Shown here in pieces: positions 1-64,000 of a stretch of 64,000 nucleotides of DNA. Numbering within the stretch: position 1 is the stretch's first letter; each line of letters starts with the position of its first letter. The DNA is taken from assembly GCF_022009635.1 (NCBI RefSeq), contig NZ_CP091716.1, forward strand, positions 3,921,001 through 3,985,000. The letters run 5' to 3'. A program made the translations under genes and the position numbers. The stretch comes from Variovorax paradoxus (GTDB lineage: Bacteria; Pseudomonadota; Gammaproteobacteria; Burkholderiales; Burkholderiaceae_C). The notes below the pieces were generated by a model. It did not search any database and had not been told where the DNA came from. It saw only the letters and a program-made list of their open reading frames with translations.

Positions 1-719
1 CGGCGTCGCCAAGGGGCCGGCTGCGGGTGGACGTGCCCAGCCCGCTGGCGCGGATGATCCTGGTGCCGGCGCTGCCGGCCTTCCACGCGCGCCATCCCGA
101 CATCCAGCTCGACATGGGCGTGAGCGACCGGGTGGTGGACGTGATCGGCGAGAACGTGGACTGCGTCGTGCGCGGCGGCGAGCTGACGGACCAATCGCTG
201 ATGGCGCGCCGCGTGGGCGACCTGCAGCTAGGCGTCTACGCAGCGCCGTCCTACCTGGCGCTTGCCGGCACGCCGGCTCATCCGCGCGAGCTGGAAGACA
301 CGCATCACCGCATCGTGGGCTTCCTGTGGTCGCGCAACGGCAAGACCTTCCCGTATGCGATATGGCGTGAAGAAGGCGACGAACGCATCGAAGTGCAGGG
401 CCGCTACGTGCTTTCGGTCGACGACGGCAACGCCTACCTGGCGGCCGGTCTTGCGGGGCTGGGCGTGCTGTGGCTGCCGGACTACATGGCAAGGCCCCAC
501 CTGGCGAGCGGCGAGCTCGTGCCGCTGTTCCAGGACTGGCGGCTCGACCCGATGCCGCTGTACCTGGCGTTTCCGCCCAACCGGCATGTCAGCGCCAAGC
601 TGCGCGTTTTCATCGACTGGGTGGCCGAGCTGATGGCGCTGCATGCGCCCGTGATGCGGCCCCGAGAGCTTGAGCAGCAGACAGGGGCTCGCGCCGTCTA
701 TAGCATCCACCGCTCATGA
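1..719 (+). CDS. LysR-family transcriptional regulator, C-terminal part (cut by window start)
   Basis: The open frame is already running at the first base, so the N-terminal winged helix lies outside the window. The visible part begins with the usual LysR linker (G-R-L-R-V-D-V-P-S-P) and continues through a complete LysR substrate-binding domain with the typical A-G-L-G-V-L-W-L-P segment near its end. LysR proteins are cytoplasmic DNA-binding regulators that respond to a small ligand. The stop codon overlaps the ATG of the following MFS gene (ATGA), so the two are probably co-transcribed and the exporter is a likely target. The ligand cannot be inferred. Confidence 0.9.
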   Translation, partial: ASPRGRLRVDVPSPLARMILVPALPAFHARHPDIQLDMGVSDRVVDVIGENVDCVVRGGELTDQSLMARRVGDLQLGVYAAPSYLALAGTPAHPRELEDTHHRIVGFLWSRNGKTFPYAIWREEGDERIEVQGRYVLSVDDGNAYLAAGLAGLGVLWLPDYMARPHLASGELVPLFQDWRLDPMPLYLAFPPNRHVSAKLRVFIDWVAELMALHAPVMRPRELEQQTGARAVYSIHRS

Positions 720-2203
720 CATCCACAGCAAGAACAACAAGACGCCCCCTGGTCATCGCGTCGATCATGGCTTCCATGGCCATGGTGGCCATCGAAGCGA
801 CCATCGTTTCCACCGTGATGCCGCAGATCGCCTCGGAGCTTGGCGGCCTGCACCTGTACAGCTGGGTGTTCGCATCCTTCCTGCTGGCGCAGACCGCGAT
901 GACCGTGGTGTTCGGCAAGCTCTCCGACCTGTACGGCCGCAAGCCGATCATGTTCGTGGGCATCGCGATCTTCGTCCTGGGCTCGGTGCTGGCGGGCTTC
1001 GCGTGGTCGATGCCGGCCATGATCTGCTTCCGGCTGATCCAGGGCATTGGTGCGGGCGCCATCCAGCCTGTGTCGCTCACCATCGTGGGCGACCTGTACC
1101 CGGCGCGCGAGCGCGGCAAGGTGCAGGGCTACCTGGCCAGCGTATGGGCGGTATCGGCGGTGGTGGGGCCGATGATCGGCGCGCTCATCGTGCAGAAGCT
1201 GTCGTGGGCGTGGATCTTCTGGGTCAACGTGCCCATCGGCCTGGCTGCCGCGGCCGGCTTCTGGCTCTACCTGCACGAGGCGCCGAGCGTGCGTCGCTCG
1301 TCCATCGACATCGCCGGTGCGGTGCTGTTCACCATCGGCATCGCGGCGCTGATGATCGCGCTGACCGACTTCGGCATCGGCGACACCGGCAGCGCGGCGT
1401 TGTGGACGGCGGTGTTCGCCGTCACGCTGGTGCTGTTCGTGATGCAGGAGCGCCGCGCCGCCGACCCGATGGTGTCGCTCAAGCTGTGGGGCGCGCGCAT
1501 CATCGCCACGGTGAACGGCGCGGCCATGCTCGGCGGCATGGTGCTGATCGGCATCACCACCTTCCTGCCGATGTACGTGCAAGTGGTGCTGCAGCGCTCG
1601 TCCGTCACGGCCGGGCTCACGCTCACCATGGTGATGCTGGGCTGGCCCATCGGCGCGACGCTGACCTCGCGCACCTTCCACCGCATCGGCCTGTGGCGCA
1701 TGGTGCTGATCGGCGGGGCACTCATTCCGGTCGGCACTGCCGCCTTCGCGCTGCTGTCGGCGGGCAGCACGCCGCTGCTGGCGGCGGTGGGCTCTTTCAT
1801 CATGGGCCTGGGCATGGGCGTGATGAGCCTGGCCTCGCTCATCCTCATCCAGGAGGCGGTGGACGTGGCGCAGCGCGGCGTGGCCACGGCGTCGAACGTG
1901 TTCTCTCGCAACCTCGGCAGCGCGCTGGGCGCGACCTTCTTCGGCGCGGTCTTCAACTTCGGCCTCACGCGCGGCGATGGCGCCATGGCCTTCACCGACG
2001 ACCAGTTGCGCCTGCTGCTGCAAGGCTCGCATGGCACGGCCGCCACCGATGCCGGCATCCGCCTGGCGCTGGGCGGCTCGCTGCACCTGACCTTCGTGAC
2101 CATGCTGGTGGTGAGCCTGGGCGTGGTCGCGCTGGCCTTGCTGCTGCCGAAGGAAGGGCTGGAGAGCCACGCGATAGGGGCCGGCAAGCCGGCCCCGAAG
2201 TAA
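716..2203 (+). CDS. MFS drug exporter, DHA2 (EmrB/QacA) type
   Basis: A 495-residue polytopic membrane protein. The length and hydrophobic profile fit the 14-helix DHA2 drug:H+ antiporter branch. The MFS motif A is present early (G-K-L-S-D-L-Y-G-R-K-P), and the helix 4-5 region carries R-L-I-Q-G-I-G-A-G-A followed by the G-P-x-I-G antiporter-type motif. It should export a hydrophobic or amphipathic compound using the proton gradient. The start overlaps the stop of the LysR gene by 4 bases. Because both genes are on one strand and the overlap implies translational coupling, regulator and pump are probably one transcript. The substrate is unknown. Confidence 0.9.
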   Translation: MTSTARTTRRPLVIASIMASMAMVAIEATIVSTVMPQIASELGGLHLYSWVFASFLLAQTAMTVVFGKLSDLYGRKPIMFVGIAIFVLGSVLAGFAWSMPAMICFRLIQGIGAGAIQPVSLTIVGDLYPARERGKVQGYLASVWAVSAVVGPMIGALIVQKLSWAWIFWVNVPIGLAAAAGFWLYLHEAPSVRRSSIDIAGAVLFTIGIAALMIALTDFGIGDTGSAALWTAVFAVTLVLFVMQERRAADPMVSLKLWGARIIATVNGAAMLGGMVLIGITTFLPMYVQVVLQRSSVTAGLTLTMVMLGWPIGATLTSRTFHRIGLWRMVLIGGALIPVGTAAFALLSAGSTPLLAAVGSFIMGLGMGVMSLASLILIQEAVDVAQRGVATASNVFSRNLGSALGATFFGAVFNFGLTRGDGAMAFTDDQLRLLLQGSHGTAATDAGIRLALGGSLHLTFVTMLVVSLGVVALALLLPKEGLESHAIGAGKPAPK

Positions 2204-2213
2204 GCAGGGCGGA

Positions 2214-2648
2214 TCAGCCGGGCGCGGCCATCAGTGGCTTGCGCATGAGCTGCAGGTAGTAGCCCGGCGCGTAGTCGTCGATGCGGGCGTAGTCCTCGTA
2301 GCCATGCTTGAGGTAGAAGCCGCGCGCCTGCCACTCGAAGGTGCTCAGCTTCGCGTTCTTCGCGCCCAGCGCCATGCCCTGGCGCTCGGCGTCGGCCAGC
2401 AGCCGGCTGCCCAGGCCGGTGCCGCGCATGTCTTCCTCGACGAACAGCACGTCGATGTCGAGCCAATACAGAAACACATAGGCGCGCAGCCCGCCGACGA
2501 GCTTGCCGGACTCGTCCCGCGCGTTGATGCGCACGTACTGCTGCTCGGGGTACTCGCCGACGAAGCCGTAGTTGAAATGGCGCAGCTTGCGGCCGAGTTC
2601 GCCCGAGCGGAGCTCTTCGTCGGTGGGTGTCGAAAACGTGATGTTCAT
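2214..2648 (-). CDS. GNAT-family N-acetyltransferase
   Basis: A 144-residue single-domain GNAT protein. The acetyl-CoA-binding motif A is clear (M-R-G-T-G-L-G-S-R-L-L), preceded by the expected beta strand (D-I-D-V-L-F-V) and followed by a C-terminal A-R-G-F-Y-L-K-H-G-Y-E segment typical of the fold. The frame is open further upstream, but that part reads as low-quality sequence antisense to the next gene, so I start at M-N-I-T-F. It converges with the MFS gene, whose stop is 10 bases away. The acceptor is unknown; it could be a small amine or a protein. Confidence 0.85.
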   Translation of the reverse strand: MNITFSTPTDEELRSGELGRKLRHFNYGFVGEYPEQQYVRINARDESGKLVGGLRAYVFLYWLDIDVLFVEEDMRGTGLGSRLLADAERQGMALGAKNAKLSTFEWQARGFYLKHGYEDYARIDDYAPGYYLQLMRKPLMAAPG

Positions 2649-2790
2649 GGCGGCCGGGCTCCGATGTGTGTGGCGGAGGCGGCATTCTGCCCATCCCCGG
2701 CTGCCGCATATCGATGCGCACTTTCCTTCTTTGTGCCCCGCGCCCCTCGTTGATACGGTCACTCCCTTTGCATTTGCGGGGCAAGCGACC

Positions 2791-4413
2791 ATGGGCGCGA
2801 GAGAAGATTTCGAGAGACAGGCTCTGTCGGGCACCGACGGTGCCATCCAGCACCAGGCCGACGTGCTGGTGATCGGCGGCGGACCGGCCGGCGCCTGGGC
2901 GGCGGTGAGCGCGGCGGCGCAGGGCGCGCGCGTGCTGCTGGCGGACAAGGGCTTCTGCGGCACATCGGGCGCCACCGCGCCTTCGGGTACCGGGCTCTGG
3001 CATGTGTCGCCCGACGGCAAGGCGCGCGAGGAGGCCAAGGCCAGCCGCTACGCCATGGGCGGCCAGCTCGCCGAGCATGCGTGGATGGACCGCGTGCTCG
3101 CCCAGACCTGGGACAACGTCGAGCGGCTCAAGGACTGGGGCTATCCGTTCCCGGCCGACGACCAGGGCACGCTGCGCTGCACTTCGCTGCAGGGCCCCGA
3201 ATACATGCGCCTGATGCGCAAGCGAGTGAAAGAGTCGGGCGCGCGCATCCTCGACCACAGCCCGGCGCTCGAGCTGCTGGTGGACGAGCACGGCACCGTC
3301 TGCGGCGCCACCGGCGTGAACCGCCAGACCGGCGACACCTGGGTGGCGCGCACCGGCGCGGTGGTCATCGCCACGGGCGGCTGCGCTTTCCTGAGCCGCG
3401 CGCTGGGCTGCAACGTGCTCACCGGCGATGGCCAGCTGATGGCGGCCGAAGCGGGCGCCGCGCTGTCGGGCATGGAGTTCTCCAACGCCTATGGGCTGGG
3501 GCCGGCGTTTTCGTCGGTCACCAAGTCGCTGTTCTACAACTGGGCGACCTTCTACACGGCCGACGGCGTGGCCATCGAGGGCGCGGGTTCGTCCAAGGGG
3601 CGCGGGGTGATCGCGCAGACGCTGCAGTCGCAGCCGGTGTTCGCCTGCCTCGACCGCGCCGACGCGCAGATCCGCGCGTGGATGCGCACCGCGCAACCCA
3701 ATTTCTTCGTGTCGTTCGACCGGCAGGGCATCGACCCGTTCACGCAGCATTTCCCCGTGACGCTGCGGCTCGAAGGCACGGTGCGCGGCACCGGCGGGCT
3801 GCACCTGGTCGACGATTCCTGCGCGACTTCGGTGCCCGGCCTCTATGCGGCGGGCGACGCAGCCACGCGCGAGCTGATCTGCGGCGGGTTCACCGGCGGC
3901 GGCAGCCACAACGCAGCCTGGGCGCTGTCGTCGGGCTTCTGGGCCGGCGCGGGCGCGGCCGCCTTCGGGCGCGATGCGCGCGCCAGGCTGTCGCAGCGCA
4001 CCGCGTTGCGCGCGGGCGGTGTTGCGCTTTCGACGCGCGGAGCCTCGCAGTTCGACAGCGCGGAGGTGATCCGCGCGGTGCAGGCCGAAGTCTTCCCCTA
4101 CGAGCGCAACTGGTTCCGCGAAGGCGATGCATTGCGCGACTCGCTCGGCCGGCTCGATGCATTGTGGGCGCGGCTGCGCACCAGCGCGCCCGCCGCCACG
4201 GCCGCTGAGGCGGTGCGCGCCCGCGAGGCCGCGGCCATGCTGGCCACTTCGCGCTGGATGTACCGCAGCGCGCTGCAGCGCACCGAGACGCGCGGCATGC
4301 ACCGGCGCCGCGAGCACGGCGTGCTCGACCCCGCGCAGCGCCATCGCCTGCTCAGCGGCGGGCTCGACGAAGTGTGGGTGCAACGCCAGGCCGTGCAGGA
4401 GGCCACCGCATGA
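2791..4413 (+). CDS. FAD-dependent oxidoreductase, fumarate reductase/AprA-like flavoprotein
   Basis: A 540-residue flavoprotein. The N terminus has the dinucleotide-binding motif (V-I-G-G-G-P-A-G, about residues 27-34) and the adenine-binding acidic end, and the C-terminal FAD motif is V-P-G-L-Y-A-A-G-D-A. This is the succinate dehydrogenase/fumarate reductase/adenylylsulfate reductase alpha-type fold. Its stop overlaps the start of a two-cluster ferredoxin (ATGA), so the pair probably forms one electron-transfer enzyme like AprAB. A sulfonate-type binding protein follows, suggesting a role in sulfur compound use. The substrate is not known. The ATG chosen is the first that avoids a nonsense N-terminal extension across the promoter region. 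Confidence 0.85.
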   Translation: MGAREDFERQALSGTDGAIQHQADVLVIGGGPAGAWAAVSAAAQGARVLLADKGFCGTSGATAPSGTGLWHVSPDGKAREEAKASRYAMGGQLAEHAWMDRVLAQTWDNVERLKDWGYPFPADDQGTLRCTSLQGPEYMRLMRKRVKESGARILDHSPALELLVDEHGTVCGATGVNRQTGDTWVARTGAVVIATGGCAFLSRALGCNVLTGDGQLMAAEAGAALSGMEFSNAYGLGPAFSSVTKSLFYNWATFYTADGVAIEGAGSSKGRGVIAQTLQSQPVFACLDRADAQIRAWMRTAQPNFFVSFDRQGIDPFTQHFPVTLRLEGTVRGTGGLHLVDDSCATSVPGLYAAGDAATRELICGGFTGGGSHNAAWALSSGFWAGAGAAAFGRDARARLSQRTALRAGGVALSTRGASQFDSAEVIRAVQAEVFPYERNWFREGDALRDSLGRLDALWARLRTSAPAATAAEAVRAREAAAMLATSRWMYRSALQRTETRGMHRRREHGVLDPAQRHRLLSGGLDEVWVQRQAVQEATA

Positions 4414-4739
4414 TCGAAGTCGTGAGCGCCGAGCGCTGCACCGCCTGCAACATCTGTGTCAATGCCTGCCCGACCAACGTGTTCGAGGCCGTGCCCGGCG
4501 CGCCGCCGCGCATCGCCCGGCAGGACGATTGCCAGACCTGCTTCATGTGCGAGCTTTACTGCCCCGAAGACGCGCTGTACGTCGCGCCGATTGCCGACCG
4601 GGGCGCCACCGCCGAGGAGCGCGATGCCGCAGCCGAAGCATTGATGGGCAGCTACCGCAGCGCCGTCGGATGGGGCAGGGGACGCCAGTCGACGGCCTCC
4701 GCCGATGCGAGCTTCGAGCTGCTTGGCCGCGCGCACTGA
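4410..4739 (+). CDS. 2[4Fe-4S] ferredoxin, partner of the upstream flavoprotein
   Basis: A 109-residue protein with two classical cluster motifs: C-T-A-C-N-I-C-V-N-A-C-P (Cys 10, 13, 16, 20) and C-Q-T-C-F-M-C-E-L-Y-C-P (Cys 41, 44, 47, 51). It resembles the beta subunit of adenylylsulfate reductase-type enzymes, which shuttles electrons to the FAD subunit. Translation is coupled to the flavoprotein by a 4-base overlap. The last 50 residues have no recognisable motif. Electron donor and final substrate are unknown. Confidence 0.88.
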   Translation: MIEVVSAERCTACNICVNACPTNVFEAVPGAPPRIARQDDCQTCFMCELYCPEDALYVAPIADRGATAEERDAAAEALMGSYRSAVGWGRGRQSTASADASFELLGRAH

Positions 4740-4774
4740 ACCACCTTTTTCCTTTCCCTTGTTGTGAGTTTTCG

Positions 4775-5746
4775 ATGACCGATCAGTCCGGCCGCCGCAG
4801 GTTGTTGCGCGGCGCCATTGCGGTGGCAGGCGCCAGCGCCTTGCCTCTTTTCTCCATCGCCCAAGGCAGCGGCCAGGTGCTGCGCCTGGGCTACATCGGC
4901 CCGGGCAAGAAGCCCGCGAACGCCACAGGCTGGGCCTTGCGCCAGGGCCACCTTCAGCGCGAACTCGCGGCGCTGGGCTTCAGCGACGTGACCACGCGCA
5001 ACTTCCCGAACGGGCCCGACCTCAACGAGGCCTTCATCTCGGGCGCGCTCGATGTGGGCATCTACGGCGACACGCCCGCCATCGTCGCGCGCTCGCGCGG
5101 TCTGGAAAGCCAGCTCATCGGCTTCGACGCGGTCGGCATGAACGTGTGGCTGCTCACGCCCCGCAATGGCGCGCGCAGCGTGAAGGAACTGGACGGCAAG
5201 TCCATCGGCGTGGCGCGCGGCTCCTACATGCACCGCTATGTGCTGGGCCTGCTCAAGGAACACGGGCTGCAGAAGTCCGTCAAGGTGATCCACATGTTCC
5301 CGCGCGACGGCGAGGCCGCGCTGGACCAGGGCTCCATCGCGGCCTTCGCTGCACAGATCGACGTGGGGCCGCTGCTGGCTTCGCGCGGCTATCCGGTGAT
5401 CGACGAGGCCGAGCAGCATCCGACGCTGCGCGGCACTTCGGTGATCGTCGCTTCCAGCAAGCTGCTCGCGGCCGCGCCGGGCGTGCCCGCCGCATGGACC
5501 CGCGCGCGCCGCACCGCGCTGCAGGAGATCCGGCGCGACAACGCGGCCTACTACGCCTTTCATGCCGAGGTCAGCGGCTTTCCGCTCGATGTCGTCAAGG
5601 TCTCGCATCCGCTGTCGCAGTTTCCCGAAGCCGCATACCCTGCCGAAGGGCTGGCGCTGCTCGACGAGGTCAAGAAGTTCCTGCTGGCCGAAAACCTCGT
5701 GAGCCGAGACTTCGCGCTCGCGCAGTGGCGCGCGCCCGAGGCCTGA
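4775..5746 (+). CDS. ABC transporter substrate-binding protein, SsuA/sulfonate-type
   Basis: A 323-residue periplasmic binding protein of the SsuA/TauA/NrtA class. The N terminus has an R-R-R-L-L-R-G stretch followed by a hydrophobic core, so export may be by the Tat route. The fold signatures are L-R-L-G-Y-I-G, a D-V-G-I-Y-G-D-T-P segment and a D-G-K-S-I-G-V-A-R-G segment. Class members bind sulfonates, nitrate or related anions. It lies 35 bases after the ferredoxin gene on the same strand, so it probably belongs to that operon. No matching permease or ATPase is in the window, so it must share a transporter encoded elsewhere or act only as a sensor. Confidence 0.85.
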   Translation: MTDQSGRRRLLRGAIAVAGASALPLFSIAQGSGQVLRLGYIGPGKKPANATGWALRQGHLQRELAALGFSDVTTRNFPNGPDLNEAFISGALDVGIYGDTPAIVARSRGLESQLIGFDAVGMNVWLLTPRNGARSVKELDGKSIGVARGSYMHRYVLGLLKEHGLQKSVKVIHMFPRDGEAALDQGSIAAFAAQIDVGPLLASRGYPVIDEAEQHPTLRGTSVIVASSKLLAAAPGVPAAWTRARRTALQEIRRDNAAYYAFHAEVSGFPLDVVKVSHPLSQFPEAAYPAEGLALLDEVKKFLLAENLVSRDFALAQWRAPEA

Positions 5747-5866
5747 GCGGCTCGGGCCGATTTCGGGCAAACCGCCTACCAGCACGGTCACGCGCGCCGC
5801 AGTATGGTTGCGCGGTGCGCTCATGCGTGCCCTTCCTCATCGTTCATTCATCGCGTGGAAATCCTC

Positions 5867-6907
5867 ATGACCTACCTCGCTTCTTCGCATCGCTACGACG
5901 CGCTTCCCTACCGCCGCGTCGGCCGCAGCGGGCTCGTGCTGCCAGCCATCTCGCTCGGCCTCTGGCACAACTTCGGAGACACCACCTCCATCGCCACGCA
6001 GCGCCAGTTGCTGCGCACGGCCTTCGACCTGGGCATCAACCACTTCGACCTGGCCAACAACTACGGCCCGCCGTACGGCAGCGCCGAGAGCAACTTCGGC
6101 CGGGTCCTGCGCGAAGATTTCAAGCACTACCGCGACGAACTCATCATCTCCAGCAAGGCCGGCTGGGACATGTGGCCCGGCCCTTACGGCAAAGGCGGCG
6201 GCTCGCGCAAATACGTGCTCGCGAGCCTCGACCAGAGCCTGCAGCGGCTCGGCCTGGACTACGTCGACATCTTCTATTCGCACCGCTTCGACCCCGACAC
6301 CCCGCTGGAAGAAACCGCCTCCGCGCTCGCCCAGGCCGTGCAGCAGGGCAAGGCGCTGTACATCGGCATTTCTTCCTACTCCGCAGGCAAGACCCGCGAA
6401 ATCGCGGCGTTGCTGCGCGAATGGAAGGTGCCGCTGCTGATCCATCAGCCGGCCTACAACCTGTTCAACCGCTGGATCGAAAAAGACCTGCTCAACGCCA
6501 CCGACGAACTGGGCGCGGGCGTCATCGCGTTCACGCCGCTGGCGCAGGGCCTGCTGACCGACAAGTACCTGAACGGCATTCCGGCCGATGCACGCATCAA
6601 CCGGCCGGGCGGTGGTTCGCTCAAGCAGGAGCACCTGTCCGAGGCAAACGTCGAGCGCGCCCGTGCGTTGAACAAGATCGCGCAGCGCCGCGGCCAGACG
6701 CTGGCCCAGCTTGCATTGACGTGGACCTTGCGCGACCCGCGCGTCAGCTCCGCGCTGATCGGCGCGAGCCGGCCGGAACAGATCGTCGACAACGTGGCTG
6801 CGCTCGCGCATGCACCGCTGAGCGCCGAGGAACTGGCCGAGATCGACAAGTACGCAGTCGAAGGCGGCGTGAACCTCTGGGAAAAGCCGTCGACCGATTT
6901 CGCCTGA
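5867..6907 (+). CDS. gpr: Aldo-keto reductase, YghZ/Gpr type (L-glyceraldehyde 3-phosphate reductase)
   Basis: A 346-residue AKR very close to Escherichia coli YghZ, sharing long motifs such as S-L-G-L-W-H-N-F-G, F-D-L-A-N-N-Y-G-P-P and W-P-G-P-Y-G. The catalytic tetrad is visible: Asp and Tyr in D-L-A-N-N-Y, Lys in I-I-S-S-K-A-G, and His in D-I-F-Y-S-H-R. The C-terminal NADPH-binding R-V-S-S-A-L-I-G-A-S motif is present. YghZ reduces L-glyceraldehyde 3-phosphate and methylglyoxal, so this is a detoxifying cytosolic enzyme. It follows the binding-protein gene by 120 bases and is probably a separate unit. Confidence 0.9.
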   Translation: MTYLASSHRYDALPYRRVGRSGLVLPAISLGLWHNFGDTTSIATQRQLLRTAFDLGINHFDLANNYGPPYGSAESNFGRVLREDFKHYRDELIISSKAGWDMWPGPYGKGGGSRKYVLASLDQSLQRLGLDYVDIFYSHRFDPDTPLEETASALAQAVQQGKALYIGISSYSAGKTREIAALLREWKVPLLIHQPAYNLFNRWIEKDLLNATDELGAGVIAFTPLAQGLLTDKYLNGIPADARINRPGGGSLKQEHLSEANVERARALNKIAQRRGQTLAQLALTWTLRDPRVSSALIGASRPEQIVDNVAALAHAPLSAEELAEIDKYAVEGGVNLWEKPSTDFA

Positions 6908-7421
6908 TAGCGCGGCGGCCGCGGTCTCGAATCGCGGATCGCATCAGGTAACTTGGAATCCGTCTTTGGCAAAAGCGCGTGCGCTTTGCAGAATCGGGCA
7001 AAGCGTTCATTCGATTCATTGCCTGCCATGCAACTGCGCACCCACTATGTTTCCCCGGCCGCCCAGGCGCGCCACGTTCTGGATCTCACGGCACGGGCCT
7101 GGCGCGTGCCGCCGCGCTCAGCCCATGAGGCGGCCCGCCGCGCGCCCCATGGCTACGTGCCGGCAAGAGTGCTGCGTCGGCTGCATGCGGCGACGGTGCT
7201 GAGGCTGCTGCCGCATTCGTGGTGAGCCCGCGCCATTGCGCGTTCACCAGATATCGATAGAGGAATTCAGCGCAAACGGCGCATGCGATGCCCGAGAGAA
7301 TTTGCGCAGGAAAAGAGGGGAGAGGAAGACCGGAATGAGTTCGAGGTGAGTCGGAGCCGGGCTGTGTTTATTGCTGCCCGGTGGGCGACTTTTGAGGCGG
7401 GCTCGCGAGGCCCGCTTTTTT
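6908..7421. other. 514-base interval without a confident gene
   Basis: Between the reductase stop and the convergent ankyrin gene I find only one weak small ORF (listed separately) and a strong plus-strand intrinsic terminator at its right end. An imperfect inverted repeat (GCAAAAGCGC with GCGCTTTGC) lies at about 6968-6988, and the stretch 7240-7390 is less GC-rich than its surroundings. The terminator implies a plus-strand transcript ending here, either read-through from the reductase, the small ORF, or a small RNA. No tRNA or IS remnant is visible. Confidence 0.4.
7028..7225 (+). CDS. Possible small basic protein, unknown
   Basis: A 65-codon ORF with many Arg and Ala residues, starting M-Q-L-R-T-H-Y-V. 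Codon third positions are mostly G or C, as in neighbouring genes, but Arg/Ala-rich ORFs arise easily by chance in DNA of this composition. It sits in a 514-base gap and would be served by the terminator about 170 bases downstream. No family is recognised, and I see no strong ribosome binding site. Confidence 0.25.
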   Translation: MQLRTHYVSPAAQARHVLDLTARAWRVPPRSAHEAARRAPHGYVPARVLRRLHAATVLRLLPHSW

Positions 7422-7423
7422 TT
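7397..7423 (+). terminator. Rho-independent terminator
   Basis: The stem GCGGGC (7397-7402) pairs with GCCCGC (7410-7415) around a 7-base loop and is followed directly by eight T residues (7416-7423). The U-tract is on the plus strand, so it ends rightward transcription. It overlaps the stop codon of the ankyrin gene on the other strand. Confidence 0.85.
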
Positions 7424-9068
7424 ACCCCTGCGGCGCGCCGAGCAGATAGTCCGTGACCTCTTCCGAGAACCCATAGCGCTGTTGACCGATCAGCACGCCG
7501 TTCGTGCCCGCAGGGTCGGGCGTTGCCGTGGGCATGCCATGCGCGACCAGCGCTTCGGCGCAGCCGAGCCAGTCGCCATTTTCGACCGGCTCGTTGACCG
7601 AGGCCCATGACAGCGAGCCGCATGCGTTGTCGTCGAAGCCGTGGCGCTCCTGCCAGCTCGCGCCGTGTTCGAGCATGAAGCGGGCGAGGGCGGCATCGCC
7701 CCGGAACACGGCATGGTTGAGGGCCGAGGCGTTCCAGTCGCCGGCGCGCACGGCAACGGGCCAACCGAGTTCGACCATGAGCTTCACCGCATCGTCGCAG
7801 CCCTCGGCGGCGAGTTCGGGCAGCAGCCGAAGCTGGGTTTCGGACAGCATGCCGATGAGCTTCGGGTTCTTGCCAAGCATCCGTCGCGCGCTCGCCTCGT
7901 CGACCCGCGCACAGGCGGCGACGAAGGCTTCGGTCTCGGACAGCATCGAGCCGCCGCCTGCGTGTTGCAGCAGTTGCGCGACCTCGGTAAGCCCGAAGCG
8001 CAGGGCCAAGGTGCAGCTGCTGGTTCCGTCCGGCGTGGTGGCCGAAGGGTTCGCGCCGGCGGCCAGCAGGGTTTCGATGTGCGCAGGAGAGCGCCGGCGC
8101 CTGATGGCCCACAGCAGCGGCGTGCCCCATTCGGACGTGGGCGAGCTGCGAGCAGGTTCGTTGGCGTCGCCGCCATGGGCGAGCAGCAGCCGCAGCGCTT
8201 CGAGCGCATCGAGGTCGAGCACGCGATAGAGTGCATTCGAGCCGGTGACGCGCGCGCCGGCCTTCAGCAGCAGCTCGACGCAGGCCACGCTTTCCAGCGA
8301 GTGGTAGAGCGATTCGTTGTCGTTCGGGTCGGCACCGGCCTGCAGCAGCAGCCGCGTGAGTTCGGCGTCGTGGTTCTGGCCGGCGGCGCCATAAAGCGCG
8401 GAGAGGCGCTCGTCCTCGTCCGGCGCTTCGAGCGATGCCGGCGGCCAGCGGTTGCCGACCGACTGGTTGGCATCGGCGCCGGCTTGGAGCAGGAACCTGG
8501 CGCAGGCCAGCAGGCCTTCGCGGTAAGCCGGCAGCTTCAGCAGACCGGAATGCGTGACAGCGACCAGGGGCGGCAACTCGAGCGGGCCGCCCGGCCGACG
8601 GATCCAGCCCGGGTCTTGCGCCGTCGCCTGGCGCAAAGTGGCTTCGTCGCCGACGGCGCAGGCCAGGTAAGGATCAGCGCCCAGCAGACCGGGGCTTTCT
8701 TCCAGCAGCCGAACGGCGACCGAGGGCCTGGAACGGTCCGTGCCGCCGGCGATGTCGCCCGCATACACGCAGCGCAGCCAGTGCAGCACGGTGTTGGCCG
8801 GATCGTCCGCCTGCGCCCTGCGCGCGAGCACGAAGCCCTGCAGATCGGCCCATGAGGCGAAACCGTATTCGCGCGCAATGCACGACTGCGCATCGTGCAG
8901 CCGCAGGCCGAGCGATGCGATCGCGGCATCGCTCTTGCCGGCGGCGGCCGGCAGGGCATCGCGGAATCGGATGGTGGCGGTGGGGTCGTTGGCCCGGTAG
9001 AAAGCAAGCAGCTCCTTGGCTTGCTTCTTCAGATGGCCCAGGTCGGGCCGTGCGGGAATGCGCTTCAT
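7422..9068 (-). CDS. Ankyrin-repeat protein
   Basis: A 548-residue protein. The first 80 residues form the helical module often found before bacterial ankyrin repeats (L-K-K-Q-A-K-E-L-L, then S-C-I-A-R-E-Y-G-F-A-S-W). Ankyrin repeats follow, recognisable by L-L-L-Q-A-G-A-D-P-N-D, L-L-L-A-H-G-G-D-A-N-E and L-L-A-A-G-A-N-P-S. No signal peptide or membrane helix is seen, so it is probably cytoplasmic and mediates protein contacts. The ATG is preceded by a good GGAGG 7 bases upstream. It is a single gene, with its own upstream region of 180 bases. The partner is unknown. Confidence 0.88.
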   Translation of the reverse strand: MKRIPARPDLGHLKKQAKELLAFYRANDPTATIRFRDALPAAAGKSDAAIASLGLRLHDAQSCIAREYGFASWADLQGFVLARRAQADDPANTVLHWLRCVYAGDIAGGTDRSRPSVAVRLLEESPGLLGADPYLACAVGDEATLRQATAQDPGWIRRPGGPLELPPLVAVTHSGLLKLPAYREGLLACARFLLQAGADANQSVGNRWPPASLEAPDEDERLSALYGAAGQNHDAELTRLLLQAGADPNDNESLYHSLESVACVELLLKAGARVTGSNALYRVLDLDALEALRLLLAHGGDANEPARSSPTSEWGTPLLWAIRRRRSPAHIETLLAAGANPSATTPDGTSSCTLALRFGLTEVAQLLQHAGGGSMLSETEAFVAACARVDEASARRMLGKNPKLIGMLSETQLRLLPELAAEGCDDAVKLMVELGWPVAVRAGDWNASALNHAVFRGDAALARFMLEHGASWQERHGFDDNACGSLSWASVNEPVENGDWLGCAEALVAHGMPTATPDPAGTNGVLIGQQRYGFSEEVTDYLLGAPQG

Positions 9069-9121
9069 GAAAACCTCCGTGCAACAGACGCCGAGGACCC
9101 GCAATTCCGGCTGCACAAAAG

Positions 9122-9139
9122 GCTGATGAATGAATCAGC
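9122..9139. repeat. Short inverted repeat upstream of the ankyrin gene
   Basis: GCTGAT and ATCAGC flank a 6-base spacer, about 55 bases upstream of the ankyrin start codon. It could be an operator or part of a leader hairpin. A GC-rich hairpin without a T-run lies nearby at about 9183-9206, just after the small gene that ends the pyr-like operon, and may help end that transcript. Confidence 0.35.
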
Positions 9140-9248
9140 AACACATGAAGGCAAGTGGGTTCAACCCTTCCCGCGGGTCCGGGCGCGGCTTGCAACCGCG
9201 GCCCGCATCTTAGCGCAGCGCCCCGGCGTGGAGCACATGCGGCCGTGC

Positions 9249-9575
9249 TCAGAAATCGTGCACGTCCCACTCGTAAGCAATGGCCACTTCGCCCAGCAGT
9301 TGCAACCGCTTCTGCGGCTCCAATGCCAGCGCCTCGACCAGCCTGGCGTTGAAGCCCGACAGCGTGGCCTTGGCGGCATCCGCGAAGTCGCCGCTGATGC
9401 CCTGGTCTTCGTAGGTGCGCACATACGACTGCGCTGCGATGCCGACCACGAAGTAGAGGCCGGCGTTGTCGGGGTCGGTCTTCATGAGCGCGAAGGCGTC
9501 CTTGTAGAACGACTTGAAGGCGTCGGTGCCCGAGGGAGCGCTGTCGAAACGCTGTGCGATGTCCTGGAATGCCAT
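9249..9575 (-). CDS. Small conserved-looking protein at the end of the orotate-type operon
   Basis: A 108-residue soluble protein starting M-A-F-Q-D-I-A-Q-R-F-D. It is rich in helix-forming residues with acidic patches, and has no signal peptide or membrane helix. A clear ribosome binding site (AGGAGAT) precedes the ATG. It starts 31 bases after the pyrE stop on the same strand, so it is most likely the last gene of that operon. I do not recognise the family. The context suggests an accessory or regulatory role in pyrimidine use, which is inference only. Confidence 0.75.
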   Translation of the reverse strand: MAFQDIAQRFDSAPSGTDAFKSFYKDAFALMKTDPDNAGLYFVVGIAAQSYVRTYEDQGISGDFADAAKATLSGFNARLVEALALEPQKRLQLLGEVAIAYEWDVHDF

Positions 9576-9606
9576 GTGTCGATCTCCTGTGAGTCTGTGT
9601 GTCTGT

Positions 9607-10290
9607 CTAGGCTTGAAGGGGCGCGCGCAGGCCGCCGTGCGCCTGCGACCAGCCCGCGGGGTCGGCCAGGAAGTCCTGCAGTTCGCCGAGCGCGGCGGCG
9701 CCGAAGTCGCCGCGCTCGCGCGCCACGGCGAGCACGTCGTGCCAAGTGGCCAGCGCGTGCACCCGTACGCCGAGCGGGGCCAGCAGCTGCGCGGTCGGAA
9801 AGGTGCCGTAGTCGAAGACCACGAAGATGTCGGCCACGCGTGCGCCTGCCTCGGCCAGTGCCTGGCAGAAGCGCAGCTTGGAGTTCCCTGCGGCCATGAG
9901 GTCGTCGACCAGCAGCACCCTGCCGCCGGGCTGCACCACGCCCTCGACCTGGCCTTGGCCCGCGCCGCGCTTGCGCACGTACTGCAGCGGCAGGTCGAGC
10001 GCTTCGGCCAGCCACGCGGCCAGCGCGATGCCGCTGGCTTCGCCCCCGGCCACCGAAGCCAGTCCGTCGATGGCGCCGCGCGAGGCGAGCAGGGCGATGC
10101 CACGCGCCACGAGATCGCGGCGCAGCGCCGGAAACGAGATGAGCCGGCGGCAGTCCATGTAGACCGGGCTGGCCCAGCCAGAGGGCAGGCGGTAAGGCTC
10201 GTCGGTGCGCACGCCGACGCAGCCCGCGTCGATGAGGCCGGCGGCCACGCCATGGGCAATGGAAGTGGACAAGGCAGCTCCGTTTCTCAT
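9607..10290 (-). CDS. pyrE: Orotate phosphoribosyltransferase
   Basis: A protein of about 227 residues of the type I phosphoribosyltransferase fold. The PRPP-binding motif is visible as V-L-L-V-D-D-L-M-A-A-G-N-S, and the N-terminal orotate-side segment as L-P-S-G-W-A-S-P-V-Y-M-D. It converts orotate and PRPP to OMP in the cytoplasm. I start at the ATG (M-R-N-G-A-A-L). A TTG at 10317, overlapping the regulator's stop and preceded by GGAG, is a real alternative and would add nine residues. Within this operon the enzyme would send imported orotate into nucleotide salvage, beside the degradation branch formed by pyrD/K, pyrC and the M20 hydrolase. An R-for-T change in the PRPP loop (A-A-G-N-S instead of the common T-A-G-T-S) is unusual. 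Confidence 0.88.
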   Translation of the reverse strand: MRNGAALSTSIAHGVAAGLIDAGCVGVRTDEPYRLPSGWASPVYMDCRRLISFPALRRDLVARGIALLASRGAIDGLASVAGGEASGIALAAWLAEALDLPLQYVRKRGAGQGQVEGVVQPGGRVLLVDDLMAAGNSKLRFCQALAEAGARVADIFVVFDYGTFPTAQLLAPLGVRVHALATWHDVLAVARERGDFGAAALGELQDFLADPAGWSQAHGGLRAPLQA

Positions 10291-10313
10291 GTCGACGCTC
10301 GTCGATGCTTCAG

Positions 10314-11222
10314 TCAATGAATGCGCTCCAGCAGCTTGCGCAGATGCTGCGCGCCGGTGCGGCCCTTGTAGGCGCTCTTCCAGAGCCGGGCGATCATGTC
10401 CTCGTGCATGCGCACGGCTTCGGGCGAAGCCGTCACGGTGGCGATGCCGTTGCGCACGTTGGGCAGCTCGCCGAGCCGGAACGGGCTAACCGCCAGCACC
10501 GCGTGCCGGGGCCCGGAGAACAGCTGGAAGGTCGAAGCCGGCATGGCGTCGTCGATCAGGCCGATCTGCACATGGAAAGGTTCGCTGTCCATCAGCTCGG
10601 CGATGCGAAGCACCTCGCGGCGCGCGGCCTGCACGCGCTGGGCGCGGACCTTCTCGGGCAAGTCCACCCGGCCCACGAGCCCGGTGTGCACGAAGCGCTC
10701 CAGCTCGCGCAGGCCGATCAGGCTGACGATCTGCGGCTTGCGCTTTTCGAAGAAGGCCTTTCGCTCCGCCATGATCTGCAGCATCTTGTCGATGTCGGAA
10801 GCCTTCGGGCCCTTGCCGGGCGCGCGCGGAGAGGCCTCCATCAGCATTTCGCGCAGGTGCGGCAGGTAGTCGTCGGAGGTCAGCAGCAGCGAGATGGGCT
10901 CGAAGTGCGCGAGGATGCGGTCGGAGTTTTCCTCCAGCTGGCGCATGCGCTCGAACAGGCCCAGCGCGGTGCCGTAGTACTCGACCTCCACGCCTAGCAG
11001 CGACGCGAGCGAGGTGTCGAGCAGCGCGGCGAGCCGCTCCAGCGTTTCGATCTTGACGATCTCGCCTTTCTCCATGCGGTAGACCACCGCACGCGAAATG
11101 CCCAGCTGCTCGGCCACGTCCTCCGCCAGCAGCGACGCACCGATGCGGTAGGCCCGCAGGCGGTCGCCCAGCGCGGCGTAGTCGATGGACGTCCTGAATG
11201 CCTCGGGTGGTTCTGCAGCCAT
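10314..11222 (-). CDS. XRE-family regulator inside the orotate-type operon
   Basis: A 302-residue protein with an N-terminal helix-turn-helix (about residues 19-75: L-R-A-Y-R-I-G-A-S-L-L-A-E-D-V-A-E-Q-L-G, then I-S-R-A-V-V-Y-R-M-E-K-G-E). A long C-terminal region of about 220 residues follows, which I do not recognise and which probably senses a ligand. A ribosome binding site (AGGAAAAAGAG) precedes the ATG. It lies between pyrC and pyrE on the same strand, so it is likely the operon's own regulator. A dyad overlapping the -10 box of the operon promoter (16736-16747) is a candidate binding site. Confidence 0.85.
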   Translation of the reverse strand: MAAEPPEAFRTSIDYAALGDRLRAYRIGASLLAEDVAEQLGISRAVVYRMEKGEIVKIETLERLAALLDTSLASLLGVEVEYYGTALGLFERMRQLEENSDRILAHFEPISLLLTSDDYLPHLREMLMEASPRAPGKGPKASDIDKMLQIMAERKAFFEKRKPQIVSLIGLRELERFVHTGLVGRVDLPEKVRAQRVQAARREVLRIAELMDSEPFHVQIGLIDDAMPASTFQLFSGPRHAVLAVSPFRLGELPNVRNGIATVTASPEAVRMHEDMIARLWKSAYKGRTGAQHLRKLLERIH

Positions 11223-11254
11223 CTCTTTTTCCTGCTCGGGGATCGAAAAAGACA

Positions 11255-12307
11255 CTATAGCGACCAGGGCAGGGTGCTCCCGCCGAGAAAGGGGTGCACG
11301 GCGGCGCCATCGAGCAGTTCGACGTTCTCGGGCACGTCCATCGGCGTCCTGTGCAAGGTGACGGTGCCCTCGTTGAGCGGCAGGCCATAGAAACGCGCGC
11401 CGTTCACGCTGGCGAAAGCCTCGAAGCGCTCGAGCGCCTTTTCCTCCTCGAAGACGGTGAGATAGCTCTGCAGCGCGACGGGCGCATTGAAGATGCCGGC
11501 GCAACCGCAGCCTGCCTCCTTCAGCATGCGCAGATGCGGCGCCGAATCGGTGCCGAGAAAAAAGCGTGCATCCCCCGAAGTGGACACCCGGCGCAGCGCC
11601 AGCCGATGGCGCTCGCGCTTGAGCACCGGCAGGCAATACAGGTGCGGCCGGATGCCACCGGTAAAGATGGCGTTGCGGTTGAACATCAGGTGCTGCGGCG
11701 TGAGCGTCGCGCCCAGCCTGCCGCTGGCGTCGGACGAGACGAAGTCCGCAGCCTCTTCGGTGGTGATGTGCTCCATTACCACCTTGAGCGCCGGAAAGTC
11801 CGCCAGCAGCGGACGCAGCGTGCGGTCGATGAAAGCGGCCTCGCGGTCGAAGATGTCGACGTCTGGGTCGGTGCTCTCGCCATGCACCAGCAGCGGCATG
11901 CCGATGGCCTGCATCGTTTCCAGCGCCTTCGCGACCCTGGCCGTGGAGGTGACGCCGAATTCCGAATGCGTGGTCGCGCCGGCCGGATACAGCTTGACCG
12001 CGGTGAACACGCCTTCGTCGAAACCCCGCCGCAGTTCGTCGGGCGGCGTGCCGTCGCAGAGGTAGGCGGTCATGAGCGGTGTGAAGTGCGCGCCAGGCGG
12101 CAGCGCGGCCATGATTCGTTCGCGATACGCGCGCGCTTGCGCCACGGTGGTGACCGGCGTCTTCAGGTTCGGCATGACGATGGCACGCGCGAACTGTCGG
12201 GTGGTGTGGCCCAGCACCGTGCGCAGCATCTGCCCGTCGCGCAGGTGAAGATGCCAGTCGTCGGGACGGCGGATGGTGATCGAGCTGGCGGAAGTCATCT
12301 GGTTCAT
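11255..12307 (-). CDS. pyrC: Dihydroorotase, class II (E. coli type)
   Basis: A 350-residue amidohydrolase. The metal-binding motif is W-H-L-H-L-R-D-G. The carboxylated lysine segment is [10 protein letters not shown], further His ligands are in L-V-H-G-E and M-E-H-I-T, and the catalytic Asp is in G-T-D-S-A-P-H. It interconverts dihydroorotate and N-carbamoyl-L-aspartate. The ATG overlaps the stop of the M20 hydrolase by 4 bases. Because the next gene upstream can hydrolyse N-carbamoyl amino acids, the likely direction here is ring opening, feeding carbamoyl-aspartate to that hydrolase, rather than biosynthesis. Class II PyrC is also the housekeeping enzyme in many proteobacteria, so a biosynthetic role cannot be excluded. 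Confidence 0.92.
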
Positions 12308-13584
12308 GACGGGTAATCCAGCTGCAGGAAGGCGTCGCTGAGTGCCTGGGCGCCCAGCATGAAGTCGCCGATGTCCATGGCCTCGTGCGGATTGTGCGAA
12401 CCGTTCTGGTTGCGCACGAACAGCATGCCGGCCGGAATGCCGGCGTTGGCAAACAGCGATGCGTCGTGCCCCGCGCCGCTGGGAATGACCTCGAACGGCA
12501 CGTCGAGATCCGCACACGCCCTGGAAAGCACGCCGCGGATGCGTTCGTTCATCGTGGCCGGGTCGCTCGTCAGGCGGCGGTCGAATTCGAATCGAACGCC
12601 GCGCTCGCGCTCGATGGCGGCGCACTCGGCGCGCATCAACCTGTAGAACGCCTCCAGGGCGTCGGCGCTCTTGCTTCGGGCTTCGAGGCTGAAGCTCACA
12701 TGCCCCGGGATGCGGGAAATCGAATGCTCGGCCGCGTTGGTCTGCACGATGCCGGTGGTCACCACCAGGTCGGTGCCGCGCTCCAGCAACGCACGCCAAT
12801 GCTCGTCGATGCGCATGATGAGGTCGGCCACCGCGAACATCGCATCGTGGCGCAGCCATCGCGGCACCACGCCCGAGTGCTGGGCATCGCCGGTGCAGAC
12901 GATGCGGTTGTGCCGCACGTTGCCACGGATGCCCGAGACCACGGCCAGCGGCAATTGCCTCGCGATCATCACGGGGCCCTGTTCGATGTGCAGTTCCAGG
13001 TATGCCTTGACGCGCGACTGGGCGAACAGGGGCTGCTGCGAGCGGATGGCTTCCACGTCGGCACCGGCCTTGCGCATGCACTCGGCCATGGTCTCGCCTG
13101 TGTCGCGCTGCCTGAGTTCGAGGTCCGCCTGGCCGATCTTTCCGAACAGCGCGCCCGAGCCCATGTAGGCCTTGCCGAACCATGCGCTTTCCTCGCCGCG
13201 AAATGCCAGCACCTCCAGCGGCAGCGCGGCCGCGTGGCCTTCGCGCTTGCGGGCCACCAGGCACAGCAGGCCCGCGACCACGCCGGCCAGTCCGTCGAAG
13301 TTGCCGCCCTGCGGGACCGAGTCGATATGCGATCCGGTCCATGCGACGGGCGCGTCCGGCGCCGTGCCGGGCAGCCGGAACACGAGATTCGCGGCCCGGT
13401 CCGGCTCGGCTTCCAGCCCCTGGGCGCGTGCGAAATCGCGCAGGTATTCGGCCGTTGCCGATTCGCCGCGTCCGTAGCTTTCGCGCGTGACGCCCACGCC
13501 GTCGAAAGACAGGGCGCGCACCTCGTCGAACAGTTGCTCGGCGAGCGGGCGCAGTGCAAGAAGGTCCATGTGAGTGGTCGTCAT
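12304..13584 (-). CDS. M20-family amidohydrolase (N-carbamoyl-L-amino-acid hydrolase/allantoate amidohydrolase type)
   Basis: A 426-residue metallo-hydrolase of the HyuC/AllC/beta-ureidopropionase group. Metal ligands are visible in G-S-H-I-D-S-V (His 86, Asp 88), N-F-D-G (Asp 97), R-G-E-E-S (Glu 131-132) and H-I-E-Q-G-P. The C-terminal G-H-D-A and S-H-N-P-H-E motifs are present. The family removes carbamoyl groups from ureido acids, giving amino acid, CO2 and ammonia. Placed between pyrD and pyrC, the most economical substrate is N-carbamoyl-L-aspartate (ureidosuccinase activity). I start at M-T-T-T-H-M-D, 16 bases after the pyrD stop; an upstream ATG would overlap pyrD. Allantoate or carbamoyl-beta-alanine are alternatives, but no other genes of those pathways are here. 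Confidence 0.88.
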
Positions 13585-13600
13585 GAAAACGGGCCGCGAT

Positions 13601-14551
13601 TCACCCCGACTGCTGCGCAAAGCGCAGCCAGCGGTCCGACAACTGACGGTCGAGCTTCACCTGGCCGGTGAGGTCGCGCACATGCGCCACGCCCATCTCG
13701 CGGCAATAGGCTTCCAGCCCGTCGATGATCTTCTGCATCACGCCAGGGTCGATAAAAGACGCTGTGCCCACCTGCACTGCGCTCGCGCCGGCCAGCATGA
13801 ATTCCACCGCGTCGTCAGCGCTGCAGATGCCGCCGCAGCCGATGACGGGAATGCGCACGCTGCGATAGCACTGGTGCACCATGCGCAGCGCAATCGGCTT
13901 GATGGCCGGGCCCGACAGGCCGCCCATCACGTTGCCGAGCCTGGGCTTGCGCGTGCGCACGTCGATCGCCATGCCGAGCACGGTGTTGCCCATGACGAGT
14001 GCATCGGCACCGGCTTCTTCGGCCGCCTTGGCCACGGCGGCAATGTGCGAGGCATTCGGCGTGAGCTTGGCCCAGAACGGGTGACGGGTCTTGCGGCGGA
14101 TGGCGCTCACCACCTTGTAGGTGGTCTCGGGCGTCATCGCGAAGGCCATGCCGTCGGCTTCCAGGTTCGGACACGAAATGTTGGCCTCGATCACGGCGAC
14201 TTCGGGCAGCGACATCTCGGCCACGGCCTCGGCGAACTCGTCCACCGTGTCGGCCGAGATCGACACCACCACGGGCGTGTCGAAGCCGGTGTAGGCCGGC
14301 AGCACCTCGCGGCGGTAGTAGTCGAGGCCCTTGCTCGGAATGCCGATCGAATTGAGCATGCCGGCGTGCGCCTCGGCGACGCGCGGCGTGGGGTTGCCGG
14401 CACGGCTCACGGGCGACACGCTCTTGACCACCAGCGCGCCGAGCCGGTTGAGGTCGAGCGCTTCGCTGTACTCGATGGCGAAGCAGCCCGAGGCCGGCAT
14501 CACCGGATTGCGCAGCTCCAGCTCGCCGATGCGGATGTTGAGATCAGCCAA
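13601..14551 (-). CDS. pyrD: Dihydroorotate dehydrogenase, class 1B catalytic subunit
   Basis: A 316-residue FMN enzyme starting with the usual L-N-I-R-I-G-E-L-E-L-R-N-P-V-M-P-A-S-G. The active-site motif N-I-S-C-P-N has Cys 127 in the place of the class 2 serine, which marks class 1. It is followed by pyrK, so it is the NAD-linked 1B form. Class 1B enzymes were first known as orotate reductases in orotate-fermenting bacteria and can run either way. A TTG start is used, supported by GGGGAGG six bases upstream, and overlaps the pyrK stop by 8 bases. Most betaproteobacteria use quinone-linked class 2 PyrD for biosynthesis, so this is probably a second, catabolic enzyme. Confidence 0.92.
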   Translation of the reverse strand: MADLNIRIGELELRNPVMPASGCFAIEYSEALDLNRLGALVVKSVSPVSRAGNPTPRVAEAHAGMLNSIGIPSKGLDYYRREVLPAYTGFDTPVVVSISADTVDEFAEAVAEMSLPEVAVIEANISCPNLEADGMAFAMTPETTYKVVSAIRRKTRHPFWAKLTPNASHIAAVAKAAEEAGADALVMGNTVLGMAIDVRTRKPRLGNVMGGLSGPAIKPIALRMVHQCYRSVRIPVIGCGGICSADDAVEFMLAGASAVQVGTASFIDPGVMQKIIDGLEAYCREMGVAHVRDLTGQVKLDRQLSDRWLRFAQQSG

Positions 14552-15419
14552 ACTCCACCTCCCCGACGACGTCGCGAATGGAAAACACCGGGCCTTCGCG
14601 GCAGACGCGAAGGAATTGCTTGTCGCCGTCCTTGTCGAACAGCCGCACGCAAGACAAGCACACCCCCATGCCGCAGGCCATGCGCTGCTCCATGGCGACC
14701 TCGCCGCGGGTGTGCGGGTAGTCCTCGAGCACGCGCTGCAGCAGCATCAGGATGCGATGCGAGCCGCAGGTGTAGACCACGTCGTGGCGGGCCGCGTCGA
14801 GCAGGCGGCGCAGCAGCACGTCCATGGCCTCGACCGACGAACTGCCGTCGCTGTCGTACACGCAATGCACGTCGGCGTCGATGCCGCGCAGGAACTCGTC
14901 GCGCATCAGGTCCTTGGGCGCGCGAGCCGACATGACGGCGGTGATCTTCACGCCGGCCTTCGCGGCCTGCTGCAGCAGCGGAGCCATGGTGGCCAGGCCC
15001 ACGCCACGCGCTACCACGAGGATGCGCTCGAAGTCCGGCTCCATCGCGAAGGTGTTGCCGAGCGGGCCGACGATGTCCATGTGGCCGCCGACCTCCAGGC
15101 TGGCCAGCGCGCGGGTGCCGGCACCGGTGACGTTGTAGAGGAACTCGATGGCGCCTGCCTCGGGCCCCATGCCGTACACGCTCATGGGGCGCAGCAGGAA
15201 GGGCTGCGAGTCTTGCGTCTGCGGGCAGCGCAACTGGTAGAACTGGCCGGGCTTCGTGGTGCCGGCCAGGTCGGCACCCGCCGACAGGCGCAGGTAGCGG
15301 TAGCGGTCGTTCACCCAGCGGTGCTCTGTCACCTCGCAGCGGTGCGAGGCCACGGTCTCGGCGTTGCGCTGGAAGCACGCGGGTGTCTGCTCCATGGCAA
15401 GGGAAAGTGCGAAGTTCAT
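14544..15419 (-). CDS. pyrK: Dihydroorotate dehydrogenase electron-transfer subunit, PyrK-type FAD/[2Fe-2S] protein
   Basis: A 291-residue ferredoxin-reductase-like protein. The FAD-binding segment is P-F-L-L-R-P-M-S-V-Y-G, the pyridine nucleotide domain has V-V-A-R-G-V-G-L-A-T-M-A-P-L, and four C-terminal cysteines (249, 254, 257, 273; pattern C-x4-C-x2-C-x15-C) form the PyrK-type [2Fe-2S] site. It links NAD(H) to the FMN of PyrD. The start overlaps the MFS stop and the stop overlaps the pyrD start, so MFS, pyrK and pyrD are translationally coupled. Confidence 0.9.
   Translation of the reverse strand: MNFALSLAMEQTPACFQRNAETVASHRCEVTEHRWVNDRYRYLRLSAGADLAGTTKPGQFYQLRCPQTQDSQPFLLRPMSVYGMGPEAGAIEFLYNVTGAGTRALASLEVGGHMDIVGPLGNTFAMEPDFERILVVARGVGLATMAPLLQQAAKAGVKITAVMSARAPKDLMRDEFLRGIDADVHCVYDSDGSSSVEAMDVLLRRLLDAARHDVVYTCGSHRILMLLQRVLEDYPHTRGEVAMEQRMACGMGVCLSCVRLFDKDGDKQFLRVCREGPVFSIRDVVGEVEFG
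14558..14564 (-). promoter_or_regulatory. Ribosome binding site that supports the pyrD TTG start
   Basis: GGGGAGG on the minus strand lies inside the end of pyrK, with six bases between it and the TTG of pyrD. No ATG or GTG lies at a suitable place for the conserved N terminus, so this site decides the start. Confidence 0.7.
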
Positions 15420-16678
15420 TCGAGTTCCTTGCCCTTGAGTTCGGGAATCAGGAAGAGGGTGGCGAGCATGTCGAGCACATAGATGGCCGCGAGCAGCGCA
15501 ATGGCCACCTGGAAGGAATAGGCCGTGGCCAGCGCGCCGACCACCACGGGGCCGAAGCCACCGATGCCGCGGCCGATGTTGAAGAGCACGTTCTGCGCGG
15601 TGGCGCGCGCCTCGGTCGGGTAGGCCTCGGACATCAGCGCGCCGTAGCCGCCGAGCATGCCGTTTACGAACATGCCCATCACCGCTCCGGCCCAGAGCAT
15701 CGACACCGGGTCGGAGAGCTGAGAGTACGTGAGCACCATGGCCACGGCGCCGGCCTGGAACAGCAGGAAGCTGGGCTTGCGGCCGATGCGGTCGGCGAGT
15801 TGGCCGAACACGAAGATGCCCAGCATCATCCCGAGGATGGTCACCGAGGTCCACAGCGCCGACTTGGTGAGATTGAAGCCGAGCTTGTTCGCGAGGAAGC
15901 TCGGCATCCAGATCATGATGCCGTAGTAACCGAAGTTCTGGACTCCGCAAAGCGTGACGAGACCAAGGCTGGTGCGCGCGGTGCGGCCATCTTTCACAAG
16001 CAGCTTGAACGCCTTGAGCTTCGAGCCCTTGGCCGCCGGACGGCGCACGAACACCTCGGGCTCGTGCAGCTTGTTGCGGATGACCCAGGCCACCACGGCC
16101 GGGATGACGCCGATCAGGAACATGCCGCGCCACCCGATGTGCGGAAGAAGCAGCGGCGTCAGGAGGGCCGCGCCCAGCACACCGGTCTGCCAGCCCAGCG
16201 CCACGTAGGAGGACACGCGCGCCCGGTGCTTCGCGGGCCAGGCCTCGGCGGCCAGCGCCATGCCGATGCCGAACTCGCCGCCCAGCCCGATGCCCGCGAG
16301 CGTGCGGTAGGCCAGCAGGTCCCAGTAACCCTGCGCGAAGGCGCAAAGGCCGGTGAACACCGCGAACATCACGATGGTCCAGGTCAGCACGCGGATGCGG
16401 CCGTAGTAGTCGGACAGCGAGCCGAAGACGATGCCGCCGGCCACGGCGCCCACGAGCGTCCATGTGACCAGCGAGCCGGCCTGGCCCGGCGTGAGGTGCA
16501 GGTCTGCCGAGATGGCGGTGAGCATGAAGCCGAGGATCAGCAGGTCGAAGCCGTCCATCGCATACCCGACGGCCGAGCCGGCCAGGGCCTTCCAGCTGTA
16601 GCCGGTCACCTTGTCCTTGCCGTCGGCCGTGGCGGCGTTGCCGGCAATGGGCGCCGCGTTGTTCACTCTTGCTTCCAC
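15416..16678 (-). CDS. MFS transporter, AAHS/NanT-like; candidate orotate importer
   Basis: A 420-residue 12-helix MFS protein. The first helix has G-Y-A-M-D-G-F-D-L-L, typical of the aromatic acid/carboxylate:H+ symporter group, and motif A is G-S-L-S-D-Y-Y-G-R-I-R with a second copy Q-L-A-D-R-I-G-R-K-P. A G-L-G-G-E-F-G segment follows in helix 4. GTG start with TGGAG at good spacing. It is the first gene of the operon, directly behind the promoter, and overlaps pyrK. Members take up anionic ring compounds. Given the downstream enzymes, orotate or dihydroorotate is the best guess. I recognise no previously characterised orotate MFS protein in it, so the substrate is inference. Confidence 0.85.
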   Translation of the reverse strand: MEARVNNAAPIAGNAATADGKDKVTGYSWKALAGSAVGYAMDGFDLLILGFMLTAISADLHLTPGQAGSLVTWTLVGAVAGGIVFGSLSDYYGRIRVLTWTIVMFAVFTGLCAFAQGYWDLLAYRTLAGIGLGGEFGIGMALAAEAWPAKHRARVSSYVALGWQTGVLGAALLTPLLLPHIGWRGMFLIGVIPAVVAWVIRNKLHEPEVFVRRPAAKGSKLKAFKLLVKDGRTARTSLGLVTLCGVQNFGYYGIMIWMPSFLANKLGFNLTKSALWTSVTILGMMLGIFVFGQLADRIGRKPSFLLFQAGAVAMVLTYSQLSDPVSMLWAGAVMGMFVNGMLGGYGALMSEAYPTEARATAQNVLFNIGRGIGGFGPVVVGALATAYSFQVAIALLAAIYVLDMLATLFLIPELKGKELE

Positions 16679-16735
16679 GTCGTGGTCTCCAGGCTGTGCG
16701 CGGTGAAGTCCGCGACTGGGGTTTGTTCAGGTTTT

Positions 16736-16747
16736 GATATTAGTATC
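16736..16747. promoter_or_regulatory. Candidate operator overlapping the -10 box
   Basis: The 12-base sequence GATATTAGTATC is an inverted repeat of GATA and TATC with a 4-base centre. It covers the -10 element, where a repressor would block transcription. The XRE protein encoded in the operon is the natural candidate to bind it. Short dyads in AT-rich DNA can be chance. Confidence 0.35.
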
Positions 16748-16765
16748 TTTTTTAAGACTGGTAAA
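16737..16765 (-). promoter_or_regulatory. Predicted sigma-70 promoter of the orotate-type operon
   Basis: Minus strand: TTTACC (-35, 16765-16760), 17-base spacer, TAATAT (-10, 16742-16737). It lies in the only markedly AT-rich stretch of this intergenic region, about 60 bases upstream of the GTG of the MFS gene. Transcription would start near 16730. Confidence 0.6.
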
Positions 16766-16959
16766 GTTTTCGAGACCGGGACAAACCCGAGGGGCGGCCA
16801 AGGGCGACCGAAATGCAAGACGAACAGCCGGCGTAGGCCGGCTGGTGTCGATGGGGGAAGTGGGGTTGCCGCCGCAGCTTCAGGTGCTGCTGGCGTTCGT
16901 CACGCGGTCATGCGCATGCGGAGGCGGTCCGCGCGCACGACGATGTCAGGGAAGGTGGC

Positions 16960-17568
16960 TCAGGCCCGCAGGCCGAGCGGACTGTGCTCGGTGTCTTTCA
17001 CGACCGCGTCGTTCATCGCCATCGCCGACGGGTCGCCGCTGCTGGAGCGCCAGATCAGCAGGCCCTGCTTCATGGCCTCGCGGACTGCCTGGGTGCGCGA
17101 CTTCACACTGAGCTTGCGGTACAGGCTCTTGAGCTGTGCCTCGATGGTGTTGATGGAACGGTGCGTGGCTTCGGCGATCTCGCGGTTGCTCCAGCCGCGC
17201 GAGATGAGCCACAGCACCTTGAGTTCGCGCGAGGACAACAGCGCGTTCGCTTCCACGGGCATGAAGTGCTGCATGGCTTCGACGTCGGCATCCACCGTGG
17301 CGGGCGGTGACTGCGCCGGAAACGCGATGGGCCTGAGGATCTCGTGCGCCAGCCGCGCCGCGGCCGAGGCGTCGCCCTGTTCGATGGAGCGCAGCAACGA
17401 TGCGAGTTCCGACTCGCTGGCCTTCGTGAACAGATGGCACAACGCACTCGCCACCGCAGCCGCGCTGGCGGTGCGCGCATCGGGTTCGTCGTGGCCCGTC
17501 ACCAGATGGAGTTCCGGTGGCGGCGGCCTGTGTGCGACAACAGTTTCGAAGGAAGGAGAGGGCGGCAT
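16960..17568 (-). CDS. LuxR-type (GerE) helix-turn-helix regulator
   Basis: A 202-residue protein from the ATG chosen (M-P-P-S-P-S-F); a TTG at 17607 would add 13 residues. A LuxR/GerE DNA-binding domain lies at about residues 111-170 (L-S-S-R-E-L-K-V-L-W-L-I-S-R-G-W-S-N-R-E, then S-I-N-T-I-E-A-Q-L-K). The N-terminal half has no receiver motifs and no recognised ligand domain, so the signal is unknown. It sits upstream of the orotate-type operon on the same strand, separated by nearly 280 bases that contain that operon's promoter, so it is probably its own unit. Confidence 0.8.
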   Translation of the reverse strand: MPPSPSFETVVAHRPPPPELHLVTGHDEPDARTASAAAVASALCHLFTKASESELASLLRSIEQGDASAAARLAHEILRPIAFPAQSPPATVDADVEAMQHFMPVEANALLSSRELKVLWLISRGWSNREIAEATHRSINTIEAQLKSLYRKLSVKSRTQAVREAMKQGLLIWRSSSGDPSAMAMNDAVVKDTEHSPLGLRA

Positions 17569-17678
17569 CTTGAAGCGATTCGCCTCGACGCGAGTGGTGA
17601 GCCGCAATCCGGTTCACGCATCTGTCGAAGCGAAGCCGATCGTATTAACTAAGGCCGCCGCGCGCAGCCTGTTTCGCG

Positions 17679-17708
17679 GCGCGGATGTGTTCCGCATCAC
17701 ATCCGCGC
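17679..17708. repeat. Perfect 11-base inverted repeat (hairpin)
   Basis: GCGCGGATGTG (17679-17689) and its exact complement CACATCCGCGC (17698-17708) flank 8 bases. It lies about 22 bases beyond the stop of the lipoprotein hydrolase in its direction of transcription and upstream of the LuxR-type gene. It could act as a transcript-end hairpin, although no U-tract follows, or as an operator for the regulator. Confidence 0.6.
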
Positions 17709-17730
17709 GCAATCAGCGAGGAGCACGCAA

Positions 17731-19659
17731 TCAGCGTGCGGGTGCGGACTCCATGCGCAACTGCTCCTTGAGAATCCGCCGTATCTCCAGGATGGCCAGC
17801 GGGTTCTCCTGCACGCTGTGCTGCGACGGAATCACCAGCTCCGACGCCGCGCCATCGAGGTGCGCGCTTTCATACGGCACGATGCCGTCGCTCGACAGCG
17901 CGAGCGCCACGCCCGGCGTGTCGTTGCCGATGATCGAATGAAAGCGCACGCGCGGATTCATCGGCAGGCCCGACGACAGGCGCACGAAGGGATCGCGGTC
18001 GCTGAGGTTGTCGATGCTGTTCGGAATGCGCAGCGGCCCCAGGTCCTGCTTGCCCGGCGCGATGCGGATCAGCTCGCGCGAGATGTCGCTCAGCTGCCCC
18101 AGCATGGTGACCGGCAGCGTGATGAGGTTGGCCACCCAGCGCGAAATGCGGTTGTTGGCAAAGTCGGTGCCGCGGTGCGGCGACGCGATGAAGATGGCGT
18201 CGCTGACCTGCGGCAACGGCTCGAAGCGCAGGTAGGGCGCGAGCCGTTTCTCGATGCGCTGCTGCTGCGCGCCCTGCATCGGGTAGCTGGCGAGCAGGGC
18301 ATCCCACAGCTTGTCTTCCGACGACGACACCATCAGCCGCGACAGCACGCCGCCCATGCTGTGGCCGATCAGCGTGATGTCGTTGGACGCGCGTGCCTTG
18401 CCCGTGGGGTCGAAGTGCGCAATGGTCTGCTCGACCGCCTCGCGGATGGCCAGGTTGTTCAGGGGCAGCGGCGCATTGGTCGGGTAGTACACCTGCCAGA
18501 CCTGGTAGCTGCGGCGCAAGGTCTCGTCGCCCAGCACTTCGTTGGCCACGTTGATCCACGCCTCGGGGCTGCTGGCCAGGCCGTGCAGCATGATGATGGT
18601 GCGGCGGTTCGGGTCGTAGGGCTGCATCAGGTAGATGCGCGGCTTGGTGAGCCCGTCGGCGCTGCCGAACAGGCTGCGCAGCGCCTGCAGCGCGAAGTCG
18701 GAGCGCGCGAGCCAAAGTCCGTAGCCCGATGTGAAGTTGGCGGCCAGCGGAATGTCCTGCCCGCCCAACTGCACGCTCGATGTGCGGTAGGGGTCGAACA
18801 CCACGATGCGCAGGTTGCGCGTGGACATCACCTGCCGCAGGTCGGCGCCGTCGAACTTGAGCACCGCGGTAAGCGCGGGGAAGGGCGTCTCGCGGTAGGG
18901 CGGCGCGTTGGCGCCGTAGGTGGGCTCGTCGGTCACGGCCACCAGTTCGGCGCCGAAGCCGTCGCGCCGGTAGATGTTGCGCAGGCCCGAGAAGGTGAGC
19001 GAGGCGGCCGGAATCAGCTCTTGCGGCAGGCCCGCGCCGGGCGGCAGCTGCATTGCCGACACGTCGCTGTCGATGTGCCAGTCGCCCACTTGAGGCACCG
19101 TGGGCGGGCGCGTGGTGTCGCGCCCGCGCCGGCTGTTCTTCTGGTAGCTGCTGTAAAGACCGGTGATGGCCTGCTGCACCGCGTAGTTGTAGTAGTCGCG
19201 CACCTGCGTCTGCCGGTCTTCGAAAGCCCGGTCGCGCGGATTGCGGTCGGTGAAGAACAGGTAGGCGTAAGCGTGGCGGGCGGTTTCCAGCCATGCGTCG
19301 ATGGCCTTGTCGGCGGACGGCCCGTCGCTCGTGCCGCCTTTGTCCGCCGAGAGCGCCACCTGAAGCCACACTTCCGACAGCGCCGACAGCCGCTGCTCGT
19401 CGGTGATGCCCGCGGAGTCGGCCAGGGCCTGGCGGCAGGCCTGGCCGTCGCGGCGGCAGAGGTCGGCGTCGGAGCCGATCACGCGCAGCACTTCCTGCGC
19501 GGAGGTGCTGAGCTTGCCGGTGGTGAGCACGTCGCCGCGGCGCTGTGCGAGGTATTCGGCCGGAGAGATGGAGCCGACCTTCACGCCCGCGCAGCCGGCT
19601 GCCAGCACTGCGGCGCACAGCAGCGCCGCGAACAGGGGCTGGCGGTAGCGGATCGTCAT
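17731..19659 (-). CDS. Lipoprotein alpha/beta hydrolase (lipase-like)
   Basis: A 642-residue protein with a lipoprotein signal ending A-V-L-A-A-G-C (Cys 23), so it should be anchored in the outer membrane or periplasm. The C-terminal half is an alpha/beta hydrolase with the oxyanion H-G-L motif (I-M-L-H-G-L-A-S-S), the nucleophile elbow G-H-S-M-G-G and a late H-S-V-Q-E-N-P that may supply the His. The first 300 residues have no domain that I recognise. The start overlaps the stop of the DUF4105 gene (ATGA), so the two work together or are at least co-translated. A lipase, esterase or amidase role is possible. Confidence 0.85.
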   Translation of the reverse strand: MTIRYRQPLFAALLCAAVLAAGCAGVKVGSISPAEYLAQRRGDVLTTGKLSTSAQEVLRVIGSDADLCRRDGQACRQALADSAGITDEQRLSALSEVWLQVALSADKGGTSDGPSADKAIDAWLETARHAYAYLFFTDRNPRDRAFEDRQTQVRDYYNYAVQQAITGLYSSYQKNSRRGRDTTRPPTVPQVGDWHIDSDVSAMQLPPGAGLPQELIPAASLTFSGLRNIYRRDGFGAELVAVTDEPTYGANAPPYRETPFPALTAVLKFDGADLRQVMSTRNLRIVVFDPYRTSSVQLGGQDIPLAANFTSGYGLWLARSDFALQALRSLFGSADGLTKPRIYLMQPYDPNRRTIIMLHGLASSPEAWINVANEVLGDETLRRSYQVWQVYYPTNAPLPLNNLAIREAVEQTIAHFDPTGKARASNDITLIGHSMGGVLSRLMVSSSEDKLWDALLASYPMQGAQQQRIEKRLAPYLRFEPLPQVSDAIFIASPHRGTDFANNRISRWVANLITLPVTMLGQLSDISRELIRIAPGKQDLGPLRIPNSIDNLSDRDPFVRLSSGLPMNPRVRFHSIIGNDTPGVALALSSDGIVPYESAHLDGAASELVIPSQHSVQENPLAILEIRRILKEQLRMESAPAR

Positions 19660-20681
19660 GGCGCCGCTTTCGGTTCCGCGCCCGGCAGGCCTTGCCGGAT
19701 CGCCTGCGAGAAATCGGCGTCGGGCGTCTTGTCGGCGGCGATGGCGCGGTCGGTGATGCGGCCGGCGGCGCGCAGCGCCTGCATGTCGTAGCCCGGCGTG
19801 AGGCCGCCCACGTCGTAAAGGTAGTCGGGCAGGTAGCCCGAGGCGAGCAGCCGGTAGTCCATCGGCAGGCCGGGCACGATGCGCTTGGCCAGCGCGTAGA
19901 CGATGGTGGTGCAGTTGGCCGTGAGCGTGTTGTAGAAGCTGGGCGCGCGCACCAGCGCGTCGGCCTCGCCCAGGTAGGCGAGGAACAGCGAGCGCATCTC
20001 GGGCTGCGGCAGGCGCACGCGGTACATGTAGACGTCTTCGCCGCGCGCATTGGTGCGCACGCGCAGGATGTCATGTTCGTCGGCCGCGACCAGGCCGGTC
20101 TCGAACTGCTTGAAGAAACCGCCTATCGAAGAGAAGCTCTCGCCGCGCTCCTTGCGGATCTCGATGGAGAAGGTGACGAACTTGCCGTCGTCGAAACCGA
20201 AGGACACCAGCGTGTGCGCGATGGCCGGGCCGGTCCAGTAAGAGAGCGACACGTCGACCGTGCGCAGCCGGTCGAGGTCGTAGCGGCGGGTTTCCCAGCG
20301 CTGCGTGTAGTCGGTGTCGCTGCGCCACTCGAAGTTGCGCACGTTCTCCATGGTGACGATGCTGCCGTCCACGCGTGCGTGCAGCTGGCGAGACACGTCG
20401 TCGGCCCACACTCGGTCCTGCGAGGGCAGGATGGTGCCCCACCATGCAAGCAGCATCGCGAAGCCCACGGTGTACGAGAGCAGGGCGCGCCCGGCCCGCC
20501 CGCGCCACAGCAGCGCGATGGCGGCCAGGCCGAAACCGGCCCACAGCACGCCGGCACCTATCTTCACGAACGCGGGCCCGGGCAGCTGATACCAGAGCGC
20601 CAGGCAGGCCCACAGCGCCGTCAGCGCCACCGCCAGAGACAGCAGCAGGCGGCCGGAAAAGCGCAGGATGGCGCGGATCAT
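19656..20681 (-). CDS. DUF4105-type membrane protein
   Basis: A 341-residue protein with three hydrophobic helices in the first 100 residues, then a large soluble domain. The conserved-looking block F-Y-N-T-L-T-A-N-C-T-T containing Cys fits DUF4105, a family sometimes viewed as a protease or transferase-like domain of unknown substrate. Start chosen at M-I-R-A-I-L-R-F because the open frame upstream runs antisense into the GntR gene. Translationally coupled to the lipoprotein hydrolase that follows, which suggests a shared cell-envelope role. Confidence 0.75.
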   Translation of the reverse strand: MIRAILRFSGRLLLSLAVALTALWACLALWYQLPGPAFVKIGAGVLWAGFGLAAIALLWRGRAGRALLSYTVGFAMLLAWWGTILPSQDRVWADDVSRQLHARVDGSIVTMENVRNFEWRSDTDYTQRWETRRYDLDRLRTVDVSLSYWTGPAIAHTLVSFGFDDGKFVTFSIEIRKERGESFSSIGGFFKQFETGLVAADEHDILRVRTNARGEDVYMYRVRLPQPEMRSLFLAYLGEADALVRAPSFYNTLTANCTTIVYALAKRIVPGLPMDYRLLASGYLPDYLYDVGGLTPGYDMQALRAAGRITDRAIAADKTPDADFSQAIRQGLPGAEPKAAP

Positions 20682-20694
20682 CGGAGCGCGGCGC

Positions 20695-21474
20695 CTAGCC
20701 GTAGACGCTGAGCGACGCCAGGATGCGCGTGAAGTACGCATCGGCCAGCGCGGTCGCGGCCTTGGCGTCGCGCGCCTGCAGCGCATCGACGATGGCGGTG
20801 AGCTCGCGCAAGGTCTGCTCGCGCACGATGGCGCCCACCGGGCCGTTGAGGTTGGAGCGCCCGTCGTACTGCACCGCGCGGCGGTCGGCCACCACGGCGT
20901 CGAACACCTGCATCAGGAAGCGGTTGCGCGTGGCGCGGAAGATCGCCTGGTGCACGCCGTAGATGCCTTCCTTGAAGGCGATCCACTGGTCGGCGTCGCG
21001 CACCACGGCCAGGTGGTGGCGCATGAGCGCGAAGTCGTCGGCGTCGGCGCGCTGGGCCGACAGCGCCATCATGGCCGGCTCGAACAGCAGCCGGCCTTCC
21101 AGGATCTCTGTGTAGGTGGGCACGTCGCGGTGGTGCGCGGCCACGGGCAGATCGGATTCGCTGAGCAACTGCATCAGCGATTCGGCCAAGAAAGTGCCGC
21201 TGCCGACCTTGCGCTCCAGCAGGCCCTGCGCGCTCATCATGGCCAGCGCGTGGCGCACCGTGCCGCGCGAGGTCTTGAACTGCTCCGACAGGTCGCGCTC
21301 GTTGGGCAGTTTGTCGCCGGGCTTGAGCACGCCGTCGCGGATCGACTGGAGGATGGCGCGGTAGACCTTCGAGGCGGTGGCCTTGTCCTGCGCGGCGATC
21401 CGGCCCGACAGGTCCGTCACGTCGATCAGCGGCTGCAGCGGCTGAACTGACTGCGAAGTGGGCTTTGCATCCAT
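20695..21474 (-). CDS. GntR/FadR-family regulator of the divergent amino-acid operon
   Basis: A 259-residue regulator. The winged helix lies at about residues 35-100 (K-V-Y-R-A-I-L-Q-S-I-R-D-G, then L-P-N-E-R-D-L-S-E-Q-F, T-S-R-G-T-V-R-H-A-L). A helical FCD-type effector domain follows with Asp/His residues that usually bind a metal. It is divergent from the ridA-ABC operon, and two TGGT-N2-ACCA palindromes lie between them, the shape expected for a FadR-type GntR operator. It probably represses that operon until its amino-acid-derived inducer appears. ATG chosen over an in-frame TTG six codons earlier. Confidence 0.9.
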   Translation of the reverse strand: MDAKPTSQSVQPLQPLIDVTDLSGRIAAQDKATASKVYRAILQSIRDGVLKPGDKLPNERDLSEQFKTSRGTVRHALAMMSAQGLLERKVGSGTFLAESLMQLLSESDLPVAAHHRDVPTYTEILEGRLLFEPAMMALSAQRADADDFALMRHHLAVVRDADQWIAFKEGIYGVHQAIFRATRNRFLMQVFDAVVADRRAVQYDGRSNLNGPVGAIVREQTLRELTAIVDALQARDAKAATALADAYFTRILASLSVYG

Positions 21475-21493
21475 GGTTAGAGAGTTCGCCAAA

Positions 21494-21506
21494 ATGGTTG
21501 ACCAAT
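21494..21506. promoter_or_regulatory. Operator 1 for the GntR regulator
   Basis: ATGGTTGACCAAT has the dyad TGGT-TG-ACCA. It overlaps the -35 element of the predicted rightward promoter and lies 20 bases upstream of the regulator's own start codon, so it could control both directions. Confidence 0.65.
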
Positions 21507-21527
21507 CACAATTAAGAATCTTAGAAT
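21498..21527 (+). promoter_or_regulatory. Predicted sigma-70 promoter of the ridA operon
   Basis: TTGACC (21498-21503), 18-base AT-rich spacer, TAGAAT (21522-21527). The -35 box is embedded in operator 1. This leaves a leader of about 130 bases before the ridA ATG, containing operator 2. Confidence 0.6.
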
Positions 21528-21569
21528 GAATTCATTACGCAGTCACATAAGGCTGCGTTGTCTGGTTCC

Positions 21570-21587
21570 GGATTGGTTGACCAATCC
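21570..21587. promoter_or_regulatory. Operator 2 for the GntR regulator, perfect 18-base palindrome
   Basis: GGATTGGTTGACCAATCC is a perfect palindrome that repeats the core of operator 1, 76 bases further on. A third partial copy (GGTTGACC) lies at about 21615. Repeated perfect dyads beside a GntR gene are strong support for autoregulation and operon control. Confidence 0.75.
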
Positions 21588-21662
21588 GTCCGAAGCTGTT
21601 GATTTTCGTCGAAAGGTTGACCCGGCGCTGCCCCCACGCGGCGCCGTGGTGAAGTGATCTCA

Positions 21663-22175
21663 ATGACCCTGGATTCCACCACGGCACCGGCGGCTCTCGC
21701 CTCCAGCCCCAGTCCCGGCCCCGAAGAGCGACTCGCAGCGCTCGGCCTGGTCCTGCCGCCGCCCCCGGCGCCCGTCGCCAACTTCGTGGCCTGGCGCCGC
21801 GCCGGCCCCTTGTTGTACCTGTCGGGCCAGGGCCCGCTGGAGGCGAACGGGCACCTGCATGTGGGCCGTGTCGGCGAGGAAGTGAGCATCGAGGCAGCCT
21901 ACGCCCATGCGCGCCTCACCGGCCTGAATCTGCTGGCCGTGGCCAAGGCCGCGCTGGGCGACCTGGGGCGCGTGCGCAGCGTGGTGAAGCTGCTGGCCTT
22001 CGTGAATGCCTCGCCGGGCTTCGCGCACCACCCGAAAGTCATCAACGGCTGCTCCGACCTGTTCGTCGATGTGTTCGGCGACGAAGTGGGGCGGGGCGCT
22101 CGCTCGGCCATCGGCGCGGGTTCGCTGCCGGGCCACCAGACCGTCGAGGTCGAGGCCATCCTGGAAGTGGACTGA
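21663..22175 (+). CDS. RidA/YjgF-family protein
   Basis: A 170-residue protein of the longer RidA subgroup. Visible signatures are L-Y-L-S-G-Q-G-P-L, an A-L-G-D-L-G-R-V-R-S-V-V-K-L segment and A-R-S-A-I-G-A-G-S-L-P-G-H-Q-T-V-E-V-E-A, which holds the conserved Arg and Glu. RidA enzymes hydrolyse enamine/imine products released by PLP dehydratases. This matches the dehydratase-like gene at the end of the same operon. First gene after the operator region; a GTG nine bases earlier is a possible alternative start. Confidence 0.9.
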   Translation: MTLDSTTAPAALASSPSPGPEERLAALGLVLPPPPAPVANFVAWRRAGPLLYLSGQGPLEANGHLHVGRVGEEVSIEAAYAHARLTGLNLLAVAKAALGDLGRVRSVVKLLAFVNASPGFAHHPKVINGCSDLFVDVFGDEVGRGARSAIGAGSLPGHQTVEVEAILEVD

Positions 22176-22178
22176 GCC

Positions 22179-22844
22179 ATGGCCTACCAGTTCCAGTTCG
22201 ACGCGCTCGCTCCCTACACCGGGCAACTGGTGGAAGGGCTGCTGCACACGCTGGGCTATGCCGCGTCGAGCATCGTGCTGGGCATGGCGATCGGCGTGGC
22301 GGGCTCGCTCGCGCTGGTCTACGGCGGCAAGCCGCTGCGCGGCGTGACGCGGGTGTACGTGGAGTTCTTCCGCAACACGCCGGCGCTGGTGCAGCTCTTT
22401 CTCATCTACTTCGGCCTGCCCAACCTGGGCATCCGGCTGGAGGCGCCCGTGGCGGGCGTGATCTCGCTGGCGCTGTACTGCGGCGCCTACATGGTCGAGG
22501 TATTCCGCTCGGGGCTGATGTCGGTGCCGCGCGGCCTGTCGGAAGCCGGCGCCGCGCTCGGGCTGCGGCCGCGGCAGGTGCTGGTGCACGTGCTCTTCGT
22601 GCCGGCGCTGCGCAACGTGTTTCCCTCGCTCGCGAGCCAGATGGTGCTCACGCTGATCGGCACCAGCCTCATCTCGCAGATCGGGGTGGAAGACATCTTC
22701 CATGCCGGCAGCTTCATCGACTCGCGCACCTTCCGCAGCTTCGAGGTCTACCTCGTGATCTGCGCGATGTATTTCGTGGCGGTGCAGGCGCTGCGCGTGA
22801 TCCTCGGCTTCGTGCAACGCCGCCTGTTCGGCAAGGAGGGCTGA
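22179..22844 (+). CDS. Polar amino-acid ABC transporter permease 1
   Basis: A 221-residue inner-membrane permease of the HisM/GlnP family. The E-A-G-A-A-L-G-L-R loop that docks to the ATPase is present at about residues 123-131, with the family's F-F-R-N-T-P-A-L-V-Q motif before it. It starts 3 bases after ridA and ends 1 base before the second permease. Together with that permease, the ATPase and the binding protein it makes a complete importer for a polar amino acid or derivative. Confidence 0.9.
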   Translation: MAYQFQFDALAPYTGQLVEGLLHTLGYAASSIVLGMAIGVAGSLALVYGGKPLRGVTRVYVEFFRNTPALVQLFLIYFGLPNLGIRLEAPVAGVISLALYCGAYMVEVFRSGLMSVPRGLSEAGAALGLRPRQVLVHVLFVPALRNVFPSLASQMVLTLIGTSLISQIGVEDIFHAGSFIDSRTFRSFEVYLVICAMYFVAVQALRVILGFVQRRLFGKEG

Positions 22845-22845
22845 G

Positions 22846-23482
22846 ATGCGCGGACTTTCGATTGCCGACCTCTGGCTCATCCTGGGCGCGATCCGCTGGA
22901 CCGCCGCGCTGGCCCTCACCGCGTTCGTCATCGGCGCGGTGATCGCGCTCGGCGTGGCCGTGGCGCGCACTTCGCGGCAGCCCTGGCTGCGCGTTCTGGC
23001 GCGCATCTACGTGGAACTGGTGCAGGGCACGCCGCTGCTGGGCGTGCTGTTCCTGCTGTACTTCGGCGTGCCGATGCTGCTGGGCATCGAGATCAACGCC
23101 TTCACGGCCGCGGCCGCGGCGTTCTCGCTGTCGGCCGGCGCGTTCCTCGGCGACATCTGGCGCGGCGCCATCGAATCGGTGCCCAAGGGCCAGTGGGAGG
23201 CCGCCTCCTGCGTCGGCCTGCGCCGCTGGCAGGTCATGCGGCACGTGGTGTGGCCGCAGGCTTTCCGCGTGGCGCTGGGGCCGACGGTGAGCTACCTGGT
23301 GCAGCTCATCAAGAACACCTCGCTGGCCGCGCTCGTCGGGCTGGTCGAGCTCACGCGCTCGGGTCAGATCGTGGCCGGCTCCACGCTGGCGCACCTGCCT
23401 GTTTTCTGCGGCGTGGCCCTGTGCTACTTCGCCATCTGCTACCCGCTGGCCCGGCTGGCACTCTCTCTGGAAGGACGCATGA

Positions 23483-23502
<20 letters not shown>
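22846..23502 (+). CDS. Polar amino-acid ABC transporter permease 2
   Basis: A 218-residue partner permease. It has V-E-L-V-Q-G-T-P-L-L-G and the E-A-A-S-C-V-G-L-R-R coupling loop at about residues 114-123. The last 20 bases overlap the ATPase gene, which keeps the stoichiometry coupled. It should pair with permease 1 to form a heterodimeric channel. Confidence 0.9.
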
Positions 23503-24211
<709 letters not shown>

Positions 24212-24239
24212 TCTCTTTCGTCTTCCCCAAGGAGCTTCC

Positions 24240-25016
24240 ATGTTCAAAATGAAAACCCTGTTCGCCGCCGCACTGGTCTGCGCCGCCCCCTTGCTCGCGC
24301 ACGCCGACAAGCTCGCGGACATCAAGGCCAAGGGCGCGATCCGCATCGCCACGACCATCGACGCCGCCCCCTGGGGCTTCACCGACGCGGCCGGCAAGCC
24401 CACCGGCCTGGACGTGGAACTGGCCGAGAACGTGGCCAAGGCCATGGGCGTGAAGCTCGAGCTGCAGCAGGTGACCGGCGCCAACCGCATTCCCTACCTG
24501 CTGTCGAACAAGGTCGACGTGGTGATCGCGGCGCTGGGCAGCTCGCCCGAGCGCGCCAAGCAGGTCGCCTTCTCCAAGCCGTACGCGGCCGTGTACCTGG
24601 GCGTGTATGGCGGCAAGGGCACGCCCAAGTTCGCCAAGGTGAGCGACCTGGCCGGCCAGACCGTGGCCGTGCCCAAGGGCTCCACGCCCGACCTGTCGCT
24701 GAGCGAGCTGGCGCCCGGCGCCAAGCTGATTCGCCTGGAAGACACGGCCTCGACCATCTCGGCCTTCCTGTCGGGCCAGGCGCCGCTGTTCGCCGAGAAC
24801 AACTTCATCGCCCAGAAGGTGGCCGACGAGAACCCGGCCAAGGGCATCGAAATGAAGTCGCTGATCCGCATCAGCCCCGCCTACATGGCCGTGCAGCCCA
24901 GCGAAACCGCGCTGCTGGCCGAGATGAACAAGATCATCGACGCCCAGGCCGCCGACGGCAGCCTCGCGGCACTGCGCCTGAAGTGGTTCAAGGACGAGCA
25001 GAAAGAAGTGAAGTGA
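24240..25016 (+). CDS. Polar amino-acid ABC transporter substrate-binding protein
   Basis: A 258-residue periplasmic protein of the family 3 (bac_SBP_3) type. The signal peptide ends L-L-A-H-A, followed by the mature D-K-L-A-D-I-K-A-K-G. Family features are I-R-I-A-T-T-I-D-A-A-P-W-G-F, then G-L-D-V-E-L-A-E and D-V-V-I-A-A-L-G. A strong AAGGAG precedes the ATG. The ligand should be an amino acid or acylated amino acid, judging by the two downstream enzymes. Confidence 0.9.
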   Translation: MFKMKTLFAAALVCAAPLLAHADKLADIKAKGAIRIATTIDAAPWGFTDAAGKPTGLDVELAENVAKAMGVKLELQQVTGANRIPYLLSNKVDVVIAALGSSPERAKQVAFSKPYAAVYLGVYGGKGTPKFAKVSDLAGQTVAVPKGSTPDLSLSELAPGAKLIRLEDTASTISAFLSGQAPLFAENNFIAQKVADENPAKGIEMKSLIRISPAYMAVQPSETALLAEMNKIIDAQAADGSLAALRLKWFKDEQKEVK

Positions 25017-26038
25017 GCCAGCCGCGTCCTTCCACCGTTTTCACGGACATCGACTGGGCCCGGCCCGGCAAGCAGGTCGGCCATGCGTGGCTGCCGTACT
25101 CGGGGCATGAGGATGCCTGGGGCGCGGTCGCGCTGCCCTTGGCGGTCATCGGCAACGGCGACGGCCCGACGGTGCTGGTCACCGGCGCCATTCACGGCGA
25201 CGAGTACGAAGGCCCGATCGTCATCAACGAACTGATCCGTTCGCTCGACGCCGCGCAGGTCAAGGGCCGGCTGATTCTGATGCCCGCGGCCAACGCGCCG
25301 GCATTGCGCGCGGCCTCGCGCGTGAGCCCGCTCGATGGCAAGAACCTGGCGCGCGTGTTCCCGGGCAACCCCTTCGGCACGCCGACCGAGCAGATCGCCG
25401 CGTTCATTCACGACGTGCTGTTTCCCAAGTGCGATGCGTATGTCGACCTGCACGCGGGCGGCAGCTCGCTGTTCATCGAGGAAAGCGCGCAAGTGGTGGT
25501 CACGCCCACGCTGGCGCCCGAAGTGCGCGAGCGCGCCGAGGACATGGCCCGCTGGTTCGGCGCCAAGTTCACCGTCATCACCGACAACATGGGCGACCCG
25601 CGCACCAGCTGCGGCGCCGCCGCGCACCTGGGCCTGGCGGCCATCGCGGCCGAAATGGGCGAGAACGGCAGCGTGTCGCCCAAGGGCGTGAAGCGCACGC
25701 GCGAATGCCTGTCTCGCGTGCTGGCGCGGCTGGGCGTGGTGCCAGGCGAACTGCCCGCCGCGCCGCCCGCGAGCCGCCGCGTGCACATCGTGCCGGACGG
25801 CGGCAACCTGCTGTCGCCGGGCGACGGCTACTTCGAGCCGCTGCACGAACTCGGCGAGACGGTGGCCGCCGGTGAACTGGCCGGCTACCTGCATCTGCTG
25901 ACCGAGCCCGCGCTGGCGCCGCGCGAAGTGCGCTTCGCCAAGGGCGGCACGGTGTATTCGCAACGCACCTTCGGCATCGTGAAGCAGGGCAACAACCTCT
26001 GCGTGCTGGTCGAAGACGAGGAAGGCGCCGCCGCATGA
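25013..26038 (+). CDS. M14-type deacylase, succinylglutamate desuccinylase/aspartoacylase family (DoeB-like)
   Basis: A 341-residue zinc enzyme. Zinc ligands His 61 and Glu 64 are in A-I-H-G-D-E-Y-E-G-P and the third, His 147, in V-D-L-H-A-G-G. The layout G-D-G-P-T-V-L-V-T-G, P-A-A-N-A-P-A-L-R and a C-terminal biotinyl-like barrel (V-R-F-A-K-G-G-T-V-Y) matches DoeB, which deacetylates N-acetyl-diaminobutyrate in ectoine breakdown. GTG start overlaps the binding-protein stop (GTGA). There is no ectoine hydrolase here, so the substrate is probably another N-acylated amino acid brought in by the importer. Confidence 0.85.
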   Translation: MSQPRPSTVFTDIDWARPGKQVGHAWLPYSGHEDAWGAVALPLAVIGNGDGPTVLVTGAIHGDEYEGPIVINELIRSLDAAQVKGRLILMPAANAPALRAASRVSPLDGKNLARVFPGNPFGTPTEQIAAFIHDVLFPKCDAYVDLHAGGSSLFIEESAQVVVTPTLAPEVRERAEDMARWFGAKFTVITDNMGDPRTSCGAAAHLGLAAIAAEMGENGSVSPKGVKRTRECLSRVLARLGVVPGELPAAPPASRRVHIVPDGGNLLSPGDGYFEPLHELGETVAAGELAGYLHLLTEPALAPREVRFAKGGTVYSQRTFGIVKQGNNLCVLVEDEEGAAA

Positions 26039-26994
26039 GCGAGAACACCACCCCGATCACGCTGGACGACTACCGCGCGGCCCATGCCCGCGTGCAGCCC
26101 TACATCCGCCATACGCCGCTTGTCAATGCGCACCCCTGGGTGCCCGGCGGCGCGGCGCAGGTGCGCTTCAAGGCCGAGTGCAACCAGGTCACCGGCTCGT
26201 TCAAGGCGCGCGGCGCTTTCAACCGCGTGCTCAACCTGTCGGACGACGTGCGCAAGCAGGGGCTGGCCACCGCGTCGGGCGGCAACTTCGGCGCGGCCGT
26301 GGCCTACGTGGGCAAGACGCTGGGCCTGCCGGCCAACGTGTTCGTGATGAACACCAGCACGCCCATCACCCGCGCGCGCATCGAGAGCCATGGCGCCAAG
26401 CTCACCGTGCATGGCGACTTCTGGGATCAGAGCTGGGACGCCGCCGGCGCCAACGTGGCCGAGCACGGCGGCGCGCTGCTGCATCCGTATGCCGACCGCG
26501 ACGTGGTGATCGGGCAGGGCACGACCGCGCTGGAGATCATCGACGAATGGCCCGAGGTCGAGACGCTGGTGGTTTCCATCGGCGGCGGGGGCCTGCTCGC
26601 GGGCATCGCGCAGGCGGCCAAGCTGCTCAAGCCGTCGATCCGCGTCATCGGCGTGGAAGCGGCGGGCTGCCCCACGCTGTACACCTGCCGCAAGGAAGGC
26701 CGCATCGTGAAGCTGGAGAACGTGAAGACGCGCGTGCCGATCCTGGCGGCGCGCTCGACCGAGCCCTTGAACTTCGAGCTGATCGAGAAGTACGTCGACG
26801 AGATCGTGCTGGTCGACGAGGAAGTCATCGAGGACGCGGCGCGCTCGGCCTGGCAGCACGCGGGCCTGGCCATCGAGCTGGGCGCGGCCACCGCGCTGGC
26901 GGCCGTGAGCCACCGCTGCTTCGAGCGCCGCGACGACGAGAAGATCGCCGTCGTGCTGTGCGGCAGCGGCAGCGACGGCATGCCCAAGGCCTGA
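26035..26994 (+). CDS. Threonine/serine dehydratase-like PLP enzyme (fold type II)
   Basis: A 319-residue PLP enzyme. The Schiff-base lysine is Lys 57 in T-G-S-F-K-A-R-G-A, the substrate loop is A-S-G-G-N-F-G-A-A, and the phosphate-binding loop is G-G-G-G-L-L-A-G. The size and short C terminus fit catabolic threonine dehydratases and the hydroxyectoine protein EutB, without an ACT domain. The start overlaps the deacylase stop (ATGA). A plausible chain is import, deacylation, then beta-elimination of a hydroxy- or amino-substituted amino acid, with RidA clearing the enamine. The exact substrate is not known. Confidence 0.88.
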   Translation: MSENTTPITLDDYRAAHARVQPYIRHTPLVNAHPWVPGGAAQVRFKAECNQVTGSFKARGAFNRVLNLSDDVRKQGLATASGGNFGAAVAYVGKTLGLPANVFVMNTSTPITRARIESHGAKLTVHGDFWDQSWDAAGANVAEHGGALLHPYADRDVVIGQGTTALEIIDEWPEVETLVVSIGGGGLLAGIAQAAKLLKPSIRVIGVEAAGCPTLYTCRKEGRIVKLENVKTRVPILAARSTEPLNFELIEKYVDEIVLVDEEVIEDAARSAWQHAGLAIELGAATALAAVSHRCFERRDDEKIAVVLCGSGSDGMPKA

Positions 26995-27004
26995 GCGGGC
27001 CGCG

Positions 27005-29707
27005 CTACAGCATGTAGGTCACGAGCTTGAAGTCCGGGTCCTCGGGGAAGGACTTCACCGTGAACCCCAGCCTGCGCACCAGCTTCAGCATGTCGGGGTT
27101 GTTGGCGAGCACGAGCCCGTCGATCTCCGACAGGCCCTTGTCGCGCGCCACGTCGATGATGCTTTCCATCAGCCGCGAGCCGATGCCCTTGCCGCTGAAC
27201 TCGTCGGCCACCACCAGCGAGAACTCGCAGCTGGTCTGGTCGGGGTTGGTGATGTAGCGCGAGACGCCCACGATGCGCTCGCTCTCGAGCACCGTGCCGT
27301 CGGGCGACACGCTGCGCTCCATCACCACCGCCACCAGCGCCATCTCGCGGTCGTAGTCGATCAGCGTGAAGCGCGACAGCATCGAGGGCGGCAGCTCGTG
27401 GAAGCGCGAGACGAAGCGGAACCAGCGGCTCTCGGGCGACAGGCCCTGCACCAGCGCCTGCAGCATCTGCGCGTCGTTGGGATGCACCGGCCGCACGATG
27501 TAGGTGCCGCCGCCCGGCAGCGGCCATTCGCGCCGGTAGCGCGCGGGGTACGGCATGATGGCCAGGTGCTGGTAGCCGTTGCCCGCGTTGCCCAGGTGGC
27601 CCGCCACCGCCTGCGTGCTGCTGTCGACCACGATGCGCGCGTCGACCGAGATGGCGCCCGACTCGTCCACGATGATCGGGTTGATGTCCATCTCGCGCAG
27701 CTCGGGCAGCTCGCACACCATTTCGGACACGCGCAGCAGCACGTGCTCCAGCGCCTCCATGTCCACCGCGCTGGCGCCGCGCCATTCGCCCAGCGTCTCT
27801 GCCACGCGCGAGCGCTCGATGAGCCGGCGCGCCAGGAACTGGTTGAGCGGCGGCAGCTCCATCGCGCGGTCGTTCAGCAGTTCGATCATGGTGCCGCCCG
27901 CGCCGAACACGATCACCGGGCCGAAGGGCTGGTCGGTCACCAGACCCACGTATATTTCGCGGCCGCGCCGCGCGCGCACCATCTTCTGCACCGTCACGCC
28001 GTTGATGCGCGCCTCGGGCGCCAGCCGCGCCACGCGCTCCATCATCTCGACGTAGGTGTCGCGCGCGCCGGTGCCGTTCATCACGTTGAGCGCCACGCCC
28101 TCGACGTCCGACTTGTGCGGAATGTCGGGCGAGTCGATCTTCAGCGCCACCGGAAAGCCCAGCTGCGTGGCGATCATCATGGCCTCGTTGGCGCTGCGCG
28201 CCAGCAGCGTGCGCGTGATGGGAATGTGGAACGAAGACAGCAGCGACTTCGACTCCATCTCGGTGAGCACTTTGCGCCGCTCGGCCAGCACGCTTTCGAT
28301 CAGCAGGCGCGCGCCCTCGATGTCGGGCTTGGCCAGCGCGGACAGCGGCGGCGGCGTCTGCTGCAGCAGCTGCTGGTTCTGGTAGAAGGCCGCGATGTTG
28401 CCGAAGGCGCCCACCGCCGCCTCTGGTGTGCGAAAGCTCGGAATGGTGGCTTCCGCAAGCACGGCGCGTGCCTTGCCCACCGACGAGTCGCCCATCCAGC
28501 AAGCCAGCAGCGGCTTGTTCATGGGGCGGGGAATGTCGGCCAGCGCCTTGGCCGTGGCCGCCGCGTCGGCACCGGCCTTGGGCGAGAAGATGGCCAGCAC
28601 GCCGTCGACCTGGCTGTCGGCCCAGGCCGCGTCGATGGCGGCGCGGTAGTGCGCGGGCTGCGCCTCTTCCGAAAGATCGATCAGGTCGGCCAGCGAGGCG
28701 AGCGGCGGCAGCGTCGGCAGCATGAGCTTTTGCACCGGCGCCGAGAGCTTGCCCAGGTCGAGGCCGATCTCGTTGATCCAGTCGGCCGCCAGCACGCCGG
28801 GGCCGCCGCCGTTGGTGACCACCGCCAGCCGCTTGCCCACCGGCCGGTAGCGCGAGGCCAGGCACTTGGCGGCCGAGAACAGCTCGACGAAGGAGCGCAC
28901 CCGCACCGCGCCCGCACGGCGCAGCGCGGCGTCGAACACGTCGTCGCTGCCCACGATGGCCGCGCTGTGCGTCTGCGCGGCCTCGTTGCCCGCCGGCTTG
29001 CGGCCGGCCTTGAGCACCACCACCGGCTTGGCATGCGAGGCCGAGCGCAGCGCGCTCATGAAGCGGCGCGCGTCTGCAATACCTTCGAGGTACACGATGA
29101 TGCTGTGGGTGGCCCGGTCGTTGGCCAGGAAGTCGAGCACCTGCGGAATGTCGACCGAGGTGTGCGGGCCCAGCGACACCACGCTTGAAAAGCCCACGCC
29201 GTTCTGGCGCGCCCAGTCGAGCATCGACGCGGTGAGCGCGCCCGACTGCGACACCAGCGCCAGCGGCCCGGTGCTGGCGAGCGGCCCGGCCACGCTGGCA
29301 TTCAGGTGCAGCGGCGGGCGCTGGAAGCCCAGCGTGTTGGGGCCGAGCAGGTGCACGCCTTCGCGCCGCGCGATCTTGCGCCACTGCGCGGCCTGGTCGG
29401 CATCGATGCCGCTGGAGATGACCGCCGCCGCGGTGCACCCGATGCGGCCCGCGATTTCGAGGGCGGCCGCCACGTCGCGCGGGGCGAGGGCGATCAGGGC
29501 CAGGTCGGCATGGGTCTGGGCCAGTTCCTCGAGCGTGCCCTTGGTGCGCACGTCCAGAAAACGCAGCGTGCCGTCGAAGCGGTCGGCGCGGAAGGCTTCG
29601 CGCAGCGTGCGGCCGGCCGGCGTCTGGCCGCCGGGGTCGTCGGCATGGCCGACGAAGGCCACGATGGAGGCCGGGGCGAAGAGCGGATTCAGGAAATGCT
29701 TGTCCAT
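27005..29707 (-). CDS. patZ: PatZ-type protein lysine acetyltransferase (acyl-CoA synthetase-like domains plus GNAT)
   Basis: A 900-residue protein. The first part is the NDP-forming acyl-CoA synthetase alpha-like region (CoA-binding, then the H-containing loop Q-T-H-S-A-A-I-V-G). A beta-like ATP-grasp domain follows (F-P-V-A-L-K-I-D-S-P-D-I-P-H-K-S, then M-D-I-N-P-I-I-V). The last 150 residues are a GNAT domain with G-K-G-I-G-S-R-L-M. This is the architecture of Salmonella Pat and E. coli PatZ/YfiQ (about 886 residues), which acetylate and inactivate acetyl-CoA synthetase and other proteins. It converges with the dehydratase gene and is divergent from gspG, so it is a single gene. A combined synthetase activity cannot be excluded. 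Confidence 0.9.
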   Translation of the reverse strand: MDKHFLNPLFAPASIVAFVGHADDPGGQTPAGRTLREAFRADRFDGTLRFLDVRTKGTLEELAQTHADLALIALAPRDVAAALEIAGRIGCTAAAVISSGIDADQAAQWRKIARREGVHLLGPNTLGFQRPPLHLNASVAGPLASTGPLALVSQSGALTASMLDWARQNGVGFSSVVSLGPHTSVDIPQVLDFLANDRATHSIIVYLEGIADARRFMSALRSASHAKPVVVLKAGRKPAGNEAAQTHSAAIVGSDDVFDAALRRAGAVRVRSFVELFSAAKCLASRYRPVGKRLAVVTNGGGPGVLAADWINEIGLDLGKLSAPVQKLMLPTLPPLASLADLIDLSEEAQPAHYRAAIDAAWADSQVDGVLAIFSPKAGADAAATAKALADIPRPMNKPLLACWMGDSSVGKARAVLAEATIPSFRTPEAAVGAFGNIAAFYQNQQLLQQTPPPLSALAKPDIEGARLLIESVLAERRKVLTEMESKSLLSSFHIPITRTLLARSANEAMMIATQLGFPVALKIDSPDIPHKSDVEGVALNVMNGTGARDTYVEMMERVARLAPEARINGVTVQKMVRARRGREIYVGLVTDQPFGPVIVFGAGGTMIELLNDRAMELPPLNQFLARRLIERSRVAETLGEWRGASAVDMEALEHVLLRVSEMVCELPELREMDINPIIVDESGAISVDARIVVDSSTQAVAGHLGNAGNGYQHLAIMPYPARYRREWPLPGGGTYIVRPVHPNDAQMLQALVQGLSPESRWFRFVSRFHELPPSMLSRFTLIDYDREMALVAVVMERSVSPDGTVLESERIVGVSRYITNPDQTSCEFSLVVADEFSGKGIGSRLMESIIDVARDKGLSEIDGLVLANNPDMLKLVRRLGFTVKSFPEDPDFKLVTYML

Positions 29708-29848
29708 GCCCTCAAGTCTGCACCGATCGGGGGCGGATGGGCGAGAGGCGGCGCGGAACTCCCGAGGATTTTCAATCGGACTGACATGCTGCACTGCGAG
29801 GATCGACGCGGTGAAAGCCCTTGATGTCCTTTGTTCCGGGAGTGGAAG

Positions 29849-30319
29849 ATGACCGCAGGTTCGACCCGTCGCCGCGCAGGCAGCCGGCGCTTCCCCTTCC
29901 GGATCCTCCCGATGTGCCAGCGCGGGTTCACCCTGATCGAGCTGATGGTGGTGCTGGTGATCATCGGCGTGCTGGCCGCGCTGATCGTGCCCAGCCTGAT
30001 GGACCGGCCCGACCAGGCCCGTGCCACCGCCGCCCGCCAGGACGTGGCCGCGATCATGCAGGCGCTCAAGCTCTACCGGCTGGACAACGGCACCTATCCC
30101 AGCTCGGCGCAGGGCCTGCAGGCGCTGGTTGCCAAGCCGACGACGGGCAAGGCGCCCGCCAACTGGCGCCCCTACCTGGAGCGCCTGCCCGCCGATCCCT
30201 GGAGCAACCCTTATCAGTACCTGAACCCCGGCACGCACGGCGAGATCGATGTGTTTTCGCTGGGCGCCGATGGCGAGCCCGGAGGCGAGAAGGCCAACGC
30301 CGACATCGGCTCCTGGTAG
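29849..30319 (+). CDS. gspG: Type II secretion major pseudopilin GspG (HxcT-like)
   Basis: A 156-residue pseudopilin. The prepilin peptidase site is R-G before F-T-L-I-E-L-M-V-V-L-V-I-I-G, with Glu at +5, and the C-terminal half carries Y-P-S-S-A-Q-G-L-Q-A-L and D-P-W-S-N-P-Y-Q-Y typical of GspG. The ATG used has GGGAG at good spacing and gives a 26-residue leader. An internal ATG at 29912 would give the more usual 5-residue leader (M-C-Q-R-G). GspG polymerises in the inner membrane to form the pseudopilus. First gene of gspGKLMDEF. Confidence 0.9.
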   Translation: MTAGSTRRRAGSRRFPFRILPMCQRGFTLIELMVVLVIIGVLAALIVPSLMDRPDQARATAARQDVAAIMQALKLYRLDNGTYPSSAQGLQALVAKPTTGKAPANWRPYLERLPADPWSNPYQYLNPGTHGEIDVFSLGADGEPGGEKANADIGSW

Positions 30320-30324
30320 GCGCC

Positions 30325-31347
30325 GTGGCTGCAACGGCGGGTAGCAAGGCGGGCGGCGCTCCCGCCCCGGAAGGCCGCCACCGGGGCATGGCGGTGGTGA
30401 GCGCGCTGCTCATCGTCGCGGTGATCGCGGCGATGGCGGCCGCGCTGCTGGGTCGGCAGTCGGCCTTCATCCGCACCACGCAGGGCGACCAGTTCCGCAC
30501 GCAGGCGCGCTGGCTGCTGCGCGGCGAAGTGAGCGAGGCGCAGCGCACGCTGCGTGCGGATGCCGTACGCGAGCCGACCACGCGGCTCGACGGCGCCTGG
30601 AACCGGCCTTACGCACGGCAGGCCTCCGGCCAGGTGGCGGCCGAGGGCGGGCGGCTGCTCAGCGAAATCACCGACGAGCAGGGCAAGTTCAACCTGCGCA
30701 ACCTGGTGGACCAGGGCCGCATCGACCCGGCGGAAGCCGAAGTCTTCATGCGTCTCTGCGCGTTGGTCGGCGTGCCCAGGCCAGCGGCGCAGGCGATCGT
30801 GCGGCGCGTGGCGCTGAGCCTGGGTGGCGCGGACGCATCGCCGGTGGGGGCGGTGTCGGAGGACACGCGCAAGGAGGCCGCGAAGTTCGCCGAGGGCTTG
30901 GGCCTGCCGGCCGAACTTCCGCCCAATCCGCAGGCCCCGCGCCTGCGCGCGCTGGAAGACCTGCTGGCCGTGCCCGGCGTGGACGCGGGCGTGCTCGCGC
31001 GGCTCATGCCTTTCGTGACCGTGCTGCCGGAACGCACCTGGCTCAATGCCAACACTGCACGCGCGGAGGCCGTGGCCGCGGGTGTGGCGGGGCTGTCGCT
31101 CGACCGCGCCCGCGCGCTGCTGACGGCGCGCGACAAGGGCCAATGGTTCATCAACCGCGGCGACTTCGCGAACCGGCTGCGCATGCCTGAACTGGCGGTG
31201 GACGAGGTGCGCATGGGCGTCACGAGCAACTGGTTCCGCGTGTCGAGCGTGCTCTCGACCGGGCGCACGCAGTTCGTGCAGAGCGCTTTGCTGCACGACG
31301 ACAAGGCCGCCTTGCCGCGCGTGGTGTGGCTGCGGGAGGGCGTGTGA
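30325..31347 (+). CDS. gspK: Type II secretion minor pseudopilin GspK (HxcX-like)
   Basis: A 340-residue protein with a GTG start 5 bases after gspG. The leader ends R-H-R-G and is followed by M-A-V-V-S-A-L-L-I-V-A-V-I-A-A-M-A-A-A, the pseudopilin helix. GspK is the largest minor pseudopilin and lacks Glu at +5; here that position is Ser, as expected. The SAM-like domains appear in R-A-L-E-D-L-L-A-V-P-G-V. It caps the tip of the pseudopilus with GspI and GspJ, which are encoded 27 kb away in this window. Confidence 0.88.
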   Translation: MAATAGSKAGGAPAPEGRHRGMAVVSALLIVAVIAAMAAALLGRQSAFIRTTQGDQFRTQARWLLRGEVSEAQRTLRADAVREPTTRLDGAWNRPYARQASGQVAAEGGRLLSEITDEQGKFNLRNLVDQGRIDPAEAEVFMRLCALVGVPRPAAQAIVRRVALSLGGADASPVGAVSEDTRKEAAKFAEGLGLPAELPPNPQAPRLRALEDLLAVPGVDAGVLARLMPFVTVLPERTWLNANTARAEAVAAGVAGLSLDRARALLTARDKGQWFINRGDFANRLRMPELAVDEVRMGVTSNWFRVSSVLSTGRTQFVQSALLHDDKAALPRVVWLREGV

Positions 31348-32489
31348 AAGCGGATGCGCTGCGCCTGATGCTGCCGCCGTGGCCGGGCGATGGCGCGGCC
31401 GACGCGCAGGTGCGCTTCGGCTACCGGCAGCCCGATGGCACCTGGCACGACGGCGGTATGCGGGCACTGGAAGGTCTCGCGCAGAAATTCGCTGCAAAAC
31501 GGATCGAGGTATGCCTGCATCCGAGCGATGTGCCGATGGCCGTGTTCACGCTGCCGCCGTTGTCGGGTGCGCGCTTGCGTGCGGCCGTGCGTGGCGCCAT
31601 CGAGCCTTGCGCGCTGCAGCCTCTAGAAAACCTGGTGACCGGTTTCGGGCCGCGTGCGGCGGACGGCACCGTGCCTGCCGCGTGGATCTCGCGCAGCGTG
31701 ATGGACGGATGGCTCGCGCTGCTGCGCAGGCATGGCTTGCCGGTGCGCGAGCTGCATCTTCCGTGCGCGTTCCTGCCGTATTCGACAGAAGTTAGCGTGG
31801 GGTTTCATGTCGACCGATGGCTGGTCGTTCGTACGGGCAAGAGTCAGGGCTTCGCGCAGTGGTTGCCCGAAGGCGCGGGCGACCTGCCGGGCGATATGCA
31901 GTGGCTCGGCGACGACGAGGCTGATAAGCGCTGGTCCGGCGAGGGCTGGGGTTGGTCGCTGTCCGGTGGCGAATCGGCTGCGGGCGGCATGGGCTCCGCG
32001 GTGGTCGGGCCTGCGGTCGCTTGGGGCGCCCTGGCTTTGGCGGTGTGGCTGACCGGCCTCAATGTGTACGCGAACCAGCTGGCGGCACAAGGCCAGGGCT
32101 TGAAGCGGCAGATGGCCGCACGCGTGAAGGCCGCATTTCCGGACATACCGGTCGTGGTCAACCCGGTGCAGCAGGCGAAGCAGCAGAAAGACGCGCTCGC
32201 GGCCGGCACCGTGCCTTCGGTCAGCGGCGATGCGGCGGGCCTTCTGCGCGGGGCCACGGCGCTGCTGGCGCAGGGCCCGGCCGGCCAGGTTCAGGGCCTG
32301 CGCTACACCGCCGGAGAACTGCACATCCGGTGGCGCGACGGCGGTGCGCCGGGCGCCGAGGAGCGTCGCGGATTGCAGACCCGTGCCACGGAGCAGGGGC
32401 TGTCCGCGACCGTCGATACGGACGGGCTGCACCTGACCGTTGCCGCTGGTACTGCCGAAGACGCTCCAGCCAGGAAGGCCACACCATGA
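31344..32489 (+). CDS. gspL: Type II secretion inner-membrane platform protein GspL (HxcY-like)
   Basis: A 381-residue bitopic protein with a GTG start overlapping the gspK stop. The N-terminal cytoplasmic part resembles the actin-like GspL domain (V-R-F-G-Y-R-Q-P-D-G-T-W, F-T-L-P-P-L-S-G-A-R-L-R-A-A-V-R). A single membrane helix lies near residue 235, followed by a periplasmic ferredoxin-like domain. It recruits the GspE ATPase to the membrane and pairs with GspM, which is next. The sequence is divergent, and the call depends strongly on position. Confidence 0.85.
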   Translation: MKADALRLMLPPWPGDGAADAQVRFGYRQPDGTWHDGGMRALEGLAQKFAAKRIEVCLHPSDVPMAVFTLPPLSGARLRAAVRGAIEPCALQPLENLVTGFGPRAADGTVPAAWISRSVMDGWLALLRRHGLPVRELHLPCAFLPYSTEVSVGFHVDRWLVVRTGKSQGFAQWLPEGAGDLPGDMQWLGDDEADKRWSGEGWGWSLSGGESAAGGMGSAVVGPAVAWGALALAVWLTGLNVYANQLAAQGQGLKRQMAARVKAAFPDIPVVVNPVQQAKQQKDALAAGTVPSVSGDAAGLLRGATALLAQGPAGQVQGLRYTAGELHIRWRDGGAPGAEERRGLQTRATEQGLSATVDTDGLHLTVAAGTAEDAPARKATP

Positions 32490-33058
32490 AGCCCGGGCCG
32501 ACCATGCAGTGGCTGCGCGAAGGCAGGGCACGCTGGCAGGCGCTGCCGCCACGCGACCGCCTTGCGGCAAGCGCCGCCGCCATCGTGCTGGTGCTGGCCG
32601 TGCTGTGGCTCTTCGCCGCCAAACCCGCGCTGGAAACCATGGCCCGCTGGCAGCGCGACCTGCCCAGGCTGCAGGCGCAGTCGCGCGAACTCGACGAGGT
32701 GCTGTCGGGCATGCCCGCGGCGCGTGCGACCCAAGGCGCGACCGCCAGCGAGCCGCCCCAGGCCGGACTGGATCGCGCGGGCCTGCAAGGCGCCTACCGC
32801 ATCGAACTGATCGTGGCCGATGCGCCGCCAGGCGCCGGCAAGGCACCGCCCGCAAAGGCCTGGCGCATCGCTTTCGAGCAACCCGCGCCGGCCGCAAAAG
32901 TCTTCCCCTGGCTGCTGGCGGTTTCCGCCCGCGCCGATCTGGAGGTGACCGGTGTCGTGCTCGACCGCAAGGACGGCACCGATGGCAACGACCCGCAAGC
33001 CAGCGTGCGCGGCGTGGTGGACCTGCAGTCCACCCAACTCTACAAGGACGGCCCGTGA
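32486..33058 (+). CDS. gspM: Type II secretion protein GspM (HxcZ-like)
   Basis: A 190-residue protein with a short cytoplasmic N terminus, one membrane helix at about residues 28-46 (A-A-I-V-L-V-L-A-V-L-W-L-F-A-A) and a periplasmic domain. The opening W-Q-A-L-P-P-R-D-R is the hallmark of GspM. It forms the inner-membrane platform with GspL and GspF. The ATG overlaps the gspL stop (ATGA). Confidence 0.87.
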   Translation: MKPGPTMQWLREGRARWQALPPRDRLAASAAAIVLVLAVLWLFAAKPALETMARWQRDLPRLQAQSRELDEVLSGMPAARATQGATASEPPQAGLDRAGLQGAYRIELIVADAPPGAGKAPPAKAWRIAFEQPAPAAKVFPWLLAVSARADLEVTGVVLDRKDGTDGNDPQASVRGVVDLQSTQLYKDGP

Positions 33059-33081
33059 GACGAGATCGACAGGGCGCAGCG

Positions 33082-35673
33082 ATGCGCCGATGGACCCTGG
33101 CGTGCTGCATCGGGCTTGCATGCACGACCGCTGGCGCGGCCACCACCGCACCAGTCCCCACCACGGCGCCGGCGCAGGCCGCGCGCGCCGGCAAGGACGA
33201 CAAGGTGGTCCTCAACTTCGTCGACGCGGACATCACTTCGGTGGTCTCCGCGCTGGCCCGCTTCCTGGGCCGCAACTTCCTTTTCGATCCGCGCGTGAAG
33301 GGGCAGATCACGCTGGTTTCCGAAGGCGAGGTGCCGGCCGCCACCGCCTACGGCATGCTCTCGACCGCGCTGCGCATGCGCGGCTTCGCGATCGTCGACG
33401 TGGGCGAGGTGAGCCGCGTGGTGCCGGTGGCCGACGCCAAGCTGCAGGGTGGCTCGGTCAACACGCGCAACCCCGGCGGCGGGCTGGCCACGCGCACCTT
33501 CAGGCTGAACTACGAGAACGCCGAGGCGATGCTGCCGGTGCTCAAACCGCTGATCGCGGCCGAGAACAGCATCAACGCCTACCCGGCCAACAACACGCTG
33601 GTGGTGACGGACTACATCGACAATCTCGAGCGCCTGGCGCGCATCATCGAGAGCATCGACACGCCGACCTCGCTCGACGCCGAAGTCGTCAAGCTGCGCA
33701 ACGGCGTGGCGGTGGACATCGCCGGGCTGGCGACAGAGCTGCTCGAGGGCAGCGGCGAGAAGGGGCGGCGCGACATCGTGGTGCTGGCCGACCCGCGCTC
33801 CAACAGCGTGGTGATCCGCTCGAGCAGCCCGGGGCGGACAACGCTGGCGCGCGAGCTGATCGCCAAGCTGGAGAACGCGCAGAGCGACCCTGGCAACCTG
33901 CATGTGGTGTACCTGCGCAATGCGCAGTCGGTGCACCTGGCGGGCGTGCTGCGCGGGCTGCTGACGGGCGAGTCGCCCGACGCTTCAGGCACGGGCAGCG
34001 GTTCGGTGCGCGCGGCATTGGGGGCGGGCGGGATGCTCGGCGGCGCGGGGGCGGCCAACGGCACCAGTGGCGGCGCGGCCAACGCGAGCTCGGCGAACCG
34101 CGGCTCGACAGGTGGCACAGGCACCGGCGTCAGCACCATGCCGAGCGGCGGTCTGCGCGGCGTCGCGGGCGGCGCGAGCGCTGGTGGCACGGGCACGCAG
34201 GCAGGCACTTCGGGCAACAGCAATGGCGCAGCTTTTTCCGCGGGCGGCGTCACGGTGCAGGCCGACGCCACCACCAACACGCTCATCATCGCCGCGCCTG
34301 AACCGATGTACCGAAGCCTGCGCCGCGTGATCGACACGCTCGACCAGCGGCGCGCGCAGGTGCTTGTGGAGAGCCTGATCGTCGAGGTGACGGAGCGCGA
34401 TGCATCCGAGCTCGGCATCCAGTGGATGGCCGGCGGCGGCAACGGGCGCGGCGTGCGCGCGGGCACCAATTTCGGCGGCGCCACGCTCAACCCTAATGCA
34501 CGCAACACCATCGAGGCGATGCCGCGCGGGCTCAACATCGGCATCGTCGACGGCACCGTCAACCTGCCGGGCGTGGGCGAGATCCTCAACCTCAAGATGC
34601 TGGCGCGCGCGCTGCAGGCGAAAGACGGCGCCAACATCCTCTCGACGCCCAACATTCTCACGCTGGACAACGAAGCCGCTTCGATCATGGTGGGCAAGAC
34701 GGTGCCTTTCGTGAGCGGGCAGTACATCACCAACGGCAACAGCAGCACCAATCCGTTCCAGACCATCCAGCGCGAAGACATCGGGCTGAAGCTCAACATC
34801 AGGCCGCAGATCTCGGAAGGCGGCACGGTCAAGCTCGACATCTACCAGGAGGTGTCGACCATCGACACGCAGGCCTCGGACATCTCCGGCATCGTCACCA
34901 ACAAGCGTGCGCTGGACACCAGCATCCTGGTGGACGACGGGCAGATCATGGTGCTGGGCGGGCTCATGGAAGACAGCGTGGCCAACGGCACCGAAGCCGT
35001 GCCGGGCCTGGGTGCGCTCCCCGTGGTGGGCAACCTGTTTCGCTACGACAAGCGCCAGCGCGTGAAGACCAACCTGATGGTGTTCCTGCGGCCCTATGTG
35101 ATTCGCGATGCCAACGCGGGCCGGGGCCTCACGCTGGACCGCTACAACTTCATGCGCGCGCAGCAGGGCCGTGCGCGGCCGGTGCCGCATGGGCTGCTGC
35201 CCGATGTCGGCGGACCCGCGCTGCCACCGGCGGACCTGCCGGTTTCAGGGCGGGCGCCGGAGGTCGACCTTCGTCCGCAGAACTGGGAGCACACGCGCGA
35301 ACAGCCTCCGCCGCCTACCACCACGGCCAGCGCGGTGCGCCAGCAACCGGCCGAAGCGGCACCGCCGCCGCCCGTGCTGCGCTCCCAGCTACCCAGGGGC
35401 GTGACCGTCGATTCCGACCCCGCCGTGCTGTACGGAGGCGCGAACGACAAGGTCAGCGTGCTGCAGATTGCCGACGTGACGACCGAGCAGGACGCGGTGC
35501 GCATCGTGAAGCGGGTGCGCATCAGCGGCATCGGTGCTTACATCGTCGGCGGGCCGGGCGGGGAGGGCAATCTGGTGCGCGCCGATGTGCCGCGCGACCC
35601 GAAAGCGGTCGACAACGCGCTGAGCGTGCTGCGCGAACTGGGCTACCGGCCCGAGCTGGTGGTGACGCCGTGA
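33082..35673 (+). CDS. gspD: Type II secretion outer-membrane secretin GspD (HxcQ-like) with unusual extensions
   Basis: An 863-residue secretin. After a signal peptide come N0/N1 (V-V-L-N-F-V-D-A-D-I-T-S-V-V), N2/N3 repeats and the secretin domain, with V-P-G-L-G-A-L-P-V-V-G-N-L-F and a final T-N-L-M-V-F-L-R-P-Y-V-I. An insertion of about 85 residues made almost only of Gly, Ala, Ser and Thr (residues 300-388) interrupts N3. Beyond the secretin, 170 residues follow. They are Pro-rich at first, then end in a module of about 70 residues that looks like a SPOR domain. A GTG at 33055 overlapping the gspM stop is an alternative start, but the ATG gives a cleaner signal peptide. It forms the outer-membrane pore. 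Confidence 0.92.
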   Translation: MRRWTLACCIGLACTTAGAATTAPVPTTAPAQAARAGKDDKVVLNFVDADITSVVSALARFLGRNFLFDPRVKGQITLVSEGEVPAATAYGMLSTALRMRGFAIVDVGEVSRVVPVADAKLQGGSVNTRNPGGGLATRTFRLNYENAEAMLPVLKPLIAAENSINAYPANNTLVVTDYIDNLERLARIIESIDTPTSLDAEVVKLRNGVAVDIAGLATELLEGSGEKGRRDIVVLADPRSNSVVIRSSSPGRTTLARELIAKLENAQSDPGNLHVVYLRNAQSVHLAGVLRGLLTGESPDASGTGSGSVRAALGAGGMLGGAGAANGTSGGAANASSANRGSTGGTGTGVSTMPSGGLRGVAGGASAGGTGTQAGTSGNSNGAAFSAGGVTVQADATTNTLIIAAPEPMYRSLRRVIDTLDQRRAQVLVESLIVEVTERDASELGIQWMAGGGNGRGVRAGTNFGGATLNPNARNTIEAMPRGLNIGIVDGTVNLPGVGEILNLKMLARALQAKDGANILSTPNILTLDNEAASIMVGKTVPFVSGQYITNGNSSTNPFQTIQREDIGLKLNIRPQISEGGTVKLDIYQEVSTIDTQASDISGIVTNKRALDTSILVDDGQIMVLGGLMEDSVANGTEAVPGLGALPVVGNLFRYDKRQRVKTNLMVFLRPYVIRDANAGRGLTLDRYNFMRAQQGRARPVPHGLLPDVGGPALPPADLPVSGRAPEVDLRPQNWEHTREQPPPPTTTASAVRQQPAEAAPPPPVLRSQLPRGVTVDSDPAVLYGGANDKVSVLQIADVTTEQDAVRIVKRVRISGIGAYIVGGPGGEGNLVRADVPRDPKAVDNALSVLRELGYRPELVVTP

Positions 35674-37097
35674 ACGCGGCGTTGCCGCATGCCTGGGCGC
35701 GCAGCCATCGCATCGCGGTGCGGCAGGAGGGCGATGCGCGATGCATGGTGGTGTGCGAGCGCACGCCGGGCTGGGCCGTGGTCGAGGCACGCTTGCTGCT
35801 GGGCGAGCTGCCGCTGAAGCAGATTGCGTCGCCCGAGATGGATGCGCTGCTCGGCGCCACCTACGCGGAGACCGGCGACGCGGCATCGGTGGTGGGCGCG
35901 GTGGAGCAGCAGGTCGACCTCGACCGCCTGATGCAGGACATTCCGGCCGTCACCGACCTGCTCGACGCGCAGGACGATGCGCCCGTCATCCGCATGATCA
36001 ATGCCTTGCTCGCACAGGCCGCGCGCGACGGCGCGAGCGACATCCACCTCGAGTCCTTCGAGACGCATTCGGTGGTGCGCTATCGCGTCGACGGCACGCT
36101 GCGCGACGTGGTGGCCCCACGCAAGGCGCTGCATGCGGCGCTGATCTCGCGCATCAAGATCATGTCGCAGCTCGACATCGCGGAGAAGCGCCTGCCGCAG
36201 GACGGGCGCATCACCCTGCGCGTGGGCGGCCGACCGATCGACGTACGCGTGTCCACCGTGCCGACCGCGCACGGCGAGCGCGCCGTGCTGCGGCTGCTCG
36301 AGAAGGATGCGGGCCGGCTGCGCCTGGAAAGGCTGGGCATGGCACCCGACACGCTGGCCGAACTCACGCGCCTCGTGCGGCAACCGCACGGCATCGTGCT
36401 GGTCACCGGCCCGACCGGCAGCGGCAAGACCACCACGCTTTATGCGGCACTGGGTCAGCTCGATCTGAGCACCAGCAACATCCTCACGGTGGAAGACCCG
36501 GTGGAATACGACCTGCCGGGCATCGGCCAGATACCGGTGCACGGCAAGATCGGCATGACCTTCGGCGCGGCCCTGCGCGCGGCGCTGCGGCAGGACCCCG
36601 ACAACATCATGATCGGCGAGATCCGCGACCTGGAGACCGCGCAGATCGCGGTGCAGTCGTCGCTTACCGGGCACGGTGTGCTGGCGTCGCTGCATACCAA
36701 CGACGCAGTGTCCGCCGTCACGCGCATGACCGACATGGGCATCGAGCCTTTCCTGCTGTCGTCGTCGCTGCTGGGCGTGCTGGCGCAGCGGCTGGTGCGC
36801 TGCCTGTGCCCGGCGTGCAAGGCGCCGCAGACACGGCCCGACGGCAGCGTTGTCTACGGGCCCGTGGGTTGCGCGGCCTGCGGCCATTCGGGCTTCAAGG
36901 GGCGCACGGGCATCCACGAACTCTTCGTGGTGCACGACGACGTGCGGCGGCTCATTCACGAAGGCGGCGACGAGCAGGCGATGCGCGCCGCGGCGGCGAA
37001 GCGCGGCATGCGCTCGATGCGCGAAGACGGCCAGCGCTGGGTGCGCGAGGGCATCACCACCGCCGAGGAGATCCTGCGCGTGACGCGCGACGCCTGA
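35670..37097 (+). CDS. gspE: Type II secretion ATPase GspE (HxcR-like)
   Basis: A 475-residue cytoplasmic ATPase. Walker A is G-P-T-G-S-G-K-T (about 247-254). The Asp box (T-V-E-D-P-V-E), Walker B (I-M-I-G-E-I-R-D) and His box (G-H-G-V-L-A-S-L-H-T-N-D) are intact. The tetracysteine zinc module C-P-A-C ... C-A-A-C is present. The N-terminal N1E domain is shorter than in long GspE proteins. It powers pseudopilus assembly. GTG start overlapping the gspD stop. Confidence 0.94.
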   Translation: MNAALPHAWARSHRIAVRQEGDARCMVVCERTPGWAVVEARLLLGELPLKQIASPEMDALLGATYAETGDAASVVGAVEQQVDLDRLMQDIPAVTDLLDAQDDAPVIRMINALLAQAARDGASDIHLESFETHSVVRYRVDGTLRDVVAPRKALHAALISRIKIMSQLDIAEKRLPQDGRITLRVGGRPIDVRVSTVPTAHGERAVLRLLEKDAGRLRLERLGMAPDTLAELTRLVRQPHGIVLVTGPTGSGKTTTLYAALGQLDLSTSNILTVEDPVEYDLPGIGQIPVHGKIGMTFGAALRAALRQDPDNIMIGEIRDLETAQIAVQSSLTGHGVLASLHTNDAVSAVTRMTDMGIEPFLLSSSLLGVLAQRLVRCLCPACKAPQTRPDGSVVYGPVGCAACGHSGFKGRTGIHELFVVHDDVRRLIHEGGDEQAMRAAAAKRGMRSMREDGQRWVREGITTAEEILRVTRDA

Positions 37098-37114
37098 GGA
37101 GGGCGCACCACACC

Positions 37115-38320
37115 ATGGCACGCTTCGAATACGAGGCCGCGAGCGCCAGCGGCGAGCTTCAGCGCGGCACCACCGAGGGCGAGTCCGCGCGATCGGTGCG
37201 CGCGCAGCTGCGAGACCGCGGCCTCACGCCGCTCGACATCCGCGAGAAGGCTGCGGGCGGTGGTGCATTGTCGTGGCTCAGCCCGCGCCTGGGCGCGGCC
37301 GACCTGTGCTGGGCCACGCGCGAACTCGCGAGCCTGCTGGGCGCGCGGCTCACGCTGGAGGCCGCGCTGGTCGCCACCATCGAGCAGGCCGAGCGCAAGC
37401 ATGTCGCCGAGTCGTTGAGCGCCGTGTGCGACAGCGTGCGCGCCGGCATGCGGCTGGCCGACGCGCTGGGCGAGCGGCCGCGCGACTTTCCGCAGATCTA
37501 TCGCGCGCTCGTCAGTGCGGGCGAGGATTCGGGCGATCTCGCGCGCGTGATGGAGCGGCTGGCCGACTACCTGGAGAACCGCGACAACCTGCGCGGCAAG
37601 GTACTCACCGCGTTCATCTATCCGGCCATCGTCGGCTTCGTGTCACTGTGCATCGTCGTGTTCCTGCTGGGGTACGTGGTGCCGCAGGTGATCGGCGCCT
37701 TCGCGCAGGCACGGCAGGAACTGCCGACGATCACCCGCGTGATGCTCGCCGCGAGCGCCTTCGTGCGCGAATGGGGCTGGCTCACCGCGGGCGTCGTCGT
37801 CGCTGCATGGGTGGCCGCGCGTGCATTGCTGCGCGATGCGGCGCACAAGCTGAAGTGGCACGGGCTCATCCTGCGCATGCCCATGGTCGGGCGCTTTGCG
37901 CTCGGCGTGGACACCGCGCGCTTCGCATCGACGCTGTCGATCCTCATGGATGCCGGCGTGCCCTTGCTGCGCGCGCTGGAGGCCGCGCGGCAGACGCTGG
38001 TGAACGAATGGCTCAAGCGCTGCGTGCTCGAAGCCACCGGCCGCGTGAAGGAGGGCACGCCGCTCGCGGCGGCGCTCAAGGCGCAAAAGATTTTTCCGTC
38101 GAACCTCGTGCACCTCGTGGCCAGTGGCGAGAAGACGGGTGCGCTCGCGGCCATGTTCGAGCGCGCCGCGCTAAACCTTTCGCGTGACCTCGAGCGCCGC
38201 GCGATGCGCCTCACCACACTGCTGGAACCCTTGATGATCCTTGCGATGGGCGGTGTCGTGATGGCCATCGTGCTCGCGGTGCTGATGCCCATCATGGAGA
38301 TCAACCAGATGGTCCGCTGA
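37115..38320 (+). CDS. gspF: Type II secretion inner-membrane protein GspF (HxcS-like)
   Basis: A 401-residue protein with the GspF duplicated helical domain. Typical segments are F-E-Y-E-A-A-S-A-S-G at the start, L-A-S-L-L-G-A-R-L-T-L-E-A-A-L, G-E-D-S-G-D-L, then the second copy L-S-I-L-M-D-A-G-V-P-L-L-R-A-L and A-S-G-E-K-T-G-A-L. Three membrane helices are visible. GAGGAGGG precedes the ATG. Last of the seven-gene gspGKLMDEF block; in the Pseudomonas hxc locus the order is the same and lapA follows, as a PstS-like gene does here. Confidence 0.93.
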   Translation: MARFEYEAASASGELQRGTTEGESARSVRAQLRDRGLTPLDIREKAAGGGALSWLSPRLGAADLCWATRELASLLGARLTLEAALVATIEQAERKHVAESLSAVCDSVRAGMRLADALGERPRDFPQIYRALVSAGEDSGDLARVMERLADYLENRDNLRGKVLTAFIYPAIVGFVSLCIVVFLLGYVVPQVIGAFAQARQELPTITRVMLAASAFVREWGWLTAGVVVAAWVAARALLRDAAHKLKWHGLILRMPMVGRFALGVDTARFASTLSILMDAGVPLLRALEAARQTLVNEWLKRCVLEATGRVKEGTPLAAALKAQKIFPSNLVHLVASGEKTGALAAMFERAALNLSRDLERRAMRLTTLLEPLMILAMGGVVMAIVLAVLMPIMEINQMVR

Positions 38321-38504
38321 GCCTTTGTTCAGGAGCTTTTAGAGGCCGTGTTCCCGAGCTTTTTTCGGGCTGCTGTCACCTCGTAAATCGAAGATTAACT
38401 CCGTCGCCAGAGGGGCGACGCAGGTAGCGAAAAGGCGGCGCGGTCACAACGAGATCCGCCGTCTTTGGTAGCTCATTTCTCTTGGTCCAATCAAAGGAGT
38501 TTCC

Positions 38505-39794
38505 ATGAGTGCAAAGTTCAAGTCGGTCGCCCTGTCGGCCGTGATGATGGCGAGCCTGCTGGCCGCCGGTGCCGCTTCCGCGCAGATCGCAGTCGGCGGC
38601 GGCGCCACGCTGCCCGAGCCGCTGTACAAGGACCTGCTGCCCAGCGGCATCGGCTCCACCAACTACACCTACACCGGCACCGGCAGCGGCGCTGGCAAGT
38701 CGGCGTTCCTCAACAACAACGCGACCGCCTTCAAGAATGAATCGATCGTCGGCACGCCGAACTGGACGGCCACGCAGTCGGTGCACTTTGCCGGCAGCGA
38801 CTCCGCGCTGACCGCCGCCGAACGTGACGCCTACAAGCTCGCCCACATCGAATCGTCGCCCGGCGTTCCGGTGACGGGTGCCGCCGCCTGGGGCCCGCTG
38901 ATCCAGATCCCGGCCGTCGGTGCCGCCGTGCTGATCCCCTACAAGAGCTCCGCCACCAGCGCCATCTCCAGCCTGGACCTGCCGGATGCCAAGATGTGCG
39001 CCGTCTTCTCCAAGTCCGCCGGTGGCCGCACCTGGGGCGAACTGCTCGGCACCACCGACAGCACGCCCATCCAGGTTGTCTACCGCAACGAAACCAGCGG
39101 CACCACCGAACTGCTGGCCCGCTACCTGCTCGCCGCATGCCCGGGCAGCGGCTTCGTCTTCTCCAACAACTTCCGCACCGTGGTTGCTGGCGCCCTGCCG
39201 GCTGGCACGCCGCAGCCCCGCCTGTCCACCTCCGCGCCTGACGCGGCGACCGACGCCATCTGGAAGTTCGTCGACGGCAACGGCGGCATGGCGGCCGAGT
39301 TCGGCACGGCCGGTCGCATCGGCTACCTGAGCCCGGATTCGGGCTACAACCCGACCAATGCCACGAAGGTCGCGACGGTCAACGGTTTCGCTCCGGTCGC
39401 TTCTTCGATCAAGACGGCGCTCGCCAGCCAGGTGCTGCCTATCGGTGGCGCATCGACCGACCCGCTCGCCTGGGTCCCGGCCTATGTGAAGCCGCCCGTC
39501 AGCGGCACCGGTGCCGGTTACCCGATCTTCGGCACCACCAACCTGCTGGTGAACCAGTGCTACAAGGATCCGGCCATCACCACGAAGGTCCGCAACTTCC
39601 TGACCCGCCTGTACGTGCCGAGCCCGCTGGTTGCTTCGCATGGCTTCGTTGCGCTGCCCGACGGCACCGGATCTGCCGGTTCCAACGCCAACTGGAAATC
39701 GGTCATCCAGAGCACCTTCCTGACCTCGACCAGCACCCAGGCTATCGGCAACACGAACGTCTGCAACGGCATCGGCCGTCCGGTGAACAACTGA
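38505..39794 (+). CDS. DING/PstS-like secreted protein, candidate substrate of the adjacent type II system (LapA-like)
   Basis: A 429-residue protein with a Sec signal peptide ending A-G-A-A-S-A (residue 26). The mature start Q-I-A-V-G-G-G-A-T-L-P-E-P-L-Y resembles the D-I-N-G-G-G-A-T-L-P opening of DING proteins. Phosphate-binding-protein motifs include G-T-G-S-G-A-G-K-S and N-E-T-S-G-T-T-E-L. In Pseudomonas, DING/LapA alkaline phosphatases are exported by the Hxc/Xcm type II system and their genes lie directly after hxcS. The same position here makes it the likely cargo. RBS AAAGGAG is good. It could instead be an ordinary periplasmic phosphate binder, but no pst permease genes are near. 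Confidence 0.85.
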   Translation: MSAKFKSVALSAVMMASLLAAGAASAQIAVGGGATLPEPLYKDLLPSGIGSTNYTYTGTGSGAGKSAFLNNNATAFKNESIVGTPNWTATQSVHFAGSDSALTAAERDAYKLAHIESSPGVPVTGAAAWGPLIQIPAVGAAVLIPYKSSATSAISSLDLPDAKMCAVFSKSAGGRTWGELLGTTDSTPIQVVYRNETSGTTELLARYLLAACPGSGFVFSNNFRTVVAGALPAGTPQPRLSTSAPDAATDAIWKFVDGNGGMAAEFGTAGRIGYLSPDSGYNPTNATKVATVNGFAPVASSIKTALASQVLPIGGASTDPLAWVPAYVKPPVSGTGAGYPIFGTTNLLVNQCYKDPAITTKVRNFLTRLYVPSPLVASHGFVALPDGTGSAGSNANWKSVIQSTFLTSTSTQAIGNTNVCNGIGRPVNN

Positions 39795-39957
39795 TCATCA
39801 TCTGATCGCGTGTCTTTTCGCGGCTGTCGCAGCAGGTGCTGCCGGCCGCGGATTCGCCTCGAGGGATCTCGCTGCGCGCAAGCGTGGCCCGGGCCTCGGG
39901 GCTTTCTCGCGTCCGTGAGATCAGCGATGAAATGCGATGACCAGCCCTTGTTTTTAA

Positions 39958-39975
39958 ATGTCACGTGAACGTCAC
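39958..39975 (+). promoter_or_regulatory. PHO-box-like direct repeat
   Basis: ATGTCAC and ACGTCAC are separated by 4 bases, giving the 11-base spacing of a PhoB site (consensus CTGTCAT-N4-CTGTCAT). An A/T-rich stretch lies just upstream. It is 77 bases before the STN-domain gene that opens the signalling block. A third GTCAC copy follows at about 39990, out of the 11-base register. A 257-base gap surrounds it, with no ORF of interest and no clear terminator. Confidence 0.5.
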
Positions 39976-40051
39976 CGCCCAAAGCTAACGTCACCTGGGT
40001 TCGCCGAAGTGCCTCGCATTTCGGGTAACGAACACGGCAACCCAGGAGCAT

Positions 40052-40828
40052 GTGCGCCCACCCGGTATGAGAGTGAATTCGGCATCGGTCAGTGTCGTGG
40101 CACTGGCATGGTGTCTTGCCGGAGCAGCCATGTCGTTCACCGTGCGCACGGCGAACGCGCAGCAAGCGGAGCCGGCATCGGCGACAGCGCTCCCGGTGCG
40201 CATGGAATTCGATATCGCGGCACAGCGCCTGGGCGATGCCATCGCCGCCTACAGCAAGGCGACGGGGCTGGACATATTGATCGACGGTGGTCAGGCGCAA
40301 CGCCTTTCGGGAACGGTGCGCGGCACGTTCACCGCCATGGAGGCTCTGGAGGCCATGCTGGCCGGCACGGGATTGGAGGCGCGCCCTGCGAGCGCGACGT
40401 CGGTGGTGATCCGTGCATCGCGCGGGGCAGGCGGCACTGCGTTGCCGCCGTCGGCCGTTGCGGAGGGCATGGAGGAATCGGGATTCAAAGAGGGGGAAGT
40501 CTTGCATCAGTCCTACGCCGCCCAGGTCCAGCAGGCCTTGAACGGCACCTTGTGCGCCTCGACGCAGACGCGTCCGGGAAGCTACCGGCTCGCGATGCAG
40601 CTGCACGTGGATGCGCGCGGCGTGGTGGACCGCTTTCGCCTCTTGAGCACCACGGGCGTCTCCGATCGCGATGCAGCCATACAGATACGGCTGCGCGGCC
40701 TGTCCGTCGGAAGTCCTCCGCCACCTTCGCTTCCCCAGCCGCTGGTCATCCTGATGCTGCCGGAGGGGCCGGGCGCGTGGTCCGATTGCGAGTCGGCGAA
40801 CGCCGACACGAACAGGCGCACGCAATGA
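40052..40828 (+). CDS. STN-domain plus TonB-C-like periplasmic signalling protein (VreA-like)
   Basis: A 258-residue exported protein without a beta-barrel. The signal peptide ends T-A-N-A-Q-Q. An STN domain follows at about residues 50-110 (F-D-I-A-A-Q-R-L-G-D-A-I-A-A-Y-S-K-A-T-G), then a C-terminal module resembling TonB (Y-R-L-A-M-Q-L-H-V-D-A-R-G-V-V-D). Pseudomonas VreA has just this odd build: the signalling domain of a TonB-dependent transducer without the receptor. It should pass a periplasmic signal to the FecR protein. The ATG of the sigma gene overlaps its stop. GTG start follows AGGAG at close spacing; an ATG at 40067 is an alternative. Confidence 0.82.
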   Translation: MRPPGMRVNSASVSVVALAWCLAGAAMSFTVRTANAQQAEPASATALPVRMEFDIAAQRLGDAIAAYSKATGLDILIDGGQAQRLSGTVRGTFTAMEALEAMLAGTGLEARPASATSVVIRASRGAGGTALPPSAVAEGMEESGFKEGEVLHQSYAAQVQQALNGTLCASTQTRPGSYRLAMQLHVDARGVVDRFRLLSTTGVSDRDAAIQIRLRGLSVGSPPPPSLPQPLVILMLPEGPGAWSDCESANADTNRRTQ

Positions 40829-41385
40829 ACGAAGGCATGTCCTCCACGCTGCGAGCGCGCATGGTGGCACGCTATGTCGAACTGCGCAGCAAGCTCGAAC
40901 GCATCGTCGGCTCGCGCGACGACGCCGCGGATGCGATGCAGGAAACATGGTTGCGGCTTTCCACGACGAGTTCCAGCACGAGCGATGGGGGCACGGTGAA
41001 CAACGCCGACGCCTACCTGCTGCGCATGGCCGCGAACATAGCGACCGACCAGTACCGGCAAAACAATGTGCTCCTGGTGCACGGTGAGATCGATGAGCTG
41101 ATGCACATCGTCGACGAGGTGAGCGACCCCGAACGCATCGCAAGCGCGCGCAGCGACGTTCAGGCCCTGAGCCAGGTGCTCGGGCGCATGCCGCGGCGAC
41201 GCCGCGAGATCCTGGTCGCGGCGCGGGTGGAGGGCCAGCTCAACGACGAGATCGCCCGGCGCTTCGACGTCTCGCTGAGCACGGTCGAAAAAGAGTTGCG
41301 CGCGGCGCTCGAGTTCTGCAAGCAACACTTGCCTGACGTGGAGGCCGCACAGCGCGGCCGTTTTGCCGGTCCGAGAAAATACTGA
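40825..41385 (+). CDS. ECF sigma factor, FecI/VreI-like
   Basis: A 186-residue sigma factor. Region 2 includes D-A-A-D-A-M-Q-E-T-W-L-R-L and D-A-Y-L-L-R-M-A-A-N. Region 4 is L-G-R-M-P-R-R-R-R-E-I-L and the helix-turn-helix N-D-E-I-A-R-R-F-D-V-S-L-S-T-V-E-K-E-L. This is the iron-starvation (FecI) class, which works with FecR and a transducer. Start and stop overlap its neighbours (ATGA and TGATG), making a tight transducer-sigma-anti-sigma operon. Targets are probably the adjacent secretion and exoprotein genes. Confidence 0.9.
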   Translation: MNEGMSSTLRARMVARYVELRSKLERIVGSRDDAADAMQETWLRLSTTSSSTSDGGTVNNADAYLLRMAANIATDQYRQNNVLLVHGEIDELMHIVDEVSDPERIASARSDVQALSQVLGRMPRRRREILVAARVEGQLNDEIARRFDVSLSTVEKELRAALEFCKQHLPDVEAAQRGRFAGPRKY

Positions 41386-42383
41386 TGAGCGCCATGTCTT
41401 TTTCCGATTCCGAATCCCTGCTGCAACGCCAGGCCGAAGCCTGGTGGGTGCGCCTGCATTCGGGCCGGGCCACCCGCGCCGACGCCGATGCGTTCCGCGA
41501 ATGGGTGACTCACAGCACGGCGCATGCACAGGCCTGGCGCGAGGTGATGCGGACATGGTCCGCGCTCGATCCATTGCTGGCCGAAGAGGCCGCGCGCCAG
41601 GCGTCGCGCGCCGGCACGCTCTCGCTGCGGGGGCTTTCCGCCGCCTTGGGCCTGCATTCGCCGGGGCGCAGGGCATTCCTTGGTGGCGCGGTCGCGGCCT
41701 CGGTGACCGCCGGCGTGATGGCGCTCGATCCGCCGCTTGGCTTGTGGCCTTCAGTCGGAGACCTCACGGCGGACTACCGCACCGCCACCGGCGAGCAGCG
41801 CCAGGTGGCGCTGGCGCGGGGCATCAGCGTGCGCATGAATACGCAGACGCTCATCAACCGTATCGGCGCCGACGCGAGCCCGCGCGGCCTGGTGCTGGTA
41901 GCCGGAGAGGCTGAGATCGCCGCGAACGGCGCGAGCGACTTCCTCGTGGAAACGGGCGGGGGGCGCCTCGTGGCGCGCAGCGCGCGCTTCAACATCCGGC
42001 ACACCGGTCCGCAGGTCTGCGTGACCTGCCTCGACGGCCGCCTGACGGTATCCGTGAACGGCGAGCAGCGCGCGCTCGAGGCGGGCCGGCAGGTGACCTT
42101 CGACAGGGCCGGCCTGCAGGAGGTCGTGCGCGCGGACGAGGCCAGCGTGAGCACATGGCGAACCGGCGTCCTGTCCTTCGACCGCATGCCGTTGGCGGAG
42201 GTGATCGACGAGATCAACCGCTACCGGCCCGGCAAGGTCTTCCTGCGCAACGAGGAATTGGGCCGCACGCCGGTGAGGATGCAGCTGAACCTGCGCAGCA
42301 TCGACAACGCCCTCGTGATGATTCGCGAACTCTACGGTGCGCGCATGCGCAGTCTGCCGGGCGGCATCGTGGTGCTGAGCTGA
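41385..42383 (+). CDS. FecR-family anti-sigma/sigma regulator (VreR-like)
   Basis: A 332-residue single-pass membrane protein. The cytoplasmic N terminus is the DUF4880 sigma-binding domain (W-W-V-R-L-H-S-G, F-R-E-W-V-T-H-S-T-A-H-A-Q-A-W). The membrane helix lies near residues 95-115, preceded by R-R. The periplasmic part has the FecR core (T-A-T-G-E-Q-R-Q-V-A-L) and a C-terminal STN-like segment (L-A-E-V-I-D-E-I-N-R-Y) that would meet the transducer protein. It holds or activates the sigma factor encoded just before it. Confidence 0.9.
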   Translation: MSAMSFSDSESLLQRQAEAWWVRLHSGRATRADADAFREWVTHSTAHAQAWREVMRTWSALDPLLAEEAARQASRAGTLSLRGLSAALGLHSPGRRAFLGGAVAASVTAGVMALDPPLGLWPSVGDLTADYRTATGEQRQVALARGISVRMNTQTLINRIGADASPRGLVLVAGEAEIAANGASDFLVETGGGRLVARSARFNIRHTGPQVCVTCLDGRLTVSVNGEQRALEAGRQVTFDRAGLQEVVRADEASVSTWRTGVLSFDRMPLAEVIDEINRYRPGKVFLRNEELGRTPVRMQLNLRSIDNALVMIRELYGARMRSLPGGIVVLS

Positions 42384-42430
42384 TGCGAAATTAATTTACG
42401 GGTTGTGCCGCGCAGGCTCGTCATGGAGGT

Positions 42431-42805
42431 ATGGATGCGATGCCTCACGACGAACGACCAAGCAGGGCGACCGGCTGCGACGCCTGCATGGGCGAAGCGC
42501 TGGACTGGATCGTGCGCCTGAACCGTCTGTGTGCGGGCGAAACGGATGTTCGCGCTCTGGCGACATGGTGCGCGCGCAGTTCGGCACATGCCCGGGCATG
42601 GCGCGAGGCGGTGGCGTTATGGACTCTGCTGTTGCCAGCCGCGCGCGAGCGCTGTTCAGCGCCAAGCCTCCGCGGTGCGGCGACCCGGCCACGGATTGCC
42701 GGCATGACTGGCGACATCCGCATCCCTCACCGCAGCGCCGCGCCCGGCGTCGCGCCAGACGTCTCTTCTTCCTCGCATTTGCGTCCCAGGCACTCATGGT
42801 CTTGA
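42431..42805 (+). CDS. Free-standing DUF4880 (FecR N-terminal) protein
   Basis: A 124-residue protein whose first 70 residues match the sigma-binding part of FecR (E-A-L-D-W-I-V-R-L, V-R-A-L-A-T-W-C-A-R-S-S-A-H-A-R-A-W-R-E-A). It has no membrane helix and no FecR core, so it may bind a sigma factor in the cytoplasm. The last 40 residues look unconserved. GGAGG lies directly before the first ATG; the ATG three codons later has better spacing. Its end overlaps the giant exoprotein start by 10 bases. It could serve the second sigma factor at 55.8 kb, or be the relic of a second FecR gene. Confidence 0.65.
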   Translation: MDAMPHDERPSRATGCDACMGEALDWIVRLNRLCAGETDVRALATWCARSSAHARAWREAVALWTLLLPAARERCSAPSLRGAATRPRIAGMTGDIRIPHRSAAPGVAPDVSSSSHLRPRHSWS

Positions 42806-45800
42806 ATCCGCACACCACTCGCTCGCGCCGCTTCAAAGCGGAATTCCGGGAGCCCGCTGCCGGCGGTGATCTCCGATTGACGCCGTTGTCTCGCGCGGTC
42901 GCCCTGGCGCTCGCGGCGCTCGGCGCCTGGGGGCCGGCGCATGCGAGCCAGACCTTCAGTCCGGCATGGTTCGCCAGCAAGGGAGCGGCGCAGGCCGGCG
43001 CCGCGCAGACCGGCCGCCTGCCGAACGGCATGCCTGCGTCGAGCCTCACCAATCCCGCGCAGCAGCAGCAACAAGCCAATGCGCAGTTGCAGCGCTCGAT
43101 CAGCAACCTGAATCTGGCCGCGCAAGCCATCGCGGCGCAACAGGCCGCGCAGGCGGCGGCGCGCGAGGCCGCGTCGAAGGAACCTTCGTCCGTTCCCGAT
43201 GGCCTGGCCGACGGAGGCCTCAAGGTCGATACCAACAGCCTTACCGCGGGCTGGCACAACGCGCAGGCACCGGTGCAGTCGCAGCAGGCCGATGGCCGCA
43301 CGAACGTGGCGATCCAGCAGACCGGCGACCGGGCCATCCTCAACTGGGAGACCTTCAATGTCGGGCGCAACACGACGGTGGAGTTCAGGCAGCAGGCCGA
43401 CTGGGCGGCGCTCAACCGCGTGAACGATCCGCAGGCACGACCCTCGCAGATCCAGGGGCAGATCAAGGCGAACGGCACGGTGCTCGTCGCCAACCGCAAC
43501 GGCATCGTCTTCAGCGGCAGCAGCCAGACCGATACGCGCAACCTGGTGGCGGCGGCCGCGAATATCAGCGACGCGCAGTTCAAGGCCAACGGCATCCACA
43601 GCACGAAGACGGCCGACAGCTACGCGCCGAGCTTTACCGATGCCGGCGGCGCGGTGCGCGTGGAGGCGGGCGCACGGATCACCACCAGCACGCCGGCCTC
43701 TGTCAAGCAGGGCGGCGGCTACGTGCTGCTGATGGGCCAGGAGGTGAGCAACGCGGGCACCATCACCACGCCGCGCGGGCAGGCACAACTGGCGGCGGGA
43801 GATTTCTTCATCGTTCGGCCCGGCCAGGGCTCGGCGGCCAACCAGGCTTCCACGACGCGCGGCAACGAGGTGTCGCCGCAGTTCAATGCCGACAGCGCGG
43901 CAGGACACGTGGCCAACACCGGCCTGATGGTGGCGTCCGAAGGCGACATCACGCTGGCCGGCCGCAAGGTGCTGCAGGATGGCGTGGCGCTTGCCACCAC
44001 CACGGTGGACACGCGCGGCACCATCCACTTGCTCAACTCGGCGAGTGACAAGCAGGGCAGCGTCACGGTCACCCAGCGCGCTTTGAATGCGGTGCTGCTC
44101 GACGACAAGAACGGCCGCACTGCACTCGACAGCCAGCGCGAAGCCGCCATCGCGGAGTCGGGCCGGCAGAACAGCCTGCGCACCGCGACGGGCGCGTTCG
44201 ACAACCTTTCGCTGCTCGACGACCGGCAGGATCTTTCTCGCATCGAGATCGTCTCGGGCGGCAACGTGCTGTTCGAGGGCGGCTCGATGACCCTCGCGAC
44301 CGGCGGGCAGCTCGCCGTGAGCGCCGGCAAGGTCGGCGGCCGCAGCACCGTGGCCGATGGTGCGCGGCTGGACGTATCGGGTGCGGTGGGCGTGCAAGTG
44401 GCCATGTCCTCCAACAACGTGCAGATCAACGTGCAGGGCAACGAACAGCGCGATGCGCCGCTGAACCGCGACACCTCGAAGCTGAACAATGCCAACGTGT
44501 GGATCGACCGGCGCAAGCTCGTGCGCGTGGCGGCCGGCGTGGGCGGCTACGACAAGGAGCGCTGGTACACCTCGGGCGGCCTGCTGGAGGTCGGCGGCTA
44601 CCTGGGCCTGCAGGGGCACGGCATCGGCGAATGGGCGGCGCAGGGCGGCAGCGTCACCTTCGGCGGCGGCGAGGTGGTGACGCAGGCGGGCTCGAACATC
44701 AATCTGTCGGGCGGCACGCTGGACGTGCAGACCGGCTTCATTCGCCAGAGCTGGCTCAAGGGCGCCGACGGACGGCTCTACGAGGTGTCGAACGCGCCAG
44801 CCAACACTTCGTACACCGGCCTCTACAAGGGCTTCGAGGATGAGCACAAGCGCTGGGGCGACAAGACCACCGGCTACTTCTACAACCCGCTGATCGGGCC
44901 GCAGAGCCGCCTCGAAAACGGCTACACCGTGGGCCGCGATGCCGGCCGGCTGGTGGTGGCGACAGGCGCCGCGGTGCTGGAAGGCGACATTACCGCCGTC
45001 GCGTACCAAGGGCCGCGCCAGACAGCGAAGGGCGATGCCGCGCTCGACGGCTACGCCCAGTCGCACAACGCGGCAGCCCAGGCCGCGCAGGTGGTGTTCG
45101 GCAACTACACGACCGGCTACAACACCGATCCCGGCCAGGGAGCGGTGGGCGCTTTCCGTGCGCTCGCCCCCACGTTCCGGCATATCGTGTTCGACGATGC
45201 GCAGCCTGAACTCGGCGCGGCACTCTCGCCCGAGACCGCCTTGCCGCAGGAACGCAAGAACACCTTGTACCTGAGCAGCAAGCGCCTGAGCGGCTTCGGC
45301 CTCGGCGCAATCACCGCCCTGGCGGAAGAGAGCGTGACCGTCGACGACGGCATCGCCGTGTCGCCGGGCGGCAGCATTGAGCTATTCGCGACCAAGGTCG
45401 GCGTGAACGCGAACCTCATCGCGCGCGGTGGCGCCATCGTCCTGGGCAACATGGCGACGCCGCTGATGCGCGCGGGGCTCACACCGAGGCTGCTGCCGAC
45501 GCCGGCCGCCGACAACCCAGGCGAAGTGGTCGTCGCCAAGGACGCGAAGCTCGATGCGCGCGGGCTGTGGACCAACCTGCAACTCGATCCGGCCAATGGC
45601 CTCGGCCTGCCGTACCTCGACGGTGGCCGTGTCGACATCCGCAGCGCGGGCGCGGTGACGCTCGCAGCGGGTACGTCGATCGACGTGTCGTCCGGCGGCG
45701 CGGTGCTCGTCGACGGCAAGACGCGCGGCGGACGCGGCGGCGACGTGACGCTGGGAGCGGACATGACGCTCGGACAGTCGACCACGCACGGCCTGCTGAC

Positions 45801-48800
45801 GATCGACGGTGACATCCGGGGCTATGGCGTCAATGGCGGCGGCACGCTCAAGCTGATATCGGGTGGGGGCCTCGTGGTCGGTGGCCAGGTGCGCGGCACT
45901 GGCGGCATGCTGAGCGCGGGCGACGCCGCGCCCCTGGACTTGATCCTCCTGCAGGACTACCAGGTCCGTGCGGGCGATGTTCTTCCCTTGGACTACCTCT
46001 ACGAACGCACGCGCGCGCGGCCGGGCGAGGCCATAGGCGCCGTGCCCATTTTTGCCATCGATCCGGCACAGCCGGTCGTCCTCGCGGCCGACTGGAAGCC
46101 TCCGGAAGCCTCCGGCGGGGCCAACAGCTCCTACACCCTGCAGGTCATCGTCAATGGCACGCCTCGCAACATTGCCGTGGGCAGGGCAGCGGACGGAGCG
46201 GTCATCGAAACTTTGCCGGCAGGGTCCACGCTGGTCGGTATCGTGCCCTTCACCCTCAAGATGTTCCCGCTGGACTACGTGGTGCCCGCGAACGTCTTCC
46301 CGAACGGGATTGCGGTGACCCCGCAGAACATCACGGCGGCCGCCGGCAAGGCGGCACCCGTGGACTTCACGATTGCAAGCGGCACTCAGGTGGCCGCCGG
46401 TTCCGTCTTCAGGCAGGACATCGCCACCCGGCCCAACACCGCGATTGATCCGTCCGTCCTGCAGTCGGGCTTTTCGCGGTACGACCTCAACGGCCATCTC
46501 GGCGTCATCGTGGCCGACAACGCGCGGCTGGATGTGCGGATGCCCGCGTACCGGTTCGCCGATGGGGCGAAAACGGTCGCGACCGGCAGCGACCCCGCAA
46601 CCGGCCTGGCGCTCTGGACGCCGCCCCTCTGGTCGGAAGATGCGGTGAAGGGCGTTCTCACGCAGCGCGGCGGCGCCAGCCTGACCTTGCAGTCCATGGT
46701 GGGCTCGGGCAGCGCATCGACGGCGGGCGGTCCGGTCGCCGTCCGGCCGGGCGCTGCGATCGACGTCGACCCCGGCCAGTCGATCGGCCTGCTGGGCCGC
46801 GACGTCACGGTCGAAGGAACGCTCAGCGCACCGGGCGGCATGATCGCGATCGACCGGCCCCGCAGCGCCTTGCCCGGAACGCCCGGCCTGATCTGGATCG
46901 GCGACCACGCCGTGCTGGATGTCGCCGCGCGTGCGGCCACCGCGCGGGACGTGTTCGGCCGGACCTACGGCCAGGTGCCCGACGGCGGCACGATCAGCAT
47001 CGGCGGGGCGCTCGACTGGGACAAGACGAGCGAAGCCGATGCCGCCGACGCGTTCATCGTCATCCGCTCGGGGGCGCGGCTCGATGCCTCCGGCGCCAGC
47101 GCAGTGCTCGATCCGTCGGGCAGCGCACCGGGTCGCGCGCCCGCGCCGATCACAGTAGCCAGCAATGGCGGGTCGATCGTGCTCAAGTCCAACCACGGCC
47201 TGTATCTCGACGGCACGCTGCGCGCAGCCGCCGGCGGCGAGGGCGCAGCGGGCGGCACGCTCGGGCTCGCGCTCGCATCGCCGGTCTATATCAAGGAGAC
47301 CACTCGCGGCGACGTGCTGCGGCATCGCGAACTGGTGCTGGCCCAGACACAGGGCGACAGCGCAGTCGCGGCGGCACAGACAATCGCGGATGCCCGTGGC
47401 GATTTGCTCACCGGGACAGCGCGCGTCGGCGTCGACCGCATCCAGGCAGGCGGCTTCGGCAACCTCTCGGTGCTGGTCGATGGGGCTCTTGGCTTCGACG
47501 GCAATGTGGCACTCGGCATGAGCCAGAGCCTGCGCCTGTATGCGGGTACCTACGCGCACGGCGAGACCGCGACAGCGGATTCGACGGTGTCGCTGTCCGC
47601 GCCGTACGTGCGTCTGGCAGGCACGGCTCGCAGGGCCACGGGCGAAGGCACGGTCATGCCGATGGCGCACTGGGAGAACGGCCCGTCCCGCCAGCAGGGC
47701 GGCGGCCAGTTTTCCGTCTTGGCGGATCTGGTCGACCTACGGGGCACGGTGGGGTTCGGCACCCGCTCGGAGCTGAATCTAGGCCTCACGAGTTACACGG
47801 TGGACCGGCGCGGTTTCGAAGAGGTCGAACTCACGAGCCGCGGCGACGTGCGCCTGCTGGGTGCCAATCTCGTGACGCCCGGCAACGTGCGCCTGATTGC
47901 CGAACAGCTCTATCCAGGAACGGGGACGAGCAACACGGTTATGGCCGGCTATGTCCAGGGTGCCGACGCACGCCAGAGCTACGCTGCTGGCAGCGTTCTC
48001 TCCATCCGCCGCCATGGCGACGGCGAGGCCGCGATGCCCTATTCGGCCTTCGGCAGCATTACCCTGGCCGCCGAGAGCATCGAGCAGGGCGGCATCGTTC
48101 GGGCGCCCCTTGGACAACTGACACTCGGCACGGCATTCGACGCGGTCACCGCCGCGACGAGCAGGGTGACACTGCTGCCCGGCAGCATCACCTCCGTGAG
48201 CGGCGAAGGGCTGCTCATGCCGTACGGCGGCACCGTGGATGGCCTGAGCTACCAGTACAACGGCCAGCCGGTAGCGCTCAAGGCCGTGGGCGACCTGGAG
48301 CGCGGCGTCAAGGTGAACACACGCCACCTCGAAGCGCAGGCGGGCTCCGTGCTCGACCTGTCCGGTGGAGGCTCGCTGGCTGGCGCGGGCTTCGTGAGTG
48401 GGCGCGGCGGCTCTGTCGACGTACTGAAGACGGCGCTGGCCAACTCGAACCCCGCAAACGGCTACAGCCGGGCCGGCAATGCGGTCTATGCCATCGTGCC
48501 CGGCAGCGCGGCCAACTACGCGCCGGAGGCGCCAGAGGCGGGCTTCGGCACGCCGGGTGTGGGCCAGCGAGTCACCGTGCCGGCGGGCGTGCCCGGATTG
48601 CCGGCCGGAACCTACACCTTGATGCCCTCGAGCTACAGCCTGTTGCCGGGTGCCTTCCGGGTGGAAATAGGCGCGGCCGACCGCATCGGGCTTTCCGGGG
48701 TCACGAGCGTGGGCAACGGTTCCTACGTCGCGGGCGGCTACCTGGGCGTTGCCAACACGTCGATCCGGGAGGCGCTGCCCAACCAGGTCGTCATCACGCC

Positions 48801-51800
48801 GGGCGACAAGGTGCGCAGCTACTCGGGCTACAACGAGACCGACTACAACGCCTTCGTCCTGGCGGACGCGGCGCGGCGCGGCTTCCTGCGCGCGGGGCTC
48901 ACATCGGATGCGAAGACGCTCGACATCATGCTGTCCAGGCCGCCCGCGGAAGATGCGGACAGGACCGCGTTGAAGTTCGACGGCGAGTTGCGTCTGGGCG
49001 CGCAGCGCGCGAGCACGGGCTTCGGCGGAACGGTGAACGTGCGCAATCTGGGCGAGGTTCTCGCCACGGGACAGGCGGCCGACGAGCAACTGGCCGGCGC
49101 ATCCGTGCAGGACCGCGAATTGAACAAGCTGGGCGGATCGCGCCTGGTGCTCAACGGCACGCTGGGAACCTCCTACGGCCAGCTTGGCCGGATCGTCCCG
49201 ATCACGGGCGCAGGCAGCCTGATCGTGCGCAGCGGCGCCAGTCTGTCCGCGGGCGAACTCATCCTGGCTGGCGCGCCTCGCCAGGGAGGCGGCGGCCTCA
49301 CTATCGAGGAAGGGGCGTCGCTCGGCACCATCGGCAGGGGCACGGCGAGCTATGGCTCGAACGACGGCTATGTTTTCACAGGCACGGGCGTGATCGCCTT
49401 GTCGAACGGCTGGTTCAATCTGCTTCTTGCACAACCCTCCGCGGCGGAGGGGCCCGGGACGGTTTCCATCGACATCGGCAGTTGCGTGAGCGCGGCGTGC
49501 AACGGCTCGACCCGATTGGTGTCGGAGGGCACGCTTGCAATCGCCACCGGCGGCGCACTGACCCTGGCCGACAACGTTTCCTACGGAACACGCAATCTCT
49601 CGCTGGCGCTGGCCGCGGTCAATCTCGGTGAGGATGCCAGCATCGCCGCCGCGAGCGCGGGCGGACAGCTGCCGAGCGGACTCGTGCTCAACCAGGCAAA
49701 GCTGAATCGTCTGCTGGCCGGCAACACTGCCATCGGCGCGCCGGCGCTGGAAACCTTGATTCTCAATGCACGGGATGCCGTGAACACCTACGGCGCGGTC
49801 AAGCTCGACGCATCCAGCCTGGACCGGCTGGTGCTCGGCACACCCGCCATCTACGGCTATGGCGCGGCGGGCGACGTGGTCGCGATCCGCGCGGGAGAGT
49901 TCGCCTGGGCCGGGGCCGAGGGCACGCCCGGCGCCGCGGTTTCCGGACTGCTGGGCAGCGGCACACTCGACATTGCCGCGCGCTCCATCGTGCTGGGCCA
50001 TGGCCCGTACGCGCAGGCGAGCGGCACCCAGACCGATGCACGGCTTGCGCTGGGCTTTGCCGATGTGAAGTTCACAGCCTCCGAACGCGTGACATCCAAC
50101 GGCAGCAGCACGCTGTCGGTGTACCAGCGGCAGGGCGCCTACACGCCAGGAGAAGGTTATGCCCATGAAGGCGGCAACCTCGTCGTCAGCTCGCCGCTGC
50201 TGACAGGGCAGGCAGGCTCCAGGACCCGCATCGCCGCGGGCGGTGCCATCACGATGGTCGCGCCTCCAGGCGCGGGCTCGGCCGCATCGAGCGATGCGTT
50301 GGGCGCCACACTGGAACTGAGGGGGAAGAGCATCGACCTGGAGGGCAGCGTCGTGCTGCCCTCCGGGCGGCTGGTGCTCGCGGCGACTGACGACATCGTG
50401 CTCGGTGCGAGCTCGCGCATCGATCTGTCGGGCCGCAAGACCTCGCTGTTCGACGTCGACAAATACAGTTGGGGCGGCGACCTCGTGCTGTCCAGCGCGA
50501 CGGGCAACATCGCGCAGGTCGGGGATTCGGTCATCGATGTCTCCGCGCGCAACAACCGAGGCGGCACGGTCGAGGCCACCGCGCTGGCGGCCGGCGCGGG
50601 GCGTGTCGACCTGCTGGGCGCTATTCGCGGCAGCAGCAGTGGCACCTACGACGCGGGCGGCACTGTGGTGCCGTATGGTGCGGGCGAGCTCACGGTGCGT
50701 GCGCAGGCGCTGGGCGATTTCGTCGACCTCAACAACCGACTGAACGAAGGCGGCGTGTTCGGCGCGCGCCGCTTCCAGGTGAAGCAGGGCGATCTCGTGG
50801 TGGGCGACGGCGTGAAAGCCCGCGAGGTATCGATTGCCGTGGATGGCGGCAGCCTGCGAGTGGATGGCCGCATCGACGCCAGCGGCTTGCAGGTCGGCTC
50901 GATCCGTCTCGCTGCGAAGGGCGACCTCACAGTCAACGGCACACTCGACGCGCACGGCACGGGCCTGCGCGTGGACAGCTACGGCAAGATCATCGACAGC
51001 CCCAACCGGGCCATCGTCGACCTCACCAGTACCGAAGGCATGCTGACGCTGGGCGGCGGCGCGCGTATCGACCTGCGCGCCGGCACCGACGTGCCCTTGG
51101 GCACCAGGGCAGGCCAGAACGACGGCCGCGCACGCGGCACGCTGGACCTGAATGCTCCGCGCGTCGGCGCGGACGACGTCGCCGTCACGATCAACGGCAC
51201 GCCCGCAATCCAGGGCGCGAAGACCGTCGCAGTCAACGCTTTCCGCAGCTACAGCGACGCGCCGATGGCCGATCTGCCCGACGTGTCGGGCTACCGGCCG
51301 CAGCTCGTCACGCAAGGCTATCTTGACCGCATCGACGGCGAGAGCCGGATCTTCATCGACGCCGCGCAGGGCAACGCGGGCCTGCGCAGCCGGCTGTCGG
51401 GCCTGGGCAGCTACCACCTGCGCCCCGGCGTGGAAATCGTCAGCGACCGCAGCACGAACCCGCATGGCGACCTGACGATCGACGGCGACCTCGATCTTTC
51501 GGGCTACCGCTACGGTCCCGGCGCGGACCGCAACGATCCGGCGCGCCGCGGCTATGGCGAGCCGGGCCGGCTGGTGATCCGTGCGGCCGGCGCGCTCAAC
51601 GTACACGGGAGCATCAATGACGGATTCGCACCGCCTCCTGCGACGCTGGACGACAACGGTTGGGTGCTGACGAGAGGACCTTCCCCGGCCTTCGGTGGCG
51701 ACATCGTGGTGCCGATCGATAACGTAGTGCTCGACACCGGCACGACCTTCCCGGCGGGATCGACGCTCAACTACAGCGTGAGCGTGGCGGCAATGACGCT

Positions 51801-54800
51801 GCCCGCCGGCACCGTGCTGCCAGTGGACGCCGTGCTCACGGGCACGCTGGCCCTCCCGGCGGGCACGGTGGTCGCCGCCAACATCTACAACGCCGACGGG
51901 TCGCTGGCTCATGCGGCCGGCACGGTGCTGGGAAGCGCCACGACGCTGGGTGCCGGCGTGCGCCTGGGTGCGGGAACGGCATTGCGTACGGCGGCGGGCG
52001 TGGCCGCGCTGACCTGGCCCAAGGGCGTCGCGCTGCCGGTGTACATGACGACCACCGGCCAGACCGTTCTCGCGAGGGGATCGCTGATCCCCTCGACGAC
52101 CGTGGTCGAACTGCCGGGCGGCCAGCCCGTCAATCTGCGGCCTTCGGTGAACGGCGTACAGGGGCGCAACTGGGCGGTGGCACCGATGCTCGGCGAAGGC
52201 GCCACGTCGTGGAGCGTGCAATTGGTGGCGGGCGCCGACCTGGGCTCGGCGGACAGGCGAGCGCTGAACCCGGCTTCGAAGGCGGCCATCCGGCTGGGCG
52301 ATACGCATGCGATCAGCGACTACACGATCAGCGCTTCCAAACGTTTCGTCTGGGCGCCCAATGACTGGGGTCTTCCAGAGGGAGAAGAAGCCGACCCGGG
52401 CACGTGCGAACTCGAACCCAGCATATGCGTCGAGGTTCCAGGCGGCCCGCCGGTCATCACGGGAAGCCAGATCGTTGCGCCAGCCTTCAGCGTGCTGCGA
52501 ACCGGCACCGGTGACCTCGAGATGCTCGCCGCCGGCGACATCCGCATGGACTCGCTCTACGGCGTATATACCGCCGGCACGGCAACAGCGGCCGACGCCG
52601 CATACAACCGGCCGCGTGGCAAGGACGCCAGCGGCTCGCCGATCGGCCCGCAGTCCGAACTGCTCGATTACAGCGCCAGCCTGGCGACATACCGCGCGTG
52701 GTATCCCGACCAGGGTGGCAACGTGCTGGTCGCGGCCGGCGGCAATCTGGTGGGGGACCTGATGGGCTCGGGGCTGTCGAGTGCGTTGCCGGGCAACTGG
52801 CTGTGGCGGCAGGGCTCGGGCACCGCCGCCATCGACGAGGCGATTCCCACGGCGTGGTGGATCAACTTCGGCGCCTACACAGCCACGACGGAGAAAAGCA
52901 ACCGCAAGGCACCGGACCTCACAGGTTTCACGGGCTTCGGCACGCTGGGCGGCGGCGATATCCGCATCCGCGTGGGCGGCGAGGCGGGAACGATCGGGCT
53001 GCGCAGCACCCAGGGCGCCGGAGCGGTTTCCACCGACCGAAGCGAAGGGCTGGTGGTCGCGGTGGGCAGCACGGGGCGGGTCGGCGCCGACGGCACACTC
53101 GCACTGACTGGCGGTGGCGACGTCGACATGCGCATCGCCGGTGCGCTCAATCCCAATCGGAATCTGAGCACGGGGTCGGAAAAGCTCGTCCTCACCGGCG
53201 CCATCGCGAACCTGCGCGGCGCCACCGAGGTCAGCGCCGCATCGATCGGCAGTCTGGGTCTGCAGTATCTGTCGGGCACCTTCAGGTTCTCGGACCCTGT
53301 CGACGCACGTGGCATCGATCCGTTCTCGGCCAGCTATGCCAGCGCCAAGGGCGGCATCAACCTCGTGCCAGGCGACACGGCGATCTATCTCCAGACACGT
53401 GGTGACCTTGTGCTCGGCGGGGCGTCCGATCCGGGGCGTGGAGATACGCCGAACAGCTCCGCCTTCTCGGTCGGCGGCCAGTCGCCGAACGCGGGTGGGC
53501 AGGGGTGGTTCAGCCTCTGGACGAATCGCAGCGCGATCAATCTCACCTCCGCAGGCGGCCACCTGACCCCGACCATGGCCGCGGGCGACAACAGCCAGTT
53601 GCGCACCACGTCGAAGGATGCGTGGATCGTCTATCCCTCCATCTTCAGGGCCGCAGCCCTCACGGGTAGCCTCTACTACGGTTACGCGGCATTGCCGCTG
53701 ACCGTGGGCGATCCCACGAAGATCAACTACGGCCTGACGCTCGCGCCGTCTGCCAATGGCGAACTGGAAATGCTCGCGGGCGGGTCGATTTACGCAGGCC
53801 AGTATTCGGTCGGCATGTCCGGCACGGGCACGCCGATACCCACGCCGTTCAATCCCGCATTCGTCGGCCAGGCGTATGGTGCTGGCGAAGTGCTTGCGAC
53901 CAATCTCGCGACGGGCGGACTGGCGATCGCTGGCGCCAGGAACGTGCCCGAGATCACGCCGACGCTCTTCGCATTCGGCCCGAACACGGCAGCGATCGGA
54001 ATCGACCGTGCCGCAGACGCGGCGCCGGTGCGGTTCTACGCCGCGGGCGGAGACATCATCGGGCTGAAGACCGGCGAAGTCGTCACGCGCGGCACGGAGA
54101 CCTGGTACAACGCCGCCGCTGCGATCCGCGTCATGGCGGGCCGGGACATCGTCAACACCGGTGTCGCGCCCGGCAGCTCTACGGTGGGCTCCAGGGATCT
54201 TTCGGGAAGCCTGCGCGGCAACCTCATCGTCCACACCAACCCCACCGACGTCTCCATCGTCTCCGCCGGCCGAGACATCCTCTACGCCAACTTCGACATC
54301 GCCGGCCCCGGCACGCTCGAAGTCTCCGCCGGTCGCAACCTGCTGCAGGAAGACCGCGGCGGCATCACCTCGATCGGCCCGGTGGTTCCGGGCGACACGC
54401 GCCCCGGCGCTTCCGTTGCGCTGATGGCGGGCATCGGCGCCGGTGCGCTCGACATGTCGGCGATCCGCGCGCGCTACCTCGATCCGTCGAACCGCGCCGA
54501 AGCCGGCACGCCGCTGGCGCAGCAGCCGGGCAAGGCCGCGAAGACCTACGAGGCCGAACTGGCCGCATGGCTCCAGTCGCGCTACGGCTTCAGCGGCGGC
54601 AGCACGGCGCAGTCGCTCGCGTACTTCGATGCACTCGCGCCCGAGCAGCAGCGCATCTTCCTGCGCGAGGTGTACTACGCCGAGCTGCGCGCGGGCGGCC
54701 GCGAGTACAACGACGCCAGCAGCAGCCGCGCGGGCTCTTACCTGCGCGGCCGCGAGATGATCGCCACGCAGTTCCCCGAGCGCGACGCCGGCGGCAACAC

Positions 54801-55689
54801 GATCGCGCGCGGCGGCGACATCACGATGTTCGGCGGCTCGGGCGTGCGCACCAATTTCGGCGGCGACATCGAGATGCTGGCGCCGGGCGGCAAGATCATC
54901 CTGGGCGTGCAGGGCGCGGTGCCGCCCTCCACGTCGGGTGTGATGACGCAGGGGCAGGGCGACATCCGCCTGTTCAGCGAAGGCAGCATGCTGCTGGGCC
55001 TGTCGCGCGTCATGACGACCTTCGGCGGCGACATCCTGGCATGGTCGGCCAAGGGCGACATCAACGCGGGGCGCGGTTCGAAGACGACGGTGCTGTTCAC
55101 GCCGCCCAAGCTGGTCTACGACAACGTGGGCAACGTCGAGATCTCGCCGCAGGTGCCGAGTTCGGGCGCGGGCATCGCGACGCTCGCGCCCATCGCCGAG
55201 GTGCCGCCCGGCGACGTGGACCTGATCGCGCCGCTGGGCACCATCGACGCGGGCGAAGCCGGCATCCGCGTGTCGGGCAACGTGAACGTGGCGGCGCTGC
55301 AGGTGGTGAACGCGGCGAACATCCAGGTCAAGGGGCAGTCGGCGGGCCTGCCGGTGGTGGCCGCGGTGAACGTGGGGGCGCTGACCAATGCCAGCGCGGC
55401 CGCGTCGCAAGCCACGGTGGCGGCGCAGGAAGCATTGCAGCGCGATCGCGCCGCGGCGCGGCAGGCACTGCCTTCGGTGTTCACGGTGCGCGTGCTGGGC
55501 TTCGGCAATGAGCCGTTGGGCGGCGGCGGTGCCAGTGACGACAGCAACGGCAGCAACAACAAGCCCTCGGCCACGCCGGTCAGCTACAACCCGCGCAGCG
55601 TGATCCGCGTGCTCGGCGGTGGCGGCACGCTGCCGCCCGCGGTGAGCCGGCAACTGACAGACGAGGAGCGCGCCAACCTGCAACGCTGA
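42796..55689 (+). CDS. Giant filamentous haemagglutinin-like exoprotein (PdtA-like TpsA)
   Basis: A 4297-residue secreted protein. The signal peptide ends G-P-A-H-A (residue 50). A two-partner-secretion/haemagglutination domain follows at about 145-330 (A-I-L-N-W-E-T-F-N-V-G, Q-I-K-A-N-G-T-V-L-V-A-N-R-N-G-I). Thousands of residues of Gly/Ala-rich beta-helix repeats come next. About 3870-4270 is the DUF3739-type C-terminal region (G-G-D-I-E-M-L-A-P-G-G-K-I). This is the build of Pseudomonas PdtA, a phosphate-starvation exoprotein. It starts inside the DUF4880 gene. No TpsB pore gene is in the window, so the partner must be elsewhere. Adhesion is the likely role. Confidence 0.92.
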   Translation: MVLNPHTTRSRRFKAEFREPAAGGDLRLTPLSRAVALALAALGAWGPAHASQTFSPAWFASKGAAQAGAAQTGRLPNGMPASSLTNPAQQQQQANAQLQRSISNLNLAAQAIAAQQAAQAAAREAASKEPSSVPDGLADGGLKVDTNSLTAGWHNAQAPVQSQQADGRTNVAIQQTGDRAILNWETFNVGRNTTVEFRQQADWAALNRVNDPQARPSQIQGQIKANGTVLVANRNGIVFSGSSQTDTRNLVAAAANISDAQFKANGIHSTKTADSYAPSFTDAGGAVRVEAGARITTSTPASVKQGGGYVLLMGQEVSNAGTITTPRGQAQLAAGDFFIVRPGQGSAANQASTTRGNEVSPQFNADSAAGHVANTGLMVASEGDITLAGRKVLQDGVALATTTVDTRGTIHLLNSASDKQGSVTVTQRALNAVLLDDKNGRTALDSQREAAIAESGRQNSLRTATGAFDNLSLLDDRQDLSRIEIVSGGNVLFEGGSMTLATGGQLAVSAGKVGGRSTVADGARLDVSGAVGVQVAMSSNNVQINVQGNEQRDAPLNRDTSKLNNANVWIDRRKLVRVAAGVGGYDKERWYTSGGLLEVGGYLGLQGHGIGEWAAQGGSVTFGGGEVVTQAGSNINLSGGTLDVQTGFIRQSWLKGADGRLYEVSNAPANTSYTGLYKGFEDEHKRWGDKTTGYFYNPLIGPQSRLENGYTVGRDAGRLVVATGAAVLEGDITAVAYQGPRQTAKGDAALDGYAQSHNAAAQAAQVVFGNYTTGYNTDPGQGAVGAFRALAPTFRHIVFDDAQPELGAALSPETALPQERKNTLYLSSKRLSGFGLGAITALAEESVTVDDGIAVSPGGSIELFATKVGVNANLIARGGAIVLGNMATPLMRAGLTPRLLPTPAADNPGEVVVAKDAKLDARGLWTNLQLDPANGLGLPYLDGGRVDIRSAGAVTLAAGTSIDVSSGGAVLVDGKTRGGRGGDVTLGADMTLGQSTTHGLLTIDGDIRGYGVNGGGTLKLISGGGLVVGGQVRGTGGMLSAGDAAPLDLILLQDYQVRAGDVLPLDYLYERTRARPGEAIGAVPIFAIDPAQPVVLAADWKPPEASGGANSSYTLQVIVNGTPRNIAVGRAADGAVIETLPAGSTLVGIVPFTLKMFPLDYVVPANVFPNGIAVTPQNITAAAGKAAPVDFTIASGTQVAAGSVFRQDIATRPNTAIDPSVLQSGFSRYDLNGHLGVIVADNARLDVRMPAYRFADGAKTVATGSDPATGLALWTPPLWSEDAVKGVLTQRGGASLTLQSMVGSGSASTAGGPVAVRPGAAIDVDPGQSIGLLGRDVTVEGTLSAPGGMIAIDRPRSALPGTPGLIWIGDHAVLDVAARAATARDVFGRTYGQVPDGGTISIGGALDWDKTSEADAADAFIVIRSGARLDASGASAVLDPSGSAPGRAPAPITVASNGGSIVLKSNHGLYLDGTLRAAAGGEGAAGGTLGLALASPVYIKETTRGDVLRHRELVLAQTQGDSAVAAAQTIADARGDLLTGTARVGVDRIQAGGFGNLSVLVDGALGFDGNVALGMSQSLRLYAGTYAHGETATADSTVSLSAPYVRLAGTARRATGEGTVMPMAHWENGPSRQQGGGQFSVLADLVDLRGTVGFGTRSELNLGLTSYTVDRRGFEEVELTSRGDVRLLGANLVTPGNVRLIAEQLYPGTGTSNTVMAGYVQGADARQSYAAGSVLSIRRHGDGEAAMPYSAFGSITLAAESIEQGGIVRAPLGQLTLGTAFDAVTAATSRVTLLPGSITSVSGEGLLMPYGGTVDGLSYQYNGQPVALKAVGDLERGVKVNTRHLEAQAGSVLDLSGGGSLAGAGFVSGRGGSVDVLKTALANSNPANGYSRAGNAVYAIVPGSAANYAPEAPEAGFGTPGVGQRVTVPAGVPGLPAGTYTLMPSSYSLLPGAFRVEIGAADRIGLSGVTSVGNGSYVAGGYLGVANTSIREALPNQVVITPGDKVRSYSGYNETDYNAFVLADAARRGFLRAGLTSDAKTLDIMLSRPPAEDADRTALKFDGELRLGAQRASTGFGGTVNVRNLGEVLATGQAADEQLAGASVQDRELNKLGGSRLVLNGTLGTSYGQLGRIVPITGAGSLIVRSGASLSAGELILAGAPRQGGGGLTIEEGASLGTIGRGTASYGSNDGYVFTGTGVIALSNGWFNLLLAQPSAAEGPGTVSIDIGSCVSAACNGSTRLVSEGTLAIATGGALTLADNVSYGTRNLSLALAAVNLGEDASIAAASAGGQLPSGLVLNQAKLNRLLAGNTAIGAPALETLILNARDAVNTYGAVKLDASSLDRLVLGTPAIYGYGAAGDVVAIRAGEFAWAGAEGTPGAAVSGLLGSGTLDIAARSIVLGHGPYAQASGTQTDARLALGFADVKFTASERVTSNGSSTLSVYQRQGAYTPGEGYAHEGGNLVVSSPLLTGQAGSRTRIAAGGAITMVAPPGAGSAASSDALGATLELRGKSIDLEGSVVLPSGRLVLAATDDIVLGASSRIDLSGRKTSLFDVDKYSWGGDLVLSSATGNIAQVGDSVIDVSARNNRGGTVEATALAAGAGRVDLLGAIRGSSSGTYDAGGTVVPYGAGELTVRAQALGDFVDLNNRLNEGGVFGARRFQVKQGDLVVGDGVKAREVSIAVDGGSLRVDGRIDASGLQVGSIRLAAKGDLTVNGTLDAHGTGLRVDSYGKIIDSPNRAIVDLTSTEGMLTLGGGARIDLRAGTDVPLGTRAGQNDGRARGTLDLNAPRVGADDVAVTINGTPAIQGAKTVAVNAFRSYSDAPMADLPDVSGYRPQLVTQGYLDRIDGESRIFIDAAQGNAGLRSRLSGLGSYHLRPGVEIVSDRSTNPHGDLTIDGDLDLSGYRYGPGADRNDPARRGYGEPGRLVIRAAGALNVHGSINDGFAPPPATLDDNGWVLTRGPSPAFGGDIVVPIDNVVLDTGTTFPAGSTLNYSVSVAAMTLPAGTVLPVDAVLTGTLALPAGTVVAANIYNADGSLAHAAGTVLGSATTLGAGVRLGAGTALRTAAGVAALTWPKGVALPVYMTTTGQTVLARGSLIPSTTVVELPGGQPVNLRPSVNGVQGRNWAVAPMLGEGATSWSVQLVAGADLGSADRRALNPASKAAIRLGDTHAISDYTISASKRFVWAPNDWGLPEGEEADPGTCELEPSICVEVPGGPPVITGSQIVAPAFSVLRTGTGDLEMLAAGDIRMDSLYGVYTAGTATAADAAYNRPRGKDASGSPIGPQSELLDYSASLATYRAWYPDQGGNVLVAAGGNLVGDLMGSGLSSALPGNWLWRQGSGTAAIDEAIPTAWWINFGAYTATTEKSNRKAPDLTGFTGFGTLGGGDIRIRVGGEAGTIGLRSTQGAGAVSTDRSEGLVVAVGSTGRVGADGTLALTGGGDVDMRIAGALNPNRNLSTGSEKLVLTGAIANLRGATEVSAASIGSLGLQYLSGTFRFSDPVDARGIDPFSASYASAKGGINLVPGDTAIYLQTRGDLVLGGASDPGRGDTPNSSAFSVGGQSPNAGGQGWFSLWTNRSAINLTSAGGHLTPTMAAGDNSQLRTTSKDAWIVYPSIFRAAALTGSLYYGYAALPLTVGDPTKINYGLTLAPSANGELEMLAGGSIYAGQYSVGMSGTGTPIPTPFNPAFVGQAYGAGEVLATNLATGGLAIAGARNVPEITPTLFAFGPNTAAIGIDRAADAAPVRFYAAGGDIIGLKTGEVVTRGTETWYNAAAAIRVMAGRDIVNTGVAPGSSTVGSRDLSGSLRGNLIVHTNPTDVSIVSAGRDILYANFDIAGPGTLEVSAGRNLLQEDRGGITSIGPVVPGDTRPGASVALMAGIGAGALDMSAIRARYLDPSNRAEAGTPLAQQPGKAAKTYEAELAAWLQSRYGFSGGSTAQSLAYFDALAPEQQRIFLREVYYAELRAGGREYNDASSSRAGSYLRGREMIATQFPERDAGGNTIARGGDITMFGGSGVRTNFGGDIEMLAPGGKIILGVQGAVPPSTSGVMTQGQGDIRLFSEGSMLLGLSRVMTTFGGDILAWSAKGDINAGRGSKTTVLFTPPKLVYDNVGNVEISPQVPSSGAGIATLAPIAEVPPGDVDLIAPLGTIDAGEAGIRVSGNVNVAALQVVNAANIQVKGQSAGLPVVAAVNVGALTNASAAASQATVAAQEALQRDRAAARQALPSVFTVRVLGFGNEPLGGGGASDDSNGSNNKPSATPVSYNPRSVIRVLGGGGTLPPAVSRQLTDEERANLQR

Positions 55690-55809
55690 CCCGCGTCCGG
55701 CGCCGCACTCGCGTGGCGCACCTGCCGTCCTTCTTTTTCCAAGGCCCGGCCTTGCCCGTCACCGGCGATCCCGGTCGGCGAGCGGGCCGGGCGTTCAGCG
55801 AAAACCAAC

Positions 55810-56472
55810 ATGACCCTCGACACCCAGGCGATTCGCAATGCGCCGGACCGGTTCTCCGGGCTGCTTTCATCGTTTCCATCGCGCACGCCGCTGCCGCTGG
55901 CATGGCGGGCGTTCGAGGAGCGCATCGAACGCATCGAGCTGCTGGCGGAGCCCGAGCCGCGCACGCCGTTGCCGAAAGCGAAGTCGGCCGCTCCCGAGGT
56001 CGACTTGCAGGCGCACCTGGCGGCGAACTACCAGGCGCTGCACCGCCGGCTCGAGCGCCAGCTCGGCTGCGCGGACCTGGCAAGCGAATGCCTGCACGAC
56101 GCATGGCTTCGGCTGGGCGAACGGCAGCCCCGCGAGACGCCCGCGAACCCCGACGCCTACATCTATCGCGTGGCCTGCAACCTCGCGATGGACGGCATGC
56201 GCGAGCGCAAGCGCTGGATGGGTCTGAACGAAGATTGCGAAGACGTCGACGTGATCGCCGACCTGCAGCCCGGCCCCGACATGATCGCGGAGGCGCGCTC
56301 CGAGGTGGCGGCAGTCGACCGTGCGATGCAGGGCCTGCCGGGGCGCCACCGCGCGGTGCTGGTCGCGCTGCGATGGCACGAGATGTCGCGGCAGGAAGTG
56401 GCGCGGCGCCACGGCGTGTCGCTGCGCAAGGTGGACACAGCGCTCAGACAGGCCCTGGGCGTGCTGCGCTGA
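55810..56472 (+). CDS. Second ECF sigma factor
   Basis: A 220-residue sigma factor. The first 75 residues form an unusual extension. Region 2 follows (L-A-S-E-C-L-H-D-A-W-L-R-L, D-A-Y-I-Y-R-V-A-C-N-L-A-M-D), then region 4 (L-P-G-R-H-R-A-V-L-V-A-L-R-W, S-R-Q-E-V-A-R-R-H-G-V-S-L-R-K-V). It lies downstream of the exoprotein on the same strand with no FecR gene beside it, so its anti-sigma partner may be the orphan DUF4880 protein upstream of the exoprotein or the FecR protein. The Pseudomonas counterpart locus has one sigma factor as I recall, so this one is extra. Confidence 0.85.
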   Translation: MTLDTQAIRNAPDRFSGLLSSFPSRTPLPLAWRAFEERIERIELLAEPEPRTPLPKAKSAAPEVDLQAHLAANYQALHRRLERQLGCADLASECLHDAWLRLGERQPRETPANPDAYIYRVACNLAMDGMRERKRWMGLNEDCEDVDVIADLQPGPDMIAEARSEVAAVDRAMQGLPGRHRAVLVALRWHEMSRQEVARRHGVSLRKVDTALRQALGVLR

Positions 56473-56530
56473 TGGAGCGCCGCCGTCACGCGTCCTGTTG
56501 CATGGTCATTCAGGAAGTGGAGGGAGTCAG

Positions 56531-57169
56531 ATGATGAAGTGGATGTCGCCCCTGCGGGTCACGATGCAGGAGCTGGATGCCAAGCTCTCGAAGATCGTCG
56601 AGCGCGCACGCGAGCAGCCGGTGGCGGTCAACCGCTACGGCTCGCCCTGGGTCTGGATCGTGAGCCACCATGCCTGGGTGCAGGCCGACAACCTGCGCGC
56701 GCTGGTGCCGCGTGGCCACCCGCTGGTGCCGTTGCGCGACCAGGTGGAAGACGCCTTGCGCTACGAGCGCGACCTGCTGGCCGACCTGGAGCGCCAGCAC
56801 GGCATCACGGTCGGCGCGGCCACGCTGTTCAAGTGCCTGATGCTGCAGATCATCTATTCGCTGGAAGACGGCGAGAAGGTGCACGAGAGCCTCACCTACA
56901 ACATGCTGTTCCGCTGGTTCGCGGGCTTCGAGAAGTTCGCCGACGAGCTGCCGGCACGGGCCCAGTTCACGCACGAGCTGAACGCGGTGGGGGCCGATGC
57001 GCGCGCGGTACGCATCATCACGCGCTGCCTGTCGCACTCGTTCCTGCCGGAGTCGGGCGACGGCGATTTCAGAGTCAATCGCGGCTTGTTGCATGCGCTC
57101 TCGGCCTGGGCGTCCGCCGCGCCCGGCACGGTGGGGCCGGATGCAAGGCCGCATGCCGTGGCGCGCTAG
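56531..57169 (+). CDS. Phd/YefM-like N terminus fused to a transposase N-terminal (DUF772-like) domain; PhdA-like
   Basis: A 212-residue protein. Residues 1-55 look like a Phd/YefM antitoxin DNA-binding domain (T-M-Q-E-L-D-A-K-L, A-V-N-R-Y-G-S-P-W-V-W-I-V-S). Residues 55-155 match the N-terminal domain of IS5/IS1182 transposases (V-P-R-G-H-P-L-V-P-L-R, L-M-L-Q-I-I-Y-S-L, Y-N-M-L-F-R-W-F-A-G-F). No DDE catalytic part is present, and no toxin gene lies beside it. I recall that the Pseudomonas gene next to pdtA (PA0691) is named phdA after prevent-host-death, so this may be its counterpart. The role is unknown; a DNA-binding regulator is plausible. Confidence 0.75.
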   Translation: MMKWMSPLRVTMQELDAKLSKIVERAREQPVAVNRYGSPWVWIVSHHAWVQADNLRALVPRGHPLVPLRDQVEDALRYERDLLADLERQHGITVGAATLFKCLMLQIIYSLEDGEKVHESLTYNMLFRWFAGFEKFADELPARAQFTHELNAVGADARAVRIITRCLSHSFLPESGDGDFRVNRGLLHALSAWASAAPGTVGPDARPHAVAR

Positions 57170-57196
57170 ATGCGCCGCCGCGCGCGGTCCGCGAGG

Positions 57197-57640
57197 CTAG
57201 CGCGCGGGCCGGGCGATGCCCGGCGTCGCGGGCTGCGGCAGCACCGGCGCGGCGATGCGTTCGGTGATGCCGGCCTTGTCGATCATCACCCCATCGGCCT
57301 CGATGGACTTCAGGGTGACCGAGCGCGTCAGCGTTTCGCCGACGCGGTAGGGCCGCGCCGCGGCATCGTTGACGGCCAGCACGGCCACGCCCTGGCCGGT
57401 GCCCTTGATCAGCCCCTTGACCGCGACATTCGCGCGCAACTCGCCGGGGCCGAACCATGCGGCGAGCGCGTCGCCCGCGGGGTCCGCTTGCGAGCCTTGT
57501 GCCGGTGCGGCGGTCGCTTGTTGCGCAGGCCGGGTCAGCAGCTTGCCCCAGGTCACGAGGCCCGCCACGACGAGCAGCAGGCCCGCCGCATGAACGATGT
57601 ACTTCGCGGATGCGGCGGACGGCTTGAGCTGAAAGATCAC
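57197..57640 (-). CDS. gspC: Type II secretion protein GspC, short form (HxcP-like)
   Basis: A 147-residue bitopic protein with an N-terminal membrane helix (residues 14-32) and a periplasmic HR domain (W-F-G-P-G-E-L, V-K-G-L-I-K-G-T-G-Q-G-V-A-V-L, V-G-E-T-L). It lacks the PDZ or coiled-coil end of longer GspC proteins. GTG start with GGAAG six bases before. GspC links the inner-membrane platform to the secretin. It is divergent from gspHIJ and separated from gspGKLMDEF by the exoprotein block, yet those sets together make a complete system. Confidence 0.83.
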   Translation of the reverse strand: MIFQLKPSAASAKYIVHAAGLLLVVAGLVTWGKLLTRPAQQATAAPAQGSQADPAGDALAAWFGPGELRANVAVKGLIKGTGQGVAVLAVNDAAARPYRVGETLTRSVTLKSIEADGVMIDKAGITERIAAPVLPQPATPGIARPAR

Positions 57641-57748
57641 GGCAACTTCCTCGGCGGGCTTGGGAGTGTCGTGTCTATCACAGGGGCGTTGGCGTTTCGT
57701 GTCAGCGCCTTCATGCGTGCATCACATGCGCTGCCTAGCATGGCCGCC

Positions 57749-58234
57749 ATGAACGTGCGCAACCGAGAGAGCGGCTTCTCGCTGATCGAGCTGATGGTCG
57801 TGATGGTCATCGTCGGCATCGCGACCGCGGCAATCAGCCTCAGCATCGCGCCCGATCCGGCGCAGGAACTGCGGCGCGATGCGCATGAGCTGGCCCGGCA
57901 CTTCGCGGTCGCGCAGAACGAGGTGCGTGTCGACGGCCGCGTGATCGCATGGCAGGCCGACAGTGGCGGCTATCGCTTCGCGCGTGGGAGCTGGCAGTCG
58001 GTGCCCGGCAGCGCGATACCCGTGGTGTCGACGGCGGGCACGCTCGACACCTTCGCGCGCGACGACGAACTGCGGCCCAGGCAATGGCGCGAAGGGCCGG
58101 TCGAAGTGACACCCGCGCAGCCCGTGCTGCTGACCTCCGAACCCATCGGCGCCGAGTGGCAAGTGGCGCTGCGGCGTGGCGATGTCACCGTCATCGTGCG
58201 GCGCGATGCAGCCGGCAGCTACGAGGTGCGATGA
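57749..58234 (+). CDS. gspH: Type II secretion minor pseudopilin GspH (HxcU-like)
   Basis: A 161-residue pseudopilin with leader R-N-R-E-S-G before F-S-L-I-E-L-M-V-V-M-V-I-V-G; Glu at +5 is present. The C-terminal part fits GspH. ATG at 57749 gives a 9-residue leader; ATG at 57740 or 57713 are alternatives, and no strong ribosome binding site settles it. GspH sits between the main pseudopilus and the tip. The stop overlaps gspI. Confidence 0.88.
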   Translation: MNVRNRESGFSLIELMVVMVIVGIATAAISLSIAPDPAQELRRDAHELARHFAVAQNEVRVDGRVIAWQADSGGYRFARGSWQSVPGSAIPVVSTAGTLDTFARDDELRPRQWREGPVEVTPAQPVLLTSEPIGAEWQVALRRGDVTVIVRRDAAGSYEVR

Positions 58235-58614
58235 GCATGCGCACGCCACGCTACCGCATCGCCGGTTTCACGCTGATCGAAGTGCTGATTGCGCTGACCA
58301 TCGTCAGCGTGGCGCTGGCCGCGATCGTGCGCGCGTCCAGCCTCACGATCTCGAACCTCGGGCTTCTGCAGCAGCAGTCGCTGGCCATGCTGTCGGCCGA
58401 GAACCGTGTGGCGGAACTGCGCATCGCGCAAAGCCCGATGGTGCTGGGCACGGCCAGCACGCCGTGTCCGCAGGGCGGCGTGCGGCTGGTCTGCCGGGTC
58501 GAGACCGGGGCCGTCGCCGACGGACTGCGAAATGTGACGGTGGACGTGTACCTGGCGGAAGACAGCGGGCAGCGGCTGGCCTCGCTGCAGACGCGCCTGG
58601 CGGAGCCTCGCTAG
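58231..58614 (+). CDS. gspI: Type II secretion minor pseudopilin GspI (HxcV-like)
   Basis: A 127-residue pseudopilin, leader ending R-I-A-G before F-T-L-I-E-V-L-I-A-L-T-I-V. It carries the common GspI block N-R-V-A-E-L-R and a pair of cysteines. It nucleates the pseudopilus tip with GspJ and GspK. The ATG overlaps the gspH stop (ATGA), and gspJ begins on the base after its stop. Confidence 0.9.
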   Translation: MSMRTPRYRIAGFTLIEVLIALTIVSVALAAIVRASSLTISNLGLLQQQSLAMLSAENRVAELRIAQSPMVLGTASTPCPQGGVRLVCRVETGAVADGLRNVTVDVYLAEDSGQRLASLQTRLAEPR

Positions 58615-59232
58615 ATGCAAGCCACCCGAGAGCAGCAGCGCGGCTTCACGCTGATCGAAGTGATGATCGCCATCGCGCTCATGGCCGTGTTGAGCGTGAT
58701 GGCTTGGCGCGGCCTCGACAGCGTGACGCGCGCCAACGCCATGCTCGAACAGCGCACCGACAACGTCGCGCGGCTCATGCGCGCGCTCGACCAACTGGAG
58801 CGCGACGTGGCCCTGCGCGCCACCACCGAACTGCCGCCGTCCAAGGCCGCCGGGTTGCTGCCCGCCGCGATGACGGCGCGGCGCCAGGCGGACCTTCCGT
58901 TTTTCGTGGAAATCGTGCGCGCCGCACCCGCCGCGCCGGGCTATTGGCAGCGCGTGCAATGGTGGCAGCGCGGCGGCGTGCTTTACCGGGCGGCGGGGCC
59001 GGCGGCGGCGTCGTTCCCGTTGCCGCCGCCCGACGAGCAGGCGCGCGTGGTGGTGCTGGAGGATGTGTCGGCGTTCCAGTTGCGTGCGTGGGAGCCGGGG
59101 CAGGGCTGGCGCAACCTGCCGGCCGTGGCACCGGCGCGCGCCAACGCGACCGGACTCGAGCTGGCGCTGGGCATGCGGGCCGAAGGGGAGAGCGGGGCGC
59201 AGAGCTTCCGGCGGGTTTTCTCGCTCGACTGA
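58615..59232 (+). CDS. gspJ: Type II secretion minor pseudopilin GspJ (HxcW-like)
   Basis: A 205-residue pseudopilin, leader Q-Q-R-G before F-T-L-I-E-V-M-I-A-I-A-L-M-A. GspJ features include M-A-W-R-G-L-D-S-V and L-E-R-D-V-A-L-R. It joins GspI and GspK at the tip. Starts immediately after the gspI stop. Last recognised secretion gene of the window. Confidence 0.9.
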   Translation: MQATREQQRGFTLIEVMIAIALMAVLSVMAWRGLDSVTRANAMLEQRTDNVARLMRALDQLERDVALRATTELPPSKAAGLLPAAMTARRQADLPFFVEIVRAAPAAPGYWQRVQWWQRGGVLYRAAGPAAASFPLPPPDEQARVVVLEDVSAFQLRAWEPGQGWRNLPAVAPARANATGLELALGMRAEGESGAQSFRRVFSLD

Positions 59233-59289
59233 TTGCAGTGCCGATGAGGCATGGGCGAACCCGGCCGCGCCTCGCTATAGTCAAGGGTC

Positions 59290-59784
59290 ATGCAAAAACG
59301 AATCGGCGTGATCTTCGTCTCCCGGCGAAATTCACTGCGCAGCATCCTGGCAGAAGCATGCCTCTCGCACCTGGACCCCAAGCGGTTCTCGGTCTCTTCC
59401 TGCGGCCAGCCGGGGCACGTCGGGCGCGAGTTCCATCCCGCGGCCATCGGCGCGCTTCACAGTGCCAGCATTCCCGTTCCCGACAGGCAGCCGCGCAGCT
59501 GGGACGAGGTGGTGCGTGCCCACCCCTCCGGCGCGGATTTCGTCATCACGCTGGACGCCGCCACCGAGTCGTTGCAACCGCCCTGGCCCGGCCAGCCCGA
59601 TGCGGCGCTGTGGGCTTACCCGGACGTTGCCGCCGAAACCGACCCCGAGCAGGTCGCGCATGCCGCGGTGCAGATGCTGTTCTCGCTGCGCCGCCGGCTC
59701 GAACTGCTGGTGAGCCTGCCGATGCAGGGCGCCGACCGTGCGGCAGTGCGCTCCGACGTGCGCGACCTGGGCTACATGCGCTAG
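59290..59784 (+). CDS. Low-molecular-weight phosphatase/arsenate reductase-like protein lacking the catalytic cysteine
   Basis: A 164-residue protein of the LMW-PTPase/ArsC fold. The N terminus reads I-F-V-S-R-R-N-S-L-R-S-I-L-A-E-A, where true enzymes have C-x5-R-S; here the nucleophile Cys is Ser (codon TCC), while the Arg and following Ser are kept. The later D-P motif region is also altered (Y-P-D-V). It is probably not a phosphatase or arsenate reductase, and may bind a phosphate or oxyanion. RBS AAGGG. It stands 57 bases after gspJ; a link to phosphate signalling is possible but unproven. Confidence 0.7.
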   Translation: MQKRIGVIFVSRRNSLRSILAEACLSHLDPKRFSVSSCGQPGHVGREFHPAAIGALHSASIPVPDRQPRSWDEVVRAHPSGADFVITLDAATESLQPPWPGQPDAALWAYPDVAAETDPEQVAHAAVQMLFSLRRRLELLVSLPMQGADRAAVRSDVRDLGYMR

Positions 59785-59845
59785 CGGCTGCGGCCACTGA
59801 AACCCGCGCCCGCTACGCCTCTTGCCTGCGCGATCCGACGCAAGC

Positions 59846-60958
59846 TCAACGGGGCGAAATCGGCTGGCGCATCCATTGCCTTTCGGCCTGGCCGATGGGC
59901 GATTCGAGCGCCCGCTCGGGCACTTCCCAGACGATGACGCGCGGCGGGTTGTCCGCAAAGGCCGGGCCCGCGAAGTAGCGCCGGGCGGCGCCGGAAAAAT
60001 CTCCGCCATTCATCGCGAAATCGGCGACCAGCGACTGGCTGGCGAGCTGGAGAAACGGCAGGAAGTTCGCACGGTGCGAGAACGAACTGCCGATCAGCAC
60101 GACGGACGGCAAGGCGGTGTTGCCGAACAGGTCGGTGCTTTCGTTGCGGGTCTCGACGGTCGATTGCCAGTCGGTGTCGGGCGCTGGCTTCAGCGACGGC
60201 GGCAGGCTGTCGATGCCGGCCAGATGCACGAGGTCGCCCCGTTCTGTGACCGGCTTGCGCGACGCGACCACGGAAGGCACCGGCGTGGCATCGAGCACCT
60301 GCATGCGGCGCAGTCGATCGGCAACGGCCTGCGCGGCGAGCTGGCTGCCATGCTCGGTCCAGTGCGTGTCGGTTTTCAGGAAAGGCGTGGGCGATGTGCC
60401 CGCGAGCGTTCGAGAGAGGTCGAGCACGGGCACTTTTGCGGCGTCCAGCATCGCGGTCCATTCGCGCACGCGGGCTTCGAGCTCGGGCGCGCGCCGCAGC
60501 CGGCCGAGGTGGGCGGTTTCGATACGAGTCTTGTCCGGCACGACCGCGACCAGCAGCGCGATGCGCCGGGCGGCGAGCGCGCGGGAGATCTGCGCGACGG
60601 CGGCGGCGCGGTCACGCGCATTCGCCGCGCGGCCGGGGTGAACGCGCAGCTCATCATCGAGGAAAAGCCAGCCGTCGTCGCCCCGATGCACCTCCGCGCC
60701 CAGGTCACCCAGCAGCAGCCAGCTTGCCTCGCGCTGGCGGCGCGCGAGCGTTTCGGTCAGCGGCGTCGTGACCAGCGCCTTCGTCAGCGCACGCCTCGCG
60801 GTAGCGTCGTCGAGCAGCGATGCGTCGGCACCGGCCAGTGCGCCGGGCATGTTCGGCAAGGTTGCGATGAACGCCGCCCCCAGCGATGCGAGCAGCACGC
60901 CCGCCGTGGTCCAGCGGAGCAGTCCACGCAATCTTCGGCTGGAGCGCGCTGTCGCCAT
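59846..60958 (-). CDS. wssI: AlgJ/AlgX-type SGNH O-acetyltransferase (WssI-like)
   Basis: A 370-residue periplasmic-facing protein with an N-terminal signal anchor (about residues 14-35). The ALGX/AlgJ catalytic features are present: D-T-H-W-T (Asp and His) and the Ser motif I-G-S-S-F-S, with a D-G-W-L-F-L-D-D segment between. It transfers acetyl groups to a polysaccharide using acetate passed by the MBOAT protein. WssI of acetylated-cellulose operons is about this size (374). It starts 5 bases after the MBOAT stop and is the last gene of the set. Confidence 0.82.
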   Translation of the reverse strand: MATARSSRRLRGLLRWTTAGVLLASLGAAFIATLPNMPGALAGADASLLDDATARRALTKALVTTPLTETLARRQREASWLLLGDLGAEVHRGDDGWLFLDDELRVHPGRAANARDRAAAVAQISRALAARRIALLVAVVPDKTRIETAHLGRLRRAPELEARVREWTAMLDAAKVPVLDLSRTLAGTSPTPFLKTDTHWTEHGSQLAAQAVADRLRRMQVLDATPVPSVVASRKPVTERGDLVHLAGIDSLPPSLKPAPDTDWQSTVETRNESTDLFGNTALPSVVLIGSSFSHRANFLPFLQLASQSLVADFAMNGGDFSGAARRYFAGPAFADNPPRVIVWEVPERALESPIGQAERQWMRQPISPR

Positions 60959-60963
60959 GGTCG

Positions 60964-62358
60964 TCAGAACTGGAAGTAGAGGAAAGGCACCGTGCCGCGG
61001 CTGGACACCAGCGCGAGCGACAACAGAAAACCGGCGATCGGCGCCAAGGTCGCCAGCACCGCCCCGGCATTGCCCGCATGCCGCCTGGCGCTGACCACGG
61101 CCGGCGCGAGCACCCAAGCGATGCCCAGCAGATACGCCAGCACCACGGGCAGCCGCAGCATGTTGGACAGCGCCGCCCCCAGCGCCACGCCATGCGCGCC
61201 GAACTGGCCGGCCAGCATGTCGCAGGCGACCGCGAAGTCGGGCGAGCGGAACAGCGTCCAGCCCAGCATCACGAACAGCATGGTCGCGATATGCGCAAGC
61301 GGCGCCGGCAAGCCCAGCCCGCGCGCACGGCACAGGTGGACCACGCTCAGGCCCATGCCCTGCGCCAGCCCCCAGTACAGGAAGTTCCAGCTGTCCGCGC
61401 CATGCCAGAGCCCGCCGATGGCCATCGTCAGCATCAGGTTCAGCACGGTGCGCCGGGTGCCCTTGCGGCTGCCGCCGAGCGGCACGTAGAGGTAGTCGCG
61501 CAGCCAGGACGACAGCGAGATATGCCAGCGCCGCCAGAACTGCGCGAGGTTGCGCGCGAGGTACGGCCGGTCGAAGTTCTCGGGAAAGCGAAAGCCCAGC
61601 ATCGCGCCGATGCCGATGGCCATCGCGCTATAGCCCGCGAAGTCGAAGAACAGCTGCAGCGTGTAGGCCAGGCAGCCCAGCCATGCGTCGGCCAGGCTCG
61701 GGTGCGTGGACGAAAAAACCTGCTCCACCACGGGCGAGAGCGTGTCCGCCACCAGCACCTTCATCGTCATGCCGATCATGAAGCGGCGCGCGCCCGTGGC
61801 GAATGCCGAGGCATGCACGGCGCGGTGTGCGAGGCGCTGGCGAACCCAGTCGTAGCGGATGATCGGCCCCGCGACGAGGTGGCCGAACATCGCCAGATAG
61901 GTCGCGAAGTCGATGGGCCGGCGTTCCGCCGGGAACTTGCCGCGATGCACGTCGACGAGATAGGAGATCGCCTGCAGCACGGTGAACGACAGCCCGATGG
62001 GCAGCGCGATGCGTTGCCACGCCACCGGCATTGCGCCGGCATGCAGCAGGGCCGCGTTGAAGGTCTCGACCACGATGTTGGCGTACTTGAACCATACGAG
62101 CACGCCCAGGTTCAGCACGATGAACGCCACCAGCATGCCGCGCCTGTTCGGCCCTGCGCGCTCGACCAGCAGCCCGCCCGCCCAAGCGAGTGCGGTGAGC
62201 GCAATGAACAGCAGCAGGAACAGCGGGCTCCACCAACCGTAGAACAGCCAGCTCGCCAGCAGCAGCACGACGTTCTTCGCGCGCGCCGGCGTCAGCGCAT
62301 ACAGCAGCAGAAAGGCCGGCAGGAAGACAGCGAGGAATTCGAGCGATGCGAAAACCAC
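60964..62358 (-). CDS. wssH: MBOAT O-acyltransferase, AlgI/WssH type
   Basis: A 464-residue polytopic membrane enzyme. MBOAT motifs include W-R-R-W-H-I-S-L-S-S-W-L-R-D-Y-L-Y and the catalytic His in G-G-L-W-H-G-A-D-S-W. AlgI and WssH move acetyl groups across the inner membrane for exopolysaccharide acetylation. GTG start, 8 bases after the AlgF-like gene. WssH is 468 residues as I recall; AlgI is longer. The upstream and downstream genes support the WssFGHI reading. Confidence 0.9.
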   Translation of the reverse strand: MVFASLEFLAVFLPAFLLLYALTPARAKNVVLLLASWLFYGWWSPLFLLLFIALTALAWAGGLLVERAGPNRRGMLVAFIVLNLGVLVWFKYANIVVETFNAALLHAGAMPVAWQRIALPIGLSFTVLQAISYLVDVHRGKFPAERRPIDFATYLAMFGHLVAGPIIRYDWVRQRLAHRAVHASAFATGARRFMIGMTMKVLVADTLSPVVEQVFSSTHPSLADAWLGCLAYTLQLFFDFAGYSAMAIGIGAMLGFRFPENFDRPYLARNLAQFWRRWHISLSSWLRDYLYVPLGGSRKGTRRTVLNLMLTMAIGGLWHGADSWNFLYWGLAQGMGLSVVHLCRARGLGLPAPLAHIATMLFVMLGWTLFRSPDFAVACDMLAGQFGAHGVALGAALSNMLRLPVVLAYLLGIAWVLAPAVVSARRHAGNAGAVLATLAPIAGFLLSLALVSSRGTVPFLYFQF

Positions 62359-62365
62359 GGCCGGG

Positions 62366-63046
62366 TCAGCGCGCGATGCGGTCCTGCAGGCCCATCAGCC
62401 GGCTGCCCTTGCCGGCGGGAACGAGGAACACGCTGTAGCGCTGGCCCGCCTGCAGCGAGCCCAGGTCGACCGTGCCTTCGACGGGCTGGCCGTTGCAGGT
62501 GGCATGCACCGCCAGCTTCACCGGGTTGACGGCGCGGCGCGCGCTGGCAAGCGCTGCCTGCTTCTCGAAGATCGCCGCGTTGCCGCTGGCAGCCGAGAGG
62601 CCCGCGGCGGTGCAGCGCGCATCGGCGTTGTAGAACGCGAGCGAGGCGCGCAGCGGGTCGAAGGTGGGGGGCGGCTCGATGAAGCTGGTGCCGGCAATCT
62701 CGCCGTTCGCGCCTTGCCATGCCACCGCCGACGCCGAGCCGCCCGATGGCACGCGCAGCGTGATCGCCATCTGCTGCTGGCCGCTCTTCCAGTGTCCCGT
62801 GACCGGGGCGTCGGAGCGCGCCGGCTGGTAGTCGGTGATGGGTGCCGAAGGCTGCACCACCACGCTCGCCTTGGCCGGGCCGCCGCTTTGCACCGTGAGC
62901 GCATTCGATCCGGCATTGACGAAGCGCACCAGCGCCAGGTCTTGCGAGGGGCCCGTGTCGTACAGCTGCGGCGCGGCGCCGGCCACGGCGGGAAGCAGCA
63001 CGCCGAGCAGCGCACGGCGCCGCACCACGAGAGCGGCGCGCCTCAT
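62366..63046 (-). CDS. wssG: AlgF/WssG-like periplasmic acetylation protein
   Basis: A 226-residue exported protein with signal peptide near residue 24 (V-A-G-A-A). The AlgF-like core shows V-R-F-V-N-A-G and V-F-L-V-P-A-G. AlgF passes acetyl groups between AlgI and AlgJ or AlgX. WssG is 221 residues as I recall. The ATG overlaps the stop of the SGNH protein (ATGA). Confidence 0.78.
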   Translation of the reverse strand: MRRAALVVRRRALLGVLLPAVAGAAPQLYDTGPSQDLALVRFVNAGSNALTVQSGGPAKASVVVQPSAPITDYQPARSDAPVTGHWKSGQQQMAITLRVPSGGSASAVAWQGANGEIAGTSFIEPPPTFDPLRASLAFYNADARCTAAGLSAASGNAAIFEKQAALASARRAVNPVKLAVHATCNGQPVEGTVDLGSLQAGQRYSVFLVPAGKGSRLMGLQDRIAR

Positions 63047-63717
63047 GGCCGCGCGGCACCGGTGGCGGGTGCGAGGGGCAGCCGGGCGACGGCCTTGGCG
63101 ATGGCACCTCCCCAGGCGCGATAGCCGCTCGCGTTGAAATGCTGGCCGTCGATGGTCGACCACTGGCCGCGCGCGGACATCTCCAGCGAATCGATGAAAG
63201 TGCAGGGCGCCACGTTGGTCGCGAGGAAGCGGCTCACCGTCTCGGCGCGCGCGTAGGTCTTGCCGTACTGGCCGCCTTCCTGCCCCCATGCGGGGCCGAC
63301 CCATGCGCATCGGGTGCCGGTCGCCGAAATGGCGCCGGTGAGCGCGGTCACCTGCTGCCACACCCAGTTCATCGGGAAATCGTCCTGGCGGTAGGCGGCC
63401 ATGGTGTCGCCGAGCACGATCAGCACCAGGTCCGGGTGCTCGGCCTTGATGAGCTGCGCCACCGCCGTGGTCCTGGCGCGGGTGCCGGGGCTCACCACCG
63501 CCGGCTTGTTGCCGATGCGCTCCGCGCTGCCGCAGGAACCGGGCTTGGACACCGTCCAGTCGTAAGGCTGCACGCCGCACACGCCGATCGAATGCACCTT
63601 CGCGCCCTGGCGCTGGAGATCGTCATGCAGCGACGACATCAGATAGCTCGGCTGCGACAGATGACTGTCCCCGATGATGAGGATGGAAAGACCGGCAATT
63701 GCCGCTGCGAGTGCCAC
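63043..63717 (-). CDS. wssF: SGNH-hydrolase protein, WssF-like
   Basis: A 224-residue protein with a short hydrophobic N terminus. SGNH block I is I-I-G-D-S-H-L (catalytic Ser), block III-like L-G-D-T-M, and block V is D-G-Q-H-F (Asp, His). WssF, the first acetylation protein of wss operons, is about 221 residues and has a similar role. GTG start chosen because AAAGGG lies before it; a TTG one codon earlier is equally placed. The frame upstream overlaps the LysR gene and is not translated as one protein. Confidence 0.75.
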   Translation of the reverse strand: MALAAAIAGLSILIIGDSHLSQPSYLMSSLHDDLQRQGAKVHSIGVCGVQPYDWTVSKPGSCGSAERIGNKPAVVSPGTRARTTAVAQLIKAEHPDLVLIVLGDTMAAYRQDDFPMNWVWQQVTALTGAISATGTRCAWVGPAWGQEGGQYGKTYARAETVSRFLATNVAPCTFIDSLEMSARGQWSTIDGQHFNASGYRAWGGAIAKAVARLPLAPATGAARP

Positions 63718-63758
63718 CAATATCCCTTTCGTTTGCAAGGCCGGAAAATGTACCAGCC

Positions 63759-64000
63759 TCAGTGCCCCATCGCTTCGGCGATCGCGTCTATCGCCACCCG
63801 CAACCTCGGCAGCATCACCGGCGCTGTGAGCCACAGCGCATGGATCGGCAGGTGCCCGGCGATGCGCCCGGCCATCGGCGCGCGCAGGCGGCCCTCGGCC
63901 AAGTCCCGGGCCACCAGCCAGCGGGGCAGGAGGCCGATGCCGCGCCCGCCGCGCACGGCCGCCAGCGTGAGCATGCTGCTGTCGGTGCTCAGGCGCGAAG
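63759..64000 (-). CDS. LysR-family regulator, C-terminal end (cut by window edge)
   Basis: The open frame runs past the right edge. The visible 80 residues are the end of a LysR substrate-binding domain: S-R-L-S-T-D-S-S-M-L-T-L-A-A-V-R-G-G, then G-I-G-L-L-P-R-W-L-V and H-A-L-W-L-T. It ends 41 bases upstream of the WssF-like gene on the same strand, so it might control the acetylation genes. Ligand unknown. Confidence 0.85.
   Translation of the reverse strand, partial: SRLSTDSSMLTLAAVRGGRGIGLLPRWLVARDLAEGRLRAPMAGRIAGHLPIHALWLTAPVMLPRLRVAIDAIAEAMGH

Follow-up and report, generated by a model that had tools for sequence, protein, structure and literature searches.

A probable rearranged counterpart of the Pseudomonas vreAIR-hxc-lapA-pdtA-phdA locus in Variovorax paradoxus

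The window, by which we mean the whole 64,000-nt stretch of Variovorax paradoxus DNA that was analysed, holds one block of genes in the order gspGKLMDEF, lapA/DING, vreA, vreI, vreR, a gene for a giant two-partner-secretion (TPS) exoprotein (tpsA), phdA, gspC on the minus strand and gspHIJ; all features other than gspC lie on the plus strand. Pfam matches or homology confirm every gene named in an earlier sequence-only reading, and vreAIR and tpsA were found between two gsp blocks as it had described. Its list was not complete, as a second ECF sigma factor gene following tpsA (sig2, 55810..56472; Sigma70_r2/r4) and a mini ORF of 124 codons encoding an orphan FecR N-terminal (anti-sigma) domain, DUF4880 only (42431..42805; PF16220, 2.2e-9), had been overlooked.

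The first gsp block begins with gspG, encoding a HxcT-like major pseudopilin (29912..30319; PF08334, 1.2e-41; 72% identity to the PA7 copy), whose start had been placed at 29849 and is now most likely at 29912 (MCQRGFTLIEL...). It is followed by gspK (HxcX-like; 30316..31347, start approximate; T2SSK_1st/T2SSK; 41% to PA7), gspL (HxcY-like; 31344..32489; GspL_C/T2SSL; 34%), gspM (HxcZ-like; 32486..33058; PF04612, 1.9e-13), the secretin gene gspD (HxcQ-like; 33082..35673; Secretin, 1.6e-46; 60%), the ATPase gene gspE (HxcR-like; 35670..37097; T2SSE, 2.4e-145) and gspF (HxcS-like; 37115..38320; PF00482, 2e-58; 63%). At the far end of the block gspC (HxcP-like; 57197..57640, minus strand; PF11356, 2.9e-10) is divergent from the minor pseudopilin genes gspH (HxcU-like; 57749..58234; N_methyl; 47% to PA7), gspI (HxcV-like; 58237..58614; T2SSI, 1.6e-12) and gspJ (HxcW-like; 58615..59232; N_methyl, with T2SSJ at 2.6e-5, under the curated cut-off; 49%). 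The same divergence was observed in PA7, P. chlororaphis, Azoarcus and V. beijingensis, and in Achromobacter L167 gspC and gspHIJ are on one strand. HxcQ is a self-piloted liposecretin, bearing a lipobox at its N-terminus. When a strict and a loose pattern were applied, a strict lipobox was found approximately 80 residues before N0 in the PA7, PfAR1, P. chlororaphis and Azoarcus proteins; it was absent from the secretins of the window and V. beijingensis, of which only that of the window matched the loose pattern.

The lapA product (38505..39794; PF12849, 1.2e-16) belongs to the phosphate-binding/low-molecular-weight alkaline phosphatase family and matches PDB chains described as DING or 'alkaline phosphatase' (4e-54 to 5e-45). 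It is only 36% identical to LapA of PA7, which counts against the correspondence. The next gene, vreA (40067..40828), was assigned by homology and predicted structure as an STN plus TonB/TolA C-terminal protein without a barrel. Its Pfam matches fall under the curated cut-offs (STN, 2.3e-4; TonB_2, 0.0062), and similarity to VreA was found nonetheless, with 35% identity over 227 aligned residues to the ORF at the VreA position in PA7. In the structural model the N domain resembles the PupB signalling domain (TMt 0.87, E 4.9e-6) and the C domain resembles TolA (TMt 0.71, E 0.01), so that an STN plus TolA/TonB-C architecture is predicted. Adjacent to vreA are vreI, encoding an ECF sigma factor outside the sig2 clade (40825..41385; Sigma70_r2/r4_2), and vreR, encoding a FecR-type anti-sigma factor (41385..42383; FecR and DUF4880), giving the A-I-R order of PUMA3. 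In P. aeruginosa VreA is described as dispensable for sigma-VreI activity (PMC7035377).

The PdtA-like exoprotein of approximately 4300 aa is encoded by tpsA (42796..55689, start inferred; TPS, 2.2e-22; DUF3739, 4.9e-40), which probably begins at 42796 rather than at the ORF-list start of 42403 and is 59% (N) and 62% (C) identical to PA7 PdtA. No ShlB-family (TpsB) match was present in the window, and a search of the whole genome gave three matches, all elsewhere. One of these, at C1:3191614-3193110 and 0.76 Mb from the block, is 57% identical to the PA7 pdtB ORF over 504 residues; of the other two, one showed 25% identity and one no match. The strongest ShlB match, C1:4790067, was rejected as the PdtB partner because it did not match the PA7 pdtB ORF. 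The locus of the PdtB homologue also contains exbD, tonB, a PA0696 homologue and another vreAIR-tpsA set, and the genome as a whole contains five vreAIR copies, five tpsA copies and one PdtB homologue. The locus had been called an Hxc/LapA/Vre/Pdt counterpart; the Hxc, LapA, Vre and PdtA-like parts are all here, while the Pdt half of that name has to be qualified since PdtB is absent from the block.

The phdA product (56531..57169) combines a weakly Phd-like segment with a DUF772 (transposase N-terminal) domain (5.9e-8) and is 37% identical to PA7 PhdA. Linkage of phdA to pdtB or tpsA was seen in 58/58 loci, and a fold search with the PhdA model returned no PDB match at E<=0.001. A role as one half of a toxin-antitoxin pair was considered but not favoured: in the window phdA lies between sig2 and gspC, and the Phd_YefM match is weak (E 0.042).

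Phylogeny of GspD and GspE, which had been proposed as a check, placed both proteins with Hxc. GspE of the window is 72% identical to PA7 HxcR versus 61% to the ATPase of its own genome's second T2SS and 54-58% to those of other Pseudomonas T2SSs. The GspE tree used 57 of 59 loci, L142 and L182 being left out because no ORF matched the Walker-A pattern, and it joined the window with Variovorax, Azoarcus, Achromobacter and Pseudomonas Hxc (16/57 rows, support 97/94), apart from the second T2SS and from the other T2SSs of PA7. In a GspD tree of 13 rows, a set excluding PA7's other GspDs and the lapA-linked GspD of Achromobacter, the window, two Variovorax and Azoarcus joined PA7 and PfAR1 Hxc (6/13 rows, 95/99), again apart from the second T2SS. 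The order gspG-K-L-M-D-E-F-lapA, which had been said to be shared with Pseudomonas, was seen in PA7, PfAR1 and P. chlororaphis, and a synteny search found it also in V. beijingensis and the YR752 MAG. V. beijingensis has an identical gene set in identical order, YR752 agrees with the window up to its contig end (gspJ not reached), and the corresponding parts lie side by side in PA7, Azoarcus and Achromobacter; the arrangement is therefore more than chance. The claim of common descent with the Pseudomonas locus was borne out by these groupings and by the resemblance of the STN protein to VreA. Among 399 genomes of the order, GspE was detected at E<=1e-180 in 47, the window's own included; of the 46 others, the surroundings were fetched for four (G348, G444, G529 and G555), and lapA, vreA and tpsA were absent from all four, and likewise from those of Paraburkholderia G212, which was reached by another route.

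Upstream of lapA a Pho-box-like promoter element, TCCCGAGnTTTTTTC-N6-CTGTCACC (38350..38380), was recognized by cross-genus conservation. It is common to PA7, P. fluorescens PfAR1 and P. chlororaphis, with its right part in two Achromobacter (shuffle p<=0.005 to 0.010), and was not found in Azoarcus (p 0.20). The best 30-base stretch of this promoter is identical at 22/30 positions to PA7, PfAR1 and P. chlororaphis and at 23/30 to the two Achromobacter. A second Pho-box-like site, ATGTCAC-GTGA-ACGTCAC before vreA (39958..39975), gave the top score in the window; scoring used the Pho-box consensus, and all such sites are sequence matches only. The vreA site is conserved in all three Variovorax aligned and stands out within its own upstream region (shuffle p<=0.015), and across the vreA upstream regions of eight loci the combined p was 1.8e-6, misses included. 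Its score alone is not exceptional genome-wide, with three equally good sites in about 260,000 scored positions elsewhere in the genome. Sites before gspG (p 0.13), mini/tpsA (0.80) and sig2 (0.28) and between gspC and gspH (0.16) did not stand out in the window, and Pho-like sites were found before tpsA at three other loci of the genome (p 0.005, 0.005 and 0.045). Promoter conservation favours a phosphate response of the block.

When compared with P. aeruginosa PA0674-PA0692, the block shares all component genes except pdtB, the G-K-L-M-D-E-F-lapA order, the VreA architecture, the gspC divergence and the lapA promoter element. It differs in that vreAIR and tpsA are placed between the gsp blocks, pdtB and its companion genes are distant, the secretin lacks a strict lipobox, and a second ECF sigma factor and an orphan anti-sigma domain have been added; in PA7 the remaining parts all lie in one block. 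The parts had been said to be fused into one cluster here, but P. aeruginosa likewise has a single block, so this does not set the two apart. A betaproteobacterial counterpart as such is not new, as counterparts in Burkholderia vietnamiensis, Janthinobacterium and Rhodopseudomonas were reported in 2009 (Llamas 2009, PMC2729926). From that description, rather than its sequence, the betaproteobacterial B. vietnamiensis PUMA3 locus is said to have tpsB and exbBD downstream, whereas in the present genome tpsB and exbD are elsewhere. Janthinobacterium and R. palustris are described as having four vreAIR copies, most followed by tpsA and one accompanied by tpsB-exbBD-PA0696 (PMC2729926). This repeated arrangement resembles that of the present genome, where five copies were found. 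In P. fluorescens SBW25 hxc adjoins a DING gene and then a giant haemagglutinin-like gene, with no vreAIR between them mentioned in the available text of PMC2225411, where psp is described as Pi-induced and Psp as exported mainly by Hxc.

We consider it highly likely that this region is orthologous to the vreAIR-hxc-lapA-pdtA-phdA locus of Pseudomonas (PUMA3 regulon), in rearranged form, and works by a P. aeruginosa-like mechanism. Counting against this are the low LapA identity, the secretin's missing strict lipobox, the absence of TpsB from the block, the want of outstanding Pho-like sites at gspG, mini/tpsA, sig2 and gspC/gspH, the dispensability of VreA in P. aeruginosa and the finding that SBW25 hxcR is not Pi-induced. 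By analogy with P. aeruginosa, PhoB would bind before vreA and lapA at low phosphate and switch on the vreA-vreI-vreR operon; PhoB and sigma-VreI, once released by VreR, would then switch on the remaining genes. The Gsp/Hxc machine would export the LapA/DING protein, so that phosphate could be bound or freed outside the cell, and the giant TPS protein may be exported via the distant PdtB homologue to act at the cell surface. These findings present the 'virulence' locus of P. aeruginosa as one variant of a broader phosphate-scavenging and surface-protein system; Variovorax, Azoarcus and Achromobacter have it too, and a promoter element is common to gamma- and betaproteobacteria.

That an ordinary Burkholderiales T2SS has an unrelated FecIR/TPS module as its chance neighbour and resembles Hxc by convergence is extremely improbable: the genome does have a second T2SS and further secretins, but both trees, the shared neighbourhoods in four genera and the common lapA promoter element disfavour it. 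Unlikely, with ancestry unchanged, is a rewired system in which PhoB controls only lapA and vreAIR and the main cue is another one, such as surface contact or a plant signal, acting through VreA/VreR and sig2. The confinement of clear Pho-like sites within the window to lapA and vreA would suit such rewiring, as would the additional sigma and anti-sigma-domain genes and the SBW25 hxcR gene, described as plant-induced and not Pi-induced (PMC2225411). However, transcription from vreAIR could simply continue through the mini gene and tpsA, because the mini ORF begins 48 bases beyond the end of vreR and shares its last 10 bases with the tpsA start, and the Pho-like sites before other tpsA copies also speak against it.

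Under the preferred reading of a PUMA3-like regulon, sig2 and the orphan FecR-N-domain protein would add a layer of sigma control not seen in the PA7 locus. That they are instead decaying duplicates without function is quite unlikely, although several observations on the mini ORF fit decay. Those of its 19 homologues with an organism name are all Variovorax; the vreR-tpsA gaps of the genome's other loci (three fetched fully, one partly) gave no convincing match; and it is split in two in Variovorax E3 (L209), where vreR and gspE are also split. Mismatches to YR752 by codon position were 20/13/33 over 124 codons (29 changed versus 22 silent codons), a weaker third-position bias than the 22/14/61 over 332 codons of vreR. 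Against decay, the mini ORF has an unbroken frame in the window, YR752 and V. beijingensis, and the tail by which it overlaps tpsA is conserved; sig2 forms a supported clade of its own (95/97) spanning Variovorax, Azoarcus and Achromobacter. A strict tie between the mini gene and sig2, which closely follows tpsA in three of the genome's five loci, was not favoured, as the other two sig2 loci (one gap full, one partial) had no convincing match.

What sets this copy apart is the extra control genes and the several signalling-module copies in its genome, and besides P. aeruginosa these hosts could be used to ask which roles VreA, PhdA and the second sigma factor play. As a speculation which we regard as unlikely, a Variovorax two-sigma network may have replaced the single VreI switch of Pseudomonas. 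Five vreAIR units would each drive their own exoprotein via one shared PdtB, sig2, as a second sigma class, would be restrained or assisted by VreR-type proteins or the free FecR N-domain in a feed-forward step that orders the surface proteins, and PhdA, with its weakly Phd-like segment on a domesticated transposase N-domain, would serve this exoprotein family as a dedicated DNA-binding regulator and not belong to a toxin-antitoxin pair.

Gene calls and Pfam matches placed, in order, gspG-K-L-M-D-E-F, lapA/DING, vreA-vreI-vreR, a DUF4880-only ORF of 124 codons, the gene for a giant TPS/DUF3739 exoprotein (tpsA), a second ECF sigma gene (sig2), phdA, gspC and gspH-I-J, with gspC on the minus strand between phdA and gspH-I-J. 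Every gene named in the sequence-only reading was correct, but that reading had overlooked the DUF4880-only ORF, the second sigma gene and the strand of gspC. The genome comprises 7.95 Mb in two contigs and the named close relatives of its proteins are Variovorax. The locus type and its presence outside Pseudomonas have already been published; our literature search naming Variovorax, whose coverage excluded most subscription journals, found no publication on the block. The features that vary are sig2, the free anti-sigma domain, a pdtB encoded elsewhere and a secretin lacking a strict lipobox.

The window GspE was 72% identical to the Hxc copy of P. aeruginosa PA7, 61% to that of its own genome's second type II secretion system (T2SS) and 55-58% to the ATPases of two other PA7 T2SSs. 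In the GspE tree (57 rows) it belonged to a 16-row group of Variovorax, Azoarcus, Achromobacter and Pseudomonas Hxc sequences (support 97/94). The GspD tree (13 rows), which did not include the lapA-adjoining Achromobacter copy, placed the secretins of the window, V. beijingensis, the YR752 MAG and Azoarcus in one group (95/99) with those of PA7 and P. fluorescens Hxc. The five family f4 and Achromobacter contig C30 copies lay outside it, and no lapA, vreA or tpsA was found in their fetched surroundings. Kinship with Hxc, as proposed earlier, is thus upheld by both trees, and on sequence grounds the window T2SS is of common descent with Hxc.

Gene order was compared by tblastn of the window proteins against fetched stretches of other genomes. 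V. beijingensis has the order of the window, as has the YR752 MAG up to its contig end. In PA7, read along the lapA direction, the order is vreAIR, gspJ and gspH (opposite), gspC, gspI (opposite), gspGKLMDEF, lapA, pdtA and phdA. Achromobacter deleyi carries gspM-E-F-lapA-tpsA-vreAIR-phdA-phdA-sig2-gspHIJC, and in Azoarcus the genes lie on two contigs, as tpsA-sig2-gspGKLMDE (L219) and gspF-lapA-gspJIH/gspC-phdA-vreA-sigma-vreR-tpsA (L046). One same-genus genome (G122) gave no GspE match at E<=1e-180 and no PhdA match, so the block is not universal within the genus. Both Achromobacter loci have two phdA genes in tandem, and lapA-like genes number two in Achromobacter UMC71 (L174), two in P. 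fluorescens PfAR1 (L169) and three in P. chlororaphis (L170).

The genome holds five DUF3739 exoproteins and five vreA-vreI-vreR sets, and sig2 directly follows tpsA at three loci (the window, L210 and L211). The vreAIR-tpsA set at 3.17-3.20 Mb runs on into pdtB, exbD, tonB4 and a PA0696 homologue. Among three ShlB-family genes, this copy matched PA7 PdtB at 57%, the others at 25% and not at all. Since the only good PdtB match lies in this distant set, what is a single locus in Pseudomonas is here split in two, and the signalling module is multiplied. For Janthinobacterium and R. palustris, Llamas 2009 (PMC2729926) gives four PUMA3-type copies. On contig C1 at ~4.77 Mb (L155:2750-4613), the interval separating one tpsA from the following vreAIR holds two genes; judged by eye, the first looks like an HtrA-like protease gene (2750-4138) and the second like one for a small TonB-C-like protein (4140-4613), and the element ATGAAGTTTTTATGACA lies upstream of them. 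An apparent second, unrelated two-partner system near a vreAIR-tpsA set (L156:10826-19744 with C1:4790067) has an ORF of ~2970 aa close to a strong ShlB match.

The predicted structure of VreA contained two confident domains and a loose linker (mean pLDDT 77, pTM 0.44). The first domain model resembled the N-terminal signalling domain of PupB (TMt 0.87) in its solved structure with the anti-sigma PupR; the match of the second, to TolA, was weaker (TMt 0.71, E 0.01). This predicted architecture is the one termed unique in Llamas 2009 (PMC2729926). In the ECF tree (27 rows) the sig2 copies of Variovorax, Azoarcus and Achromobacter (nine rows, one a duplicate; 95/97) stood apart from the VreI type. 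By best hit sig2 was absent from the fetched stretches of PA7 and from 52 Pseudomonas phdA loci covered to <=10 kb per side. The DUF4880-only ORF shares ten bases with tpsA and has 19 homologues, all organism-named ones being Variovorax. Mismatches between the window ORF and its YR752 counterpart fell 20/13/33 on the three codon positions, compared with 22/14/61 for vreR, where the third-position bias is stronger.

The context of phdA was followed at 79 loci from the best 80 of 482 confirmed matches. At 58 of these the match ran from the Phd-like part onward; 52 were Pseudomonas loci with pdtB, closely related and not 52 separate events, and the other six had tpsA within the stretch (three Variovorax, one Azoarcus, two Achromobacter). 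The 21 loci matching the DUF772 part only had no other cluster genes within the stretch. The presence of pdtB or tpsA at all 58 points to PhdA as a dedicated partner of the TPS exoprotein system. PMC7035377 cites a part for PhdA in biofilm and eDNA of P. aeruginosa.

HxcQ of P. aeruginosa is a lipoprotein, according to PMC3542185. A pattern test found a strict lipobox in the secretins of PA7, PfAR1, P. chlororaphis and Azoarcus. It found none in the V. beijingensis, Achromobacter C30-type and window secretins, of which only the last matched a looser pattern. The Variovorax secretin may require a different outer-membrane route.

Scoring against a Pho-box consensus gave its highest value in the whole window (20.0) at a site 109 bases upstream of vreA. 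Three of ~260,000 scored positions in other stretches of the genome reached this value, which makes the score unremarkable by itself; the site is conserved across three aligned Variovorax, and the weight of this candidate Pho box lies in its position and conservation, not its score. Eight vreA upstream regions, including the truncated PA7 region (p 0.50), others at p 0.14 and 0.07 and a 639-base Achromobacter stretch, gave a combined p of 1.8e-6, the grouping having been chosen after the single tests. Upstream of lapA, the best 30-base stretch matched PA7, P. fluorescens and P. chlororaphis at 22 positions and two Achromobacter at 23 (p<=0.005 to 0.010, 200 shuffles), representing at most three separate lineages; the Azoarcus lapA upstream region had no match (p 0.20). 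No Pho-box-like site stood out at the gspG, DUF4880-only ORF/tpsA, sig2 or gspC|gspH regions of the window. A further element, ATGA[AC]...TGA[CA]A, was not found in the tested window stretches; three stretches elsewhere in the window's genome have it in common with PA7 pdtA and phdA, the third matching loosely.

Immediately 3' of gspJ lies a low-molecular-weight protein tyrosine phosphatase-like gene (59290-59784, PF01451), a 64% relative of which adjoins gspG, at the opposite end of the block, in V. beijingensis (L164). Judged by eye, the translation of 27005-29707 (minus strand) is a long protein resembling an acyl-CoA synthetase (ADP-forming)/acetyltransferase fusion, and the MBOAT-like acyltransferase and SGNH-hydrolase-like genes at 60964-62358 and 63043-63834 (minus) together resemble a polysaccharide acetylation pair.
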